Source of the DNA: Bullera alba
Taxonomy: Eukaryota > Basidiomycota > Tremellomycetes > Tremellales > Bulleraceae
DNA length: 64,000 nucleotides
NCBI GenBank assembly: GCA_001600095.1
Contig: BCIX01000005.1
Coordinates: forward strand, 998,523-1,062,522
Reading direction: 5' to 3'
The notes below the pieces were generated by a model. The model was not told where the DNA came from. It did no database searches and saw nothing but the letters and a program-made list of their open reading frames with translations. The position numbers were made by a program, and so were the translations under genes. Each line of letters opens with the position of its first letter. The first letter of the stretch is position 1. Below, in pieces: positions 1 through 64,000 of the stretch.

Positions 1-632
1 CGCTCGCCTGGCACAACAGCTCTACTGCCCTGGCCAGTCCTGCTGCCGTTCGCTTCTCGTCCTCCGCCGTCATGTGAGCTTTGGAGAGTGTACCTGGCGA
101 CGGCTCAAACGAGGGTAGAGACTCCAGTATCGAGTGTGCGTAGTTTGACAGCGCTAGGATATAGGTGAACATCACCATGAGCTGTTCCGCCTGGATCGAC
201 GGCATCGGTAGTAACGGCGGGTTTAGGGGATAATGCGTGAGCGGAGCTCGCCATAGGAAGGCTGAGGCCGTCAGTATGAGCACCACAAGTCCTTCCATCG
301 AAGTTGTTGCTCACTGGGCTCGCCTTTCCAGAGGAGTTGATCTGCATCGAGGCATTCCGCTATTCCCCGCAGATAGGGCAAATACGTCTGCACCGCCTGA
401 ACCAAAACTCAGCATTGTGATTGATCATCAAGGATGTCACACCTACATCGATGACGGAGACAGCACTGGCACCGGGCTGTTTCTCGTCTAACGCTTTAAG
501 AGCGAGATGTAGCTTTGTCCGGGCGGCAGTGGCTTCGGCTAATGCGGAACCGAAGGACGACGACGGGTCGAGGAACAGGCTGGAGAAGGTGACCTGTGAT
601 GTCGTAGGGAGCGGGTAGAGCAGAGGAGGCAT
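1..632 (-). CDS. palC: PalC-like BRO1-domain protein, 3' part outside the window
   Basis: Three exons on the minus strand: 447-632, 315-396 and 261 down to the window edge. The introns are GT-AG and keep the frame, giving about 176 residues. The start is the ATG at 632 ([12 protein letters not shown]). The opening peptide, the exon-2 stretch [12 protein letters not shown], and the joined segment [18 protein letters not shown] match the N-terminal BRO1 domain of PalC proteins. In ascomycetes PalC links the plasma-membrane pH sensor to ESCRT-III in Pal/Rim alkaline-pH signalling; assigning that role here is inference from family similarity. The rest of the protein lies left of position 1. It is divergently transcribed from the RING E3 gene starting at 1061. 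Confidence 0.75.
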
Positions 633-1060
633 GGTCTCTGTGGGGTTGGGCTCGACGGGGCGATGCAAGAAGTGTTGCCAGCCTTTGTTATTGGTTGAGT
701 AGAAGGCTAGGAGCACCAACAGCCAAGACGTGGGATCCAAGAAACGCGGAGTCCTCGAAGCTTGGAACCTCCACCACACTCAGGGACGAACAGGCTGAAA
801 CACGGAGGTGGACATCACAGCGTCGCGCCTAACGCACTGGTGCTACCATTGGTGCACGCTAGGCCTGCGAGTGACAAGGGTGGTAGTGCGGGGATCGCCG
901 CTTCCTTATTGTTGGTGTCGTCAGCCGCGGCGAGGCGGGGTGGATGTTGCCGAGCGATTGTCCTCGAACAGTGAGCGTTCATCAGCAATACAACATCGAC
1001 ATCGAGATACAGGAGCAAAGCATAGAGCCATAGAGTCGTCCTAATCGCTATACACATACC
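633..1060. promoter_or_regulatory. divergent intergenic region
   Basis: This 428 bp stretch separates two divergent start codons (632 minus, 1061 plus) and must hold both promoters. Short open frames on both strands have no homology-like features. I see no clear TATA box or operator. Confidence 0.5.
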
Positions 1061-3169
1061 ATGCCACCAGCACCGGAACCATTCTGGCTTTGCCACGAGG
1101 TAGGTCCTTGGGCAACGGTCATCGATGGTCGAGCTGATTAATAATGATCCATCAGTGTGGCGCTCAAATGAGGCCCATCAACGTGAGTGATGGCTCTCAA
1201 TATCACTGCGACAGCTACTTATATCGATTCAGCGCAATGGGGTGAAACAATGTGCATCGTGTCAAGGCGAATTCCTAGAGATCGTGCGTAATTCACCCGA
1301 CGACCGAGGTCAAGTCGCTGCCTTGCCTTATGGCTGACGATATCAGCTTGATGCGGAAGTGAACCCCGATCCATTTCACGAACTGCCAGCGCCTCCACCT
1401 TTACGACCGCAGTCCTCGCCTCCGCGTACCGACAGACCGTCCTCGCCGTCCACCGGGCCAGATACAGGTGGTCCCGGTGGTTTCCTGCAGTCGGTGATGT
1501 CTAGCCTCTTTGCCGGCCTGCCCGCGCCACAGCAGCCCGGGCATGAGGGGCAGGCATCAGGATCGACAAGTCCGCCGACGCCTGCAGGCTCTGGTAGAGG
1601 CGGTAGCGCCAGCGGGAATGGAACTAGGACATTTACCTTCAATGTGGGCGGAGGAAGGGGACAAGTGATGTTTGGCAGCTTTGGCGGAGGAGGTCAGAAT
1701 CAAGGATTTGGATCACCAAATCCGATGAACGGCGGTAACCTGGAGTCGTGAGTTGATATCTAAGGAATGACGAAGGGTCGGTCGTTGAAGTGCTTGTCGC
1801 AGCTTCTTTCCTGGATTCGCACCTCCGCCAATGGGTGGCAACCGACTCGGAGGTCAAGCTGGTCCACGTGGACAGCACGTACACGCTTTCCCGCCTGGGA
1901 CAGACCATACCCATGCCCATGTTCATGCCGGTGCAATGGGCCCAGAAGATCTGGTGAGCTACACAACCCACTCGTAGCTGCAAATGAAGCTGACGAGCCG
2001 GAAGATGAGAATGCTATTCTCCGTTTTGGCAGAAGACGGTCATGGAGCGATGGGCGGTATACCCGGTCAAGCAAACCTCGGCGATTATGTGATGAGCGAG
2101 AGTACGTCAAACCGACCGTCGTGCAAGATTGACTCTTCTAGATGGGTTCGATCAGATTCTCGAGCAGTTGATGCACGCGGCTGGACCTCAGGGACCATTG
2201 CCCGCCTCGGAAGTTGTCATACAGGGTCTGCCCAGGTCAACATTTGATGAGAACAGCCTAGGTATGTCTCAAGTACGATTGAGTCTGAGGATGTCTCGCT
2301 GATTTAGATTTCAGAGAAAAGCGCTTTCAAAGATTGTCCAGTGTGCAAGGATGACTTTGCCGTCGGGGACGAGGCAATGAAAGTGCCTTGCGGGTGAGTG
2401 AATTGCGAACGACGTCAAGCTGCGTGTACTGAAATGAGTCTATGTTAGACATCTGTTCCACCCAGACTGCTTGCAACCTTGGCTCAGGACGAATGGGTCG
2501 TGTCCAGTATGGTGAGCCGGCAGTCAGACATCTGACCACGGTAACTCTTCGCTCATGCCCCTGATCAGCCGTTTCTCCCTCGTTCCCGCTGAGGGTAATG
2601 AGACTCCTCAATCGCGGCAAGCTCCGCCCAGCGGCACATCACCAGCTCAAGCTGGCCAGTCGGAAACTGCACAGGGTCAAAATGGCATCGGATCCACCGT
2701 GACGAATATCCTCCAACGGCTCTGGGGTCAAGGTGGTTCCGTCAGTAATCCCCAGTCTCCCAGCACGACGCCCTCGAATCCCATGTCCCCGGCGGCCGAG
2801 AGGCCTCCCACTGGGGCTTTCGGCATGGGTACCAGTCGAGTCGGAGTCACACCGACATTCAGTCCACCACCGGGCCCTCCACCAGGTCGGACGCATAGTG
2901 AAACTCAGTACTTTCCTCCTTCGGGCCCACCCCCCTCGCAAACGCAACCGAACGAGCAGCAATCGAGTATACCCCTCCCTCAAGCGTCGGGGCAGTCGAC
3001 ACAGGTGGAAAGATTTCCTTCGGCGATACCGGCAGATTACAGGGAGCGTCATAGGCGCCGAGAGCAGGAACAGCAGGATCAAATCTCGTGAGTGCCATCA
3101 AATCCGCGGGTGAGCTTGGACGATCATTAGTCTGACATGCACCTCTGCAGACAAGACGACCTAGATTGA
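1061..3169 (+). CDS. RING-H2 E3 ubiquitin ligase, RNF115/RNF126 type
   Basis: Eleven exons: 1061-1099, 1156-1182, 1233-1283, 1347-1747, 1803-1953, 2005-2101, 2142-2261, 2315-2393, 2449-2511, 2569-3087 and 3151-3169. The N-terminus is a four-Cys zinc ribbon (CHECGAQM then CASCQGEF), as in RNF126/RNF115/BCA2 ligases, where it binds ubiquitin or clients. A Gly/Pro-rich linker and a conserved GDYVMSE...LDQILEQLM-like segment follow. The RING-H2 reads CPVCKDDF, then VPCGHLFHPDC, then CPVCRFSLVP, with every zinc ligand present. The C-terminal third is Pro/Ser/Gln-rich and low-complexity. The predicted role is cytosolic ubiquitination, possibly of mislocalised membrane proteins as for human RNF126 (inference). 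The exon 5/6 junction is the least certain because several acceptors are possible; the one at 2004 keeps the frame and has a CTGAC branch site. Confidence 0.88.
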
Positions 3170-3495
3170 GCGTCCGACCCGTGGTGATGCATCGACACAT
3201 CCCATCCTACAATTGTATATTATGACAACGCCCCATGCACTCATTGTATCGCTGTGCTAAGACCAAGCTGACTTCTGGGTCTGAATTCCTAAATCTTCCC
3301 ATCGTGGATCTACCACACGCACTCATAGTAACCGACACTCAGGCTGGCAAGCTGAACCCCAAATTGTATCTGCGAGAACTGACAACTAAAATCAAGAAAC
3401 ACGTCTACCACTCCTCTTCCTTGTTCTGCCTCGCCCAGCTCTCGACCGTCGCCAAACTCAACAAGATGGACTCTGGCTACGATCAAAAGGTCATA
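3170..3495. other. convergent 3' spacer
   Basis: This 326 bp stretch lies between a plus-strand stop (3169) and a minus-strand stop (3496). It presumably holds two 3' UTRs. No repeats or RNA genes are visible. Confidence 0.5.
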
Positions 3496-5833
3496 TCAGC
3501 GATGGCCACTCATCCCAAAGCAAGCTGTCGACAGACTGACCGTTTGCAATTGAGACTCTCTGCCCCTTCTCGCCCTGCGGGTCAAGTCTGAAGAACGCCT
3601 TTTCTCCATCAACGACTTTGCCTTTCCCCCCTTTTCTCGCTTCGGCGATCCTTTCAGCCTCAGAGGCGGCGTGGATCCCGTTGGTCGCTGCGGCGAATGA
3701 TCATGGGGCCCTCTCCAGGGAGAACGTGGGATGTCCAAAATACCCGCGTTGCCAAATAATGGTGCCGAGGTGGACCTGCGATGGTGGCCGGGCGGGAGGA
3801 TGAGTATCTCGTGTTGAGAGCTATAGTCGCTGAGGTGGACGGTGGTCTCATCCTCGGTTTGGACGTGGATCTCAAGTTGACTAGTGGAAGCTGCCCGCCC
3901 GCGCGAGTCGGGTTTGGGGGTCTCGTCCGCGGGATAAGTGTCGTGCGGGTCGACAGAGGATGTCGACATGGACAGAGTGGGAGTCGAAGTGATGGGGGAG
4001 GAACGGGAGGGGGGTAGTGGAAACCCAAGGTTGATTGAGAATCCAGACGCGGTCGACTCTGGCCTGGGTTTAGGGTCGAATAAATCCCTGGGGCGAGGTT
4101 TGCCCTCCTCGTTGGACTCCACTACGCGGCCAAGCTTCGGCAGATAGGGCAGGCCATGTTCTTCAGTCGAGGGTGAAGACGCCAAAACCTCTTCCTCCTC
4201 GCTCTGGCCCACCACATGTGGACTACCTACATCCCCACTGATCTCCCTTCCGTTCTGCTCCAGAGCCACACGCAGGGCTCCGACCACATGCTCTTCGCCT
4301 TGGATCTCAATCTGCCTGATCTGGTCATTGCAGAGGTATATCTGTCTCACCACCCGATCACACCGTCCCACCGCTCGACTCAGCGTATCCAGCGCTCGTC
4401 TCTGCGCACCAGGCTCATTGCGGACCTGCCCGGTAGCCAAGGAGGCCAAAGTCGTATCCCGATGTCGGAGCAGAGTCTCGTATTTGCTCCTCAGCCGTTT
4501 CAGCTCGTTCCGCAGTCGAGTCTCCTCTGACGCCGAGGTACGAAGGACAGATAGTGGGAGCAGTCGGGGCTCGGTGGTGGACAGGTGTTGAAGGGTGTAT
4601 GCGATCAGGTGGTCAAAGTCGTCCTCGCCGAGGTCTTGTTGTAGTTGTGAGATTGACGTCGTGTTCCATGGGAGGGGGACGTTGTCGAAGGGAAGCGGCT
4701 TGGTGCCGCTCGAAGAACCGCTCTCGCTGGGAGTCAAGGTGGCCTCCTTGTCCTTCACTACGGGTGGTGCTGCACTGGTTGGATTCTGGCTGGTCGTCGC
4801 GCTAGGCTCAGGCCGAGCTGGATTGCCCTTTGGCTTGATGTCGAGTTTGAGGGGAGGTCGACTTGGCGGTTCTGGCGCTGTTGGCACCGTAGTCCCAATA
4901 GAGCTGCTTGCCTCTCCAAGCTGTTCCACAGCCTCCTCCTCGACCTGCTCAGCGATCGTCGGGGCGCGGGTTGGCACCGCAATCTGCTTCTTGCTCTTTG
5001 AGTACTGTAGCGTCCTGACATGAGTGTTCTTTCGACCAATTCCCACTTCCATGCGCCTAGGGGACAGCTGGTTGGACGTGACACTGGCAGCAGGGGTGAG
5101 ATTGGAAGTCCGCAGTCTCAATGCAGTTGGACGCTTCTTCCGATCCAGGTGGCCTCTGGAGCTGGGGCTGTGGAGCATAGATGCCAAAGTGGGGAAGGTA
5201 TCGATAGGCGTGGTGAGGACTGGACAGGGATTGATATGTGGAGGGCTGGCGAACCGAATTGACTGGCGTTTGCTGGGCTGTTGAGCAGGACCAGTTGATC
5301 TCGTTGGGTGTTGCGATGAGGACGAGGGGGTTCGCTGATGCTGGCTCAGTTGCCTTTGGGCTACGGTATCGAGTGCTTCGCCTAATCTGGTGATCGTTGG
5401 ATACTAGTATAGGTCAGCGATATGTCCGGTAGGCCTAGACAGAGCGTCGACCTACCCTGCTGTCATCCTGCTTGACACCTAGGACTTTGGCACCTTCAGC
5501 CACCGGCTGAGGTGTAGGCGGTAGCGGTCTATCGGGCGGAGGACCCGATGGCGACGATTCCACTCCACCTTGAGGAGAAGCAAAGTCCTTGACTCGAACA
5601 ACTCTCGAGCCGTCCCTGCTTTTCTTGCCCTTGGGCGTCGGCGTCGTGACCTCCTTACGACTTTCCTCCCCTTTCGGATCGGTCCGCTGCGAGACTGGTT
5701 TGAACGCCGACGGAGGCTGCTGAGGTGATTGCTCCTTTGCCGAGCTTTTGGGCGTGGATGGTTCCAAGGGCGAGGGTTTCGCTGATGTGGGTGTGGTGCG
5801 TCCATTGCGGAACAGGCCATTGAAGAATGTCAT
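3496..5833 (-). CDS. Ser/Pro-rich protein of unknown function with a central coiled-coil segment
   Basis: Two exons, 5456-5833 and 3496-5403, joined across a 52 bp intron in phase 0; the product is about 761 residues from the ATG at 5833 (MTFFNGLFRNGRTT). I do not recognise a family. Residues 1-360 are rich in Ser, Thr, Pro and Lys and look disordered. Residues about 365-510 are the only region with folded character: they start near PLPWNTTSISQLQQDL and contain a helical, charged segment with heptad-like Leu/Arg spacing (EETRLRNELKRLRSKYETLL). The remainder is again disordered, with many SP/TP sites suggesting proline-directed phosphorylation. There is no signal peptide, membrane segment or catalytic motif. 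The long second exon is unusual beside the intron-dense neighbours. A scaffold or adaptor role is possible but unsupported. Confidence 0.75.
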
Positions 5834-7079
5834 GATGCAGCGAGTGCGGTGTTGATGCTGATCGGGACGAGAGATGCAGTGCTGATCGTAGTGATGAGAG
5901 GAGGGAGTGATTGCCTGCTATGCTGTTCCCAGCCAGTGGGACAAGTCGAGAAGTGGACACTGGTGATTCTTGTAACGAGGGCGAACACTGTCATTCAATC
6001 ACCAAGCTACACACTAGTACTAGGTCGCCGCGGTAATCGCTAGACTGGATACAGCTCGATACCAAGGCGACATCGGGTGCAATGCTCGATGGCGACGCTG
6101 AGATCTCGGGAGATTGGTCCGCGGTGATACTGTATGTTCCTGTATGTTCCACTCTGCGACCGAGAGATTGATTGCTCGGTAGCAACAAGTAACAAGCTGC
6201 AGCGTTTCAGCCACAACCTTGTTAGGTTGATAGCTGGTCGTCCTTGGTAGACCCATCGGGCGAGATGGTCAATCTACCATCATCCAACTTGTCGACCTGT
6301 CGACCTGTCAACCTGCCATGATTGTCACTGCGTCACGGTCGGTGGCAGACGGGATTGATGGATCCAGAAGCGAACGCCAGCCGTGCCGGGGCGTGCTGAT
6401 GCGCTGATGGTCGTCTGTTCCTCCGAGCTCAACCCTGCTCAAGCTAGGCCCAGACGGGCTTATCTAAGGGCAGAAGCTCAGCGCAGCTAGCTTAGCTTAC
6501 ACTCAGAGCGGAGTGGACTGGAGTAGATCGCAAAGCTCGGACCTGGATACGCCCCCGCTGGCTTTGACTGGACTCGGAGCAGTGCCTGATCTCGCCCGAG
6601 CCTGTCGCCAAGAGGAGTCGCGGCTCGCGACCTCTGGCAGCCTCTGGCGACCGTTGGCGCCTGCATTGTCAATTCATGACCTTGACGACGGAAGAGGCTT
6701 CTCGGCAGCGGACTAGTCGTAGATTGGCCCGTCGTCAAGGTGCGGTAGTGGTGGGATCTGGACGGTTGTGAGGCATTTGTGGTGATTGATCACAAGCCAA
6801 AAAAGAAGATTGACCTCCGCTCCGTTTCATCGCGGGCCGGCCGGGCCGGGGCGCCGGGAGTCGTGTTTCAGGTTGGCATGGAGCACGGCTTCACCATCGA
6901 CTGCTAGCTGGCCATGTCACGCAGGGTCATGCCGGTCATGCTCGACACGGCGTCAAGAAATAGGATCGATATCGCATACTCTAACACAACAGACATCGAC
7001 CGATCTACTTGTCCACGACTCACATCCCCTCACAGACCTGACACTGACAACGCCTCGATATCGAATAGTCATCGCAGGG
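5834..7079. other. gene-free intergenic region
   Basis: About 1.25 kb lies between the start of the Ser/Pro-rich gene (minus) and the stop of the chitin synthase gene (minus). Short open frames on both strands look random. A small direct repeat of a GTCGACCTGTC-type unit sits near 6290-6315. No RNA gene is recognised. Confidence 0.5.
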
Positions 7080-10000
7080 CTAATTCCTCCTGCAACACCT
7101 GAACAATTGCCTTGTGATCCAGTAATACAGACACTAACCACCATACATCAGCGTCACACTCTCCCTCTCCTGGATCAGCTCCACGTCGTACTCACGCCTA
7201 CGAATCGGACTGCGGAAAGACCGAAGGTCGCCCAAAGGAGGTATTTGAAGTATATCTGCTGTTTGTCCTGTAAATGCCTAGTGTCGTAATGTAATGCGTT
7301 CACAATACACGTCCCGTTCATCGGAGCGATGATCGTGCCATTGTTGACGTCGTAGCCGGTGTTTAGGAGACACTCCTCCACTCGGTGATAGGTGTGGTCG
7401 AGGCCATTGAGCGTGGCTATGGAGATGGCGAGGGCGGCGTTGGAAAGGAGCCATACCCCGACGAGTCGAGTACGGAACGTCCTATTCTGATCCTATGCAT
7501 ATCATCAGTAAGGGTACGTCGGGGTGAATTGGTCGACGACTCACGTCCATGCTGGGTGGATCTGGCGTGACGTCCTCTTTGAATGGCGCTACGGCACGCT
7601 TGACTACGATCTGGAAACTCTCATCGAGCTCATCTTGGCCCTAAAGACCGGCCTGGGTCAGCTCGACTCCTTGTAAACGGCATAGCTGTCTGTGCCCACC
7701 CTTTGGACGTCTTCGACGACTCCCGCCTCTCCGCTCTTCTCTTTGGTCGACGAGACCGCGGGCAAGGACTCGGCTTTGTCGGAACCTGGAACCGGTCGTC
7801 AGCTGAGCATTCAACCGGATCAGGATGTTAATTACCTTTTGTACCCCATCTACAGGACAGATATTAGCTTGTATGATGCAACTCAATTTGGCAGAATCCA
7901 GCTCACGATACGTCGTGTAGATTGCAGAACGCATACACGTTCAGCACGTTGGTGAAAGACGGCGCCAGCAGCTGGACGCGATGAGCAAGAATGCAATGCC
8001 TTGAAACCCGCGGCACTCACCAGATACTGCGGGAACGAGCTGAGCATGTGCCATGGATCGGACTATGCCGGGGTCAGCGTGATCAGTTGTGTCGTGTCGT
8101 GAGTTGCACTTACGTATAAGATCGAAGAGAACAGGTAGATTCCTGCACGAGAACGCAGTCGTTAGTTGGAGTTAGAATTATACGGACAACCAGCCTTACC
8201 GATGGTGGACATGACGGCGGCGACGAGAACCCCGTTGGTCTTGTTGAACAGGTTTCTCAGCTTTTCTATGATTCCACCATCTATAGCCAATACGTCCTGA
8301 TCGAGCCATCAGCCAGTTGCCATTTAAAGGATCCGAGGTCGGCCCAGATCCGACTCACTTTGAAGGCGTGGACTGATAGGATGACCGAGCATACGACGAG
8401 GTATGCTGCTAGTACCGCGTAGATCCACAGTGTCAAGAGATGCAGCCCACGCTCCGACTTTGGTCTGTTACCCAGCGCCAGGACAAACTGCACGAGCGTC
8501 AGCTTGAACCTGGTCGTTCTTGAGGGTACGTACCTGGAGCATCAGGAAAGCAAGGTATATCCACATCAAGACGATATTGACCCAATGCGTCTAGATCACA
8601 AGCCCGTCAGCTACCGTCTCACCAACATGGACGATCGCGACCACTCACGACATCGGCCGTGACGAAGAGGTTGATGCCCACTGATCTCGGAACGAGGTCG
8701 ATAATGATGGAAAAGGTCAACCACAAGTTGGCCAAGGCGAACCAGCCGAAGATGAGATTACAAAAGTTGTAAATCGCTTGAATGTGCAAGAAGAACATTC
8801 TGATCGGGTTATGACCCGACTTGTATAGTCTGAAAAAGTGGATCAAGGCGTAGACCGAGGCGGCAAAGGAACCATTCAACCATCGTCTTCGCTGACTGAT
8901 CAATTCGGCCGCTTGCTCGGGAACGTCCGTCTCGGCTTTACTGGGCTTGACGTAGCTCAGTGTCCATTTCTGCTTTTCCTTGGCGACGAGCTCAAAGCAC
9001 AGGATCCGGTCCTCGGCCAGGAACATGTTCTTGGTGAAGATGTTCATTCCGTAGATCCCCTTTTTGCCAAGTCTGGCGGCCATGGTGTGATCGCCGTGAA
9101 AGTACTGCTCGAGCGGTCGACCTTGGATAGCGCGATACCGATAGGCGGAGAATGCGCCAGGTAGGACAGATACGTATCCGAACGAACTCTCAAGCGGCTT
9201 GTCGAGGATATTGGACATTTTATACTCAAAGTTCTGGGCGGCTACCAGTGGATTGAACAGCTTTTTGCCCTTGTTGATCTGTGCGTGAATCTCCCCACAA
9301 GCACCTCCTAGGTTGGGATTGTTGTAGAATGCCTCCCAGAGGTGGTAGATCGCCTTGTGGCCGGGTTTGGTGCCTGCATCCAAGAGGACACAGATCTCCG
9401 GGTTGAGCTGTCTCCCAATCGCGTTGAACAGCCATCGATGCGAGTTGATCTTTTTCGAATTCTCCTGCTTGAGCACAAAGATGAACTGTACCGGCACAAA
9501 ATTGTTCGGATCCCCAGGGTGCGGCTGGACCAGTTGGGGCTTGGCGTCTATCGACAGCTGAGTGGTGTATTCGAATATGTGGGCCACGGTGGGCTTTTCA
9601 TCGACAGCCTTCTTCAACACACCATCTTGATACACGCCGATAGTCGCAAGGACGTCGAGAACCGCCGTGTCCATGGGTCCCAGTCCGTCGGCGATGAGGG
9701 CCACCACGATCCTTTGCCAGCCGGGTCGTCCTTCCTCGGCGGTCCGACGCCAGAATTTCGATGCTTTGGTGTTGCAAATATCGCGAATGTTCATCATGAC
9801 GTTGTGAAGCGTTCGGGCGTAGAGGATCTTGTCCTCGTTGTAGCTGGTGACGGCGATGAGAAGCTCTGTCTCCCGGCCATACTGGTTGACTCGCAGGTTC
9901 CACCCGTTCTCCACTGTAAAGTCGTCTGGATCGCACGTCGCGGCAGTGTATCGCATATGGCTGCCTGAGGTCAATTCGAGTACTACCACTGCGCGACGCT

Positions 10001-10729
10001 CGTCATTTCACTCACGTGAACTCATTCGTCTTGCCTATAGGGAGTCAGCTGAGTGCCGATCTCGGGCGCCTGCCAGCTGCTGAACTCACCTGTAAGGTAT
10101 TTCGATTCCTGAGCACTGATGATTGGTCTCGGGACGGGGTACCTGACAACAGTCAACGTTCGCTCGGCCACTCAGTAACCAGACTCACTCGGTGATCCAA
10201 TTGCCCTCACTGGTCAATTTGACTCTTCTGGTCGTCGCACCTCGCTTTGGGATAGTCTGTCGTCGGATAAAGTCTGCTCCTGCCGAAGGAAGTGTGTGCA
10301 AGTGATGCCTCGCATACGGTGACATTGGCATGAACGGGGACCCAGGGGCACTAGCACCGATATCAGCTTACCTCTCCCCTCCAATAGTCCCACTGTTTTC
10401 GAGTCGAGGGGAGCTCGTACTCACGCAGTGAGCGGTTTCAGCTCTTCATCATCCTCCCCCGCTACCCAAGGCATATTTCTCCCATTGATCTGCACCCCAC
10501 CTCTCAACGGCCCCGTCAACAATCTCCCCCCGGAAGGGGATCTACCCCCTCCCGAGCCCAGATCTCCGGAGAGCAACGCCCCGCCGTCGTCGTACCGCAT
10601 GCTTTGGTACGGAGCGGGCGGGTAGCGCCTTTGTCGCTCAGGGGTGGCCATGGGGCTTCGCTGTCCGTAGTCGGAGTACTGGCCAGTGGGGTACACCGAG
10701 CGCGAAGGGTCGTCGAACGGGTTTGCCAT
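7080..10729 (-). CDS. chitin synthase (division 1, class I-III type)
   Basis: Sixteen exons rebuild 938 residues without a frame break: 10425-10729, 10189-10350, 10090-10142, 10016-10034, 8649-9960, 8534-8590, 8359-8487, 8200-8296, 8114-8142, 8021-8062, 7907-7971, 7836-7849, 7700-7785, 7545-7640, 7196-7492 and 7080-7133. The start is the ATG at 10729 (MANPFDD); codons further upstream are not ATG. The enzyme polymerises UDP-GlcNAc into chitin at the plasma membrane. The catalytic core shows the donor-site LDAG (about 373), EDR (about 496) and QRRRW (about 536) motifs, followed by several membrane segments and the conserved VSWGTKG motif, split by a 14 bp micro-exon. The C-terminus ends in a Cys/Arg-rich tail. 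Length and motifs match class III-like enzymes (about 900 aa), but the exact class needs a tree. Confidence 0.95.
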
Positions 10730-11600
10730 GATGGAAGGTCGAGACTGAGGTCTGGATCTCAAAGTCGAGCGAACCTGTCTTTAATCGAGGGTGTTGATCT
10801 TGCTCGATACACTTGACTGGCAGCTCGTCGTCCAAGAGTTGGTGAGAGCTTGATTGGTATACCCGTGGTAGTCGGTCGGACCGAGTCGTTGACGCTTGAG
10901 CAGGTAGACCTTGGATCCACTCGATATCGGTCCTCTTTTTGGTCCTTTGTCGACCACACTGTATCTTTTTCCTCGTCGAGTGATACCAGCTGGATACGCT
11001 ATACTACGCAGATCGTTCATCAACATAACAACCCACTCCGAGCCCGAGATTCTTGTGGATTTCCATTTGGACCACTGATGCGCCATTGCCCTGCCGTTGC
11101 ACGCCCCGCCGGGCGTTCACAAACATTGCACCCAGCATCGTCCACTCGCTCGTCAGCCTTCGCAGTGGGGGGATCTGGACTCGTGCATCGGTCTCACACC
11201 GAAGATCGTGAGACCGCCGGCTCTAATGCAGGTTGGCATGGCGATCGAAGTGCGAAGAACGGGTGGGTGGTCAAACACGAAAACATCCGGTCGATCTCTT
11301 CGACGCGAGTCGACGGTTTCAGACTCAGAAACACCTCTGACCCCAGAGTGACACTATTGCCACGGCACTGCTCTGACCGTCGTCGAATGTTTGCATAGAT
11401 GATATAATGACCCAGTGAGCCGTATTATTGCTATTTACGTATGTACAAGAGACCCAGAGCTATAAGCTGGAGCGTTTTGCATCCACTTAGACCGTGAGGG
11501 AAAGAGCGAATCGAGAGCCGTTGTCCGTTGCGTGTCGTAAGATGTCGTGGAGGAAGCTGTAGGGTGATATAGACTTTACACCCTCGCGAGAACGAGGCGA
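10730..11600. promoter_or_regulatory. upstream region of the chitin synthase gene
   Basis: This 871 bp stretch separates the MHYT gene stop from the chitin synthase start, both minus strand. It holds the chitin synthase promoter and the MHYT 3' UTR. Open frames here are short and look random. Confidence 0.45.
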
Positions 11601-14600
11601 CTAGACGTCTCGGGCATTACCCTGCCAGTCGTAGCCTTCCAGCATGAGTCCATGCTCGGATCGCTCCAGAGTCCGCATACTCCTCAAGTACCACCCATCG
11701 AGCTTGAGTCTCAGACCCTGGTAGATCGGTGGTCCGGGCTGATATCGTCTGGCGGTCCAGTCGCCCGTTGGTGCATCGGATTTACCAACAAGGGCATTCA
11801 GGCCCTTCTTGATGTTACTCGTCTCGTTGGCTGAATTTCCAGTGTGGGGTCGAACGCCTTTGATAGCAGTGCCGGGTGTCATGGCGTACTTGCTGATCAA
11901 CTTCTCGTCGTCCAAATCCTCAGTATCCATTGACTCGGCGATGGTAGGCGCCGTGGGCGAAGTGACGGACGGGACTCCAGACTTGTTGCGGTTGTGGGTC
12001 TGGATGTGGAGTTTGCGATTGGATCGGGAAGACCATTTACCACCGCCAATCTCGCCATAGGGGTTTTGACCGGCCGTTGGAATGTCCGGAATACCCTTCT
12101 CCTCGGCGGCAATCTCGGCGGCCAGATCGGCCGGGACCAAGGGGTATGATCGGACCAACTCGCCATGAAGGTGCTTGCAAATGTCAGACCAGTATTTGCC
12201 CCTGATCAACATGTTCTGCGACTTGGCAAATAGCGTCCAAGGGGTGTAGATGAATGGCGCGGGGGGTTTGTCCGACTCTGATCGGCCAGATACCAGTGGT
12301 GGGGCTTGGATACCCGACGCTCGGGATTGGACAGGCGACAGTCGGGCATCGGGCAGTGGTAGGATAACCTCCAGAACGACCATTTGAGCGGGAGACTCGT
12401 CGTCGTAGTTTGTAGATGGCAGCTCGAGGATCTCGGGCGAGAGTCGAGCAATGTTCTGGATGTTTGGCCATGGCTTGAGTGCCGTGGTGAGAGACTCGAT
12501 AGCAACGGCCATAGCGGCTTGGAACTCATATAGCGCTTCGTCGTCCTGGGACTGGATCGAACCATCTCCGCTGTCGGACGACTCGACTCGCTGGAGGGCG
12601 TCGTTGGCTCGAGAGATGACTTCGCCCATGGTCATGTTGCTGCATTCTCGAATCCAAGCTCGCATAGCCGAAGATAGAGGGAAGTGGACGTCCGGAAGTC
12701 GATACGCTGGGATCTGGTGTCGAGCAAAGTTGTACACTAGCACGTCGATACCGTGACTGGCAGTGGTGGGTCGAACACCAAATAGACCGAGGTATGTGCC
12801 ACCAGTTTGGACCACGGGCCGAGCACCTCGCTTGGCGTACGTCTTGCAGGCAGAGAGGAAGATGTCCATTTCTCCTTTACCAACACCCATGTGATCGGCA
12901 AAGGTTCGAGAGAAGAACCTAGTCTCGGTAAGACGGTAACCCCTTTCGAGCCAGTAGTCGACCGTGTCAAAGTTTGCCGGTGGCTCCTGTGTCATCTTCG
13001 GGTAGTCGAATCCAATAGGGTGTCCATTTCCAATCTCTCTAACCAGGAATAGCAAGACTCCTTCCGAGGTGTGCAATTTGAGCGTAATACCATGGATCGA
13101 GCTTTCGTCATCTTGGTGCTTGACAATACCACCCTCGTCGTCGGGCCCAGGGACTCGAGTACCAGTAGTCATGACTCGGTCGAATAGCTCGCCAAGGGAT
13201 TCTACTGAAATGCCAAGTTGTTGAGCGAGAAGCACCGAAGCCTCGACGAAACGCTGTCGGAACTTTTCGCTCTGCCAAGTCGACGCAGAGGTCTTTTGCA
13301 GAGGCTTGCTCTTTCGCTGAGTGAGGTAGTCGACGATTCGAGGGACGAAGGGTCGGACAATCTGCCAGTTGTACGAGAGTTGGTATAGCCATTGGAAGGT
13401 GGGTTGTCGGGGGTCAAGCTCTCCCATGACTCGCTACGAGTCGTCAGACGTGTACTATGTGGGTGTGCTCGGTACTCACCTTGAGCTCCGCTTCCGTCTC
13501 AATCATCTGCATTGGAATGGTACCGTCGTGCTTGACCAGAATTCGACCGTCCTCGGCAAAGGTGGCACTGGCGACGACAATATGTCTGGCCTTCTTTCGG
13601 ATCTCACGTCTGGACAGCAAGTCCGCAAAGGCGAAAGCGACGGAGAGGAGGAGAATGACACCGCACATGACCGAGATGGCTAACACAGGTGAGCTTATTG
13701 GTCTTCGTAACAGGTGGACTAGCTCACCAATGGTCAACCTGGTGTTTTGGCCACCACCGCTAGCTAGAATCTCGGGGGAGACGCCTTCCTTGACACTATA
13801 GGATGTGCCGCCAAGACCGAGGTAGTGCATACTAGACCAATAGTCAGCGGGACTCTTGGATCATGCCACGACACGACTCACCCGCAGACGGCGGCCGCGA
13901 GGAACAGCGAACAGAGACCTCGCTTCCAGAACGAGTCTGACCATTGCGCTCGGAACTTGAAGAACGCGAAGAATGCCGCAGTGGCCGCAGCAGACGCGAG
14001 GATCAAGGCGAACACGACCGTGACGGCAGAGTAGGAGACGTTGAGGTAGGGCAGCTGGAACGAAGCGGAGTAGTGCATCAGAGAGACTGAAGGTGTCAGC
14101 TTATGCCTCCTAGTCTCTCCAAGCACGACTCACTGGTAAGACCGACGAAAACTCCGGAGATGACTATACGCCATAGAGGAATCTCCATCTCATATCCGAT
14201 GAACCAGAACGCAAAGACGGTCGCGATGAGTGGGACGAAGAGCGAAAGCGCGGTCATTCCTTTGGAGAACTGTAATGTCAGCTGTAGCCGTGAAGCGTGT
14301 TACTCACCTGGATGTACCATGTCACGTCGGGACTGGCGAGAAGGCGGATACTGATCATACTGACAAAGTGCATACCCCAAACCGCGACGGCAGAGAAGCA
14401 GACGGCGGCGAAACCGAGCAGCAGGTGATTTCTCCATCCTCTCGACGACGTCCTCCGACCGAGCAGCAGCAGCGTCGCGTACGAGCCGAGAACGGACACG
14501 ACGATGGAGAGGACCAGGATGCCGGGTACTGGGTGAATGGGGACCGCGTGCGTGACATAGTATTGCATGAGCCCGGAGGGATCTACGCGTTCGTCAGCCA

Positions 14601-14669
14601 ATGAACGAGTTGAGGGGTCGTGCAGAAGACCGACTCACCATTCCACAGGTCCAGAGGCGGTGGCGCCAT
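11601..14669 (-). CDS. MHYT-domain integral membrane protein
   Basis: Seven exons (14639-14669, 14308-14582, 14134-14269, 13882-14086, 13728-13831, 13480-13679, 11601-13433) give 927 residues in one frame from the ATG at 14669 (MAPPPLDLWN). The first 260 residues are a run of hydrophobic helices carrying three MHYT-type motifs: WGMHFVS, LMHYSAS and GMHYLGLGG. In bacteria, MHYT modules are proposed copper-binding membrane sensors of diatomic gases coupled to signalling outputs. Here the output is a cytosolic region of about 600 residues I do not recognise: it lacks GGDEF, EAL, kinase or DNA-binding motifs and includes basic and Ser-rich stretches near the C-terminus. Similar MHYT proteins occur in other fungi. 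A sensory role is inference. The last exon is 1.8 kb and unbroken. Confidence 0.85.
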
Positions 14670-16588
14670 GATGCGACGAGCAAGTTACAGGTTCAGAGCG
14701 CGTAAAGAAGGTCGATCGAACAGGTCAGACCTGCTGGGCGAATGTAAGCGTTGATCAGGATGATCTCGTGCGAGTTGTAGTGAAGATGTAGAAAGGAATG
14801 AATCACGCGTCAAAAGGTCGATCAAGTGGGAAGTATGGTATCACAAGGAAAAGGGGAAGAAGCTAGATCGACAGGGCATTGAGCTAGAGGTGGTTAAGCA
14901 GATGGAATGAGGGACAAATGAACGGAATGTCAACGTCAAGAGGTCTGGAGTCTTCGCTGGACTCGCCCTGATTCACAGCCCAAGATTACTCTCGAGGCTG
15001 CAGAAGGGGAGAAGAGGGTGGTGGTTTGAGTTTCGCCTAGGCTGATCAGGGGAGACATTGCCGAGTGAGGCATGGGGTATGGGGAGGACTCGTACCGATA
15101 GCTGGGAGGAAGGGCTGGATTTACCCGGAAGGGCGTCGAAGAAGGGGTGTATCGCAGAGTGCCACAAGGCGTCACTGGAATGTCAATGTGGGGGTTGTAA
15201 ATGAACTGTTTCTGAGATCTTTGGTAGGACCTGGTGACCAACCTCGTGCGCGTGTTCGGGTAAGGGGCCCGAAGAGGGGAGGGAGGGGAGAGGGTTGTGT
15301 CGGGTGTTGGGCGTTGAATATGTCTGGGCGAGATCGAAATGTGGTAAGAGGGAGGTATCATCAGGATTGGGTGCGGGTAAGTTGACTCGAGCGAGTGTTG
15401 GCATGGTAAAAGTTTTCCTCGGAAGCGTTGATCATGATCCTCTGCTTCGGCCTTTGCCATCATCACCCGAGCGGCCCTCGCGACCATCAAACACTCGTCT
15501 GTAGCTTCTCTCGACGATCGGCGAAATTTAATGGAAAAGGAACGATGAAACCAGAGGGAAAGGGGGGTGACACACTCCGGGCACGCGGCCATACTGCGGC
15601 AGACGAGGTGTAGAGAGTTACTCACCTAGGTGGTGTTGACCTCGTCACTGTGATGGATGGCGTCGAGGTGATGGTGGTGATAAGAGTCATCGTACTGGCA
15701 ATGTAGCCCAGCTAGCCATCTGGCAATTTGACCTCCCCAAATCCTGCTCCTCCATGACGAGCCGATAGCTCCCCCGGGGTAGAACTCAGAACCTCTCAGA
15801 ACCCCCGTTTCACAGTGCCTGACTACGAGACGTGCCTTGATAGTCAAGTCGGTGACTCCGACGAGGCAGGACGAGGCTCTCATCGTCCTCCTCTTCCGAG
15901 ACAGCTTGAGCGGAGTATCCACCGGCCTGCGATAGCGAGTTGCAGCGAAGCATTTCCTCCTCTGTCGCTCTTCCACAGACCCGAGGGAGGCCATGTCCTG
16001 CTCCTCTGCTTCCTCGGACGTCGTTGCTCCCTAATGACTAGACGGATCTTCCTGGCTGTTCGAGGGTCGAGAAGAGTCGGTAGTGCGAAGGCCAGACTGT
16101 GCCAGGGCGAGAGCTGAAACTGAATCGGCTCGGCGGTAAGTCGGCAAGAGCGAAGCCGCCGCGATGCCCCAGGACAAGCCTGACTGAGATCTCGTAATCT
16201 GCCCTGCGGCCGCCCTGGGCGGCTGGGGGTCCGCTTGGGTCCGTGCAGGATAAGATAAGGTTGCCTCCAGAGGACGAGAGCTAAGCCAATATATGACGAC
16301 AAGGAGTAGGCACGGGGGTGCAGATAGCTTGAGCTTAGTTCAATTACCAGTGTCCAGACCAAGGCAGACCACAGGCCTCAAGGCCTTGAGGATCTTCGAT
16401 TGTCACTTCGAGTGACTGTCTAGGACCGTCGACTCTTCGCCGCAGCCTAGCAGGAGAGTCGCGGTTGTCGTCGCCAGGTACATAAGTAAAGGTCATCATG
16501 TCATAATACCATGTCATACGTCCTTTTACAATACAAGCTACTTAACGCATACCAACGATGGCCTGCCCGCAGACACCGAAAAGAACCA
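14670..16588. other. long intergenic region, possible weak coding signal
   Basis: This stretch of 1.9 kb lies upstream of the MHYT start and downstream of the DUF1917 gene stop. A minus-strand open frame of about 180 codons (from an ATG near 15490 down to 14936) is Pro/Ser/Thr/Arg-rich with no recognisable domain. It more likely reflects a C/T-rich leader of the MHYT gene than a protein. No repeats or RNA genes are recognised. Confidence 0.4.
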
Positions 16589-18340
16589 CTACTCGGCATC
16601 GCTATCTCCTTCCGGACCCGCAAAGATGTCGTTCTCGATGTATTTGACCCTATAAAATCAGCCGACGTTTGAGCGTTTGGGACTCACGCTGATATTCTCG
16701 CTTTCTTTGTGGCGGGCATTCCTCCCTTGTTCACTTTCTGGGCAGCATTGACAACCTCTGTGAGTACCCCGTTATTCTCCCCCTTGGTTGTGACTGGGAC
16801 AGTATCAGGCTTGGTGGGTGACAAATCCTTCCTTTTACTCGAAGCCTCGACTTTGGGCTCTTCAACATCAATATAGATGACCCCATCTGCTTTGGCGGGA
16901 GCTGGGTTCGGCTGGCTGGCGGACTGGGTGGATTTTTGGATCTTCAGAGTTCTGTGCTGGTCTTTCAATTTCTAAAGAGCTAAGTCAGTCGGCGAGAACC
17001 CCTCGCAGTAGGTGCCGTCCTCACTTGGATTGCGTCGGCACCGCCTTCAATCACTTCGTTGGAACGCCAGATCGTTGCTCGGAGCTTGGTAGGATGGTTC
17101 CAGTCTATGCCGGCGAGGGAGTACATGTCCGATTTAACATATTTACCCTCCAATCCATGCTCCAGGAGAAGCGTGTGCTGGATCTGTTACAGCTGGGTCA
17201 GTGGTCTACTTCAAGCTAATCTGACGCGAGTCCGGACGCACTTTACGCGCAAGCTTGAGGTCGTACACGTTCTTCATGTACAAGCAAATTGACATGAGAA
17301 GGCTAAGATCGTGTTAGCCGGACCTCTTCACAACATCTACTGGACACTTACATGCTCTCCGTCACCGAGGAATTTGTTCGAGGTCGCGACTTTGGCCAGT
17401 TCCACACCTGCATCTCTCAAAGGTCCCTCGGCTACGGACCTGAATATTGTCGCCCAGACGGTATCGACCTCCGGGTGCGGGGACCACAACAACCTATCGT
17501 CATGTCAGTAGAGTAGCGTCAGAAGCTGAACCCGGCCGCACTCACCACTTCCCACATGTCCATTTTGACTTGAGTGAGAGCTCTTTCAGGTCTGCGACCG
17601 CTTTGTCTTTGGCCTGCGGTTTTAGACCTGCTTAGTTGGGGGGACACGCACCGGCTCTCTAAACGATTTCTTTGATCTTGTGCCCTTGGGCTTCCCCCAC
17701 GGAGAAACCGGTATTTTATCGTCCAGCTGAAGATAGTTGGATCAGCTTTCCAAAGCGTTTCCGAAAGGTGCCGGTAGACTCGCTTAATCTCCATTATTGT
17801 CATCTCCAAATTTTCCACTATAGAGTCATTAGTCACACCTTGAGTTGTCATATAGGAATAAAAGCCACTTACAAATAGCGAGCGCTTTGACTAACGTTTC
17901 AGAATATTTGGTTGCAATCTCCGGATCCTCAGTCCTCTTCGACTTGCCCTGCACCCAAATGATCTAGGAGCCAGTGTCAGTCCTGCATCTTCCCCGAAGA
18001 TTGATGATGGTGTGAGGCTGACGTACTTCAGTTTGGTCATTGGTGATGATGGACGGCCGGCACTACGTGGATCAGCTTGGTAGCAGGTAGCAGAGTAGAT
18101 TGGGATGTACCTTTCGCAAGTGCTTAATCGATGGTGACGCCACATTTCGGCGTCCAGAAGTATGGGTTGCTCATCTTGCCAAGCGTGCAATATTTATCAA
18201 GGACCCAGGATTCCGGCGGCACATCTAGGTGAGACCTTGATCGATCAACAAATTGACACTGGAACTCGGACCGCGTATTGTTGTTGAGCTTGGGAGCGGC
18301 GTGTTATTACATGCCCACGGTGCTCGCGTGCGCGCGACAT
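16589..18340 (-). CDS. DUF1917 (BLES03/C11orf68-like) family protein
   Basis: My best model has 12 exons and 377 residues: 18311-18340, 18139-18258, 18027-18062, 17873-17963, 17780-17817, 17652-17726, 17546-17613, 17352-17493, 17242-17271, 17025-17183, 16688-16971 and 16589-16649. The core CGKWLLWSP...VDTVW, the ICLYMKNVYD-like strand and GKYVKSDMYSLAGI resemble DUF1917, whose human member BLES03 has an eIF4E-like fold; its biochemical role is unknown. The C-terminal 110 residues are Lys/Ser-rich and disordered. Two places are awkward. The exon 2/3 intron needs a weak GTCACC donor, and the conserved SICLYMK peptide (about 17272-17302) lies one base out of frame with the preceding exon unless a further acceptor is used. 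The 5' end is therefore uncertain. Its promoter is shared with listerin, 203 bp away. Confidence 0.6.
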
Positions 18341-18543
18341 AGAGTCATTTGATTCCGTCCGCTAACTCTACGTCATGCTGGAAATTCAGAAGACAGGATT
18401 CAAGGTCTCGATCGAAAGGCTACAAACGGTCCTTTTCCCTCACGTTCTCCTGCACGTACTGAACCAGCTCTGGGTTCTTTGGATAGAACTGGTAGACGCA
18501 CTCGCCTGCTTGCCGGAACACACACTGGACAGCATTGCCCGAA

Positions 18544-21500
18544 ATGCCCAAAGCCAACAAATCGTCGGCCTCGGCCGGCACCCGAAAGAAGAACCAAGCG
18601 AAGAAAGCAGCTCGAGAAGGCACCGAGTTCGATGACTCCGCGCCTCCTCCTCCCGCTGGAGGAAAGATGCAGAGGGGACAGAAAAAACTGAGTAAAGCTC
18701 AGAAAAAGGCATTACCCAAGGTCAAGCAGTACATTCCCCCTCCGAAACCGCCTGCTTTGCTCATCCCCGATCCTTTGGATGGACAGGGGCTGGCTAGGAC
18801 CCTGCCGGCCGAGCTAGTGGTCGTGTTACGGCGTTTGGGAAAGAAAGACGATGTGACGAGACGGAAAGGACTTGATGAGCTAAGAGAGGGATGGGTGGTG
18901 GAGCTACAACGGCCGCCCAGTAAAGCAGCGGTTGAGGGCGATACCGAAGCTGAAGGGGAAGAAGGCTCAGAAGAGCTAGAAAGGGAGTTGAAAGAGACTG
19001 CACTGCTAGAAGCAGTCCCAGTATGGGTGAGTGTCCGAGTGTTGCAAGCCAGTAAACCGGGTCTGCTGATACGTGGACCAGCTACACAACCTGGCAAGTC
19101 TGCTGCAATCCCCCTTCCATCGTACCGTCGCTATTCAACTACACGCCGAGCTCCTCGCAATACCCTCTATCCGGACCGCCATACTCGACACGCTCGAGCT
19201 GTTCCTGCTTCCCGGTACTCAGAACCGGGATATTCTCGGCTCATGGCTCGTCGCTGCTCTGGAAGAAGGCAGGAGGGGCGGGGGAGCAGGTCTCAAATCC
19301 TGGGAAACGTCCTTCTACGTCGGAGAACCGAGTGAAGAGAAAGATGGAGAGGGCCGGATCAACTTGACAACCAAAATCCCCACATTGATCGAATACCTCT
19401 CACTGTCAATACTCGACCCGGCCTCGCTTCACGACGATATACATCCTGCACCAGTGGCTACGTCTGCTCCAGCGCCAGCACCGGTTAAGAAGGGAGGCAA
19501 GGGAAAGGCCTCACTCCCACCTCCGCCTCAGGCCACGTCGGCCAGTACGGAGGATGTTGAAGCTGAAGAAGAGAGGACGGCGCGATATAGGATAGGAGGT
19601 TTGACAGGCCTTGCTTGGCTGCTCAAACAACCTAAACCCACAGATCAGGCCATTCTTGATCAATTACTCAAACTAGTACTGGAGCCGTCATTATGGTCCT
19701 CTCTATCCTCGGTGGCACCAAACTCCGACGACTCCCCGCCCTTCGGGTACAGACAGCCCTACGTCCGCAGAGCGGCCTATGCGGTTTTGGAACCTCTATT
19801 GGCGACGTATCCAGAGGTCATTGCCAGAGAGGACATGTTGAGCTTGCTTGCCGATAACCTGCTTGGATGTTGTTGGCTGGAGAGCGAGGCTTTAGTCTGG
19901 GAGACTGCCGGAACTCCAATCATCACTCTTCTGAGTCGTAGGTCATTCTTGTGTCGGCTGATCCGGGAATGACTGTGCTTACTCGAATCACAGGACACAA
20001 AGAGCTTTGGGATATCGCCAAGGATGCCAGCAATGGGGATGTCCGGGATCAAGACGCTCAAGACCGAGACGATGATGAGGATCAAGATGACAGCGAGGAT
20101 GAAGACGACGATGAAGACGAAGTTGGGGAGAATACCGGGGAGCCCGCTGCGGCCAACATCCCCGCACCGACGCGCTCGTACAAGGTCTTCGACGACTTGC
20201 TTCAGTTCATCTCGACAACATGCCCTGCTGTGCCTCACAAGACATACCCACTACTCGTGGTGATCATCTCCACTCTGCCGCAAACACTGCTTCCGCTGTC
20301 AGATGGTCCTTCTCCACAGCTACAAACACTCTTCTCTCACCTTTGGTCCCCCGTCGACGCTCGACTTCTCTCCACACACGCACTGCCAGGCCAGCCATCG
20401 GCCTTTCAGGCATTCTTGCGCGATTCCGTCGACTGCACCTCTTACTTGATTGGCAAGTGCAGTAAGATCGAAGGAGGCGAGGCCACCGCCAAGTGGCTTG
20501 TTGGCGAACAATTGGGTCACCGGGTGTGGAAGCAGGGCGTCCTTGAATTCGGAGGTCGTTCGGCGGGCAGGAGGACAGTCCAAGCTCGACCAGAGACAGA
20601 GGCCTCGACTTTCGGACAGTTGCTGGCGAAATTGGGCAAAACGTCGATCGAGCTGCAGAGTGACTTGCTCGATTCAGTTAAAACCACCACTTTGGCGCAA
20701 ACGGACCCGGCGGATGAGAAGACGGCTTTGGCACTGTTGCCGAGAATACTGCCCGTTCTGCAGGCGGTGGAGGATGTGAATGAGCAGGAAGAGGTGAAGA
20801 CGGCCATAGATCAGATTCGCGCAGAAGTGGCGGGACAATGTGCCGCTGCACTCGAGGCGGAATCTCTGGGCCCTATCACGAAGGCGTATTTAGAGGTCTT
20901 GGTCTCAACGATCAAAGACCATCCGGAGGTGGTCACATCGGAAACCCAGTCGGTGAGTCCTCCTATCGACGAGCTAAGAGCTGTATGATACTGACACTGG
21001 CTTGCAGCGTCTTGTGTCCACTGTCCAGAACCCATCGCGGCTCATGCAAGCCGTTTCGCCAGATCTATACGTCTCGCTGGTCAACTCTCTGGGAACGGCA
21101 TACTCAGCTCACGAGACCACCGTGTCAAGTGCGACCTCGACACTCCTGTCCTCGCAGACGGAACAGGCGACCCGACTGGCACTCGCGAAAAGCTTATTGC
21201 AATCCAAATCCGCTTTATTGACACCCGCCTCGCTCGACGACCTCGCTGAAGAGGCTGTTCAGTCAGCTTTGACGGACCACAATGAGAGTGCTGCGCAGGT
21301 CACTGCTCTTTGCGTAAATGCCGAAGGTGAGAGCAAACCCACTGATCCCCTATATTGCTAAATCGCTAACATCGAGCAGGCGCGCTTTCGCATGACGCTT
21401 TACATACTGTGCTGGCGCTGGTTGCCACTTCGATTCACGACTCCACGCACTCCCTCGTGACGACCCAGCCGGATGTCCGAATTCCCCAAGAAGCCATTGA

Positions 21501-24500
21501 GATCTTCGCGTCATACGCCCAGCAACACGCCGGGGAGGTGATTGATTCGGAAATCCTGCAGGGAGCTCTGGTGGGAGTTCATCACTTGGCAGTTCTCCTC
21601 CCTCGACTCCATGAAGAGGGGTACGTCGTGCCTCCCGCCGCACAAGAGCTGTGGAGCAGGAGCAAGGAATTGAGGGACGAGGATGAGGAGAAACTGGCCA
21701 AACTCGTTCTTGCGGATTTGGCCAGTTTGATCTCGGACGTCTCCTGTCGAGTCGAGTGAGTACAGCCAGATATCGATCGGGGACTGAGCTAATCGGTGCC
21801 TAGGCCTGGGATATTGGTCGACGTCGCGATGGTCGCTATACCCGGCACGACAGCCACGGACATTTCGCAAAGAATCCTTCCGGACATCTCTCACATTCAG
21901 GACCTCGTTTCCGAATTCACCTCACGACAACCTAACCCCACGCTTTCCATCGTCGACAGTGTCATCCCCTGCCCTCCAGTCGATGACGATGCGAGCCGAG
22001 ATCCAGGGTCGTTCGACGTCCACGGTCGATCTCGCGGAGCAAGGCTAGCCGAAGCTGCTCTAGCGTTGATCCGCTCCGACCGGCAATTCGCCAGTTCCAG
22101 CGCTACCCTACTACAAACGGTCCTCTCCGCTCGAGCTCTAGCTCAAGACGCACTGGCTGTTCCTGGAGCCTCGAGAGGGTTCTTCGACAAGTCTACCCCT
22201 GTAGAATATCTCGCCCAGGTGGTCAGAGAGGCCGAAGGCACATTGTCATTCTCCCTCGCATCCCTGGATGACGTGGCGCTAGATTGGCACAAGACCACCT
22301 CGGATCTGATCAAAAAGGGTCAGGCGGCGTCCGGCGGATTGGACTTCCTGCAGAGTCTTCTGGTGATGCTCTCGGAGAGGATCAGCTCCGCTGCGGATGA
22401 CGTTTCGGCGAGAACATTGAGAGACGTGCTGGGCAGGTTCTTGAGTCAGAGCGGAGCGGGGGAGAAGGAAGCAGAGGTCTGGTTGAACCTCGGCATGGGC
22501 AAGATCGACTCTAGTGAGTCGCTTCGATATTCGCAATTCAGGCGGCTGATCGATCTTAGACCCAACCCTCGCGTTGGCCGTGATCTCCGCTGTGAAACCT
22601 TTCCTCCTGGACACCAAACCGCTCGAGGTGGCACAAAATCGGTTGGCCAACAATCTCGCTGGCATCCCGGCCAAATCGGCAAATGCAAAGGGTCTCCCGG
22701 CACTACGACTGCTCATCGCCTCGGCTCCACCAAGAGACGCTGCATCGGTGTTCATCCCACAGCAACGAGCGTTGTTCGTTCTGCGACACATTGCGTCGTG
22801 GTTGACATCCGATGAGGATCTGGAGGAAGAATTTGATCTGAGGGTGGCAGAGCTGTACGCCGTCATGGCGCCAATCGTCCAGGACGTCCAGGGCGCACAT
22901 TGGGATTCGATCTTTGACCTCATTGAGACGGGACTAGAGGTGAGTCAGATTTGATTCCAGGGGTGATTTGAGGCTGATGTTGGTGGGATTGACAGAGCGG
23001 CTCGTTGCAAGATGAACATTCGCTCTCATTCCTCTACCAATGCCTGAGCCTGCTCCAGCAGGTCAGAGACCTTTGCGAGACGAATAAATCCCTACGGGCG
23101 TTATGGACGAATAAAGACGTTCATATGAAATTGGTCCTTCAGCTCTTTTTGCAGTGCACAAATGGTAAGTCTCCGCCTCTGGCTTCATAGACGTAATCTG
23201 ATTGGAACGCTTAGCCAATTCCGTACCACTGCAAACGGTCCAAGACCTTATCCTGGATCTGTTGGCATCTGCACCCACGACCATCATTGGGGACAGTGGT
23301 CTCCCAGAGGTGAGCAGCGCGACCGAAACAAAAAAAGGTTGAAGCTGATTGGGATCTCAGTTGTCGAGACTGCTGGGAGAGTCGAACTCGTACTCTGTGC
23401 AGTGCACTGCGTACAAGATCCTCAAGCAGGTCGTCGAGAAGCGAACTCTTGCGCTGATATTGGACGTCGAGGCCTCTGTCGCCGAGGCCGAAGAGGGCCA
23501 TCAGAGCAAAATCATACATTTGCCTGGCGAGCTGGTCGAGATCGTCGAGAAGGGAAGAGGCATTACATGGCACGAGGAGCCGGAGGTCGAGCTAGTGAGT
23601 GACGACGAAGTAGCGTGGTTGCTTTGTTGACATAGTGGCAGGTACTGGGTCAATTACTCGCTTGGATGTCTATCCTCGACCACTTCGAGGACGCGGTGAG
23701 TCACTCGCGAGGCTGTGGGGAAATGGACTGATCAGGGCTATCTAGTCTCGCACTCTGAGATGGGCATACCTCGATCAACTGAACACCGATGGTTTGCTCG
23801 ACCAGATCCTCCTACCGATGCTGTTCGCCATGCTGGGCGTGTCGGAGGTTGGAGCGTGGAACTTTGCTTCCAGCTCGTACGCCGTGGATGAGTTCTACAC
23901 AGACCGTAAGTTTACCCCTGTATATGCGAATGCCGCCGCTGACGCTGCGTAGTGCTACAGCCAGAGGATCTTGCGGACCTCACCCCTCTCGCCTCGCACC
24001 TCTTCTACCGAGCACTCGTCACCATCCCCTCCGCCCTTCGGACGTACTATGAATCACTCAAGGATCGCCAGCTATCCATGTCCATGCTCAACTTCACCGC
24101 CAGACACTACTCGCCCGTCATCATCCAGAATGAATTCGCGGCTCTGCGCCAGCCTGCCGCCATGGCCCAACTGACCGAAGAGGGGTTGAACGTCAAAATA
24201 GCCCAAGGGGGCGGAGCGACCGTCGCTGCAGGCAGCGCTGGATCGTCGGAAGCCATTGCGAGCTATGTGGTAGATGAGCAGCCTATGGAAATTGGAATAA
24301 GGCTCCCCGCCGAGTTTCCCCTCCGCGGAGTGGAGATTCGGGATCTCAGGAGGGTTGGCGTCCCGGAGAACAAGTGGAGAGGGTGGTTGATGAGCGTCCA
24401 ACAGACAATCACCTCGAGGGTGGGTCTATCGCACCGGTGTGGAGTGTCGCTGATGAAGTGGTAGAACGGCTTGATTCTGGAAGCATTGACGGTATTCAAG

Positions 24501-24750
24501 AAGAATGTCTCGTTGCACTTTGAAGGTGTGGTCGAGTGCGCAATTTGCTACAGGTGAGTCCCAGCTTTGCGAGACCAGGCTTCGTATGGAAGCTGAACCA
24601 GACCTCGGTAGTATCATCTCCCTAACGGATCGCACGCTGCCGACAAAGCCATGCCGGACTTGCAAAAACCGATTCCATGCGTCGTGTCTGTACAAGTGGT
24701 TCAACTCGTCCCACTCGTCCAGCTGTCCGCTGTGCAGAGCCTTGTTCTAG
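18544..24750 (+). CDS. LTN1: listerin, ribosome quality control E3 ubiquitin ligase
   Basis: Fifteen exons rebuild 1829 residues in one frame: 18544-19026, 19082-19937, 19994-20952, 21008-21326, 21380-21755, 21804-22513, 22560-22939, 22996-23164, 23215-23309, 23361-23594, 23642-23695, 23746-23905, 23953-24419, 24465-24553 and 24612-24750. The start is the ATG at 18544 ([16 protein letters not shown]). The N-terminal Lys-rich segment, the long HEAT-like helical body and the C-terminal RWD-like region ending in a RING ([35 protein letters not shown]) are the listerin layout; length is within the family range. Listerin ubiquitinates stalled nascent chains on 60S subunits. An acidic run (about 20050-20130) lies in the middle, where listerins vary. 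Confidence 0.95.
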
Positions 24751-24986
24751 TTGGATCCCAGCACGAGGTTGGAGTATCACAAGTATAATAGACGGAAGGT
24801 GATCAACATACATCATGCATTTGCATTGTCGTTCCAGTATACTATACATTTTGAGTACATGTCCCGCCTGGGCCTCTACCTCCCAGGCGGTGTTTTACAG
24901 TGTAGGACAACGAACCGTATGTCATATCCTCCGCAGGGGTCGAAGTCCCAATCAGAGGCCACAAGCGAGCCCACTCGCTCGCTCGC

Positions 24987-25728
24987 TCATCGATCCTTCT
25001 TCTTCTTTGACCGTTTCCGCTTCTTGGTCTCCTCCCCGGGGCCATTATCCGACCCATCATCCTCGGCCGAACGCTTCAGCTCGTCATCCTCTGCGTTTTG
25101 CTTCAACCGAGCCTGCTGCATCTGCGCCTGCAACGGTGTCAGCGACTGCCCCCATGATTGTGCTGGGCTTGCGGAAGGGACTGCACTCACCTCCCGGAAC
25201 TTCGCTAGGTAGACCTTGAGCACCCCCTCGTAGTTGTCAAATCCCAGGGCCCGCATTGATGTCAAGATGTCCTCCCCGTTGATCGTCTTTCGTTTCTCCG
25301 TCAAACACTTCTCCGCAGCTTCCGACGTCTACCACCTCTTCCATCAGCCTTCTATCCCGGTTGAGTTTTGTGTGGTGACTCACGATGAAGCTGATGAATT
25401 CGGAGACGCATTCCTGAACGCACTCCTTGGCATCTTTGGACACTTTGGCCGTATATGGTAGCGAGGTCTTCATGATTCTGGCCACGTTGGCGATCTATCA
25501 GAAGTTTCATCAGCTGTGCACTTCCACGATAGAGCAGAGGTGGGAGTCAAAGGGGGGACAGCCCTCACGCACCGGTAACCATCGATCTTGTTCTCTGAAT
25601 TCGTCGACTTGGGCATCCGTGAATGAAATCTCCTTGGCGCTAGGCGGGTGATGCACTCCGACTCCATCTTTGCTCCCTGCTCCCGAAGGCGCCAGGTTAG
25701 GCAGATTACCCGTGCCGACCTCTGGCAT
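24987..25728 (-). CDS. HAP3: CCAAT-binding factor subunit NF-YB/HAP3
   Basis: Three exons (25573-25728, 25384-25494, 24987-25328) give 202 residues from the ATG at 25728. The histone-fold core runs from about residue 46 to 137: [45 protein letters not shown], then [20 protein letters not shown] and [18 protein letters not shown]. All are signature NF-YB segments for dimerising with NF-YC/HAP5 and contacting the CCAAT box. A Gln-containing tail and a very basic [10 protein letters not shown] end follow and could be a nuclear localisation signal. A GTGAGT-like site right after the core begins a 45 bp segment whose removal would also keep the frame, so alternative splicing there is possible. It converges with listerin, with 236 bp between the stops. 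Confidence 0.95.
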
Positions 25729-25896
25729 CCTGACTGTTGATCGACCGAGGATGCGGTGTAGTTGTTGATGAGAACAAGAAAGTCATTGACAATCAAATCG
25801 ATCAGTCGGTGTTGTTCGGGTGCGAAAGAGCCGTAACCCGCGGAATAAACAGTCCGTGGGTTTATAGTTTGTTGAGCCGACTCGGCTTTCTGCACC

Positions 25897-25996
25897 GCCG
25901 ACATGGTCCAGGGGTACGATACATGCTTCGGGCGTTCTGACTCGTTACGATTCGTAATTATTGCGTGAGACCCCGGTTCGAGTCCGGGTGTTGGCC
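25897..25996 (+). tRNA. tRNA-Pro(CGG) with a 29-nt intron
   Basis: The acceptor stem GCCGACA (25897-25903) pairs with TGTTGGC (25989-25995), with one G-T wobble. The anticodon stem CATGC (25922-25926) pairs with GCGTG (25963-25967) once an intron at 25933-25961 is removed. The loop then reads TTCGGG plus T, placing CGG (25929-25931) as the anticodon. The T-arm is CCCGG/TTCGAGT/CCGGG, with the internal B box at 25975-25985. The intron sits after position 37, the canonical place. It lies about 170 bp from the HAP3 start and is transcribed away from it. Confidence 0.85.
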
Positions 25997-25999
25997 TAG

Positions 26000-26010
26000 T
26001 TTTTTGTTTT
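26000..26010 (+). terminator. RNA polymerase III terminator
   Basis: A run of six T (26000-26005) followed by G and four more T begins 3 bp after the tRNA 3' end, as expected for Pol III termination. Confidence 0.75.
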
Positions 26011-26423
26011 TGCCCGTGAAGATGGGTTCAGCTTTGTCGTCGACATGGATGCTTTTCAGCAGAGATTTAGACCTCAGGCGGTATCTATGGCACTCGTAGC
26101 CAAGGTACCAATTATAAGCAGTAGGTGGTAAGATGTGGTAAGATGTGCATCGGTTCAACAGGCCAGGCAATGATCGTCACTCGTCCTCACGGGTATCCTT
26201 TTGGAGGCATCGAGAAGCGCCTGGTTCACGTTTGATACATGTCCCTGTTCTCCCATCGCAGTTAGGTCTACTACTGTACATCCTGTATGTGTGGTAATTG
26301 TACACCTTGCTCCCATTTCTACCTTGTTCCCAATTCTACTTTGTATATTGTTAGTCTGTTGGTCCATTATCCACGCATTATGTCGTCGGTCCATATCACT
26401 GTCGGGGGTCTAGGTCCACGTCG
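26011..26423. other. spacer between tRNA and PSP1-domain gene
   Basis: A 413 bp stretch with no supported gene. It holds the 3' UTR of the PSP1-domain gene (minus strand). Confidence 0.4.
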
Positions 26424-29339
26424 TCAGGAGAGGATCCTAACGGGTTTTGGGTGGAAGGGCTCACCATCCTTGGGCACCATGGCCATCCAGATCCGGGACT
26501 GTATACTACATCAGCACTGCTGAATCGGGGCAGCATGTTCGCTGGACTCACCTTGAATATCCTAAAGTTTTCCTTTGTGAGATCCCTAAAATCGATCCTC
26601 TTGTCCGCCTTGAAGTAGAATGTGAGCTTGCGGCGGTCCCTACATTCATAGCATCAGCTCATGTCGTCGCAAGACGCTGAAATAGCTGCTCACCACTGGT
26701 ACTCCGCATCGACGATCTGCATTGGCATGCCTCTCTGCGCTGCCTTCTCCCGGCATATCATCAACGCATCGTGCTCATCCCTCAATTTGTCCATCATACG
26801 ACTGTAGCCATCAGCACGAGCCACTCTTAGGTAGGAGAAGGGACGACTCACGCTTGGTCCTCTGGACCTTGGGAAGACTTTGCGAATATCCTCTTCGGCA
26901 TAATCTCCTTGACCAATGGTCCCCTATTGTTCCCATTCCCGACCATTCCACCTCCATTGATACTGACACCTCCGCTGCCGAGGTTGGTATCCATAGATCC
27001 ATTTCCCACGCCAGCGAGCAATGTCGCAAGATCGGCAGTAGCTAGAGACGGATCGATACCGCCAATTCCCCCAATGCCGATATTGCGCTGGAGGTGAGAC
27101 CCATAATGAGGCATCTTGGGGTTCATTGCCAGTCCCGGCGGTTGATGTTCCCTCGCCCCTGACATCAACGTCGCAGTAGCCTGTTTCTCCTGCCATTCTC
27201 GTACTTCCACAGGTGTGAGCTGGTCGAAAATGACAGTGCCGAGATCGCTTCCCCGGTCCGCTTCCACGATCACCTTGTCGCCGTTGGAGATGAGCAGTGT
27301 TGGATCCGGGCAGTAGAAGACGTCTCGACGGCCCGCTTTGAAAGTGACGATGTAGAGGGGTGTCGTGACGGGCATCGCTCCAAGAGGGATACCTCGGCCA
27401 AGATCAGAGAGGGACAAGGAGGAGAATGATGGGGAGGTAGGCTGAGGTGGGGAGTTGTTGATTGCGGGCGGGTAGTATGGGTATCCCTGCCCACCCATCA
27501 TCTGACCGGGGCCCATGGATGGAAGACCGTAGGTAGCTTGGCCAATGGGGCTGAAAGGTCCACTTTGGAGGTTTCCTTGAGGAGGTCGGACTCCAATTCC
27601 CTGCTGACCGGGTGCCATGCCATTGGTGCCGTACATCTGAGGTTGTCGACCGAATCCAGGTCCCATCTGCTGGACTGGCGATGAGGGTCCCATGGGCAAG
27701 TAGTTGTTCGGCCGGGTGTACGACTGGCTCTGGTACCCCATCCTAGAATCGAACTGGCTTGGAGGAATACCTATAGCGCCGACATTGGTATTTCCCAACC
27801 GAGGTCCTCCTAATCCAATAGGACCCGGTCCTTCCATCTCCCTCCCTCTATCGACTACAGGGGGCATCACGCCAATTGGGCCATTAGTCCTCGAAGCGGG
27901 CTGGTCGAAATTGAACCGAGATCCTCGACTGGATTTGCTATTCTCCGATGCCTCCCTCTCGTTCGATGTGGACAAGAGGTTCTCTGCTCGACCTCGACTT
28001 GGCGAGCCAAAAATGCCAGAACTGAAGGACGAAGATTTGAGGATTCCGTTGCCCAGTTGATCGAATTTCGGCAGACTTCCAGAGTGATGAGATGATTGGG
28101 GTAGCTCTCGTCGGGTAATGGGAACTCCTTTACCCATCTCAATCTCCACGCCTCGCTTGCGACTCTCGTCAATCTCGAGATTGAGCGCGTTCCCCAATTT
28201 CTCCGGCAAGAGCTCTGCGTCTGTAAACCCAAGCTGACCGAGTCCTCTGCCCGGAGGCGAAGTCATGCCGAATCCATCGCTGAACATGTCCCTCCTGCCA
28301 CCAGGTCCGCCAACTACAGACACTGAATGCCGTCGACTTGAGCTTCCAGACTTGTTGCCATTGGAGTTGTCGCCAAATCCACCGACAATGGTGTTTTGAC
28401 TCTGGCCAAATCCGCCCAAGGCCTTGGCGACCGATGTAGAGAGAGCTGAAGGGCTGAGTGTCTTCTCTGGAGCCGAGCTACCCCAGCCACCGGCGGCGTA
28501 CATTCTCTGCGGGAATAACCCCTCCACGGGTGACTTGAATCTGTCTGCTCCTGCACTGGTTCCGTAGCCACCCAGTGTCGATACATTCCTGGTGAATGGG
28601 GACATGTTGCTGCCTTCCACTGGATCAGACCAGCCAGGATCTTGGAAGCGAGATAGCGAACCGGTATTCTCGAGCGTCGACATTGTCCCAGGAAAGCTCC
28701 GATCGTACATTGGTCTCACGCCAGTTGCTAGCGATTGAGAGCGGGAGCGTGATGAGTTGGCGCCAGCTTTGGGAGGCGATCGAGATGGGAGATTGGGAAG
28801 ATATGACGAGGGTGAGTTGGACGGCGAGGACGAGGGGGAGAACGTGGGGAAAGGCGAAGTCGAGTGAGATCGCGAAGGGACCTCCTCGACATGACTGGAC
28901 AGCGTTCGGATCTTGGATGGGTTCTAGTCACATCAGCCTCCATCCACCTCTTGTGATTCCACACAGGACTCACTCTCGACTCTCTGAGTTCGCCTGCTGA
29001 AAAGCTATTTGCTCTCGTAGCCGTTCCGGAACCAGGTACAGCGAATTTGCTCGGCGTTCTGCTCCCCCCAATGACTCCAAACTGTCCAGACGGGCTGCCT
29101 CGTCCTGACTCTGGCAATGTCCCATTGAAAGGACTACCTCCGCCTAAGGGCATTCTCTCGCCAGGCGGTTGCGACGTCGCCCTCGACTTGTACCCTTGAG
29201 GCATGTTGCCGAGAGTAGCTGAGCGGGCGGGTGCAGGTCGGAACGGTGGGATATTAGGCTTGACCGCTCCAAAGTCACCGCCATTGCGTTGTCGTGAAGC
29301 AAACTCATCTCGGCTTTGTCCAGTATGCGGGGCGGACAT
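26424..29339 (-). CDS. PSP1 C-terminal-domain protein
   Basis: Five exons (28974-29339, 26852-28923, 26694-26801, 26552-26639, 26424-26498) rebuild 902 residues from the ATG at 29339 (MSAPHTGQSRDE). The N-terminal two thirds are Gly/Ser/Pro/Asn/Met-rich and disordered. The conserved PSP1_C domain occupies the C-terminal 300 residues or so: LYIVTFKAGRRDVFYC, NGDKVIVEADRGSDLGTVIF, KEIMPKRIF, QIVDAEYQWDRRKLTFYFKA, then DFRDLTKENFRIFKSRIWM. The family includes yeast Psp1 (a dosage suppressor of DNA polymerase alpha mutants), trypanosomatid RNA-binding complex subunits and bacterial YaaT/RicT; its molecular activity is not settled. The low-complexity N-terminus beside an RNA-linked domain fits a ribonucleoprotein-granule protein, but that is inference. 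The last three small exons were confirmed by frame continuity. Confidence 0.9.
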
Positions 29340-30198
29340 GCCGGTACTATTCTGATTGACAGTAGGTGGTTGTGATACTAATAGCTCTGGGCTCTCTTCT
29401 GAGTCTATTGTCCAGGATCTGGATCCAAGATATCACCTGCTACGCTGAGGGTATGGCTGGATAGACGAGTGGCATGGGCTCGAGTGGATGTGATTCGGGT
29501 GGAGGTCGCGTGTCCAAGAGCCGGGCCGGGAAGGGTGATTTCGCTGTCTATTCAATCTAAGCAGTCTACGGTCGTCTAGTGTATCGTGGTGATGAGGAGG
29601 AGGTGTGATGAGATGTTGAGAAACGAGAAAGACGAGGCCCGAGAATGATTGGACCGTGGTAGCAAGGCGGCAAGGGCGGGAGGATGAGGATGGGTCAAAT
29701 GACCTCGAGACTCGTCCCAACATGGAAAGCGGGGCCAGCGGACTCGCCCACAACCTGGGGGCGGCAACAGGGAAGTTCCGGCGGAATCAGATAGTTATTC
29801 GAGCCACCACTTAATCTCGGGGCGGCAATTACTAAATCCCGGTCCGGGTTTGGTTCGGGTCTTGCTTTGCCTTGCTCAACTTCGATAGCATTGACTCTTG
29901 ACCATTCAAATCTCGAGCACTACATTTACGCGAGCGCAGACAGAGTCATTAGGAAGAGGAGTCACGTCAGATAATAATCTACGCTGACCGCTGGCAACGT
30001 TGCATGAGGCGTTAAGATGTTGCGGAGCTCTTCCGCGCGATCTCGGCTTAATCCTTACTTTCTCCAAGCCTATCCTCAGGAGTCAGATCTGGGACACTGA
30101 TTGGAGCCGAGACCAATAGTAAGTGTCACATCATAGGCATATATGATCTTCACAGTCTCTTCCAGGGATATCGTGCTGGCAGTGCCATTTGGAGAGAG
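29340..30198. promoter_or_regulatory. upstream region of the PSP1-domain gene
   Basis: An 859 bp gene-free stretch between the Zn2Cys6 gene stop and the PSP1-gene start, both minus strand. It presumably contains the PSP1-gene promoter. No regulatory site is recognised. Confidence 0.45.
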
Positions 30199-32434
30199 CT
30201 ATCCAAACTCGTCGGTACCGAGATTCAGCAATGTGTTTGGATCGAAATCGAGAAAGATCCCTGGCCAGGGTGGCATATCCTGGCCAACACCTTGGTCGTA
30301 GTCCGGCAGGATCGATAATGCCGAAGGGTGGTCCGTTGGGAGGTAGATACCTGATTTGATCAGTGTCCACCCCGTTCTTGCACCTGATACACTGACCTAG
30401 TGCCCTGACGGCCTTGACAAATCCGTGGGCAGTGTCAGCTGCGTCTGGCCAGGTCTCCACGTGAGCCTCGAGGAGTTTGACCAGTTTCTCAAAGAGAGTC
30501 TGGGCCTCGAGCGGGTGCAGCTCGCCTTTGCTACAGCACAGGATGAGGATCTGCCCACAAGTATCGATACGCTTGAGCTGTGGCCATGAGGGGTCCAAGC
30601 GACCAAAGCTATTGAGCTCGGTGTACAGGTGGATTATATGTGCCGCCGCTCGAGAGAGGTAGATGTATGTCATTGCCTGAGCCTCGGGTAATGGGATCCG
30701 CTGGGCATGTAACATGATTCGTAACCTATATGCTATCAGCAATGCGTCTCGAATTGCGGAAATACCCATGTCACAGTGCGTACCAGTGATAGCGCAGCTC
30801 GGCCCATGCGCTCTTGACCCGTTGAGTGCCCAAGCCCTTATCCTTCCGAAGATCCACCAGCTCCTCGCTCCAATTCAACTCCATCCGCTCGACATAGGCG
30901 TCTGACGTGATGTCGGTATGAGGATCATGATAGTCCCTGATAAAGTTGATGGCACGCCTCGACGCCGTGGCTAGGCTTGGAGGAGTGAACATCTCCACTG
31001 GCGGTGCATCGACATCGGTCTCCCTCACATCCAGTATCGGCGTCAAATTGCTCAGCGATGCTGCGAGGCTTGATGTAGATCAGCACAATGCAGGACTGGC
31101 ACGACACACTCTGGAAAGGTGCACTCACACATCACAGAAAGTGAACACGGCGAAGAGAGGTCCTGCCATCTCCTCTTGGGGATACAGCTGTGCGATGCTC
31201 CTGCGGTGGATCCCCAGCTGCGTTACTTGCCATGCCATGTCGGTAAGAATGGCTTGTATGTCCGGCTTGCCTCCCTCTACAAAGGCGTACGAGATCAAGC
31301 AAAAGTATGCCCCTATTACATCATTCATCAGTCAGAGTGATCTAAGGAGGCAGTGTCTGCGTTCACTCACACAACGCGATAGTGCTCGGTCTGGCCCATC
31401 GACTCAACGCTTCCTGCGACATGCGGTAATACGTCACATCCTCCCTTTCCAGCCTCAGCGCCTGGGGTAGACTCAGCACTTGAGAAAACCTGGAGATGCA
31501 GAGCGATGCGAGGACCAATGCGAGCTGATCATCGGTGAGAGAATTGGGAAGTGCGCGATATCGCTGATAAGTGTTCCATAGTCGCGGCTTGTCTATGGAG
31601 TTGTACCTATCCAGATCCGGAGCAGTGACGAGGTGTTCCATCAAGCTGAGCTCGAAGCGATCCCGATCTTGCGGGTCCTGGGGCAGAGGAGACCCTTGCA
31701 ATCGCGGTAGGCGGGCTGTCTCGGGAGTATCGAGTGAACCAATGGAAACGCCTGTCGAGGTCAGCACAGAGCGATGAAGCAGATGGCAGAACGCACCGGA
31801 ACTTATGCACCATGGGGTGATGTACTCCTGGAGAGGCATTAGAGGATCCCTTGGTGGAATCCATGGCGGGTCAGGGCGATCAGAACGAGGCTCTGACGAG
31901 GCACCGAGTGCGCTGCTAGTCGTTGCGGAACCGATATCTGGGTTCTGTGGAGCGGGGTCGAGTGATCTTGAACTCGGAGGGACGGTGGTCAAAACGCCAA
32001 TGTCAGAGAATGTCGAGACCCCATTTTCCAGCGTGCTCGAGCCACCTTGTAACAAAGTGCCCACCTCGATCTCTTCTGCCAAATTGCTACCACTCGCTCG
32101 AGCATTCGCCTCCTGCTCCCGCCTTGCTTTCTTGAGCACCCTGGATGACAACTGCCTACAGGCTCAGCCTCAGCGCGTGCCCCAACGACGGCCACATGAT
32201 CGAAGAGCCTCTCACTATCGCACACACTCACCTCGCTGGCCTGGCTTTGATCCTCACTTCACAGAGCGCTGCAACGCCATTATCCACACAGCCACGACAT
32301 GGGATATCGCCGGAACACTTGATCCGCCTGAATCTGCAGTTTTCACAAGCCTTGCTGGCTCTCTTTCGCGCGGGTCCCGATGATGGCGCACTGCTTGTGC
32401 TGGCTATAGGGTCATTGTCACCTGTTCCTGGCAT
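30199..32434 (-). CDS. Zn2Cys6 fungal transcription factor
   Basis: The exons are 32232-32434, 31371-32155 (probably containing a further 45 bp intron with a GCTGAC branch site near 31750-31796), 31129-31312, 30784-31068, 30397-30725 and 30199-30350. They give about 630 residues from the ATG at 32434. Residues near 28-56 form the binuclear zinc cluster: ACENCRFRRIKCSGDIPC then CRGC...C, with six Cys and the basic RFRRIK segment. The rest is the helical middle-homology region typical of these regulators. It ends in an acidic segment (GTDEFG) that could activate transcription. It is divergently transcribed from the beta-glucuronidase gene across 415 bp, an arrangement often seen for a pathway-specific regulator and its target; the link is inference. 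Confidence 0.88.
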
Positions 32435-32849
32435 TTGGTTTCGTGGTGGGCCCCAGGATGCATGAGAGACGATCGATGATGATCGAGATGAGTGGACCTG
32501 TGATCTGCTGTAACGCCGGGGTGAGTGGGCATTGGATATACCTGACCGTCGGCTATTTCCAGAGAGCTCAGGGCAGTACTGCGGGGAGCTTCAGCTGGGA
32601 GCCTCGAGCCTCACGGGCAGGCATATGACTGTTAGACATCTCACTTGCTCGCTGCTCTCCGGGTCATTCGATATCCAGAGATACCTCGCTCGAGCTCGGG
32701 ATGTAGCCTGATGTAGCTGTCCATGTCGGGCGTCGGGCCGGGATGCTGCTGAGACGACGGTAACCTTCATATAGACACAAAGATGACCTTGTCGTATAGT
32801 TGCCCCTCTCATCTCAACTCAACCCAACAACCCCGATCGAGACTCCAAC
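32435..32849. promoter_or_regulatory. divergent promoter between regulator and beta-glucuronidase
   Basis: This 415 bp stretch separates the ATG of the Zn2Cys6 factor (32434, minus) from that of the glucuronidase (32850, plus). Zn2Cys6 proteins usually bind paired CGG triplets. I did not find an unambiguous symmetric CGG pair by eye. Confidence 0.55.
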
Positions 32850-34679
32850 ATGCTCAAGCCCATCGACACAGCTACTCGAGAGACCAAGAGCCTCAACGGT
32901 CTATGGAAGTTCGCCCCTGACACCCCCTTCACTTCCGCTCCAACCTCGTCTTCCGCCGCTGCTTCCGATACCGAGTTCTGGAAGGCACCTCTACCAGGTA
33001 CTCGAGAATGTCCCGTCCCAGCGTCTTACAACGACCTCTTCCTCGAGCCGTCCCTTCGTAATCACGTCGGCAAAGTATGGTACCAACGCACCATCCGAAT
33101 CCCCGCCGGCTGGAAAGACAGACGAATCTTCGTACGAGTCGACGCTGCCACGCACCAAGGCGAGGTCTACATCAACGACAAATTCGTCACCAAGCATACT
33201 GGCGGATACATGCCATTCGAGGCTGATCTGACTGACCGTGTCAAAGCTGGAGAAGAGGCGAGATTGACTATTGCCGTCAACAACCTTCTCACCAACGAGA
33301 CCATTCCGGTCGGCAAATTCGTTGTCAATGACAGTGGGGTGGTTCAGCAAAAGTACTGGCATGACTTCTTCAACTATGCCGGTCTAGCCCGATCAGTCAC
33401 GCTCAACGCAGCTCCTCTTGACAGAATCGAGGATATCACCATCACAACCGATATCGAAGGCGAAGCCGGCTTGGTGCACTACAAGGTCCACACGACATCC
33501 GGTTCCAAGGAGCTCGAGTTGGAGCTCGTCGATCAAGATGGCAAGACGGCCGGCAAGGGCTCAGGCCCATCTGGTACAATCAAAGTCGCCAAAGCCCACC
33601 TCTGGCAGCCGGGAGCAGCATATCTCTACAACCTCAATATCAAGCTCAACAAGGACTCGACCCTCGTCGACGAGTACATCCTCCCAGTCGGCATCAGGAC
33701 GGTCAGAGTCGACGGTCTTCAGCTCTTGATCAACAACAAACCCTTCTACTTCACCGGCTACGGCAGACACGAGGATACCCCAGTCAAGGGCAAGGGCCAC
33801 GACGACGCTTGGATGGTTCACGACTTTGAATTGATGAAGTGGACTGGAGCCAACTCGTTCCGAACCTCACACTACCCTTACGCCGAGGACGTCATGGACT
33901 ATGCCGACCGACACGGATGGTTGGTCATCGACGAGACTCCGGCTGTCGGGTTGAACTTGAGTCTCGGAGGGGGAATCTTTGGAAAGGCGGAGAGGACTTG
34001 GGGTGATTTCGCCAACGACAAGACTCAAGCTGCTCACAAGCATGTCATTCAAGAGCTCATCCAGCGAGACAAGAACCACCCATGTGTCGTCATGTGGTGT
34101 ATCACCAACGAGCCGGCGTCCGGGGAGGAAGGGGCTAGGGAGTACTTTGAGCCATTGGTCAAACTCAACAAGGAGCTCGACCCGTCTCGACCAGTCACCT
34201 TCACCAATATGGGGATGGCCAGGCCGAACCAAGATCTCATCGCGGACCTCTTCGACGTCATCGGCATCAACCGATACTACGGGTGGTACTCGGACACTGG
34301 GGATCTCGCCACGGCTGAGCTACACCTCGAACAGGAGTTGAAGGAGTGGCAGGACAAGTTCAACCGACCTATCATGATGTTCGAGTATGGTGCCGATACC
34401 ATGGCGGGATTGCATTCGGTCGGAGAGTTGCCCTGGTCGGAAGAATATCAATCCGACCTGTATGAGATGTACCACCGAGTCTTCGACAAGATCCCCGCGC
34501 TCATCGGAGAACAGGTTTGGAACTTTGCCGACTTCAATACTGGTTCTGGAATCGTTCGAGTCGACGGTAACAAGAAGGGTATCTTCACTCGAAGTCGACA
34601 ACCCAAGCTCGCCGCCCACTCCCTTCGTCGTCGATGGCAGGGGTTGCAGAAGACGCCTCACGAGAAGATCTCAAAGTAG
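32850..34679 (+). CDS. beta-glucuronidase, GH2 family, bacterial type, intronless
   Basis: One uninterrupted frame of 609 residues from the ATG at 32850. It hydrolyses beta-D-glucuronides. The order is an N-terminal sugar-binding jelly roll (LNGLWKFAPD...), an immunoglobulin-like linker and a TIM barrel. The acid/base Glu is in ITNEPASGEEG (E421), the nucleophile in MMFEYGADT (E512), and the C-terminal GNKKGIFTRSRQPK (N574, K576) is the Asn-x-Lys clamp that recognises the glucuronate carboxylate in E. coli GUS. Length and collinearity with the 603-residue bacterial enzyme are close. There is no signal peptide, so a cytosolic enzyme is predicted. Absence of introns among multi-exon neighbours suggests acquisition from bacteria or by retroposition, though such enzymes are also known in ascomycetes. 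Confidence 0.95.
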   Translation: MLKPIDTATRETKSLNGLWKFAPDTPFTSAPTSSSAAASDTEFWKAPLPGTRECPVPASYNDLFLEPSLRNHVGKVWYQRTIRIPAGWKDRRIFVRVDAATHQGEVYINDKFVTKHTGGYMPFEADLTDRVKAGEEARLTIAVNNLLTNETIPVGKFVVNDSGVVQQKYWHDFFNYAGLARSVTLNAAPLDRIEDITITTDIEGEAGLVHYKVHTTSGSKELELELVDQDGKTAGKGSGPSGTIKVAKAHLWQPGAAYLYNLNIKLNKDSTLVDEYILPVGIRTVRVDGLQLLINNKPFYFTGYGRHEDTPVKGKGHDDAWMVHDFELMKWTGANSFRTSHYPYAEDVMDYADRHGWLVIDETPAVGLNLSLGGGIFGKAERTWGDFANDKTQAAHKHVIQELIQRDKNHPCVVMWCITNEPASGEEGAREYFEPLVKLNKELDPSRPVTFTNMGMARPNQDLIADLFDVIGINRYYGWYSDTGDLATAELHLEQELKEWQDKFNRPIMMFEYGADTMAGLHSVGELPWSEEYQSDLYEMYHRVFDKIPALIGEQVWNFADFNTGSGIVRVDGNKKGIFTRSRQPKLAAHSLRRRWQGLQKTPHEKISK

Positions 34680-35149
34680 CCGCCCCCTAGGATTGTACTG
34701 TTGGAGTGAAGTAGTACCTTCTTGGTAGTTGTCAATAAGTAGAGTGATGCAATCCGGTGACATCCAGTAGAGTCCCACCCAAGTCCCACCTTGGTCCCAC
34801 CCCAGCTGCGCAACTCCAGATCCATCCTCCGTTTCTACCGCTTTGGGCAACTACTAACCTGCCAGCCGGACTTGACCGGAATCGGAATTTGATTCCGTGC
34901 GCGGTATCGTGATCAGCCGGTCCACCTGACTCAACGCGCAAGCATCCTGCTTCCAGCTTGCTATCTGAATCCTACTCTGACACTCTGCATCGATCATCGA
35001 GAACAAGCACATCTCATCTCGTTGCTCTAGACGCCAGTCCAACAAGATAGAGTCAAGGACTCAAGCTTAAAGATCTCTGTCGGTATCAACAAAACACTCA
35101 TACCGCTCGAACGACACCATCCAGGCAATCTCACGCCACCGAGCTCGAG
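34680..35149. promoter_or_regulatory. spacer upstream of the NBR1-like gene
   Basis: A 470 bp stretch with the 3' UTR of the glucuronidase gene and the promoter and leader of the NBR1-like gene. A short GTCCCACC-type repeat occurs three times around 34771-34801. No gene is supported. Confidence 0.45.
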
Positions 35150-38100
35150 ATGTTCGTCATCAAGGCGACACTCAAGGACGAGACCAGGCGTCTCGTCTTT
35201 GATGGCTCCAGATTCCCTGCCTACACGGAGGTCCAGTCCAAGGTGAGTTCCACGTCCGTTGTCATCACTCCCCAGGCAAGCCGGAGACCCTTTGTCTCGG
35301 TGGCGGCATTCCACGTCTTATCTCCAGGTGAGAAGCTTTGCTGACGTGTTTCTCCCTCACTCTTCCTCTTCGCCGGAATCTCACACGACCCACCTGGCAA
35401 CTACACCATACATCAAAATACGATACCTCGCGTGCTCGGACCACCCTCCACCCTCTCTCGACACGTCGGATTGCTCAGCTGCGGGCCTTGTTCAACCTGC
35501 CTTCCAGCACCCACACGTTCTGGGTCAACGTCCTACTCTTCCCAGACGAGAGCGAGGATGCCAGGATCATGTTCAAGAAGCATGTCTGTGATGCTATAGA
35601 GTGAGTAGTATCTAGCCCGATCTTCGCAGGCTGCTGGCAAACCAGACGCCCAGCTCTCCCCCTGAGCCCGAGAGAATTACCGCTGATCATGACTTACACT
35701 TCCTTTCTCTACCCTATCACTCGCACTCCCATCGCCCCACTCGCCGTGCTCATCCGTCCTTGTACACCGCATACATTTCCTTCGACTACGTTTCCTCAAC
35801 GACTCTTGTGAAAATCACACCCGACCAGATATGAAGCCGGTCAAGCCCCCTTTGCTAGGCACGCTTTTTCCGCACCATCTCTGCGTTTCACGGTGCTCCT
35901 CGCCTCTGACGCTCGACTGTTCCCAGTACACAGCTACCACCGAGCCCAGACCCTCATCACATCCGCTGGTGACCTCGCTGTCCACATGTCCCGACTGGAA
36001 GACGACTACGCCAAGCGGGCATCTTTGGTCGACTCACTCGAGGAGAAACTGGCACAATGCAAGATCGGCAAGGACAAGCTCGGCCAGTCTTTCTGGGGTG
36101 ACAGGGTCAACGAGAAGCGAAAGGGTCTCAAGGAGCTTGAGAAGGAGCTCGAAGCCTGCAAAGCGGAATTCGCTTCGATGAATGCCGAGCTCGACGACGG
36201 AGTCGGGAGCGGAACCACACTCAGAGCTCACGCCGATGTCGAGGAGAAGGATGAGGTGCTCCGCATTCAGCAAACCCACGAAGAGCTGGATGTATGGAAG
36301 GCTTGCAACGAGACCTCGCCTAACGCTCGTCCATTCCCACCACTGGAAGACGTACTTCGAGCTCCTCCATGTGGGCGATTCGGCCAAGGTCATTACGGCG
36401 GTCACGGACGAAGACACCACGGCAGGTTTGGTCCCTACGGTCCTCTCCCACACCACGGTCCACCTGGTCTGCGAAACTTTATCGAACGTGTCCACGAGAC
36501 GGTCCAGAACCCAGCTTCGCCAAACTCGCTCGTCCCAGCCAACGAGATCAAGTCAATGCTCGACAACTTCCTTGCCAATCTGTCAACGCAGCTCGCAGGC
36601 ACGTTCAACGATGGTCAGCGAACCGAGCAGACCTCGGAGCCAAGAGTTCCAGGAGCGTTCGTCAACGCAGAGACTCAGACATCTCCCCCACCTCCGGTCG
36701 CGCCACCAGCTCCTGCGTCTGCTAAACCGGAGAGACCATCCAGCAAGCTCGGTAAGGGTGGTTTCAGACACAAGCACATCTCGTGCGATGGCTGCCTCAC
36801 CGGTATCCGAGGTATGCGATACAAGTGCGAGGTGAGTATAGCTGGCTGTCTACGACATTAGCTGTTACTGACACTGGAGTAGGTCTGCAACGATTACGAT
36901 CTCTGTGGTTCGTGCTTGCCACTGCTCTACACTGGTGACCTGCACCCTTCCACCCACACATTCAAAGCGATGCTCCACCGAGGTCTCGAAGAGCGAATCC
37001 ACCTGCCTGTCGACTCGACCATGGTCGCCCAAGATGAAGAGAGTGCTCGACACCCAGCCACATGCGACCTTTGCAGCCAGAGCATCGTCGGTGTGAGGTG
37101 GAAGTGCCTCAACTGCCCAGACTGGGACTGCTGCGGTTCGTGCTCTGCCACTGTGCGAGACACCCACCCGGGACACTCATTTGTCAAGCTGTATAAGGCG
37201 ACAGACTACATCTCCAACCCGCAGGTCGACCGTCGGGACAATGTCCGACACCCCAACATCATCTGCGATGGTGAGTGCAGCTGTCTTAGTCTTATCTGCG
37301 TATAGCTAAATAGGATGTAGGCTGCGACACCAGCATCCGAGGCGTGAGGTTCAAATGCGTTCACCCCGATTGTCCCGACTACGACCTGTGTGAAAAGTGC
37401 GAAGCATCTCCATTCGCGGTACACCCCGAGAACCACCCGATGCTCAAGACCAAAGTCCCACTCCGAATCGATGCCAGGTCGGTCATGGACGATATTGCCG
37501 AGTTTGCCTCCCCCTCCCGAGGAAGGAACACGCCTACCCAGACCCAGCGAAATGGCCTAGATGCCTCCCCTGGTGCTCGATGGAGACCACGACCAGAGAC
37601 TGTCGCGACATGCGTTGGTGCCGTGGCTGAACCCAGGATCCCAGGCGGTTACGTCTTGCATGCGCCTGCGGTGGAAGAGGAGGAGAGCCCAAAGAACTTG
37701 GCCAAGCCACTGGTCCCCGACAACAAGGCTCCGGAGGCGGAGAAGGCCGTCGAGGCTGAGGAGGAGAAGGAAGTCAAGGTCGAGGAGAAAGCTGTCCAGG
37801 CGGAACCTGCTCAGGTTGAGGTTGTTCCAGAGGCAGAAGTGGTCAAGGCAGTCGAGACCGCGGTCGACGAAAGCGCCACTCCACTTGCCAAAGAGCCAGT
37901 CTCACCTCTCGACATCTTCTCATGGGTCCGCCACGTCACCATCCCACCAGGATGCACCCTCCCCGCTGGAGCAGAGTTCACCAAGACCTGGAAACTCAAG
38001 CACTTTGCTTCTGGGTCCGAGCTCGACTTTGACGCTGTGAAGTTGGTTCTCAAGACTGGTCAAGGACTGGGATCCGCCGCCGAGGCCATCAAGATCGAGT

Positions 38101-38668
38101 ACAAGTCTGACGATGTGGTCAATGACGACGAGTTTGAGGTTTCTATCTCTGGGCTCAAGGTGCCCGACACGCCGGGACAGGAGATTGTCGCTCATTGGCG
38201 ATTCGAGGATGCCAGTGGAACAGCTTACGGACAGCCCTTGCGATTGAGGTTCGTCCAGCTGTCCTTTGCTCTGCAGCGACTCCAAGCTGATCATGTCCTA
38301 GGTTCACAGTGGAAGGCGGCGCCAAGTCTGCCGACAGCTCAATCAGCTCTTCTACCGTCATCATGCCTCGATCCGACACGCCCGCCGCAGAGTCGATGTA
38401 CATCCCCGCCCCAGGTCGATCGAGCTTCCCGGAGCCAAAAGAGCCATATGCCGTATCGCCACCTCCAACCCGAGCCAACTTCTTGTCTCCACGCACCGAC
38501 ACCGAGTCTAACGACGACGACGATGTGATCTCGCTCCATTCGGACGATTCGAGCTTTTTCGACGTCGAGGACGTGGCGACGACTACGACCGAGAGCGCGA
38601 GGGGCGATCGCGAGAGAGAGGAGTTTGACTTTATGGACGAGGACGAGGAGACTGGCGATGAGCTTTAG
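35150..38668 (+). CDS. NBR1-like selective autophagy receptor (PB1, three ZZ fingers, FW domain)
   Basis: Six exons (35150-35242, 35479-35600, 35829-36831, 36883-37270, 37321-38248, 38302-38668) give 966 residues. Residues 1 to about 75 look like a PB1 domain. A coiled coil and a His/Gly/Pro-rich linker follow. Three ZZ-type zinc fingers come next, each with paired CxxC motifs: ISCDGCLTGIRGMRYKC (about 385), TCDLCSQSIVGVRWKC (about 475) and a GCDTSIRGVRFKC finger (about 537). After an acidic Glu/Lys/Val-rich linker comes the NBR1 FW domain (about 733-850: TIPPGCTLPAGAEFTKTWKL). Near the C-terminus FFDV (930-933) in an acidic Ser-rich context resembles an Atg8-interaction motif. No UBA domain is visible. 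NBR1 proteins deliver cargo to the vacuole by autophagy or ESCRT-dependent routes. Confidence 0.88.
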
Positions 38669-39528
38669 CCAGGTAGATCGAGTCAAGAGGACGAGGAGGA
38701 GAGATGAGGGAGGAGAGGAGGAGACATGCTGTGCTTTCTGTACGAAATATTATCACGCCAATCCGATTCCAGAATTTAGACTGTTGCTATCCCCCACTCG
38801 TATTGTAGATATAGCCCACCGTTGTTTGCCTATGATATCAACTGTGCTTTACAGAGCGGCAGAGTCACTCCATCCGCTGACCACGTACTCCACCTACCTC
38901 GGCTAGCCTTTCACCTAGGCGAGCCGAAGGCCTGGGATTGCTGATCGACTGCTGGCGGCGATCTCCACGAAGACGAGGATGATGCCGCAGAGCTCGATAA
39001 AGTCGATCAACGCGTGTGATCATGTGTGATCATGCGTTGGCAAATGCTGTATTCGACTTTTGGCCATCGACCCCCACAACTTGAGTGCGCCAAACCCTCA
39101 GAGATCACTCAGCTAGGACTTGTGATAGTTGTGTGGCAGTCAACTGACCACTGCGCCTCTGCAGCTAGGGAGTGCTGATAACCTCATTGGCGTCTGGCGA
39201 TGGCAATGGCAGAGGCTTCCCCGATCGCGAGGGATTCCGGAGATGGTAACGATGGGACTAAACTGGGCTAAAAGACGCGTCCGAGTCCGACAGAAGGGTG
39301 ACGATTTACGCCCTTGGCTCGACCGCCATCAACGAGAGCGCCCACTGCGACACCGTGCCTTTCCCCGTCACCATCAGCACATTCGGGGTCATGATGCCTC
39401 GTGCACGGTTCAAGACGCGTCAGAGCGACGCGGCTTGCTTGTTCGATTGCTGTATAAGCCTCACAGGCTGATCAGCATGCCCGTGGTCTTGTTAATTTTT
39501 CTCACGACCCCCTCTACTGAACGATTGA
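38669..39528. other. boundary region between the conserved block and the tandem array
   Basis: An 860 bp stretch with no supported gene. It contains a short duplicated TGTGATCATG unit near 39016-39035 and, at 39346-39379, the element shared with the region upstream of copy A2. Confidence 0.5.
39346..39379 (+). promoter_or_regulatory. upstream element shared by copies A1 and A2
   Basis: A 34 bp stretch identical at 30 positions to 41711-41744. It starts TGCGACACCGTGCCT and ends CGTCACCATCAGCA. It lies about 210 bp before the A1 coding region. Conserved promoter or simple duplication debris are both possible. Confidence 0.6.
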
Positions 39529-39558
39529 AGACTCCTCAACCTCATATTCAGAGACAAT

Positions 39559-40964
39559 GCCGATACGGTCGGTCTGTCCCATACGGGTACGCCAATCCAA
39601 CAATCGTCAATCGCCAGACCTCCCAGCACAAGCATCCCACAAGCCGGAGAACCCGCTTCCGAGCCATACTTAGGGTTCAGCCTCAACTTGTTCGGACCTT
39701 ACGGCCTGCAATGGATGAAGGAAAGTCAATCACTGGACGATGTCTTCCGCGATCAAGAAGCTATGCACAATGCCGAACTTGTCCTTGGTCACCCGATCCA
39801 GAAGCTGAATCATACCTACGACCACCACTTCCCCACCAATGTGGAAAGGTTCGGTCTAATCAGAGTTTCCACCGCGCAGAGGATCAAGAAGGAACCGAAA
39901 AGCAAAGCGTCTCGAGGACTATGCTCTCGTGGTACCATCATCGGCATCTGCTCCAGCTGCAAAACCTGCGTCCCCACATTCGTCTATACGTGAGTAGGGA
40001 GACACTACGATCACCAGGATCTACTATCTAGTCTGTTGGCTGATGACATCCTCTTCGTCTGGTAGACACCCTTCCTTGATCTGTGATAACGACACAAGCG
40101 GACCGACTATGCTGTATCGCTTCCGCAACCAGGCCGCTAACGATATCAAGATTATGAGATGCCTTACTTGCGAACTACACCGCAAAGCCGGATGCTCCTT
40201 CAACAGCGGGGAGGTTCGTCTTCGACTGGGTTCGAATGGTTCAGTCAAGATCGTCTACCAGCCCATTGATTCGCAGATCATCGTCGTCAGGGAAGTCAGC
40301 GAGACCAACATAGGCATCAGGGACCATGTCTCAGCTGGTCAGAGCGTCGACAGCTCGGACGGAAGCTTGACGGAGTCTGAGACAGACGAAGAGGACGAAG
40401 AGGAAGAAGGGAACGAAGATGAAGAAGAGGAAGAACAAGTGACGGGCGGCTGGGTATCAAAGTACAAGGAGGTCGGGTTCACAAGTGATCCGGAGGATGA
40501 AGATTTCAGCGATAAGAGGAAGAGGAATAGGGAGAAGGAAAGGAAGAGGAAGAGGGCTTCCAATGCTCTCGGGGGCTGCAGGACATCTAAGGCAAAGACC
40601 TTGAAGTCATGTGAGCATTGATCTGCGCGGTCGTGTCTCCGCTGACAGCGATCGCAGCCACACGAACGTTTTCACCGTTGCCCACTCCGGCCCACACATC
40701 GAGCTCCAGCTCGACCTCGTCTGGGTTCTTCGAAATGAGCAGCCAAGGCCCACCAGGTCACACAGCAACCCATCGCCAGCCGGATCCTCGATTTCACAAC
40801 CAGTACATGTGGTCCAGGCGGTCAAGCCGAAAGAGAAGGCGACTCCTGACCAGCCAATGGATCTCGACAAGATCCTGGAGGAGATGAAGAGGAAGAACGA
40901 GACTCTCAAGCGGCTTCATCAACTCAAGGCGGAGAATGAGGCATTGGAGCTAGCCCTGGTATAA
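39559..40964 (+). CDS. array copy A1: unknown four-Cys, coiled-coil family (start unclear)
   Basis: Exons are about 39559-39989, 40066-40610 and 40658-40964, the last needing one more small intron (for example 47 bp near 40757-40803) or a frameshift. It has the family layout: FGPYGLQWMKESQSLDDVF, GHPIQKLNHTYDHHFPTN, then after the phase-2 intron HPSLICDN...YRFRN, RCLTCELHRKAGC and RLRLGSNGSVKIVYQ. An acidic Glu/Asp tract, a KRKR-rich stretch and the coiled coil MDLDKILEEMKRKNETLKRL follow. The frame has no ATG upstream of 39715; the ATG at 39557 is two bases out of frame with it. Copy A1 may therefore be disabled or have an unseen upstream exon. Its function is unknown. Confidence 0.65.
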
Positions 40965-41977
40965 GATAAAGGCCATATGAGGATACGTTGAAGAGAGATG
41001 TCGGGCGTCATCGCGAGAGAGAGGTGGGGATGAGACGAATGATACAATACCATATCATACATGTGCTAGAAACACCTCCGCTGCGCGGCGAGAACGGTGC
41101 CGTAGTACTCCCACTGCAAAGAAGTCATGTACAACGCAGTGCAATATGTACATACGATGGACGCGACAGAGTGAACGCGCGGTGCTCGGAGTCTAGCCAA
41201 GGGCACTCGGGAAGGCTCTAGTGACTATATAGGAGCACGTGCGGCTGACGAAGCAGCTGTCAGGCTGGCCCTCGAGGCCGATTCTTCCGCCCTCACCGGC
41301 TCTCTGGGGCGCAGGAGCCGGTTCCCGAAGGGCAGGGCACCGGCAGCCGCCTGGCACCGCTGCGTAGTCAAATCCCCGTGATCTAGAGCCGGAGTCACTT
41401 GCGACTTGTTGCGACTTCACGACGCCATGAGTGCAGACATGCATGCATGATGATCACGCTAAATCACCCAGTAGGTTTTATCTTCTACGATCGCGCAGCT
41501 GTATTGAGCTCAGCTAACATTACCGACAGATCCAAGCGAGCATCAACAGCCATGGCCCATGAGGATGGCCTCGATCGATCCCGAGAGAGATGGGTCATGG
41601 GGTTGACCTCGAGGCAAGAACACACGTCTTGCGGTCTGGTATCCGAAACTTCGAAGGGAGGGCGACACTACACCCCCGTGCATTTGACGCTGATCAGCGC
41701 TGATTCCATTTGCGACACCGTGCCTCACTTCGTCACCATCAGCAAACCCTTGATTCATCATTTCCGGCAAACATGCTTCGCACACGAGACTCGGACCGCT
41801 GTGTGCATTTGATGCGTGTTTGGAATGTGTTCTGCATATGGCATTGCGTAGTGTCTGATGATCATGCTGTAGCCCTCATCTGGTCTTGTACATACTTCAA
41901 TCAGAAGCCAACGTCATCTGACCGATACCACGGCTCCCCAGACACTCCTTGCACGATATCTGAACTCTCAAATCACT
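40965..41977. other. spacer between copies A1 and A2
   Basis: A 1.0 kb stretch. A GC-rich segment at about 41265-41370 has short CCGGCT/GGCAG-type repeats. The duplicated upstream element is at 41711-41744. No gene is supported. Confidence 0.45.
41711..41744 (+). promoter_or_regulatory. second copy of the A1/A2 upstream element
   Basis: A 34 bp stretch matching 39346-39379 at 30 positions, 234 bp before the A2 start codon. It suggests that promoter and gene were duplicated together. Confidence 0.6.
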
Positions 41978-43711
41978 ATGGCTTCGCCCTCTCGCTACGA
42001 GCAAACAACACTTGACCGAGCGGTACCGACAGCGCTTGGATCCCCTGTTGGAAGCCTCTCACTCAGAGGACCCGCTACAGAGCAGCACTTGGGCTACAAC
42101 CTCGACTCGTTTGGTTTCTACGGCCTGGTATGGTTTCAGGGATGTCAAGCGGAAGATGAGGTGTTTCGCGATCAACAAGCTATACACGACGCCGAACTGG
42201 TGCTGAGTCACCCAATCCAGAAGCTGGACCATACCTACGATCATCACTTTCCCACCAACGTGGAAAGGTTTGGTCTCAACAGACTCTCGCTCGGACAGAG
42301 GATCAAGGAGGAACCGAAGAACCGAGGATCTCTGGGTCTTTGCTCGCGCAGTTCTCGTAAGGAGGGATGTCCGAACTGTCAGTGCTGCATACCAAGTTTC
42401 GTCTACACGTGAGTGAGAGGACTCTGTGGAGTTGTGAATAGTCAGCGTAGTATTCCGGCTGAATACGAACTCTTGTCTGATAGTCATCCTTCCTTGATTT
42501 GCGACAACAACACGGACGATCCGACATTGCTATATCGCTTCCGCAACGAAGCCCACGACGAGGTCAGGATCATGAGGTGCCTCACCTGCGAATCATACCG
42601 CAAGACCGGATGCTCATACAACAATGGAGACATCCGTCTACGAAGGTCGCCAGATGGTTCAGTCAAGATTGTCTATCAGCTCGCTGGACAGGATACCATT
42701 GTTGTCAGGGACATCAGCGAGACCAACGTCGGCATCAGGGATCAACAATCAAGCAGTGATCCAAGTCCAGACTCTCACATGCAGGTGACTTTGCAGGGGA
42801 GAGGAATCAAGCGCGTAGTAAGCAACACGAGCCTGAAGGGATCGGAGGAGAAGGCTCCACAGGAGGCTGGAATCAATGGAACCGACCCATTGAAAGTCGA
42901 AAGTTCCGATGAAGACCTGACGGGATCCGAGTACGAGGAAGAGGAGGAAGACGAAGAAGAGGAGGACTATGGAGGCGAAATGATCGACGACAAGCAGGCA
43001 CCATGGCGCAATTACAAGTTCACCAGCGACCCCGAAGACGAGGACTTCAGTGAGAAGAGGAAGAGGAAGAGGTCATCTAGAAGTCGAGTCAACGGCAATT
43101 CGCGCCAGCCCAAGTCCCCCAGAATCAGTGAGTCACGGCCGTCGAGGTCGAATGATGAACGTGCGCTAACATCAGTATCAGATGACCGAGCTTCCGTTCG
43201 CAACAGGACTCACGCCTTCTCACAACTACCCACCCCCGCCACCTCTACGTCACCTGTATTCCCCGAGCTAAGAAGCAGAAACTCCGCCAACAACGACCAG
43301 CAACGGCGTCCAAGCACGAATTGCCAAAACGGTGTGATCAGTGAATCCAGCAGTGAGGATGATACCCTCGCTGAACGACAGGCATCCAGGATTCGATCGA
43401 AGGGCGCTCTCACACAGTCCAACCAGCCGAATCCCGTCTCGACGACTGGGAGTGCCAGCCCATCGACGGATGTTCAAGCGGAGTTGCTGGAGGCTGAGAA
43501 GAAACATCTGTTACTCAAGAGGATAGAGCAACTGAAGGATTCAATCAAGTCTCTGGAGCGATCCCATGCTTCTGCAGGGGACAGAGGTGGAAGATCATCG
43601 AAGGACCTGGAGGCGACGATCCAGGACCTAGAGAAGCAGGAAGAGTTACGAAAGAGGAGGATAGGGCAACTGCTTGCGGTCAACGAGGAATTGGAGCAGA
43701 GGCTGTTCTAG
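41978..43711 (+). CDS. array copy A2: intact member of the unknown four-Cys, coiled-coil family
   Basis: Three exons (41978-42408, 42484-43127, 43182-43711) give 534 residues in one frame from the ATG at 41978 (MASPSRYEQTTLD). The N-terminal domain has HLGYNLDSFGFYGLVW, EDEVF, LSHPIQKLDHTYDHHFPTN and a Cys-rich loop ending SFVYT at the phase-2 splice. Exon 2 has HPSLICDN, PTLLYRFRN, RCLTCESYRKTGC and RLRRSPDGSVKIVYQ, then SSDEDLTGSEYEEEEEDEEE and FTSDPEDEDFSEKRKRKR, which could be CK2 sites and a nuclear localisation signal. The C-terminal 100 residues form a long two-part coiled coil. It is the longest and best-preserved A copy. I know no named domain for it. Confidence 0.8.
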
Positions 43712-44261
43712 GTGAAGGGATCAGGGATAATGGGCGTGACGTGTCATTGAGAAGTAACAGACGGGTGTAGTAGGGCCGCTGCATTAGGGCGCTTCGCGCC
43801 GCCACGGCGCTTGCGAATTGCGAATGCGTGCAGCGTAGTAGCGTACGAGTTCCATGTGGCTGAGAGCATGTGTTTCATGGTGCCGCCTAAGATTTGGCGA
43901 TGAACGATGCTAGTGACTATGTCGCTAGATACTCCGCAGTGCGAACTGATCTTTCCAGTCCCAACGGGTCCTCACTGGTCCACCGTCGAACAAAGCAGTG
44001 GAGCAGAGTGGAGCACGGCCCAGAAGGGCCCAGGGCCAAGGCCGAAGCGCAGGGGCGGGATCTGATATCTGGTTCTCACGGTGTCACGCGTCAACCGTGC
44101 ACAATCGCATGTCAATGCGTCGATACCCAGCCCTACAGGTTGCAGCTGTGTCATTGTATGTTGAAATCGCTGAGTTGCATCAGTGACTTGAACTCAGTCT
44201 CCCACTGCAACAGCTCAACTTCATCCTGGCAAGGATTTATGCTGTCACGCTTCGACATACG
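43712..44261. other. spacer between copies A2 and A3
   Basis: A 550 bp stretch with no supported gene. Short imperfect repeats such as TGGAGCAGAGTGGAGCA near 43998 are present. Confidence 0.4.
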
Positions 44262-45204
44262 ATGCGAACCGTCATCACATCGACCAACCCACAAATATCA
44301 GATGGACCTTCGAGACCGCGAGACAACGTTCCTAGCTTTCTCGGCTACGACCTCAACTCTTTCGGACCATACGGCCTCCAGTGGATGCTTGAGCGTCAAG
44401 TAGATGACGAGGTTTCTCGCAGTCCACAATCAGTGTACGAAGCTGAGAAGCTCCTTGGCCATCCCATACAAGCACTGGACCACATCTGCGACCATCACTT
44501 TCCTACCAACCTCGAAAGGTCTGGTTTCGTCCGAACGGGCATCGCAAAGCAGCGAGGGCGGAAACCACGATGTCCCTGTTGGAAGAGCTCGGACAAGAAG
44601 CACTGTTCGACGTGCCAATCCTGTTACTCGTTTTCTGTACTCCTAAGTGGGGAATTCGCGAAACCTGACGGAGTGGATCTATTGGCTGACGATCATTTAT
44701 CGGACAGGCATCCTTTTTTGATCTGTAGGAATAGTGGTACACCCACTCTATTTCATCGACTACGGAACGATCCGGAAAGCGAAGTCAGAATCATGAGGTG
44801 TCTAAACTGCGAAACGAAGAAGATGGCTGGATGCGATTTCGTCAATGGAGACGTACGCTTGCGACTCGAACCGAGTGGGTCCGGTCGAAATCAACTCTGA
44901 CGAGCTCAGCGGGTCGGCGCCAAGCGCCGTCGAACTGGGGCCAACTATCGTCAGGGACATCAGGCAGACCAACGTCGGCATAAGAGAGCAATTGCCAGGC
45001 AGCAACTCGGCGCCGCAGAGGATAATGCTCAAGATCGGAGGGAGGACTAAGAGCAGTGCTGGGAACGGAATGAGCATTTCACATAAACGCACGACTGGGC
45101 CGCTCGACAGTTCCGACGATTCTTTGATGGATCCCGGGGACGAAGAGGAAGACCTATCACCGCGAGTCAACGTGCCACGACCGCCCTCCTCGCGTCCGGT
45201 TTAA
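44262..45204 (+). pseudogene. array copy A3: frameshifted and 3'-truncated family member
   Basis: It opens normally with an ATG at 44262 (MRTVITSTNPQISDG), FLGYDLNSFGPYGLQWM and GHPIQALDHICDHHFPTN. At the position of the phase-2 intron the usual GTGAGT donor is gone. The frame reads through the former intron and rejoins the Cys domain (HPFLICRN, PTLFHRLRN, RCLNCETKKMAGC) in phase. One extra base near 44879-44885 then shifts the frame: family-like TIVRDIRQTNVGIRE and SSDDSLMDPGDEEED continue in another frame to a stop at 45204. The KR-rich region and coiled coil are absent, and the next bases already belong to copy A4. I infer a deletion that joined A3 to A4. Confidence 0.75.
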
Positions 45205-46564
45205 GGCGTCCACCACCTCGGCTACGATCTCAAGTCGTTCGGACCCTATGGGCTCAAGTGATGAGAAAGTATCAAAGCCAAGACAAGTTCTTCCGAGACC
45301 TTCGATCGACACACGAGGCGGAGAAGATGCTTGGACACCCGATTCAAAGGCTCGATCACACTTTCGATCACCACTTTCCGTAAAATGTGGAGAGGTTTGG
45401 ATTTGTCCGAACGAGCAGCGAGATGAGGAAAGAGAAAGAGGCTGAGCCTAAGAAGTCTCGAGGACCATGTGTGGGCCGGCAGCACGCCTCCTGTCTGGAA
45501 TGCAGCCTACACATGCCAACTTTAGTCTACACGTAAGTCGGAAGGATGGAACAGCCCTTTCTGATTTCCTTGACCATTCGGGCACCTACTGATCGGACAT
45601 CTTTAGACACCCGTCCCTGATATGTAAAGACAGGGAGGTTGGGTCGACTTTATTCTCTCGCTTTCGTAACGAAGCGGAAAACGAGATCAGGGTTTACCAA
45701 TGCCATAATTGCCGGCTGTTTTCGAGCACACCACGCTGCAGTTTCACCGGTGGGGACATACGACTGCGATTGGAATCTAACGGATCAATAAAAATTGTCT
45801 ACCAAAACACAGCTCATGGTCCGGGCATCATCCGAGACATCCGGGAGACCAATGAGGGCATCAGAGAGGGAAAGAAACCGGCGACAACGACGGCGACTCA
45901 GGACCTGCGCCTACAGGTGGCGCCGCAGAGGAAGGCTGCGGCGGGTACACGCAGCGGGAAAAGACCTGAGGTGCACAAGAGAGCAGTAGGAGGCGGAAAT
46001 GATCACCAGAGCGATTCCGAAGAAAGTGCGACGGATCCGGAGGATGACGAGATCTTCGTCCCAACCTTGAGGTATCAAAACGGCCGCGAGATCCTCGACT
46101 TCAGCAACTCGAGCCCCGAACACACACAGAAAAAGAGGCCATCAAGTGGACCAGTCTTCGACCGAGTCGACATGCAAAGAAAGTGTGAGTTTGTGGTATC
46201 AGACTGCAAGGTGGACAAGACACTCACAATGATTTCAGCAGATCAGACAGGATCGTACAATCGGTCTCATAACCCTCTCCCTACTCCTGCACTCTCGATG
46301 AAGTCGTCTGGATCCGGGACATCGCAAACACGATCTCTACCGCCAGCCCCAAGTCGAACCTCATCGTCGACAAGCAGACCTGGAGAAGGTTCCAACGCGT
46401 CTCGAACCTCTGCTCCAGGAGGTATCACCGAAAGCAGCTCGCTACTGGATCTCGACAAGATATTGGAAGAACGAGAAGCGAGAATGAAGAAACTGCTCGG
46501 GATCGAAAGGCTCAACCAGGAAATCAAGGAGAGGGAACGGCGCCTGCAAGAAGAAGGGCTGTAG
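45205..46564 (+). pseudogene. array copy A4: start-less, frameshifted family member
   Basis: It begins within the N-terminal domain (HLGYDLKSFGPYGLK, from about 45215) directly after the A3 stop, with no start codon of its own. A missing base at about 45260 shifts the frame (the expected Trp codon reads TGA), and HHFP is followed by TAA where paralogs have HHFPTN (about 45379). Further on, the family reading is restored: LVYT before an intact phase-2 intron (45533-45606), HPSLICKD, STLFSRFRN, QCHNCRLFSSTPRC, RLRLESNGSIKIVYQ. A second intron near 46183-46240 and the coiled coil LDLDKILEEREARMKKLLG follow. The open downstream part suggests inactivation is recent or that a truncated product is still made. 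Confidence 0.75.
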
Positions 46565-47398
46565 CAGCATTCAGCAATGATGGCCACAAGACGCTGAGTG
46601 AGGATTTAGTTTTGATGTAGGGGTGTGTGCCTACATTGGTTGTATTCCACCACGCGAGGTAGGGGCCAATACCATTTGTACGTATTGCGCAAGCGCCAGA
46701 CTTTGTGCCAACATGTTGTAAGATGGAACAGTACGAGTACTGCGCGAATCTCGCCTGAAGCTGCTCCACGGCACCCCAAGATCAGTGCTAAAATGACGAT
46801 GACTAAATACGGGACTACCGCAATTACAATACACTTACGTCCGGTCCATATATGGTTGCGATGCCAAGACGTCTCGAGACATGACTCAACCTTGTATGTG
46901 TTCGGGTGCTCATGGAGGATTGCGTCGGGTCCGGCGTCGAGCGATGCGGATGACCCGACCATGTGATGACACCCTTCAAACCTCCTTGCACGTTGTCGAG
47001 CGTAGATACAATTCTCACGGTGTCGTCTGCATGGAGACTATGGCGGCGGTGCCCGGCGCCCGGCACCCAGCCGGCCGCGGTGCGGTCACTGGCTCCATCA
47101 CTGCCACTGGTGGATAACCGTGGATTACAGTGCAAGTACGGTGAGTGGTTGGTGAGTGGTCACCTGTGGTCACACGGTGTACACTGTCAGCCCTCGACTG
47201 GAGTTACGCCGTACTCTACCTGCGCGTGTGCGGGGTCCTTGTGAAGACCTGCTGGACCTACAAGATCATCACCGGCAGCTATTCGATTGTCGCGCGCTCA
47301 GTCTCGACACTCATCGCCAGCCCAACACGGAGGAGTCTCGCAGAGACTTACGAGCCTGCCACAAGTTTCACCGAGTGACCGCCCCGAGCCTATCATCA
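46565..47398. other. spacer between copies A4 and A5
   Basis: An 834 bp stretch. Open frames on both strands are short and lack family motifs. A GC-rich CCGGC-repeat segment lies near 47050-47090. Confidence 0.4.
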
Positions 47399-48930
47399 AT
47401 GACGATGCGGACTGTCATTGCTGCAACCGTTCAGGTGCAAGGATCAGTGAACGGTACCACAGCACGCGACAAAAGCACACGATCGATCCCATCGCTCTCG
47501 GAGGCAGACCCTCCCTATCTCGGCTACGACCTCGCCCAATTCGGACCACACGGCCTCAAGTGGATGAAGGAGTATCAAGCCCGTGATCCAACTTTTCGCA
47601 ATCGACAAACGGTCCAGGAGGCAGAGAAGCGGCTTGGAGTCTCGCTCCAGAGACTGGACCACGTTAGAGATTGTCACTTTCCCACCAACTTAGAAAAGTT
47701 TGGCTTTGTCCGCATCAGTATCGACCAGAGGAAAGATCAAGAGCTTAAAGCAGCTATCATGTCTAGGCACCCTTGTTGGGACCGAGAGAAGGGGCGATGC
47801 GCACCGTGCGGAGATGGGGTCCCTGCTTTCATGTATGCGTGAGTGATGACGCCTGCTCCATTCTACTCGTCTAGATGTCCCGCTCGCAGCATCCTCTTGC
47901 TGATGTATTATTCCGGTCATCCAGTCATCCATCTTTGATATGTGCGAACAACGGAGACAATCCAACCTTACTTTCCCGCTTCGCCCATCGATATGGCCAA
48001 TATGCCCGCTCCGCTGAGCATAACGATGATGAGGTCTTCATCCTCCAGTGCCACAACTGCTGGGTGGGTCGTACTGGCAGGAAGTGTTCCTTCAATAATG
48101 GAAGCACCCGATTGCGATTGTTGGCAGACGGATCGGTCAAAATCCTATACAAGACCCCGTCTGTCCTGGAGGTTGCGAGGGACATCGGCCTGACGAACGT
48201 GGGAATCGAAGAGGACGCCGTAAGAAAGGACAAAAAGCGGAAGAAGGCTTCGAGGGATGAGCAGCAGAGGACGGTAGCGGCGCACGCGAAGACCAGCAGT
48301 CGGTTGCGGGCGGCGGATACCAATGCGACAGGAGGACACCCAGTCATCGTTATTGACAGCTCCGACGAGAGTGAGACGGAATCGGAGCACGACGAGGAGG
48401 AGAAGTTTTACCCAACGTTGAGATATCAGAACGTTCGCGAGACTCTCGAGGTGAGACCGACCTCTGACCAGTCTGAGAAGAAGAGGCCGGCGAATCATTC
48501 ATCCTCTGGCCGAGTTGACAAACAGAGAAAGTGTGAGTCAATGGCGTCAGCTCGCCATTCGTAGTGCCCAACAACAAGCGTTGACATAGCCTCAGCGGAT
48601 CGACTCGGGGCACTATCCAATGCTCAGAAGTTTCACGGTGCCCCTATCCCTGCACCCACGGTCAAACTTTCTGCATCTAGCACCTCGCGACCTCAGCTTC
48701 TACCGCAAGTCGCAAGCCGGCATCCATTATCCACCAGCAGACCGGGCAAGGACACTCCTGCGGTTCGTCCCTCTGCGTCAACAGGAAGCACGAGTACCAA
48801 TACCCTATCGGATCTCGACCAGATGTTAGCGGATGCGAGAGCGGAGGATAAGAAGCTAGACGAGCTCGCAGAGCTCAAGCGGGTGATCGCGGAGAAGAGA
48901 AGGCGCTTACAACAAGGTGAAGAACGGTAA
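47399..48930 (+). CDS. array copy A5: intact family member with a SUMO-interaction-like motif
   Basis: Three exons (47399-47838, 47925-48532, 48596-48930) give 460 residues; a second in-frame ATG at 47405 (MRTVIAATV) aligns with the A3 start and may be the real one. It has YLGYDLAQFGPHGLKWMKEY, LQRLDHVRDCHFPTNLEKFG, then after the phase-2 intron HPSLICAN, PTLLSRF, a nine-residue insertion, QCHNCWVGRTGRKC and RLRLLADGSVKILY. The segment PVIVIDSSDESETESEHDEEE (about 48337-48400) has the hydrophobic core plus acidic/Ser flank of a SUMO-interaction motif. YPTLRYQNVRETL is shared with A4. The C-terminal coiled coil starts LSDLDQMLADARAEDKKLDEL. The second intron is phase 1, as in the other A copies. 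Confidence 0.82.
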
Positions 48931-50499
48931 TAACGGCGATTCCCAACTACTGGCTCTAAGTCCGGGTGAAGGAGTGCATGTCTACCAGTAGTGTCTACCT
49001 TTCTTGTATTCGAGTGCTTGAACGATGTTTGGTTGTATACGGTTTTGTACCATGAGTCATGTCAGATGAGAGGCCCGCCAACAGCAGCACATATCAGAGG
49101 TGGACGACAACTGACAAATGTACGACAACTGACGAGAGTTGGCACTTGCGCTTGTAGAGGCACCTAGAGTTACTCACCGTCGGAAGACAGTGGCTAGATC
49201 ACCCGCCCTGGTCCCGCATCCTCCCGCATCACACTCATCGTATCCTGACATACCGTACATGCTGTAGGCTGTAACAGTGCTGTAATCTGTCATGCTAATT
49301 CTCGCCCATCGCTCAAGCTTTTGCGCAGCTCGGTTCTGACCTGTTCTGACCCACCATTCCGTATAACCAACGAGAGCCAACGAGGGCCAACGAGATGGCA
49401 TGCGATAAGAGGCGATAAGATCGAGGCTAAGCAGGGCTAAGCTTCAGGCTAAGGTACCTCGGGGGCGGGATCAAAGCTCAAACATAGATCTCGGTGCCGA
49501 TGCCGTCGGCCGGGTCGGCTCCGGCTCCGGGCCGATCGTTCACGCTCCCCTTCTTATCAGGTCGGTTTACAATGTGGACTGCACTTTTTTCCCTTGGGAG
49601 CAAAGAGCCAGGGCAACCTCACTTTGAGATTCCTCGATGTAGTCTGACTTGAGCGCCCCGCCAGGTCCAAGTAGGTCCAAGCAGTGTGCAAGTTCCCTCA
49701 AGTAGTAGCCGCAAGAGGCCTCAGGCCTCAAGTAGCCTCTTTCTCCAACCTCGAGTTCAATCTGGGCCCGCTTCATTTCAAAATTGACACGTGGCACTGG
49801 GTACTGAACGCATCTACTCCTATCATAACAGTATCTACAGTTACCGCATAGCTATGATAGGTTGATGCAGGTTGATGCCGTCGCCAGATCAAATTCTAGG
49901 AGCCTGTACTGATAAACTGTCGTGCCTAGGCGGCCTAGCCCATCAATCCTTCCCAGCCCTGTCCCTTCGTCTCCTCGCCCAAGACTGGCCTCGCCCTCGA
50001 TCTTCGTCTCCCGTCGATAACGGGGCTGCCGAGTAGCTTCCGCTATCCCAATCTCCCGCAGTCTCGCGCCAGCTCGCGCCGCCTTATCGTAAAGCTCGGA
50101 CCAAGGCGCGCGCGGCGCGACCCAGTCCATAGCCGGGCGCCCGGGCAGCCGTCGACATATATATAGGGTCGAGATCTTTCGAGAGTCCCCCTTCACTCTT
50201 GCAGTTCAGAATTTCAGTAGTCGTACCGTATAAAAGGCACCGTGGGAGGGTCGAAAGACACCCCTCGTATACGTAGAACTAGATACCGATTCGATCTGTC
50301 TTGTAGGCACAGCGTAGTGCAGTACTTGTACCCAGTTGGAAGGTGAGGGTATATAACGACTGCATTGCTACGCAACTATACAGCGGCTTACAGCCCGTCC
50401 AGTTGAAGGGAAAAGCTTCTTTACCCGAGATCTGCGATATCGACCCACAGCGCGCAGCGACCCACGAATACGCCTTATCCGGACATCACCTACGACAAC
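48931..50499. other. spacer between the A and B subfamilies
   Basis: A 1.57 kb stretch with no supported gene. It has small tandem repeats: a CCAACGAG unit three times at about 49366-49393, and GGCTAAG-type units near 49431-49454. The 280 bp before the B1 start are presumably the B1 promoter and leader. Confidence 0.5.
49366..49393. repeat. short tandem repeat, CCAACGAG(R)G unit, about three copies
   Basis: Three near-identical units of about 10 bp (CCAACGAGAG, CCAACGAGGG, CCAACGAG) follow each other directly. Confidence 0.6.
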
Positions 50500-52521
50500 A
50501 TGGCTGCGGGTCCTGATGTTCTCGACGAACGACAATGGTACAGGTCCTGGAACGAAGACCGCAGAGAGAACGACCGTATCTTCTCAGATGCGATCAGTCA
50601 GAAAGCGCACGAGGAAGCGATGGGCGCAGCCTTCGTTCCGTTCGAGAAGTTGGACGACTCAGAATTCATGTATGAGCAAAGATCGGATTTGACAGAAGCC
50701 CAGCAGAAGTTTGGGATGCTTCGCTATGTGCCGTATCTGAAAGAGAAAGAAGCTCTTCAGGCGTATCCAAGATGTCTTGAGACCGGGTTGCTCTACCCTT
50801 TCGTCTATTTGTGAGTCCGCCTGAATAATGCTTGGTAGTTGGGCCCCACTCGGAAGCTGATGGATTTCCCCGCAGCCACGTGGGTGTTCAATGCACCAAG
50901 AATGGCTCGCTCAAGACAACCTTCGGCTACAAAGATATGAAGCGTCTCATCACCGGAGAGAAGTTGAGGTTGTCCTGTCACAAATGTACAGCAACCCAAG
51001 ATGCTTGCGACCTGCAGGTCGGCGTCAAAGTCTTCAAACAACGAGGCACGAAATATGGCGACAAGCAACAATACGAAACCATGAATGCAGCTCTGGCATT
51101 CCGCCGAACTCAACTGGAAACCATTCTGGGAGTCAACCTCAATGCGGCATTGGATTTGGGAATCGAGGACAACGACACCATGTCCGTACATCGCAGGCAT
51201 GTCGGTCTACCTACGGAGATGGCTACTGTGCTGGATGCAGTCAAGGCTTGTCCAAGCGCTGCCACTGTACACAACGCGCTGGTAGCATTAGTGAAGTGTA
51301 AGCCGGACAGATCCTTCTACATTGCCGTTCATTTATACTGATACTCGAAGTAGTTTCTTATATACTGTCACCCCATACAGCTCCCAAAGGTTCACAAGCA
51401 CCGCCGATCGAAAGCACAGCCACAATCGGATTCACGCCCGAGAAGTCATTCGCTCCTGGTCCTATCGGTGTCAGCAATGTAATGCAATGGTCTTACGAAC
51501 AATATCTCCAGTCCAGCCCGTCGAACGTTTGTGGACCGCCTCACGAGCTCATGTCAACTGCGACAAACTTGCTATCGAGCTGCTTTGCAGGTCCGGACGC
51601 TGAGAACGAAAGCGATGGACTGCCTACCGAAGTTTCGACTCCGACACCAGAACAACTCCTCGCTGTACTCGAGACTCCTCGTGACGCGACCGAGGTCTGT
51701 CATCCACCGGAGGCAGTGTCATCTCCGCCTACCGACCCCTCTGTCGTGAACGTAGACGACAAGCCCTCGCTTGATGAGAGCTGGCAAGACGTGTTCGAGT
51801 TCGCTCAGATCGCTACATCAGACAGTGAGAAGGGTCGTCTTCAGCTTAGAAGTGTACTGTCACTGATCGTAAACCTAGCAGGCTTGGCTCTACAACCCTC
51901 TGCAGCATCCCCCGGAGGTGCTACAGATGCAGGGGACGATGTTGCAAGCGTCCCTTCGATTGCTGTGGGCGTGGGGAGATTCACACCCTTTGCCGACCAA
52001 GCCGCCAAAGGTGTCCCTGAGGTAACAGCAAATGCTCCGTACGAACAAGACCCATGCTTCACTACACCAATTCCGCCATTCGCAGGCGAATCCGACGCCA
52101 TCGCAGCCAACCTTCTACCTGCTGAAACAGCTGAACCCCACTCGAAGTAAGCCGATCAATATCATACACGGCAACCCGCTGATCTCTGGAATTAGGCAAG
52201 CCGATGCTGAGTTTCCTACCTCGGAGGCTCCAACGGCATCGTCCAATGTAGGGACGACAGCGGAAGAAGGGATCATGAACGCGAGCGAAGAGGACGGCGT
52301 GAGGCAGACGAAATCGAAGAGGATGCTGGAACCGGAGCAAGAGGAGATGCAACTGCTCGAGGGAGAGGAGATGCGAGCGAAGAAGAGGAAATTGAATGTA
52401 GACTTGAATGCGGCCGAAAAGTTGTACCTAGTGAGTTGCTGCAACACGCACACCACTTGAGAATGCTGATGGTAAATGTGATCAGGCAGGAACCCGCCGG
52501 GCGATGAATAGATCGACTTGA
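50500..52521 (+). CDS. array copy B1: intact member of subfamily B
   Basis: Five exons (50500-50810, 50876-51297, 51381-52146, 52196-52430, 52486-52521) join in frame to about 589 residues from the ATG at 50500 (MAAGPDVLDERQWYRSW). The N-terminal domain carries the B pattern: Trp, then D-x2-F (DRIF), EEAMGAAFVPFEKLDDSEF, LRYVPYLKEKEALQAYPRC, LLYPFVYL. After the same phase-2 intron as in subfamily A comes HVGVQCTKNG, SCHKCTATQDACDLQVGVKVF and KYGDKQQYETM. Exon 3 is a long Pro/Ser/Ala-rich acidic region unlike other copies, and the end is a charged coiled coil (EEMQLLEGEEMRAKKRKL). The second intron is phase 1. Its function is unknown. It is the first B copy and the longest. Confidence 0.75.
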
Positions 52522-52966
52522 CCTATCCCATTCATCTGAAATGCAATCTCGATTGCAGGTCCCTCAGTTGTAGATATTGTGATCATGTAGAAATAGAAAC
52601 GTTGCAATCGTCTCTCAGTGACAACGGCTGTGGGTCCTGGCATACTACTTGCTACAGGGTCTGTCATTAGCCAGTGTGGCCCCAAGTAACGAGACTAGAC
52701 GGGACTCGGATTGACTCGGACAGTCGGCCTGACTCGGGAGCACCTGGGAGCCCTGGGACTCTCTTGGTTGAGTCCGCCGTTAATCGTTGCGATACACTAG
52801 GTTACACTTGAAGACTTGGAGTGGCCTATGGCCCTATAGAGGCCTGTAGCTATGTCGCATAAGCCTAGCAGAGCCTAGCCTAGCCCACGATGCTCATTGC
52901 TCCTCCAGCCCTCTCGATCCTCTCCCCACACGGAACTTGCTTCACCGGCTTGTTCACCGCTGTTCA

Positions 52967-52995
52967 ACGTTCAACATTCAACATTCAACGTTCAC
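52967..52995. repeat. short tandem repeat of a TTCAACR unit
   Basis: Four consecutive imperfect copies of the TTCAAC(A/G) unit, followed by TTCACC. Confidence 0.55.
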
Positions 52996-53115
52996 CGGTC
53001 AGTGTCACCGCTCCTCCCTCAAGCTTTCTCAATCGTTCTTTCCCGTCGATGTCGGCAGACAGGGCTACATTATTACCTCAGCGAGCGGAAGCGGATCGTT
53101 CAGCTCTGAACTGCT

Positions 53116-53155
53116 TTGAAGGAGTTTGAAGAGGTTTGAAGGCTTTTGAAGGCTA
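53116..53155. repeat. short tandem repeat of a TTTGAAGG-like unit
   Basis: Four imperfect copies of about 10-11 bp (TTTGAAGGAG, TTTGAAGAGG, TTTGAAGGCT, TTTGAAGGCT) follow each other directly. Confidence 0.5.
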
Positions 53156-53910
53156 CTCTAGGCTACTCGGAATGATCCGGTGCTGGAGCCGGCGCCTGAG
53201 CGCGGGGCGTCCTGGGGCATCTCCTCAGTGAAATGCTGAAGAGAGTCCCGCACTTCCCGCACTCCCGGTGCCCCCAATATTGGATCTGGACTTCGATACA
53301 TATACCCTCATATACCCTTACATAACGCAGTATCCAACTCTCCTCCTTCGCTCTCGACTCAGCAACACCGTCTGCGTGACCAGCATGATACGAGGGACAA
53401 CAGTACCGATCCATCGAATTACGAGGTGTAAATCGGAGCCATGGAGTACAATGAGATCTTCGGCTCTGAATACGATAAGGGCCTGTGAGAAAGTATTCGT
53501 GGCGGACACTCTCCCTCTACTGGAGCTGGACAGGACTTGGACAGGACGGGATCCCCTGACGAGATGGTCTACAGCCGCCATGGAACAGGATTAGGGTATC
53601 CGCAGGTACCTTCCAAATGAAGGACAAAGCGGGCGTTGAATGCGTAACCTCGAATGCCTGGACCGGACCTGCTCTGTCCTTCCATCTACTCGCGAGCGGT
53701 CCCGCTGTTATAGCTGCTCCTGAAATCGAACATTGAACGCTGAATAGGCCACTCACCAGCTTGGCAGGGTAGAATTGGATCGCTCTGCGTATGGCCCAGA
53801 TGCAGTCCACACTCTGAGCTCCAGGGGCTGGACGCAGCGCGAAGTGAGTGATCATCCGTTCCCAAGTGTCATGTCGCTGAGCTTCGCCAGCAGAAAATCG
53901 GATGTTAGAT

Positions 53911-54087
53911 TTCCCTCAGAAAGCCCCGTCAACCGTTCCTGGAGCTAGCGATGAGGTCGACACAAGGCAAATCGGATTGAAGAAGCTGCTAGGGGCGGAG
54001 GACGAGGAGATCAAGTTGCTGGAGGACATCAAAGAGAGGTAGGAGAAGAGGAGTAGATGCAATGAAGAGCTGGCAGCATCTAGATAG
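53911..54087 (+). pseudogene. relic C-terminal fragment of a subfamily B copy
   Basis: A short plus-strand frame reads GLKKLLGAEDEEIKLLEDIKER, stop, EKRSRCNEELAASR, stop (stops at 54040 and 54085). It matches the coiled-coil ends of copies B3 (EEEIAMLEDIRARREKRLK) and B5 (EKEELQALEELKETRAKRMR), with a stop replacing an Arg. No N-terminal or Cys domain is found upstream. It appears to be the surviving 3' end of a lost copy, lying where a gene would be expected in the roughly 2 kb spacing of the array. Confidence 0.6.
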
Positions 54088-54420
54088 TGTAGATTGTGAG
54101 TGTGGTGCGGTACACGCTCCACAAGTTGATGCTCATGTGCCCCGCAGAAACCCACCAGACGATGAAACCATGTAGAGCATGCAGCGCTCGGACATGCAGC
54201 ACGTGGCAGCCTACATGCGGCATGACTGGAGACATTCTGGAGAGTGAAAGCGAGATGGGTGCTTTGGAACGAATATGGTTGAAACACCGAGACGGCTCGT
54301 GCGTAATCATCGCCACCCATGCCTCTCGCACACCCTCATTTTGCAATGACCAAACCAGAACGAACTCTCCTTCCTCATTCGTCACGTTATTCCAAAGAAC
54401 ACTTCCGCCTCTATGACACC
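54088..54420. other. spacer and leader of copy B2
   Basis: A 333 bp stretch between the relic and the B2 start. An in-frame ATG also occurs upstream near 54349. I chose 54421 because its product aligns with the starts of B3 and B5. Confidence 0.4.
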
Positions 54421-55799
54421 ATGAACACCACCGAGAAGATCAACTTTCAGCGCTGGGTGAAACATCGCAAGTCTGGCGACCCGATGTTTCACTCCGAGGA
54501 GATAAAAAGGAAGTATGAAAGAGCCATGGGAGCTACTTTCATCCCGTTCGACAAGCTAGAAGATGAGGATTTCCCAACCGCATACGTCGGACTGGGGACA
54601 TCTCGTATCGTACCCGCCTTGAACAATAGTCAGGCACTCAAGTCGTACCCTCGATGTCCCAAGACAGGCCTGTTATATCCCTTCGCCTACAAGTGAGTCC
54701 TCGATGCTCACTCTGAAGGACAACCATTGACTGACTGGCGACCGTTGTTTTCGTCTCTAGGACTCGTTATCCCTCCCTGCGGTGCTCGAAGAATGGCTCG
54801 AACGAAACCTTCCTTGGCTACAATGACACCGGTATTTTCACTACCCGCAGCATTGTACATATTTCCTGCTTGCACTGTACGGCCACGCATGATGCCTGTG
54901 ATCTCCAGGTCGGAGTAAAGGCATACAAGTCACGAGCTCCGAGGTTCGGTGATAAGGCTCAATACGAGAACGTGGCGGACGCCCTGGCGAATCGACGAGG
55001 GCAACTGGAGAAGATACTTGGAGTCAGCTTCGGCCCGGACTCTAGCTTTACCATGGACAAGAGAGGCGCAGTGTCTCTGATCAGGACTAAGCAGTTGACG
55101 GACGAAAGCAGTAATGTGGTCGCCAAAGTATCTTGTGAGTCGGTCAAATCACGACGTCGAGTATCAGCATGGCACCTACAGATCAACCTGAAAGCCAAGA
55201 TCCCAGGTACACAGCAGAATGCACCGATTCCGGGTCCACAGATCCCGCAGGTGACCACAGGCGCACATAGTGCACCAATTCATACTACGGGCGCAACACC
55301 ATCGACAACTGCTCACCGAGACCCTACACCCACCGCAGTCGGCCAGCATGCTGCTAAGAAGATAAACAAGACCAAGCCTGTAACCGAAGCGGACAACACT
55401 CGAATCTACCCAACGCCCGTACAGTGCCCTACAAATGATGGTGCTCGAAACGCTCCACAGGACAAGGTGTCCCCATTACTCCCAAAGACCGCTCCAGTGG
55501 TGCTACCCAATGAAACATCTACAGAGCACAATACGACAGATCTAGTCCCGAAGATCACTGGAGGTGAAAGGAGCACCTCGAAAGTCGATAACCCTTCTGC
55601 GAAAAGGCAGCTTGAGATAGGTGTCATCAACGGCAAGACCACCGAGAAGAATGACGGCGGGTCGAGCGGAGGAGATGGCTCTACGCTAGACAAGTTGAAA
55701 CGAAAGAAAGAAGCCCTTGTGGAGGAGATCAAGGAGCTGGAAGCTTTCAAGGCTCTGCGACAGAAGAAAGCGAAGTTGATGGAGGACCTGGCCATGTGA
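54421..55799 (+). CDS. array copy B2: intact member of subfamily B
   Basis: Exon 1 is 54421-54692 (MNTTEKINFQRWVKHRKSG, DPMF, YERAMGATFIPFDKLEDEDF, SRIVPALNNSQALKSYPRC, LLYPFAYK). The phase-2 intron ends at 54760, and the rest runs to 55799. The Cys domain is YPSLRCSKNGSNETF, SCLHCTATHDACDLQVGVKAY and FGDKAQYENVADAL. The frame stays open across a probable second intron after 55136 (donor GTGAGTCG), so a retained and a spliced form would both be in frame. A Thr/Pro/Asn-rich linker and the coiled coil LDKLKRKKEALVEEIKELEA complete the protein, about 400 residues long. It is the closest relative of B1 in the Cys domain. Confidence 0.75.
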
Positions 55800-56369
55800 C
55801 GACCAAGTATTCTGCAGGTTGAGTGCGACTCTCAGAAACCCGCTACTCGAGCCACGATCCATGGATGCTGATCGCTGAGATCCCCAGGTGGGGGATATGG
55901 GCACTCGGGTGGTCTCACTCAAGTAATGATCCCCACACAATCAGTGAGCGGTAAGCGTAGTCGAGTGTGAAGCATGAAGCAAGTTTCAATGAAGCTGACC
56001 CAGAATCGGCGCTAGGCAAGTGGATAGGGGCAGCAATCTGCTAAGCTGCTTAGACGTCACGCTGTGAAGCAAGTTCATGGCATGAGAAGCGACTCTCGGC
56101 GGCACGACAGACATGCTCGATCCACAAGAGCGAGGCAAATGTGGGACCTGGGTCATGTAGGTATTGTCATCATCAGCATGTATGACGAATCAGCAGACTA
56201 AGTGTATGAAGCGGTCCAAGCGGGGAAATTGAACGCTTTTGTCGCCACCCTTCATCCCCTACTCAACTTCCTCTCTCCTCCACTTGATCCTCTTTCCTTC
56301 CTCATCCACTGCCTCATTGCTTCACATCAACTACGGCCCTACACTCGTTTCCACCGACCTTTCGACGAC
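55800..56369. other. spacer between B2 and B3
   Basis: A 570 bp stretch with no supported gene and no obvious repeats. Confidence 0.4.
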
Positions 56370-57663
56370 ATGCCCCGCGATCAGAAGAGAAGGCCGTACT
56401 CGTACTACGACAAATGGGTCGACGACGGCCAGGCAAAGGATCCAGTGTTTAGATTCCCCGAGACGAGGAAACGATACGAACGAGCCATGGGTATACCCTT
56501 CATGGCCCTTGACCAGGTTCCAGACGACAATTTCAGCTTCGAAAAGACGGATCACAAATATCCAGCATGGTGTTCGCCGCTTCATCCCCAGCCTGGATGA
56601 TAAGAGCAATGTCGATGCGTACCGCCTGTGTAGAGACTGGGGTCTTCCTGGGCATCTCCTGCCATTTGTCTATGTGTGAGTGTACAGAGCTCGTCGAGTA
56701 TCCGGGGCGAGCTAGCTATCCCGACCGAATTACGACTGACTCCTGCCAAAATGTATGCAGGCATCAAGATCTTAGATGCTCAAAGAATGGACCGAGTCCA
56801 ACACTCTTTTCCTCTCACGAGCGAGACAAACTGGTATCATTGAGACAAGCGTCCGTGCATTGTTGCGGTTGCGCAGAGCTGGGCAGGGTTTGCGATCTGT
56901 CGGTAGGAGTGAAACTGTACGCTAGAAGGAAGCCGAAGTTTGGTTCGAGTGCTCAATACAACACCCTGCAAGAGGCTCTCGAAGCTCGACATCGTTCCCA
57001 GCTCCACATGAAGGTGGCAGGTCCAGGTGCCGCATCGTAGCCCACCCCTTCCCAAGCAGGTCCCAGCAGGGCTTCGGGGGCATCCTACTACAAGTCCCGT
57101 ATCAAAGAAGGCGATCGATCAGCTAGTCAAACGGCGTAAGTCGCGATTAGACCCAGCTGGCGAAGAGTGAGGCGCTGATCAAGGTTCGCAGCTACTTCGG
57201 ACCAGCCATCCGGACCCGGTGGGTCTACTACTGCCACGACTATCACTACCAAGACTATCGCGGGCACCCATGGAGATCCAGTCCCGGCCATACCAGCACA
57301 CGCTAGGTCACCATCAACCACGACATCATCGCTTACCCCAGTCACTCCTCCAACGCCCTCCTCCGGCGGCGCACCCCTTCTGGATTGAGCTTCAAAAAGG
57401 GGACTGTTCACGGAAACATCGTGATTCCGTCTCCCACAGCTTGCGGTGGTCTGGTCCAGGAGACTTCTGGTTCTCGAGAGGAGGCGGGAGAGCAGTCTGA
57501 GCAGAGGAAATGGGACGACGGGAGAGAAGCCAGATTGGCGAGATACAAAAGAAAGAAAGAGGAAGAGGAAGAGGAGATCGCGATGCTGGAGGACATCCGA
57601 GCGAGGCGAGAGAAGCGATTGAAGGCAGACAAAGAGTTGTTTAACCCAAATGACGACCTATAG
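56370..57663 (+). pseudogene. array copy B3: multiply disrupted member of subfamily B
   Basis: It opens with an ATG at 56370 (MPRDQKRRPYSYYDKWVDD, DPVF, YERAMGIPFMALDQVPDDNF). It then shifts frame near 56561-56570: the continuing GVRRFIPSLDDKSNVDAYRLC and LPFVYV lie in another frame. The phase-2 intron and Cys domain (HQDLRCSKNGPSPTLF, HCCGCAELGRVCDLSVGVKLY, FGSSAQYNTLQEAL) are well preserved, but an in-frame TAG follows at about 57038. A second shift near 57376-57386 is needed before the coiled coil (RYKRKKEEEEEEIAMLED), which ends at 57663. Three independent lesions make a functional full-length product unlikely. Confidence 0.75.
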
Positions 57664-58400
57664 AGGGTAAAGAGACTGTGAGAGCCTAAGAGGCGAGTGA
57701 CGCCCAGGTGTTCTCGCTTGCAGGAAGAACACTGACGGGAGTCTAGAGTGGGCAGCATGTTCGATCCACCGGGTATCGCAATAGCTGGTATTTCACACCA
57801 ACCAGAATGTGTTCAGTGGTTTAGGCTCGACTTAACCAAGCCGAAGCGTGGGATTCCGTCCGAGCTCAGTCTATAGAGACTGAGACGAGTTGTACTGACA
57901 CCATCATGCAAAATCGAAGTAGTCATGGTCTCTGATGCTAACGCGGTCGTCATGATTCCCAGTCGAGGAGATAGGACGGTGCACAAGGGGGATCTGATCC
58001 AGCTCGAACACCTCGTACGTGCTGGAGATCAAACGGCTCGAACCTTTTTGAGCAATGAGGCTCCTGTTCACCGAGCACTACCTGTTCGAGATGCTTTTCC
58101 TTGACCTCTGATCCCTTATCCTAATCCCTAGCTCATGATAGTCCCAACTTCCCACCGAGAGCTGGTCAAACAGATACCCACGATCAGAAGGTCGTGATCT
58201 CCGCCTAACGGATGTTGTCTGTAAAGCTAAGGTAAGGCGTACGGCGATGAAATACGAAGAGCGCAATGAGGTCTGTGCGTTGAGCAAATTACCTTCACCT
58301 CGACCATCCATGATATCTCATCGTCTTGACATCGTCATCTTCCTCTCTTTCATCTTAACCTTTCTCCAACTCCCTAGCGCCATCTTACTGTACCAACGAC
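57664..58400. other. spacer between B3 and B4
   Basis: A 737 bp stretch with no supported gene. Pyrimidine-rich leader sequence precedes the B4 start. Confidence 0.4.
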
Positions 58401-59424
58401 ATGTCTGTAGCTTTGGCCTACACGATGGGCGATCATATCGGTCGCCATCATAGAATTAGGTGGATCCAAGAAGCGCAAAAGGACGATCCGATTTTTGGAC
58501 CGTATCGGGGCCTCGACACCCGCCAGAGGGCTAGAGATTTGGAGTTTCTGGCATTCAATGATCTGAAGGATGAAGAATTTGATCAGGGGCACTTGCTAGG
58601 CAGGGGATTTGCCCGTTACGCTCCAAGTCTTCGCAACCAAGAAGCTTTGGAATCGTACCCAGTCTGTCAAGAGATGGGAATGCTGCATCCATTTGTGTAC
58701 ACGTGAGGTCTGGTGCTCCCACGTTCACCAACTTACGATAGGAGCTGGAAAGGACCTGACGAGCTACTACTAGGAACCACTATTTGGCCTGCTCGAAGAA
58801 CGGTCCCCACCCTACTCTTATTGCCAGCACGTCGGAACTCACACGACGAGGTACCGCCGTCACTTGGTTTGAGTCCTGTCACGGGTGCACTGTCCGAGAA
58901 GACACCTGTGACCTAGAAGTCGGAGTCACATTCACAGAACAGGACACCGTAGTCTTCGGACCCGAGGGACAGTACAGTACGCTCCAGGAGGCGCTGGAAT
59001 ACGAGTGGCAAGACCGAAGTTCATCAGCTAGAACCGGTGACACTTCCAAAGAGGATCACCCAAGGTGGGTCTTCACTGCTGCTGCATCGGCGAGGTAGAC
59101 GGGAAGCTCCCAGCGGCTGAACACATCTATAGCAACATGAACACCGACAAGGAGGAGAGATCGAGGAACGGCACTCGTGACCTTAGCAGCGAGGATAGGG
59201 AAGGAGAGGAATTAGGAGGAGGAGAACGCGGAGGAGGAAGGCGAAAGAGGAAGGAAGAGACAAACCTCGAGGGAGGAGAGCAAAGGCAAAAGAAGAAGAT
59301 CAAGGATGACGATTGGCTCGTGAGAGCCAGTAAGGTGGACCTACAAGAGCTTCTTGCCTTGATCGTACGCAAGGAGATGAGAGAGACCGTCAGGCGATTG
59401 AAGGGTGAGCTCGAAGACGAGTGA
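58401..59424 (+). CDS. array copy B4: intact short member of subfamily B
   Basis: Three exons (58401-58702, 58774-59064, 59133-59424) give 294 residues in one frame from the ATG at 58401 (MSVALAYTMGDHIGRHHRI). It carries RWIQEAQKDDPIF, LEFLAFNDLKDEEFDQGHLL, ARYAPSLRNQEALESYPVC and LHPFVYT before the phase-2 intron. The second exon has HYLACSKNGPHPTLI, SCHGCTVREDTCDLEVGVTF, FGPEGQYSTLQEAL. The second intron (GTGGGT donor, GCTGAA branch site, TATAG acceptor) is phase 2 here. The tail is Glu/Lys/Arg/Gly-rich, with a helical end (LQELLALIVRKEMRETVRRL). With B6 it forms a subgroup marked by DQGHLLG-like and FTEQDTVVFGPEGQY-like segments. Confidence 0.78.
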
Positions 59425-61037
59425 AGCTTCGACTTTGACGAGCATGATTGAATCCGCTTATCTCGGGTAAGCGATCACGTTGAAGTTCTTGTGCGGACTG
59501 TCAATCGCTGACCGACAGCACTAGCAGTAGTATAACCACGGACAACCACGAGGGACCAAAAGAACCAGAGGTGAGCATAGCACTCAGCTTCGTCAGTCAA
59601 GTTGAGTATCCTGTAGAGCAGCCGGGATATCAGCACGACATATGACATTTTATATCCATGAACAGTACCTTGTATTCATCAAGTAAGAGCTTTGATATGG
59701 AAGCTCTGACTGTGTTCGTGCCAACTCACTGACTAGGTGACAATGTGTCAATGTGAGCTGTTGAGTTGTCGTTGCCCTCTACGATACTACCCACTATACG
59801 CGTTTGACGATCTCTAAGTTGGCTGCATCAGCACTGAGTTGGGTGGTTCAGTTCAGCATTCTCAGCCCTCGCAGAGTCACAGTCGCACTCGACATCATCG
59901 GAGTGTTTGGACCGACATATTGACCGGTTTGACCCCTCCGGGCTCCCGGGCTCCCGGAGCTGTTCGTTCTCATCTTCGTACGTACGGGTTACTACCTCCA
60001 AGAACCAGTTGCTCGAGCCGGTAGCCCTCTGTCGTACTCCCGTAGGTCTAATCTATGGCCGACGCCGCGCTTGTCCCTCCTCTCGGCATCTAGACGGCGA
60101 GACGCTACGTCCATTTTTGCGTTGACGTTTGGTTGACGCTGACTTTGGGACCCTTGCCGAGATCTCGAGGCGGAAACTGGAAAGTGTAGTGATAAGACTA
60201 AGCATTATGGCTGGATTATCGAGCGACTGGGTGAGCTCGGGTCCTGCGTCTAAGGAGGTTCGAGCAAACGAGTGCATAGTATTTACGATTCTACGTTGCC
60301 TCGCCTTTGGACCTGCCCATTGCCAGCGATGAGCGGCCCACCGGCAAACCCGCCGGGCGCCGGCACAGCTGCCGAACTCCGCTGCATGTGATCAGCAACC
60401 GTGAGAGTGCATTGAGCGTGCACCAAGCCTTTCGCTTTCTCTCAACGACCCAATGACCCAGCCGATGGCTGCAGACTTCCCTAATCCTGGTCTCGGAATA
60501 GTGCCTCAAACCGACAATTCGGTGGTGAGTCCATTCGCTCTAGAATGACACAAGCTGACAGAGCGTCGGATTCAGTATCAGGCGGAGATGGCGGATCCGT
60601 CGAATGATTTTGGGTCAAAGAGCTGCGTATAGCGCTCAATGCGACCTCGGGAGCATCCCAGATCCCTGACGGAACTCAGGTGTATCGGATGGAGGTGGTA
60701 GTTCTGATACCTCCGCCATGTATCCTCATCACATTGTAAGCGCGGTTCAGCGGCAGTTCGTGTCACAGTCACTCAGACGCCACGCGTCAGGCGCGTCAGG
60801 CCTCAGGGGAGTGAGAGCGGCTTGAAGCTTGAAGGGTTGAATGATCTGCGACTGCATTGCGCATCAACTTTGCCGTCACTCAACTTACAGCGGCGTCCCG
60901 TCACCATCCGATCACAATCACAAACAGCTTGCCTTTGTACTTCATCTGTCAAGTCCTCAGCAGAATCGACCGACTTCACCGATTTCCATCGAACTCCTAT
61001 CTTCACAAATCTCCACCAAGCTTTTTGGCCCCTCACC
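59425..61037. other. long spacer between B4 and B5
   Basis: A 1.6 kb stretch with no confident gene. A weak coding signal at about 60453-60750 (an ATG opening MTQPMAADFPNPGLGIVPQ, a GTGAGT donor and a possible short second exon) is discussed as a finding. The 200 bp before 61038 are presumably the B5 promoter and leader. Confidence 0.45.
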
Positions 61038-62269
61038 ATGACAAGCCCTCGGGATGACCGGCGGAAATACGAGAGGTGGGGTCAGCGTTCTAGACACCTT
61101 GACCAGGTGTTCGGAAGCGAGAATCGCCAACAACGATACGAACAAGCACTTGGTGCTCCGTTCATTTCACTTGATGAGCTTGATGACAAACTTTTCGCCT
61201 TCGATAGGGTGGATATAAGGGCAAAGCCGGGCGGCATGCGTCGATACATTCCTCCCTTGGAGGACACGCGAGCTTGCGAGGTGTATCCCAAGTGTCCCAT
61301 CAGCGGCTGGTGCTTGCCATTCGTGTACAAGTGAGTTCCCAGTTCGGCATGCAGCCCTTCAGCTCGGTGCGTCGGGACAATAGCACAAACTGACATAACA
61401 CCCTTGTCCGTTAGTCATAGCGATCTGCGATGCTCCAAAAACGGCGAGGACCCGACCCTGTTCACTAGCGATGAGCGAGACCGACTGCTGTCACGGAATA
61501 GGGTGGCCATGAGCTGCTACGCATGCTCTACATCCGGGGACACATGCGACCTATCTGTCGGCGTCATGTTGTACGGCAAGAAGAAGTGCAAGTTCGGACT
61601 GCTATCCCAATACAAGAGCGTGCAAGAGGCTCTTGCTGCTGGAGAGGCCCGGAGCGCGGCCAGCACAAGGGCGATGGATGGCAACGCCGACCGAAAACCC
61701 GATGTGTCCCACGCGGGGAGTAATAGTTCGTCTGCAGTGGCTCCTGCCAGATCAGGAGTAACCCAGCTGCCAAAACAAAAGATGACTACTCGTAAGTCGG
61801 CCATTAGTTACAACAGATGGTGATCGAACTGATTCACATCATAGGGGCGCCAACCAATGATACGACTGTGGCCGTTCCGACTGGGCATGTGGTCGCTCGC
61901 GAAATACCCAACCCAATCTCAGCCCGGCCGCTGTCAGCCAATTCTCCCACAACAACCCCGTTCGCGTCCACATCGACCGCAAGAGCCTCAAGCCCAGGAA
62001 GGGCTACTGCAGCCGCATTAGCCAGCGAAATCGGCAGGACGCTCATTGGCAGAACTCCTATGAGACAATCTGGAGTACAGGACGAACGAGGCACGCGCCC
62101 GAGAGCGAACGACGTAGGTGGACATCAGAACAGGAATCTGGAGGAGACAGTGGCCAGGACAGAGAGGTACAAGAGGATGTTGGCAAACGAGAAGGAGGAG
62201 CTTCAGGCCCTCGAAGAACTCAAAGAGACTAGGGCGAAGAGGATGAGACTAGCGGAGGAGCTGTCATAG
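61038..62269 (+). CDS. array copy B5: intact member of subfamily B
   Basis: Three exons (61038-61330, 61415-61791, 61845-62269) give 364 residues in one frame from the ATG at 61038 (MTSPRDDRRKYERWGQRS). The N-terminal domain has DQVF, YEQALGAPFISLDELDDKLF, MRRYIPPLEDTRACEVYPKC and CLPFVYK. After the phase-2 intron come HSDLRCSKNGEDPTLFTSDE, SCYACSTSGDTCDLSVGVMLY and FGLLSQYKSVQEAL. The second intron is phase 1. A Ser/Thr/Ala/Pro-rich linker leads to the coiled coil ERYKRMLANEKEELQALEEL, then KRMRLAEELS. It is the cleanest B copy for defining the family model. Its function is unknown. Confidence 0.82.
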
Positions 62270-63213
62270 TGACCCCCGGGTCAGGTACAACCGAGTGAGT
62301 CATTTGAAGGAGAGAGAAACAGCCCATGATTGGCAGGATGGAAGCCGACGCTGACAGGTGCATGTAGGTTGTCACACGGTTCGGGGGCGACGCACGGCCA
62401 ACAGCTCAACATGGCAATCAGTCTCTGTCAATCTGTGAAGACCTCGTTGTTCTCAAATCTCACTATCCACTATCATGCAAATATCAGTCAGCCGCTTTCC
62501 ACAAACAGACTGTTGCAAGCAGTTATAGTTCAGAGATGTGATGATATCATGATAGTGATAACGGGGGAACTCATGCCTCCAGCCTCTGCAGGAGCACTGT
62601 ACGAATACGCTGGGAGTATATCTTCGGAATTTGACTAATGTCGATTTTCGGTAGCAGGAAGCTCTGCCGCTTACCTCTGCTCAGCGCTCACACCTCACTG
62701 TCTCAATCCGAGCTGGCGGCGAGGGACATGAGGACTCGATGAAATGGCTGTCACTTACCGACAACCAGCGGATTGGGCTCACGTAAGATTTGCGCGAGGT
62801 GAATACTCCATCGTAGGCCAACAACAATTGGATACAGGGATGACGAAGGGCTTCACTGTCTGCGCGAATTGTGAAGTGCGTTGAGCGATATGGCAGTGTG
62901 ACTGTGTCACTGTGTGAGTGCGGTGTGCCACCGTGATTGGCCACCGTGGGAATGCAATATGCCTGCACCAGCCTGTCGCAACTCGCAGCCAGCCACCAAG
63001 GCGCTACCAAGGCGCTACGTTTCGTACGAGCGTACATCCGCTTGGCGTGCTTAACAGTGTTACCGTTTCTGGAAGTTCTGGGCACCATCTTCTCTCCCTC
63101 AAGCTCATCGACACTTCACCTCACGGATCCTACGACGCCTCTCTGCTCCGCATTCACTTCCCATCACTTTGTCCGGGGCCGGATCAGCTACTGTCTCGAA
63201 GTCTCGTCACAGT
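62270..63213. other. spacer between B5 and B6
   Basis: A 944 bp stretch. Minus-strand and plus-strand open frames are short and unlike the family. A small GTGTGACTGTGTCACTGTGTGAG repeat-like segment occurs near 62894-62917. Confidence 0.4.
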
Positions 63214-64000
63214 ATGGCACGCAAACACTACGATGCGTGGTGTGCTAACTATCAGTCCGATGCAATCTTCAACTGCTGCATAGGTCTGAGCACTCGGATG
63301 ACCGCAAGGAAAGTTAACCTTTGTGCCTCGCGAGGTCATGGAAGACGGGGAGTTCGACCACAGGCACCTCCTGGGCAGAGCATTCTTGCGTTATGCTCCT
63401 AGCCCTCGCAACCGAGCCGCACTGGAGACCTACCCCCTCCGCCCAGACCGGAACCAAATGCTACCGTTTTGTCTACGCGTGAGTTCGAGAGCGAGATTAT
63501 CGATCATCCATCACCCTCTATCACCATTGCTATACATTCATATCAAGCTAAGGCTCTACCTCTAGGCACCAGCAGCTGGTTTGCTCAAAGAACGGCACCG
63601 ATTCGACCTTCATCCCAAGTACTTCGCAAATCACACGCCTGGTGCCCACAACTCCGTTCGAACCTTGTCATGGATGCTCCATCAGACAAGAACCTTGCGA
63701 CCTAGAAGTCGGAGTGAAGTTCACAGATCAGGACACCATTGTTTTTGGGCCTGAGGGACAGTACCGCACCCTCGCAGAGGCACTGAAAGCTCGAGCCGCT
63801 GCAAGCATCTCTCCCGCGGCTCCAGTAGGACAACGACTTATCAGCCACCGGAAGACGAACGCAGACAATCAGCATGACGTAGAAAAGGCAAGCAAGAGTA
63901 CGAAAGTCGCGAAGGACGACGCAGAGAGGAGGCCCAGGAAAAGGGAGATAGATACCATCTTTGAGGGGGAAGTGGAGGTACTGAGGAAGAAAGCCAAAAG
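63214..64000 (+). pseudogene. array copy B6: frameshifted member of subfamily B, cut by window end
   Basis: The ATG at 63214 (MARKHYDAWCANYQSDAIF) starts the N-terminal domain. One extra base at about 63311-63318 shifts the frame before FVPREVMEDGEFDHRHLLGR, which aligns with B4. A second extra base in a T run (about 63470) spoils LPFVYA just before the splice site. Exon 2 from 63566 is intact to the window end: HQQLVCSKNGTDSTF, PCHGCSIRQEPCDLEVGVKF, FGPEGQYRTLAEAL, then a Lys/Arg-rich stretch leading into the coiled coil. Both lesions are single extra bases next to short homopolymers, so assembly error is a real alternative. Confidence 0.65.

Follow-up and report, generated by a model that had tools for sequence, protein, structure and literature searches.

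The window analysed here is a 64-kb stretch of DNA (positions 998523-1062522 of contig C5) from a 19.4-Mb genome in seven contigs of 1.0-8.0 Mb; it has a GC content of about 54% and short introns. From 39.6 to 64.1 kb lies a tandem gene array, the last copy of which (B6) extends 118 nt beyond the window end. Searching the 64-kb window with nine exon queries (tblastn) detected 11 exons encoding a four-cysteine domain, every one on the plus strand, which bears out the preliminary description of a head-to-tail array of at least eleven copies. The copies fall into two homologous subfamilies: A1-A5, in which tblastn places the starts of the four-Cys exons near positions 40067, 42485, 44709, 45608 and 47926, and B1-B6, in which they start near 50877, 54762, 56762, 58775, 61416 and 63567. 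Copy spacing ranges from 0.9 to 3.9 kb with a median of about 2.3 kb, close to the 'roughly 2 kb' first proposed, and the ten longest open frames in the window gave a best Pfam E value of 0.072, in agreement with the earlier statement that no other confident gene lies between the copies. The array and its readable models are laid out as follows.

39557..40964, plus strand: A1; exon-1 domain at 39661-39989, exon 2 beginning at 40066, and a C-terminal helix that reaches 40964
41978..43711, plus strand: A2; readable, 534 amino acids; exons 41978-42408, 42484-43127 and 43182-43711; database relatives P0002-P0004
44262..45204, plus strand: A3; degenerate, having lost the donor of intron 1 (now CTAAGT), with a frame stop at about 44900
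45214..46564, plus strand: A4; TAA and broken frame in exon 1, open frames in exons 2-3 (45607-46184, 46239-46564)
47399..48931, plus strand: A5; readable, 460 amino acids; exons 47399-47838, 47925-48532 and 48596-48931; weak DUF3716 match
50500..52460, plus strand: B1; readable in a four-exon model (50500-50810, 50876-51297, 51381-52146, 52196-52460)
53585..54075, plus strand: degenerate B-type remnant; its C-terminal helix contains a stop, and the end of exon 1 is weakly matched
54421..55799, plus strand: B2; readable, 436 amino acids; exons 54421-54692 and 54761-55799; near-identical database protein P0001
56370..57663, plus strand: B3; exon 1 frame-broken, C-terminal helix in frame at 57382-57663
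58401..59424, plus strand: B4; readable, 294 amino acids; exons 58401-58702, 58774-59064 and 59133-59424
61038..62269, plus strand: B5; readable, 364 amino acids; exons 61038-61330, 61415-61791 and 61845-62269
63317..64000, plus strand: B6; incomplete exon 1 with its frame broken; the frame of exon 2 extends from 63552 to 64118, past the window

Spliced models without an internal stop were obtained for A2, A5, B1, B2, B4 and B5, the same six copies that had been called intact from the letters. As modelled, the other five (A1, A3, A4, B3 and B6) lack a continuous reading frame. The A1 frame fails at its start and in its 3′ part, through breakage or unrecognised introns; B3 exon 2, from 56761, hits a stop at 57040 or contains an unrecognised intron; and the end of A3 is the beginning of A4. 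For A1 and B3, part of the non-reading could be due to unrecognised introns; where a copy is broken by a single base, the cause could be an assembly error. The predicted second intron of A2 (43128-43181) is 54 nt long, in frame and open, and is open also in P0002-P0004; it may be retained or coding. The remnant between B1 and B2 matched the C-terminal part at E 1.7e-4 and the exon-1 part at E 0.32. Outside the window, a B4-like match at 64.85 kb (E 0.001, where the best match in reversed sequence reached 0.33) is probably a second remnant of the family, and from there to 93.9 kb the nine exon queries returned weak matches only (tblastn, E 0.08 or worse).

Several features of the surroundings were also recorded. 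An NBR1-like gene (window 35812-38528; N_BRCA1_IG above cut-off, ZZ below) lies directly upstream of the array, a glycoside hydrolase family 2 gene is found at 32787-34676 and a chitin synthase at 8.6-10 kb of the window. The chitin synthase and the NBR1 Ig-like domain make a fungus the most likely source of this DNA, and the short introns and GC content are in keeping with a basidiomycete. A 34-nt stretch upstream of A1 (39346-39379) is 88% alike to one upstream of A2 (41711-41744) and is possibly a shared promoter element. Contigs C1, C3 and C6 have a telomere-like repeat, CCTCTAA, at their first bases; this differs from the Kwoniella telomeric motif, named as TAAC(4,5) in one study (PMC11185503). 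Kwoniella and Cryptococcus were set aside as hosts, and a 5.8S search gave no hit.

From the N to the C terminus, the readable products consist of an exon-1 module and an exon-2 four-cysteine module, then a linker of low complexity and, last, a C-terminal segment that is charged. The four cysteines of exon 2 follow the pattern C-x~23-C-x2-C-x6-8-C and are invariant in 11/11 copies, so the four-Cys domain of the preliminary description stands. Its N-terminal helical domain is weakly supported, with an AlphaFold pLDDT of 49.8, and its C-terminal coiled coil holds for some copies: heptad periodicity was suggestive in A2, A5, B5 and B2 (matched by 36, 64, 64 and 119 of 2000 shuffles, respectively), but not in the other copies scored (214-406 of 2000 shuffles for A4, B3 and A1, and 1262-1515 for B1, B6 and B4). 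Basic clusters occur in five of the six readable models, B5 having none; they lie in the linker of A2, A5 and B4, also near the C terminus of A2 and A5, and once each in the C-terminal part of B1 and B2. The highest 19-residue Kyte-Doolittle mean was 0.61-1.46 across the six readable models, with no membrane-like stretch; as to signal peptides of secreted effectors, the same measure, used alone, gave no hydrophobic mean above 1.46. The predicted models of the two domains (pLDDT about 50 and 67) yielded no confident fold, and comparison of the exon-2 model alone with solved structures (Foldseek, VIA) returned nothing informative. Sequence searches of the PDB with B2 residues 1-179 and with the profile of exon 2 gave only two matches, at E 0.28.

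Profile-profile comparison (hhalign) joined A and B in exon 1 (P = 2.1e-8, probability 95%) and in exon 2 (P = 3.5e-5, probability 72%), and a phase-2 intron between these exons has the same place and phase in both. This intron has a GT donor at the same place in 10/11 copies (in B6 as judged by eye), the exception being A3 with CTAAGT. At the level of sequence, the matches of both exons and the common intron position make A and B one family. The tree parts the two groups with 100/100 support, and within them the two-exon tree pairs A1 with A2 (99/96), B3 with B5 (89/94), B4 with B6 (86/76) and B1 with B2 (80/82).

That this gene family is unrecognised, as had been stated, was borne out by Pfam: no model reached its cut-off in the scanned pieces, which comprised A2, B2, B5, A5 and B4, pieces of B1, A4 and B6, and the exon-1 domains of 8 copies and exon-2 domains of all 11, the 3′ parts of A1, A3 and B3 lying outside this set. 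The best score was that of DUF3716 against A5 exon 2 (17.9 bits, cut-off 22). Other names below threshold, among them T2SSF, LepB_GAP_N, zf-AtTam37, Myotub-related, CDV3, HSBP1 and DUF1450, were judged to be chance. For exon 2, the best NCBIfam E value was 0.065, and the papers listed by literature searches for such an array brought no lead.

Four single-protein searches of the genome (B1 exon 1, A2 exon 1, B5 exon 2 and A5 exon 2), in which introns are disregarded and a score is given to the best candidates alone, found only the array locus and one further match, at C3:1794879 (E 0.07). We considered the latter as a distant relative and took it to be chance, because the opposite strand carries long open frames that by eye resemble AVO1/SIN1. 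Among 5.8 billion database proteins, the B alignment had one match and the A alignment three at E 0.01; these four proteins, P0001-P0004, matched at 66-100% identity. In a control search with an exon of the NBR1-like neighbour there were 45 matches at E 0.001, the lowest identity among them being 33%, about 8000 candidates of a length similar to the query being scored in each of the A, B and control searches. Since the control exon has a widely kept domain, it demonstrates that relatives of this kind are present in the database and is no matched yardstick. Set against these 45 matches, the four found for the array suggest that the family is likely to be lineage-restricted.

We compared copies within subfamilies, using 12 pairs for exon 1 (A4, B3 and B6, broken there, were excluded) and 25 for exon 2 (11 copies). 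pN was lower than pS in 37/37 pairs. dS was saturated in 23 of the 37 and ranged from 0.81 to 2.87 in the 14 pairs for which it could be computed; dN/dS in these 14 was 0.13-0.45, with the highest value involving the degenerate A3, and as whole-domain averages these ratios would not show selection for change at a few sites. With dS saturated or no lower than 0.81, the array copies are old; with pN below pS throughout and a low dN/dS, their domains are under constraint.

The database relatives bear on more recent change. P0002 differs from A2 at 6/405 residues (98.5% identity) and P0001 from B2 at 1/309 (99.7% identity). P0003 and P0004, from two other sources, are 85% and 70% identical to A2 and much less similar to A1, so the split between A1 and A2 probably predates the parting of those sources. 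Relative to P0003 and P0004, respectively, A2 is 95% and 89% identical in the covered part of the four-Cys domain (56 residues, the first Cys lying outside), 94% and 86% in the acidic-basic block, 87% and 72% in the first linker, 81% and 59% in the second linker, and 78% and 64% in the C-terminal part. The near-identical P0002 breaks this order, with three of its six differences in the acidic-basic block. The divergence of A2 looks like ordinary domain-and-linker evolution, not hypervariability.

Together, these data describe a real array of an undescribed family that appears to be lineage-restricted; its age and the constraint on it are greater than the preliminary description had supposed. 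The invariant cysteines, the basic clusters in five of six readable models, the lack of membrane-like stretches and the charged C-terminal segments suggest what these genes might do, and we put the probability of the following reading at roughly 40%: the family would be old and its products nuclear regulators that bind metal and pair through helices, with some copies in decay, a function that we infer. The proteins would be intracellular and probably nuclear, and the family would have spread and been kept as a tandem array. The four cysteines would hold a metal ion, and the exon-1 and exon-2 modules would jointly make up a head that binds DNA, RNA or protein. Nuclear targeting would come from the basic runs, and through their C-terminal helices copies would pair with themselves or with one another, the array thereby supplying a set of regulators. 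Also in line with this reading are the good preservation of the four-Cys domain and acidic-basic block of A2 relative to P0003 and P0004, pN below pS in all 37 pairs, the pairings in the two-exon tree and the single locus found by the genome searches. Local duplication may have made the copies, perhaps including duplication of a two-gene block (B3-B4 / B5-B6); their divergence is ancient, and five of them are in decay or incorrectly modelled.

A somewhat unlikely alternative is that the family is on its way out, a former regulator the tandem copies of which are mostly redundant and in which only A2, and perhaps B2, is still selected. The five copies that do not read through and the two remnants would fit, as would the finding of clearly distinct orthologue-like proteins for A2 only. 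However, six copies have stayed readable despite a near-saturated dS, which genes without selection would not do, and missing orthologues are weak evidence because the database relatives appear as single open frames and proteins of similar length were scored.

We consider it improbable that these are conflict genes, for self/non-self recognition, spore killing or another purpose, in an array gaining and losing copies. The rapidly evolving conflict or self/non-self family of the preliminary description had the tandem layout and the interspersed broken copies and remnants in its favour, and the relatives found are close ones only. It does not sit well with the age and low dN/dS of the copies, with pN below pS in every pair, with orthologue-like proteins of A2 at 85% and 70% or with the few differences from the near-identical proteins, and the scanned pieces and the six models offer neither HET, NACHT or repeat domains (Pfam) nor a membrane-like segment. 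Just as doubtful is the idea that the family is a diverged offshoot of DUF3716, a cysteine domain, that expanded in this lineage. A5 exon 2 aligns with PF12511 positions 32-58 at E 0.003, and of the two places returned by a genome search A5 was the better (18 vs 15.1 bits); yet the other ten exon-2 domains had no match, full-length A5 drops to 13.9 bits (E 0.052) and the A5 score is the best among 31 scanned pieces.

The regulator reading has a bolder form, which we hold to be a long shot: exon 1 and exon 2 would form a new two-part metal-binding head unique to one fungal lineage, and the copies would act as combinatorial nuclear regulators whose C-terminal helices choose their partners, with a possible role in compatibility or development. 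Derivation from the DNA-binding part of a domesticated transposon, multiplied in place, is very improbable. The A-type CxxC...C and following strands are loosely like the FLYWCH/FAR1 pattern, but in the scanned pieces neither a transposase nor a zinc-finger family reached its Pfam cut-off, the genome searches found no dispersed copies and the common introns point to DNA duplication rather than retroposition.

Orphan families long kept in one place offer a plain test of how new protein modules originate and persist. Should the module prove to bind both metal and nucleic acid, the array would represent a new regulator family; should the family be in decay, the array would document the way in which families of this kind disappear.

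Among known systems, DUF3716 is a fungal domain of unknown function, and a literature search found no paper naming it. A5 exon 2 resembles it in aligning over its CxxC and next Cys, but only the second half of the profile is covered, below cut-off and in 1/11 array copies. The B copies have C-x2-C-x6-C-D, which is the first-half spacing of the fungal Zn2Cys6 binuclear cluster; unlike that cluster, the array copies have four invariant cysteines rather than six, and no Pfam match to it in the scanned pieces. Allorecognition and spore-killer families are multi-copy, with pseudogenes beside intact copies, as in the array. Drivers of the wtf type have several membrane helices, and none were seen in the six models by the 19-residue Kyte-Doolittle maxima given above. 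None of the domains of families such as het/NLR, Spok and wtf (the subject of PMC9262711, PMC1805685, PMC6660238 and PMC6526906) was found in the array, with no HET, NACHT/NB-ARC or repeat domain in the Pfam-scanned pieces. On the high allelic diversity of het/NLR genes, the comparison covers two near-identical database proteins, with 6/405 and 1/309 differences. Unlike the het/NLR, Spok and wtf families, the copies of this array are old and constrained.
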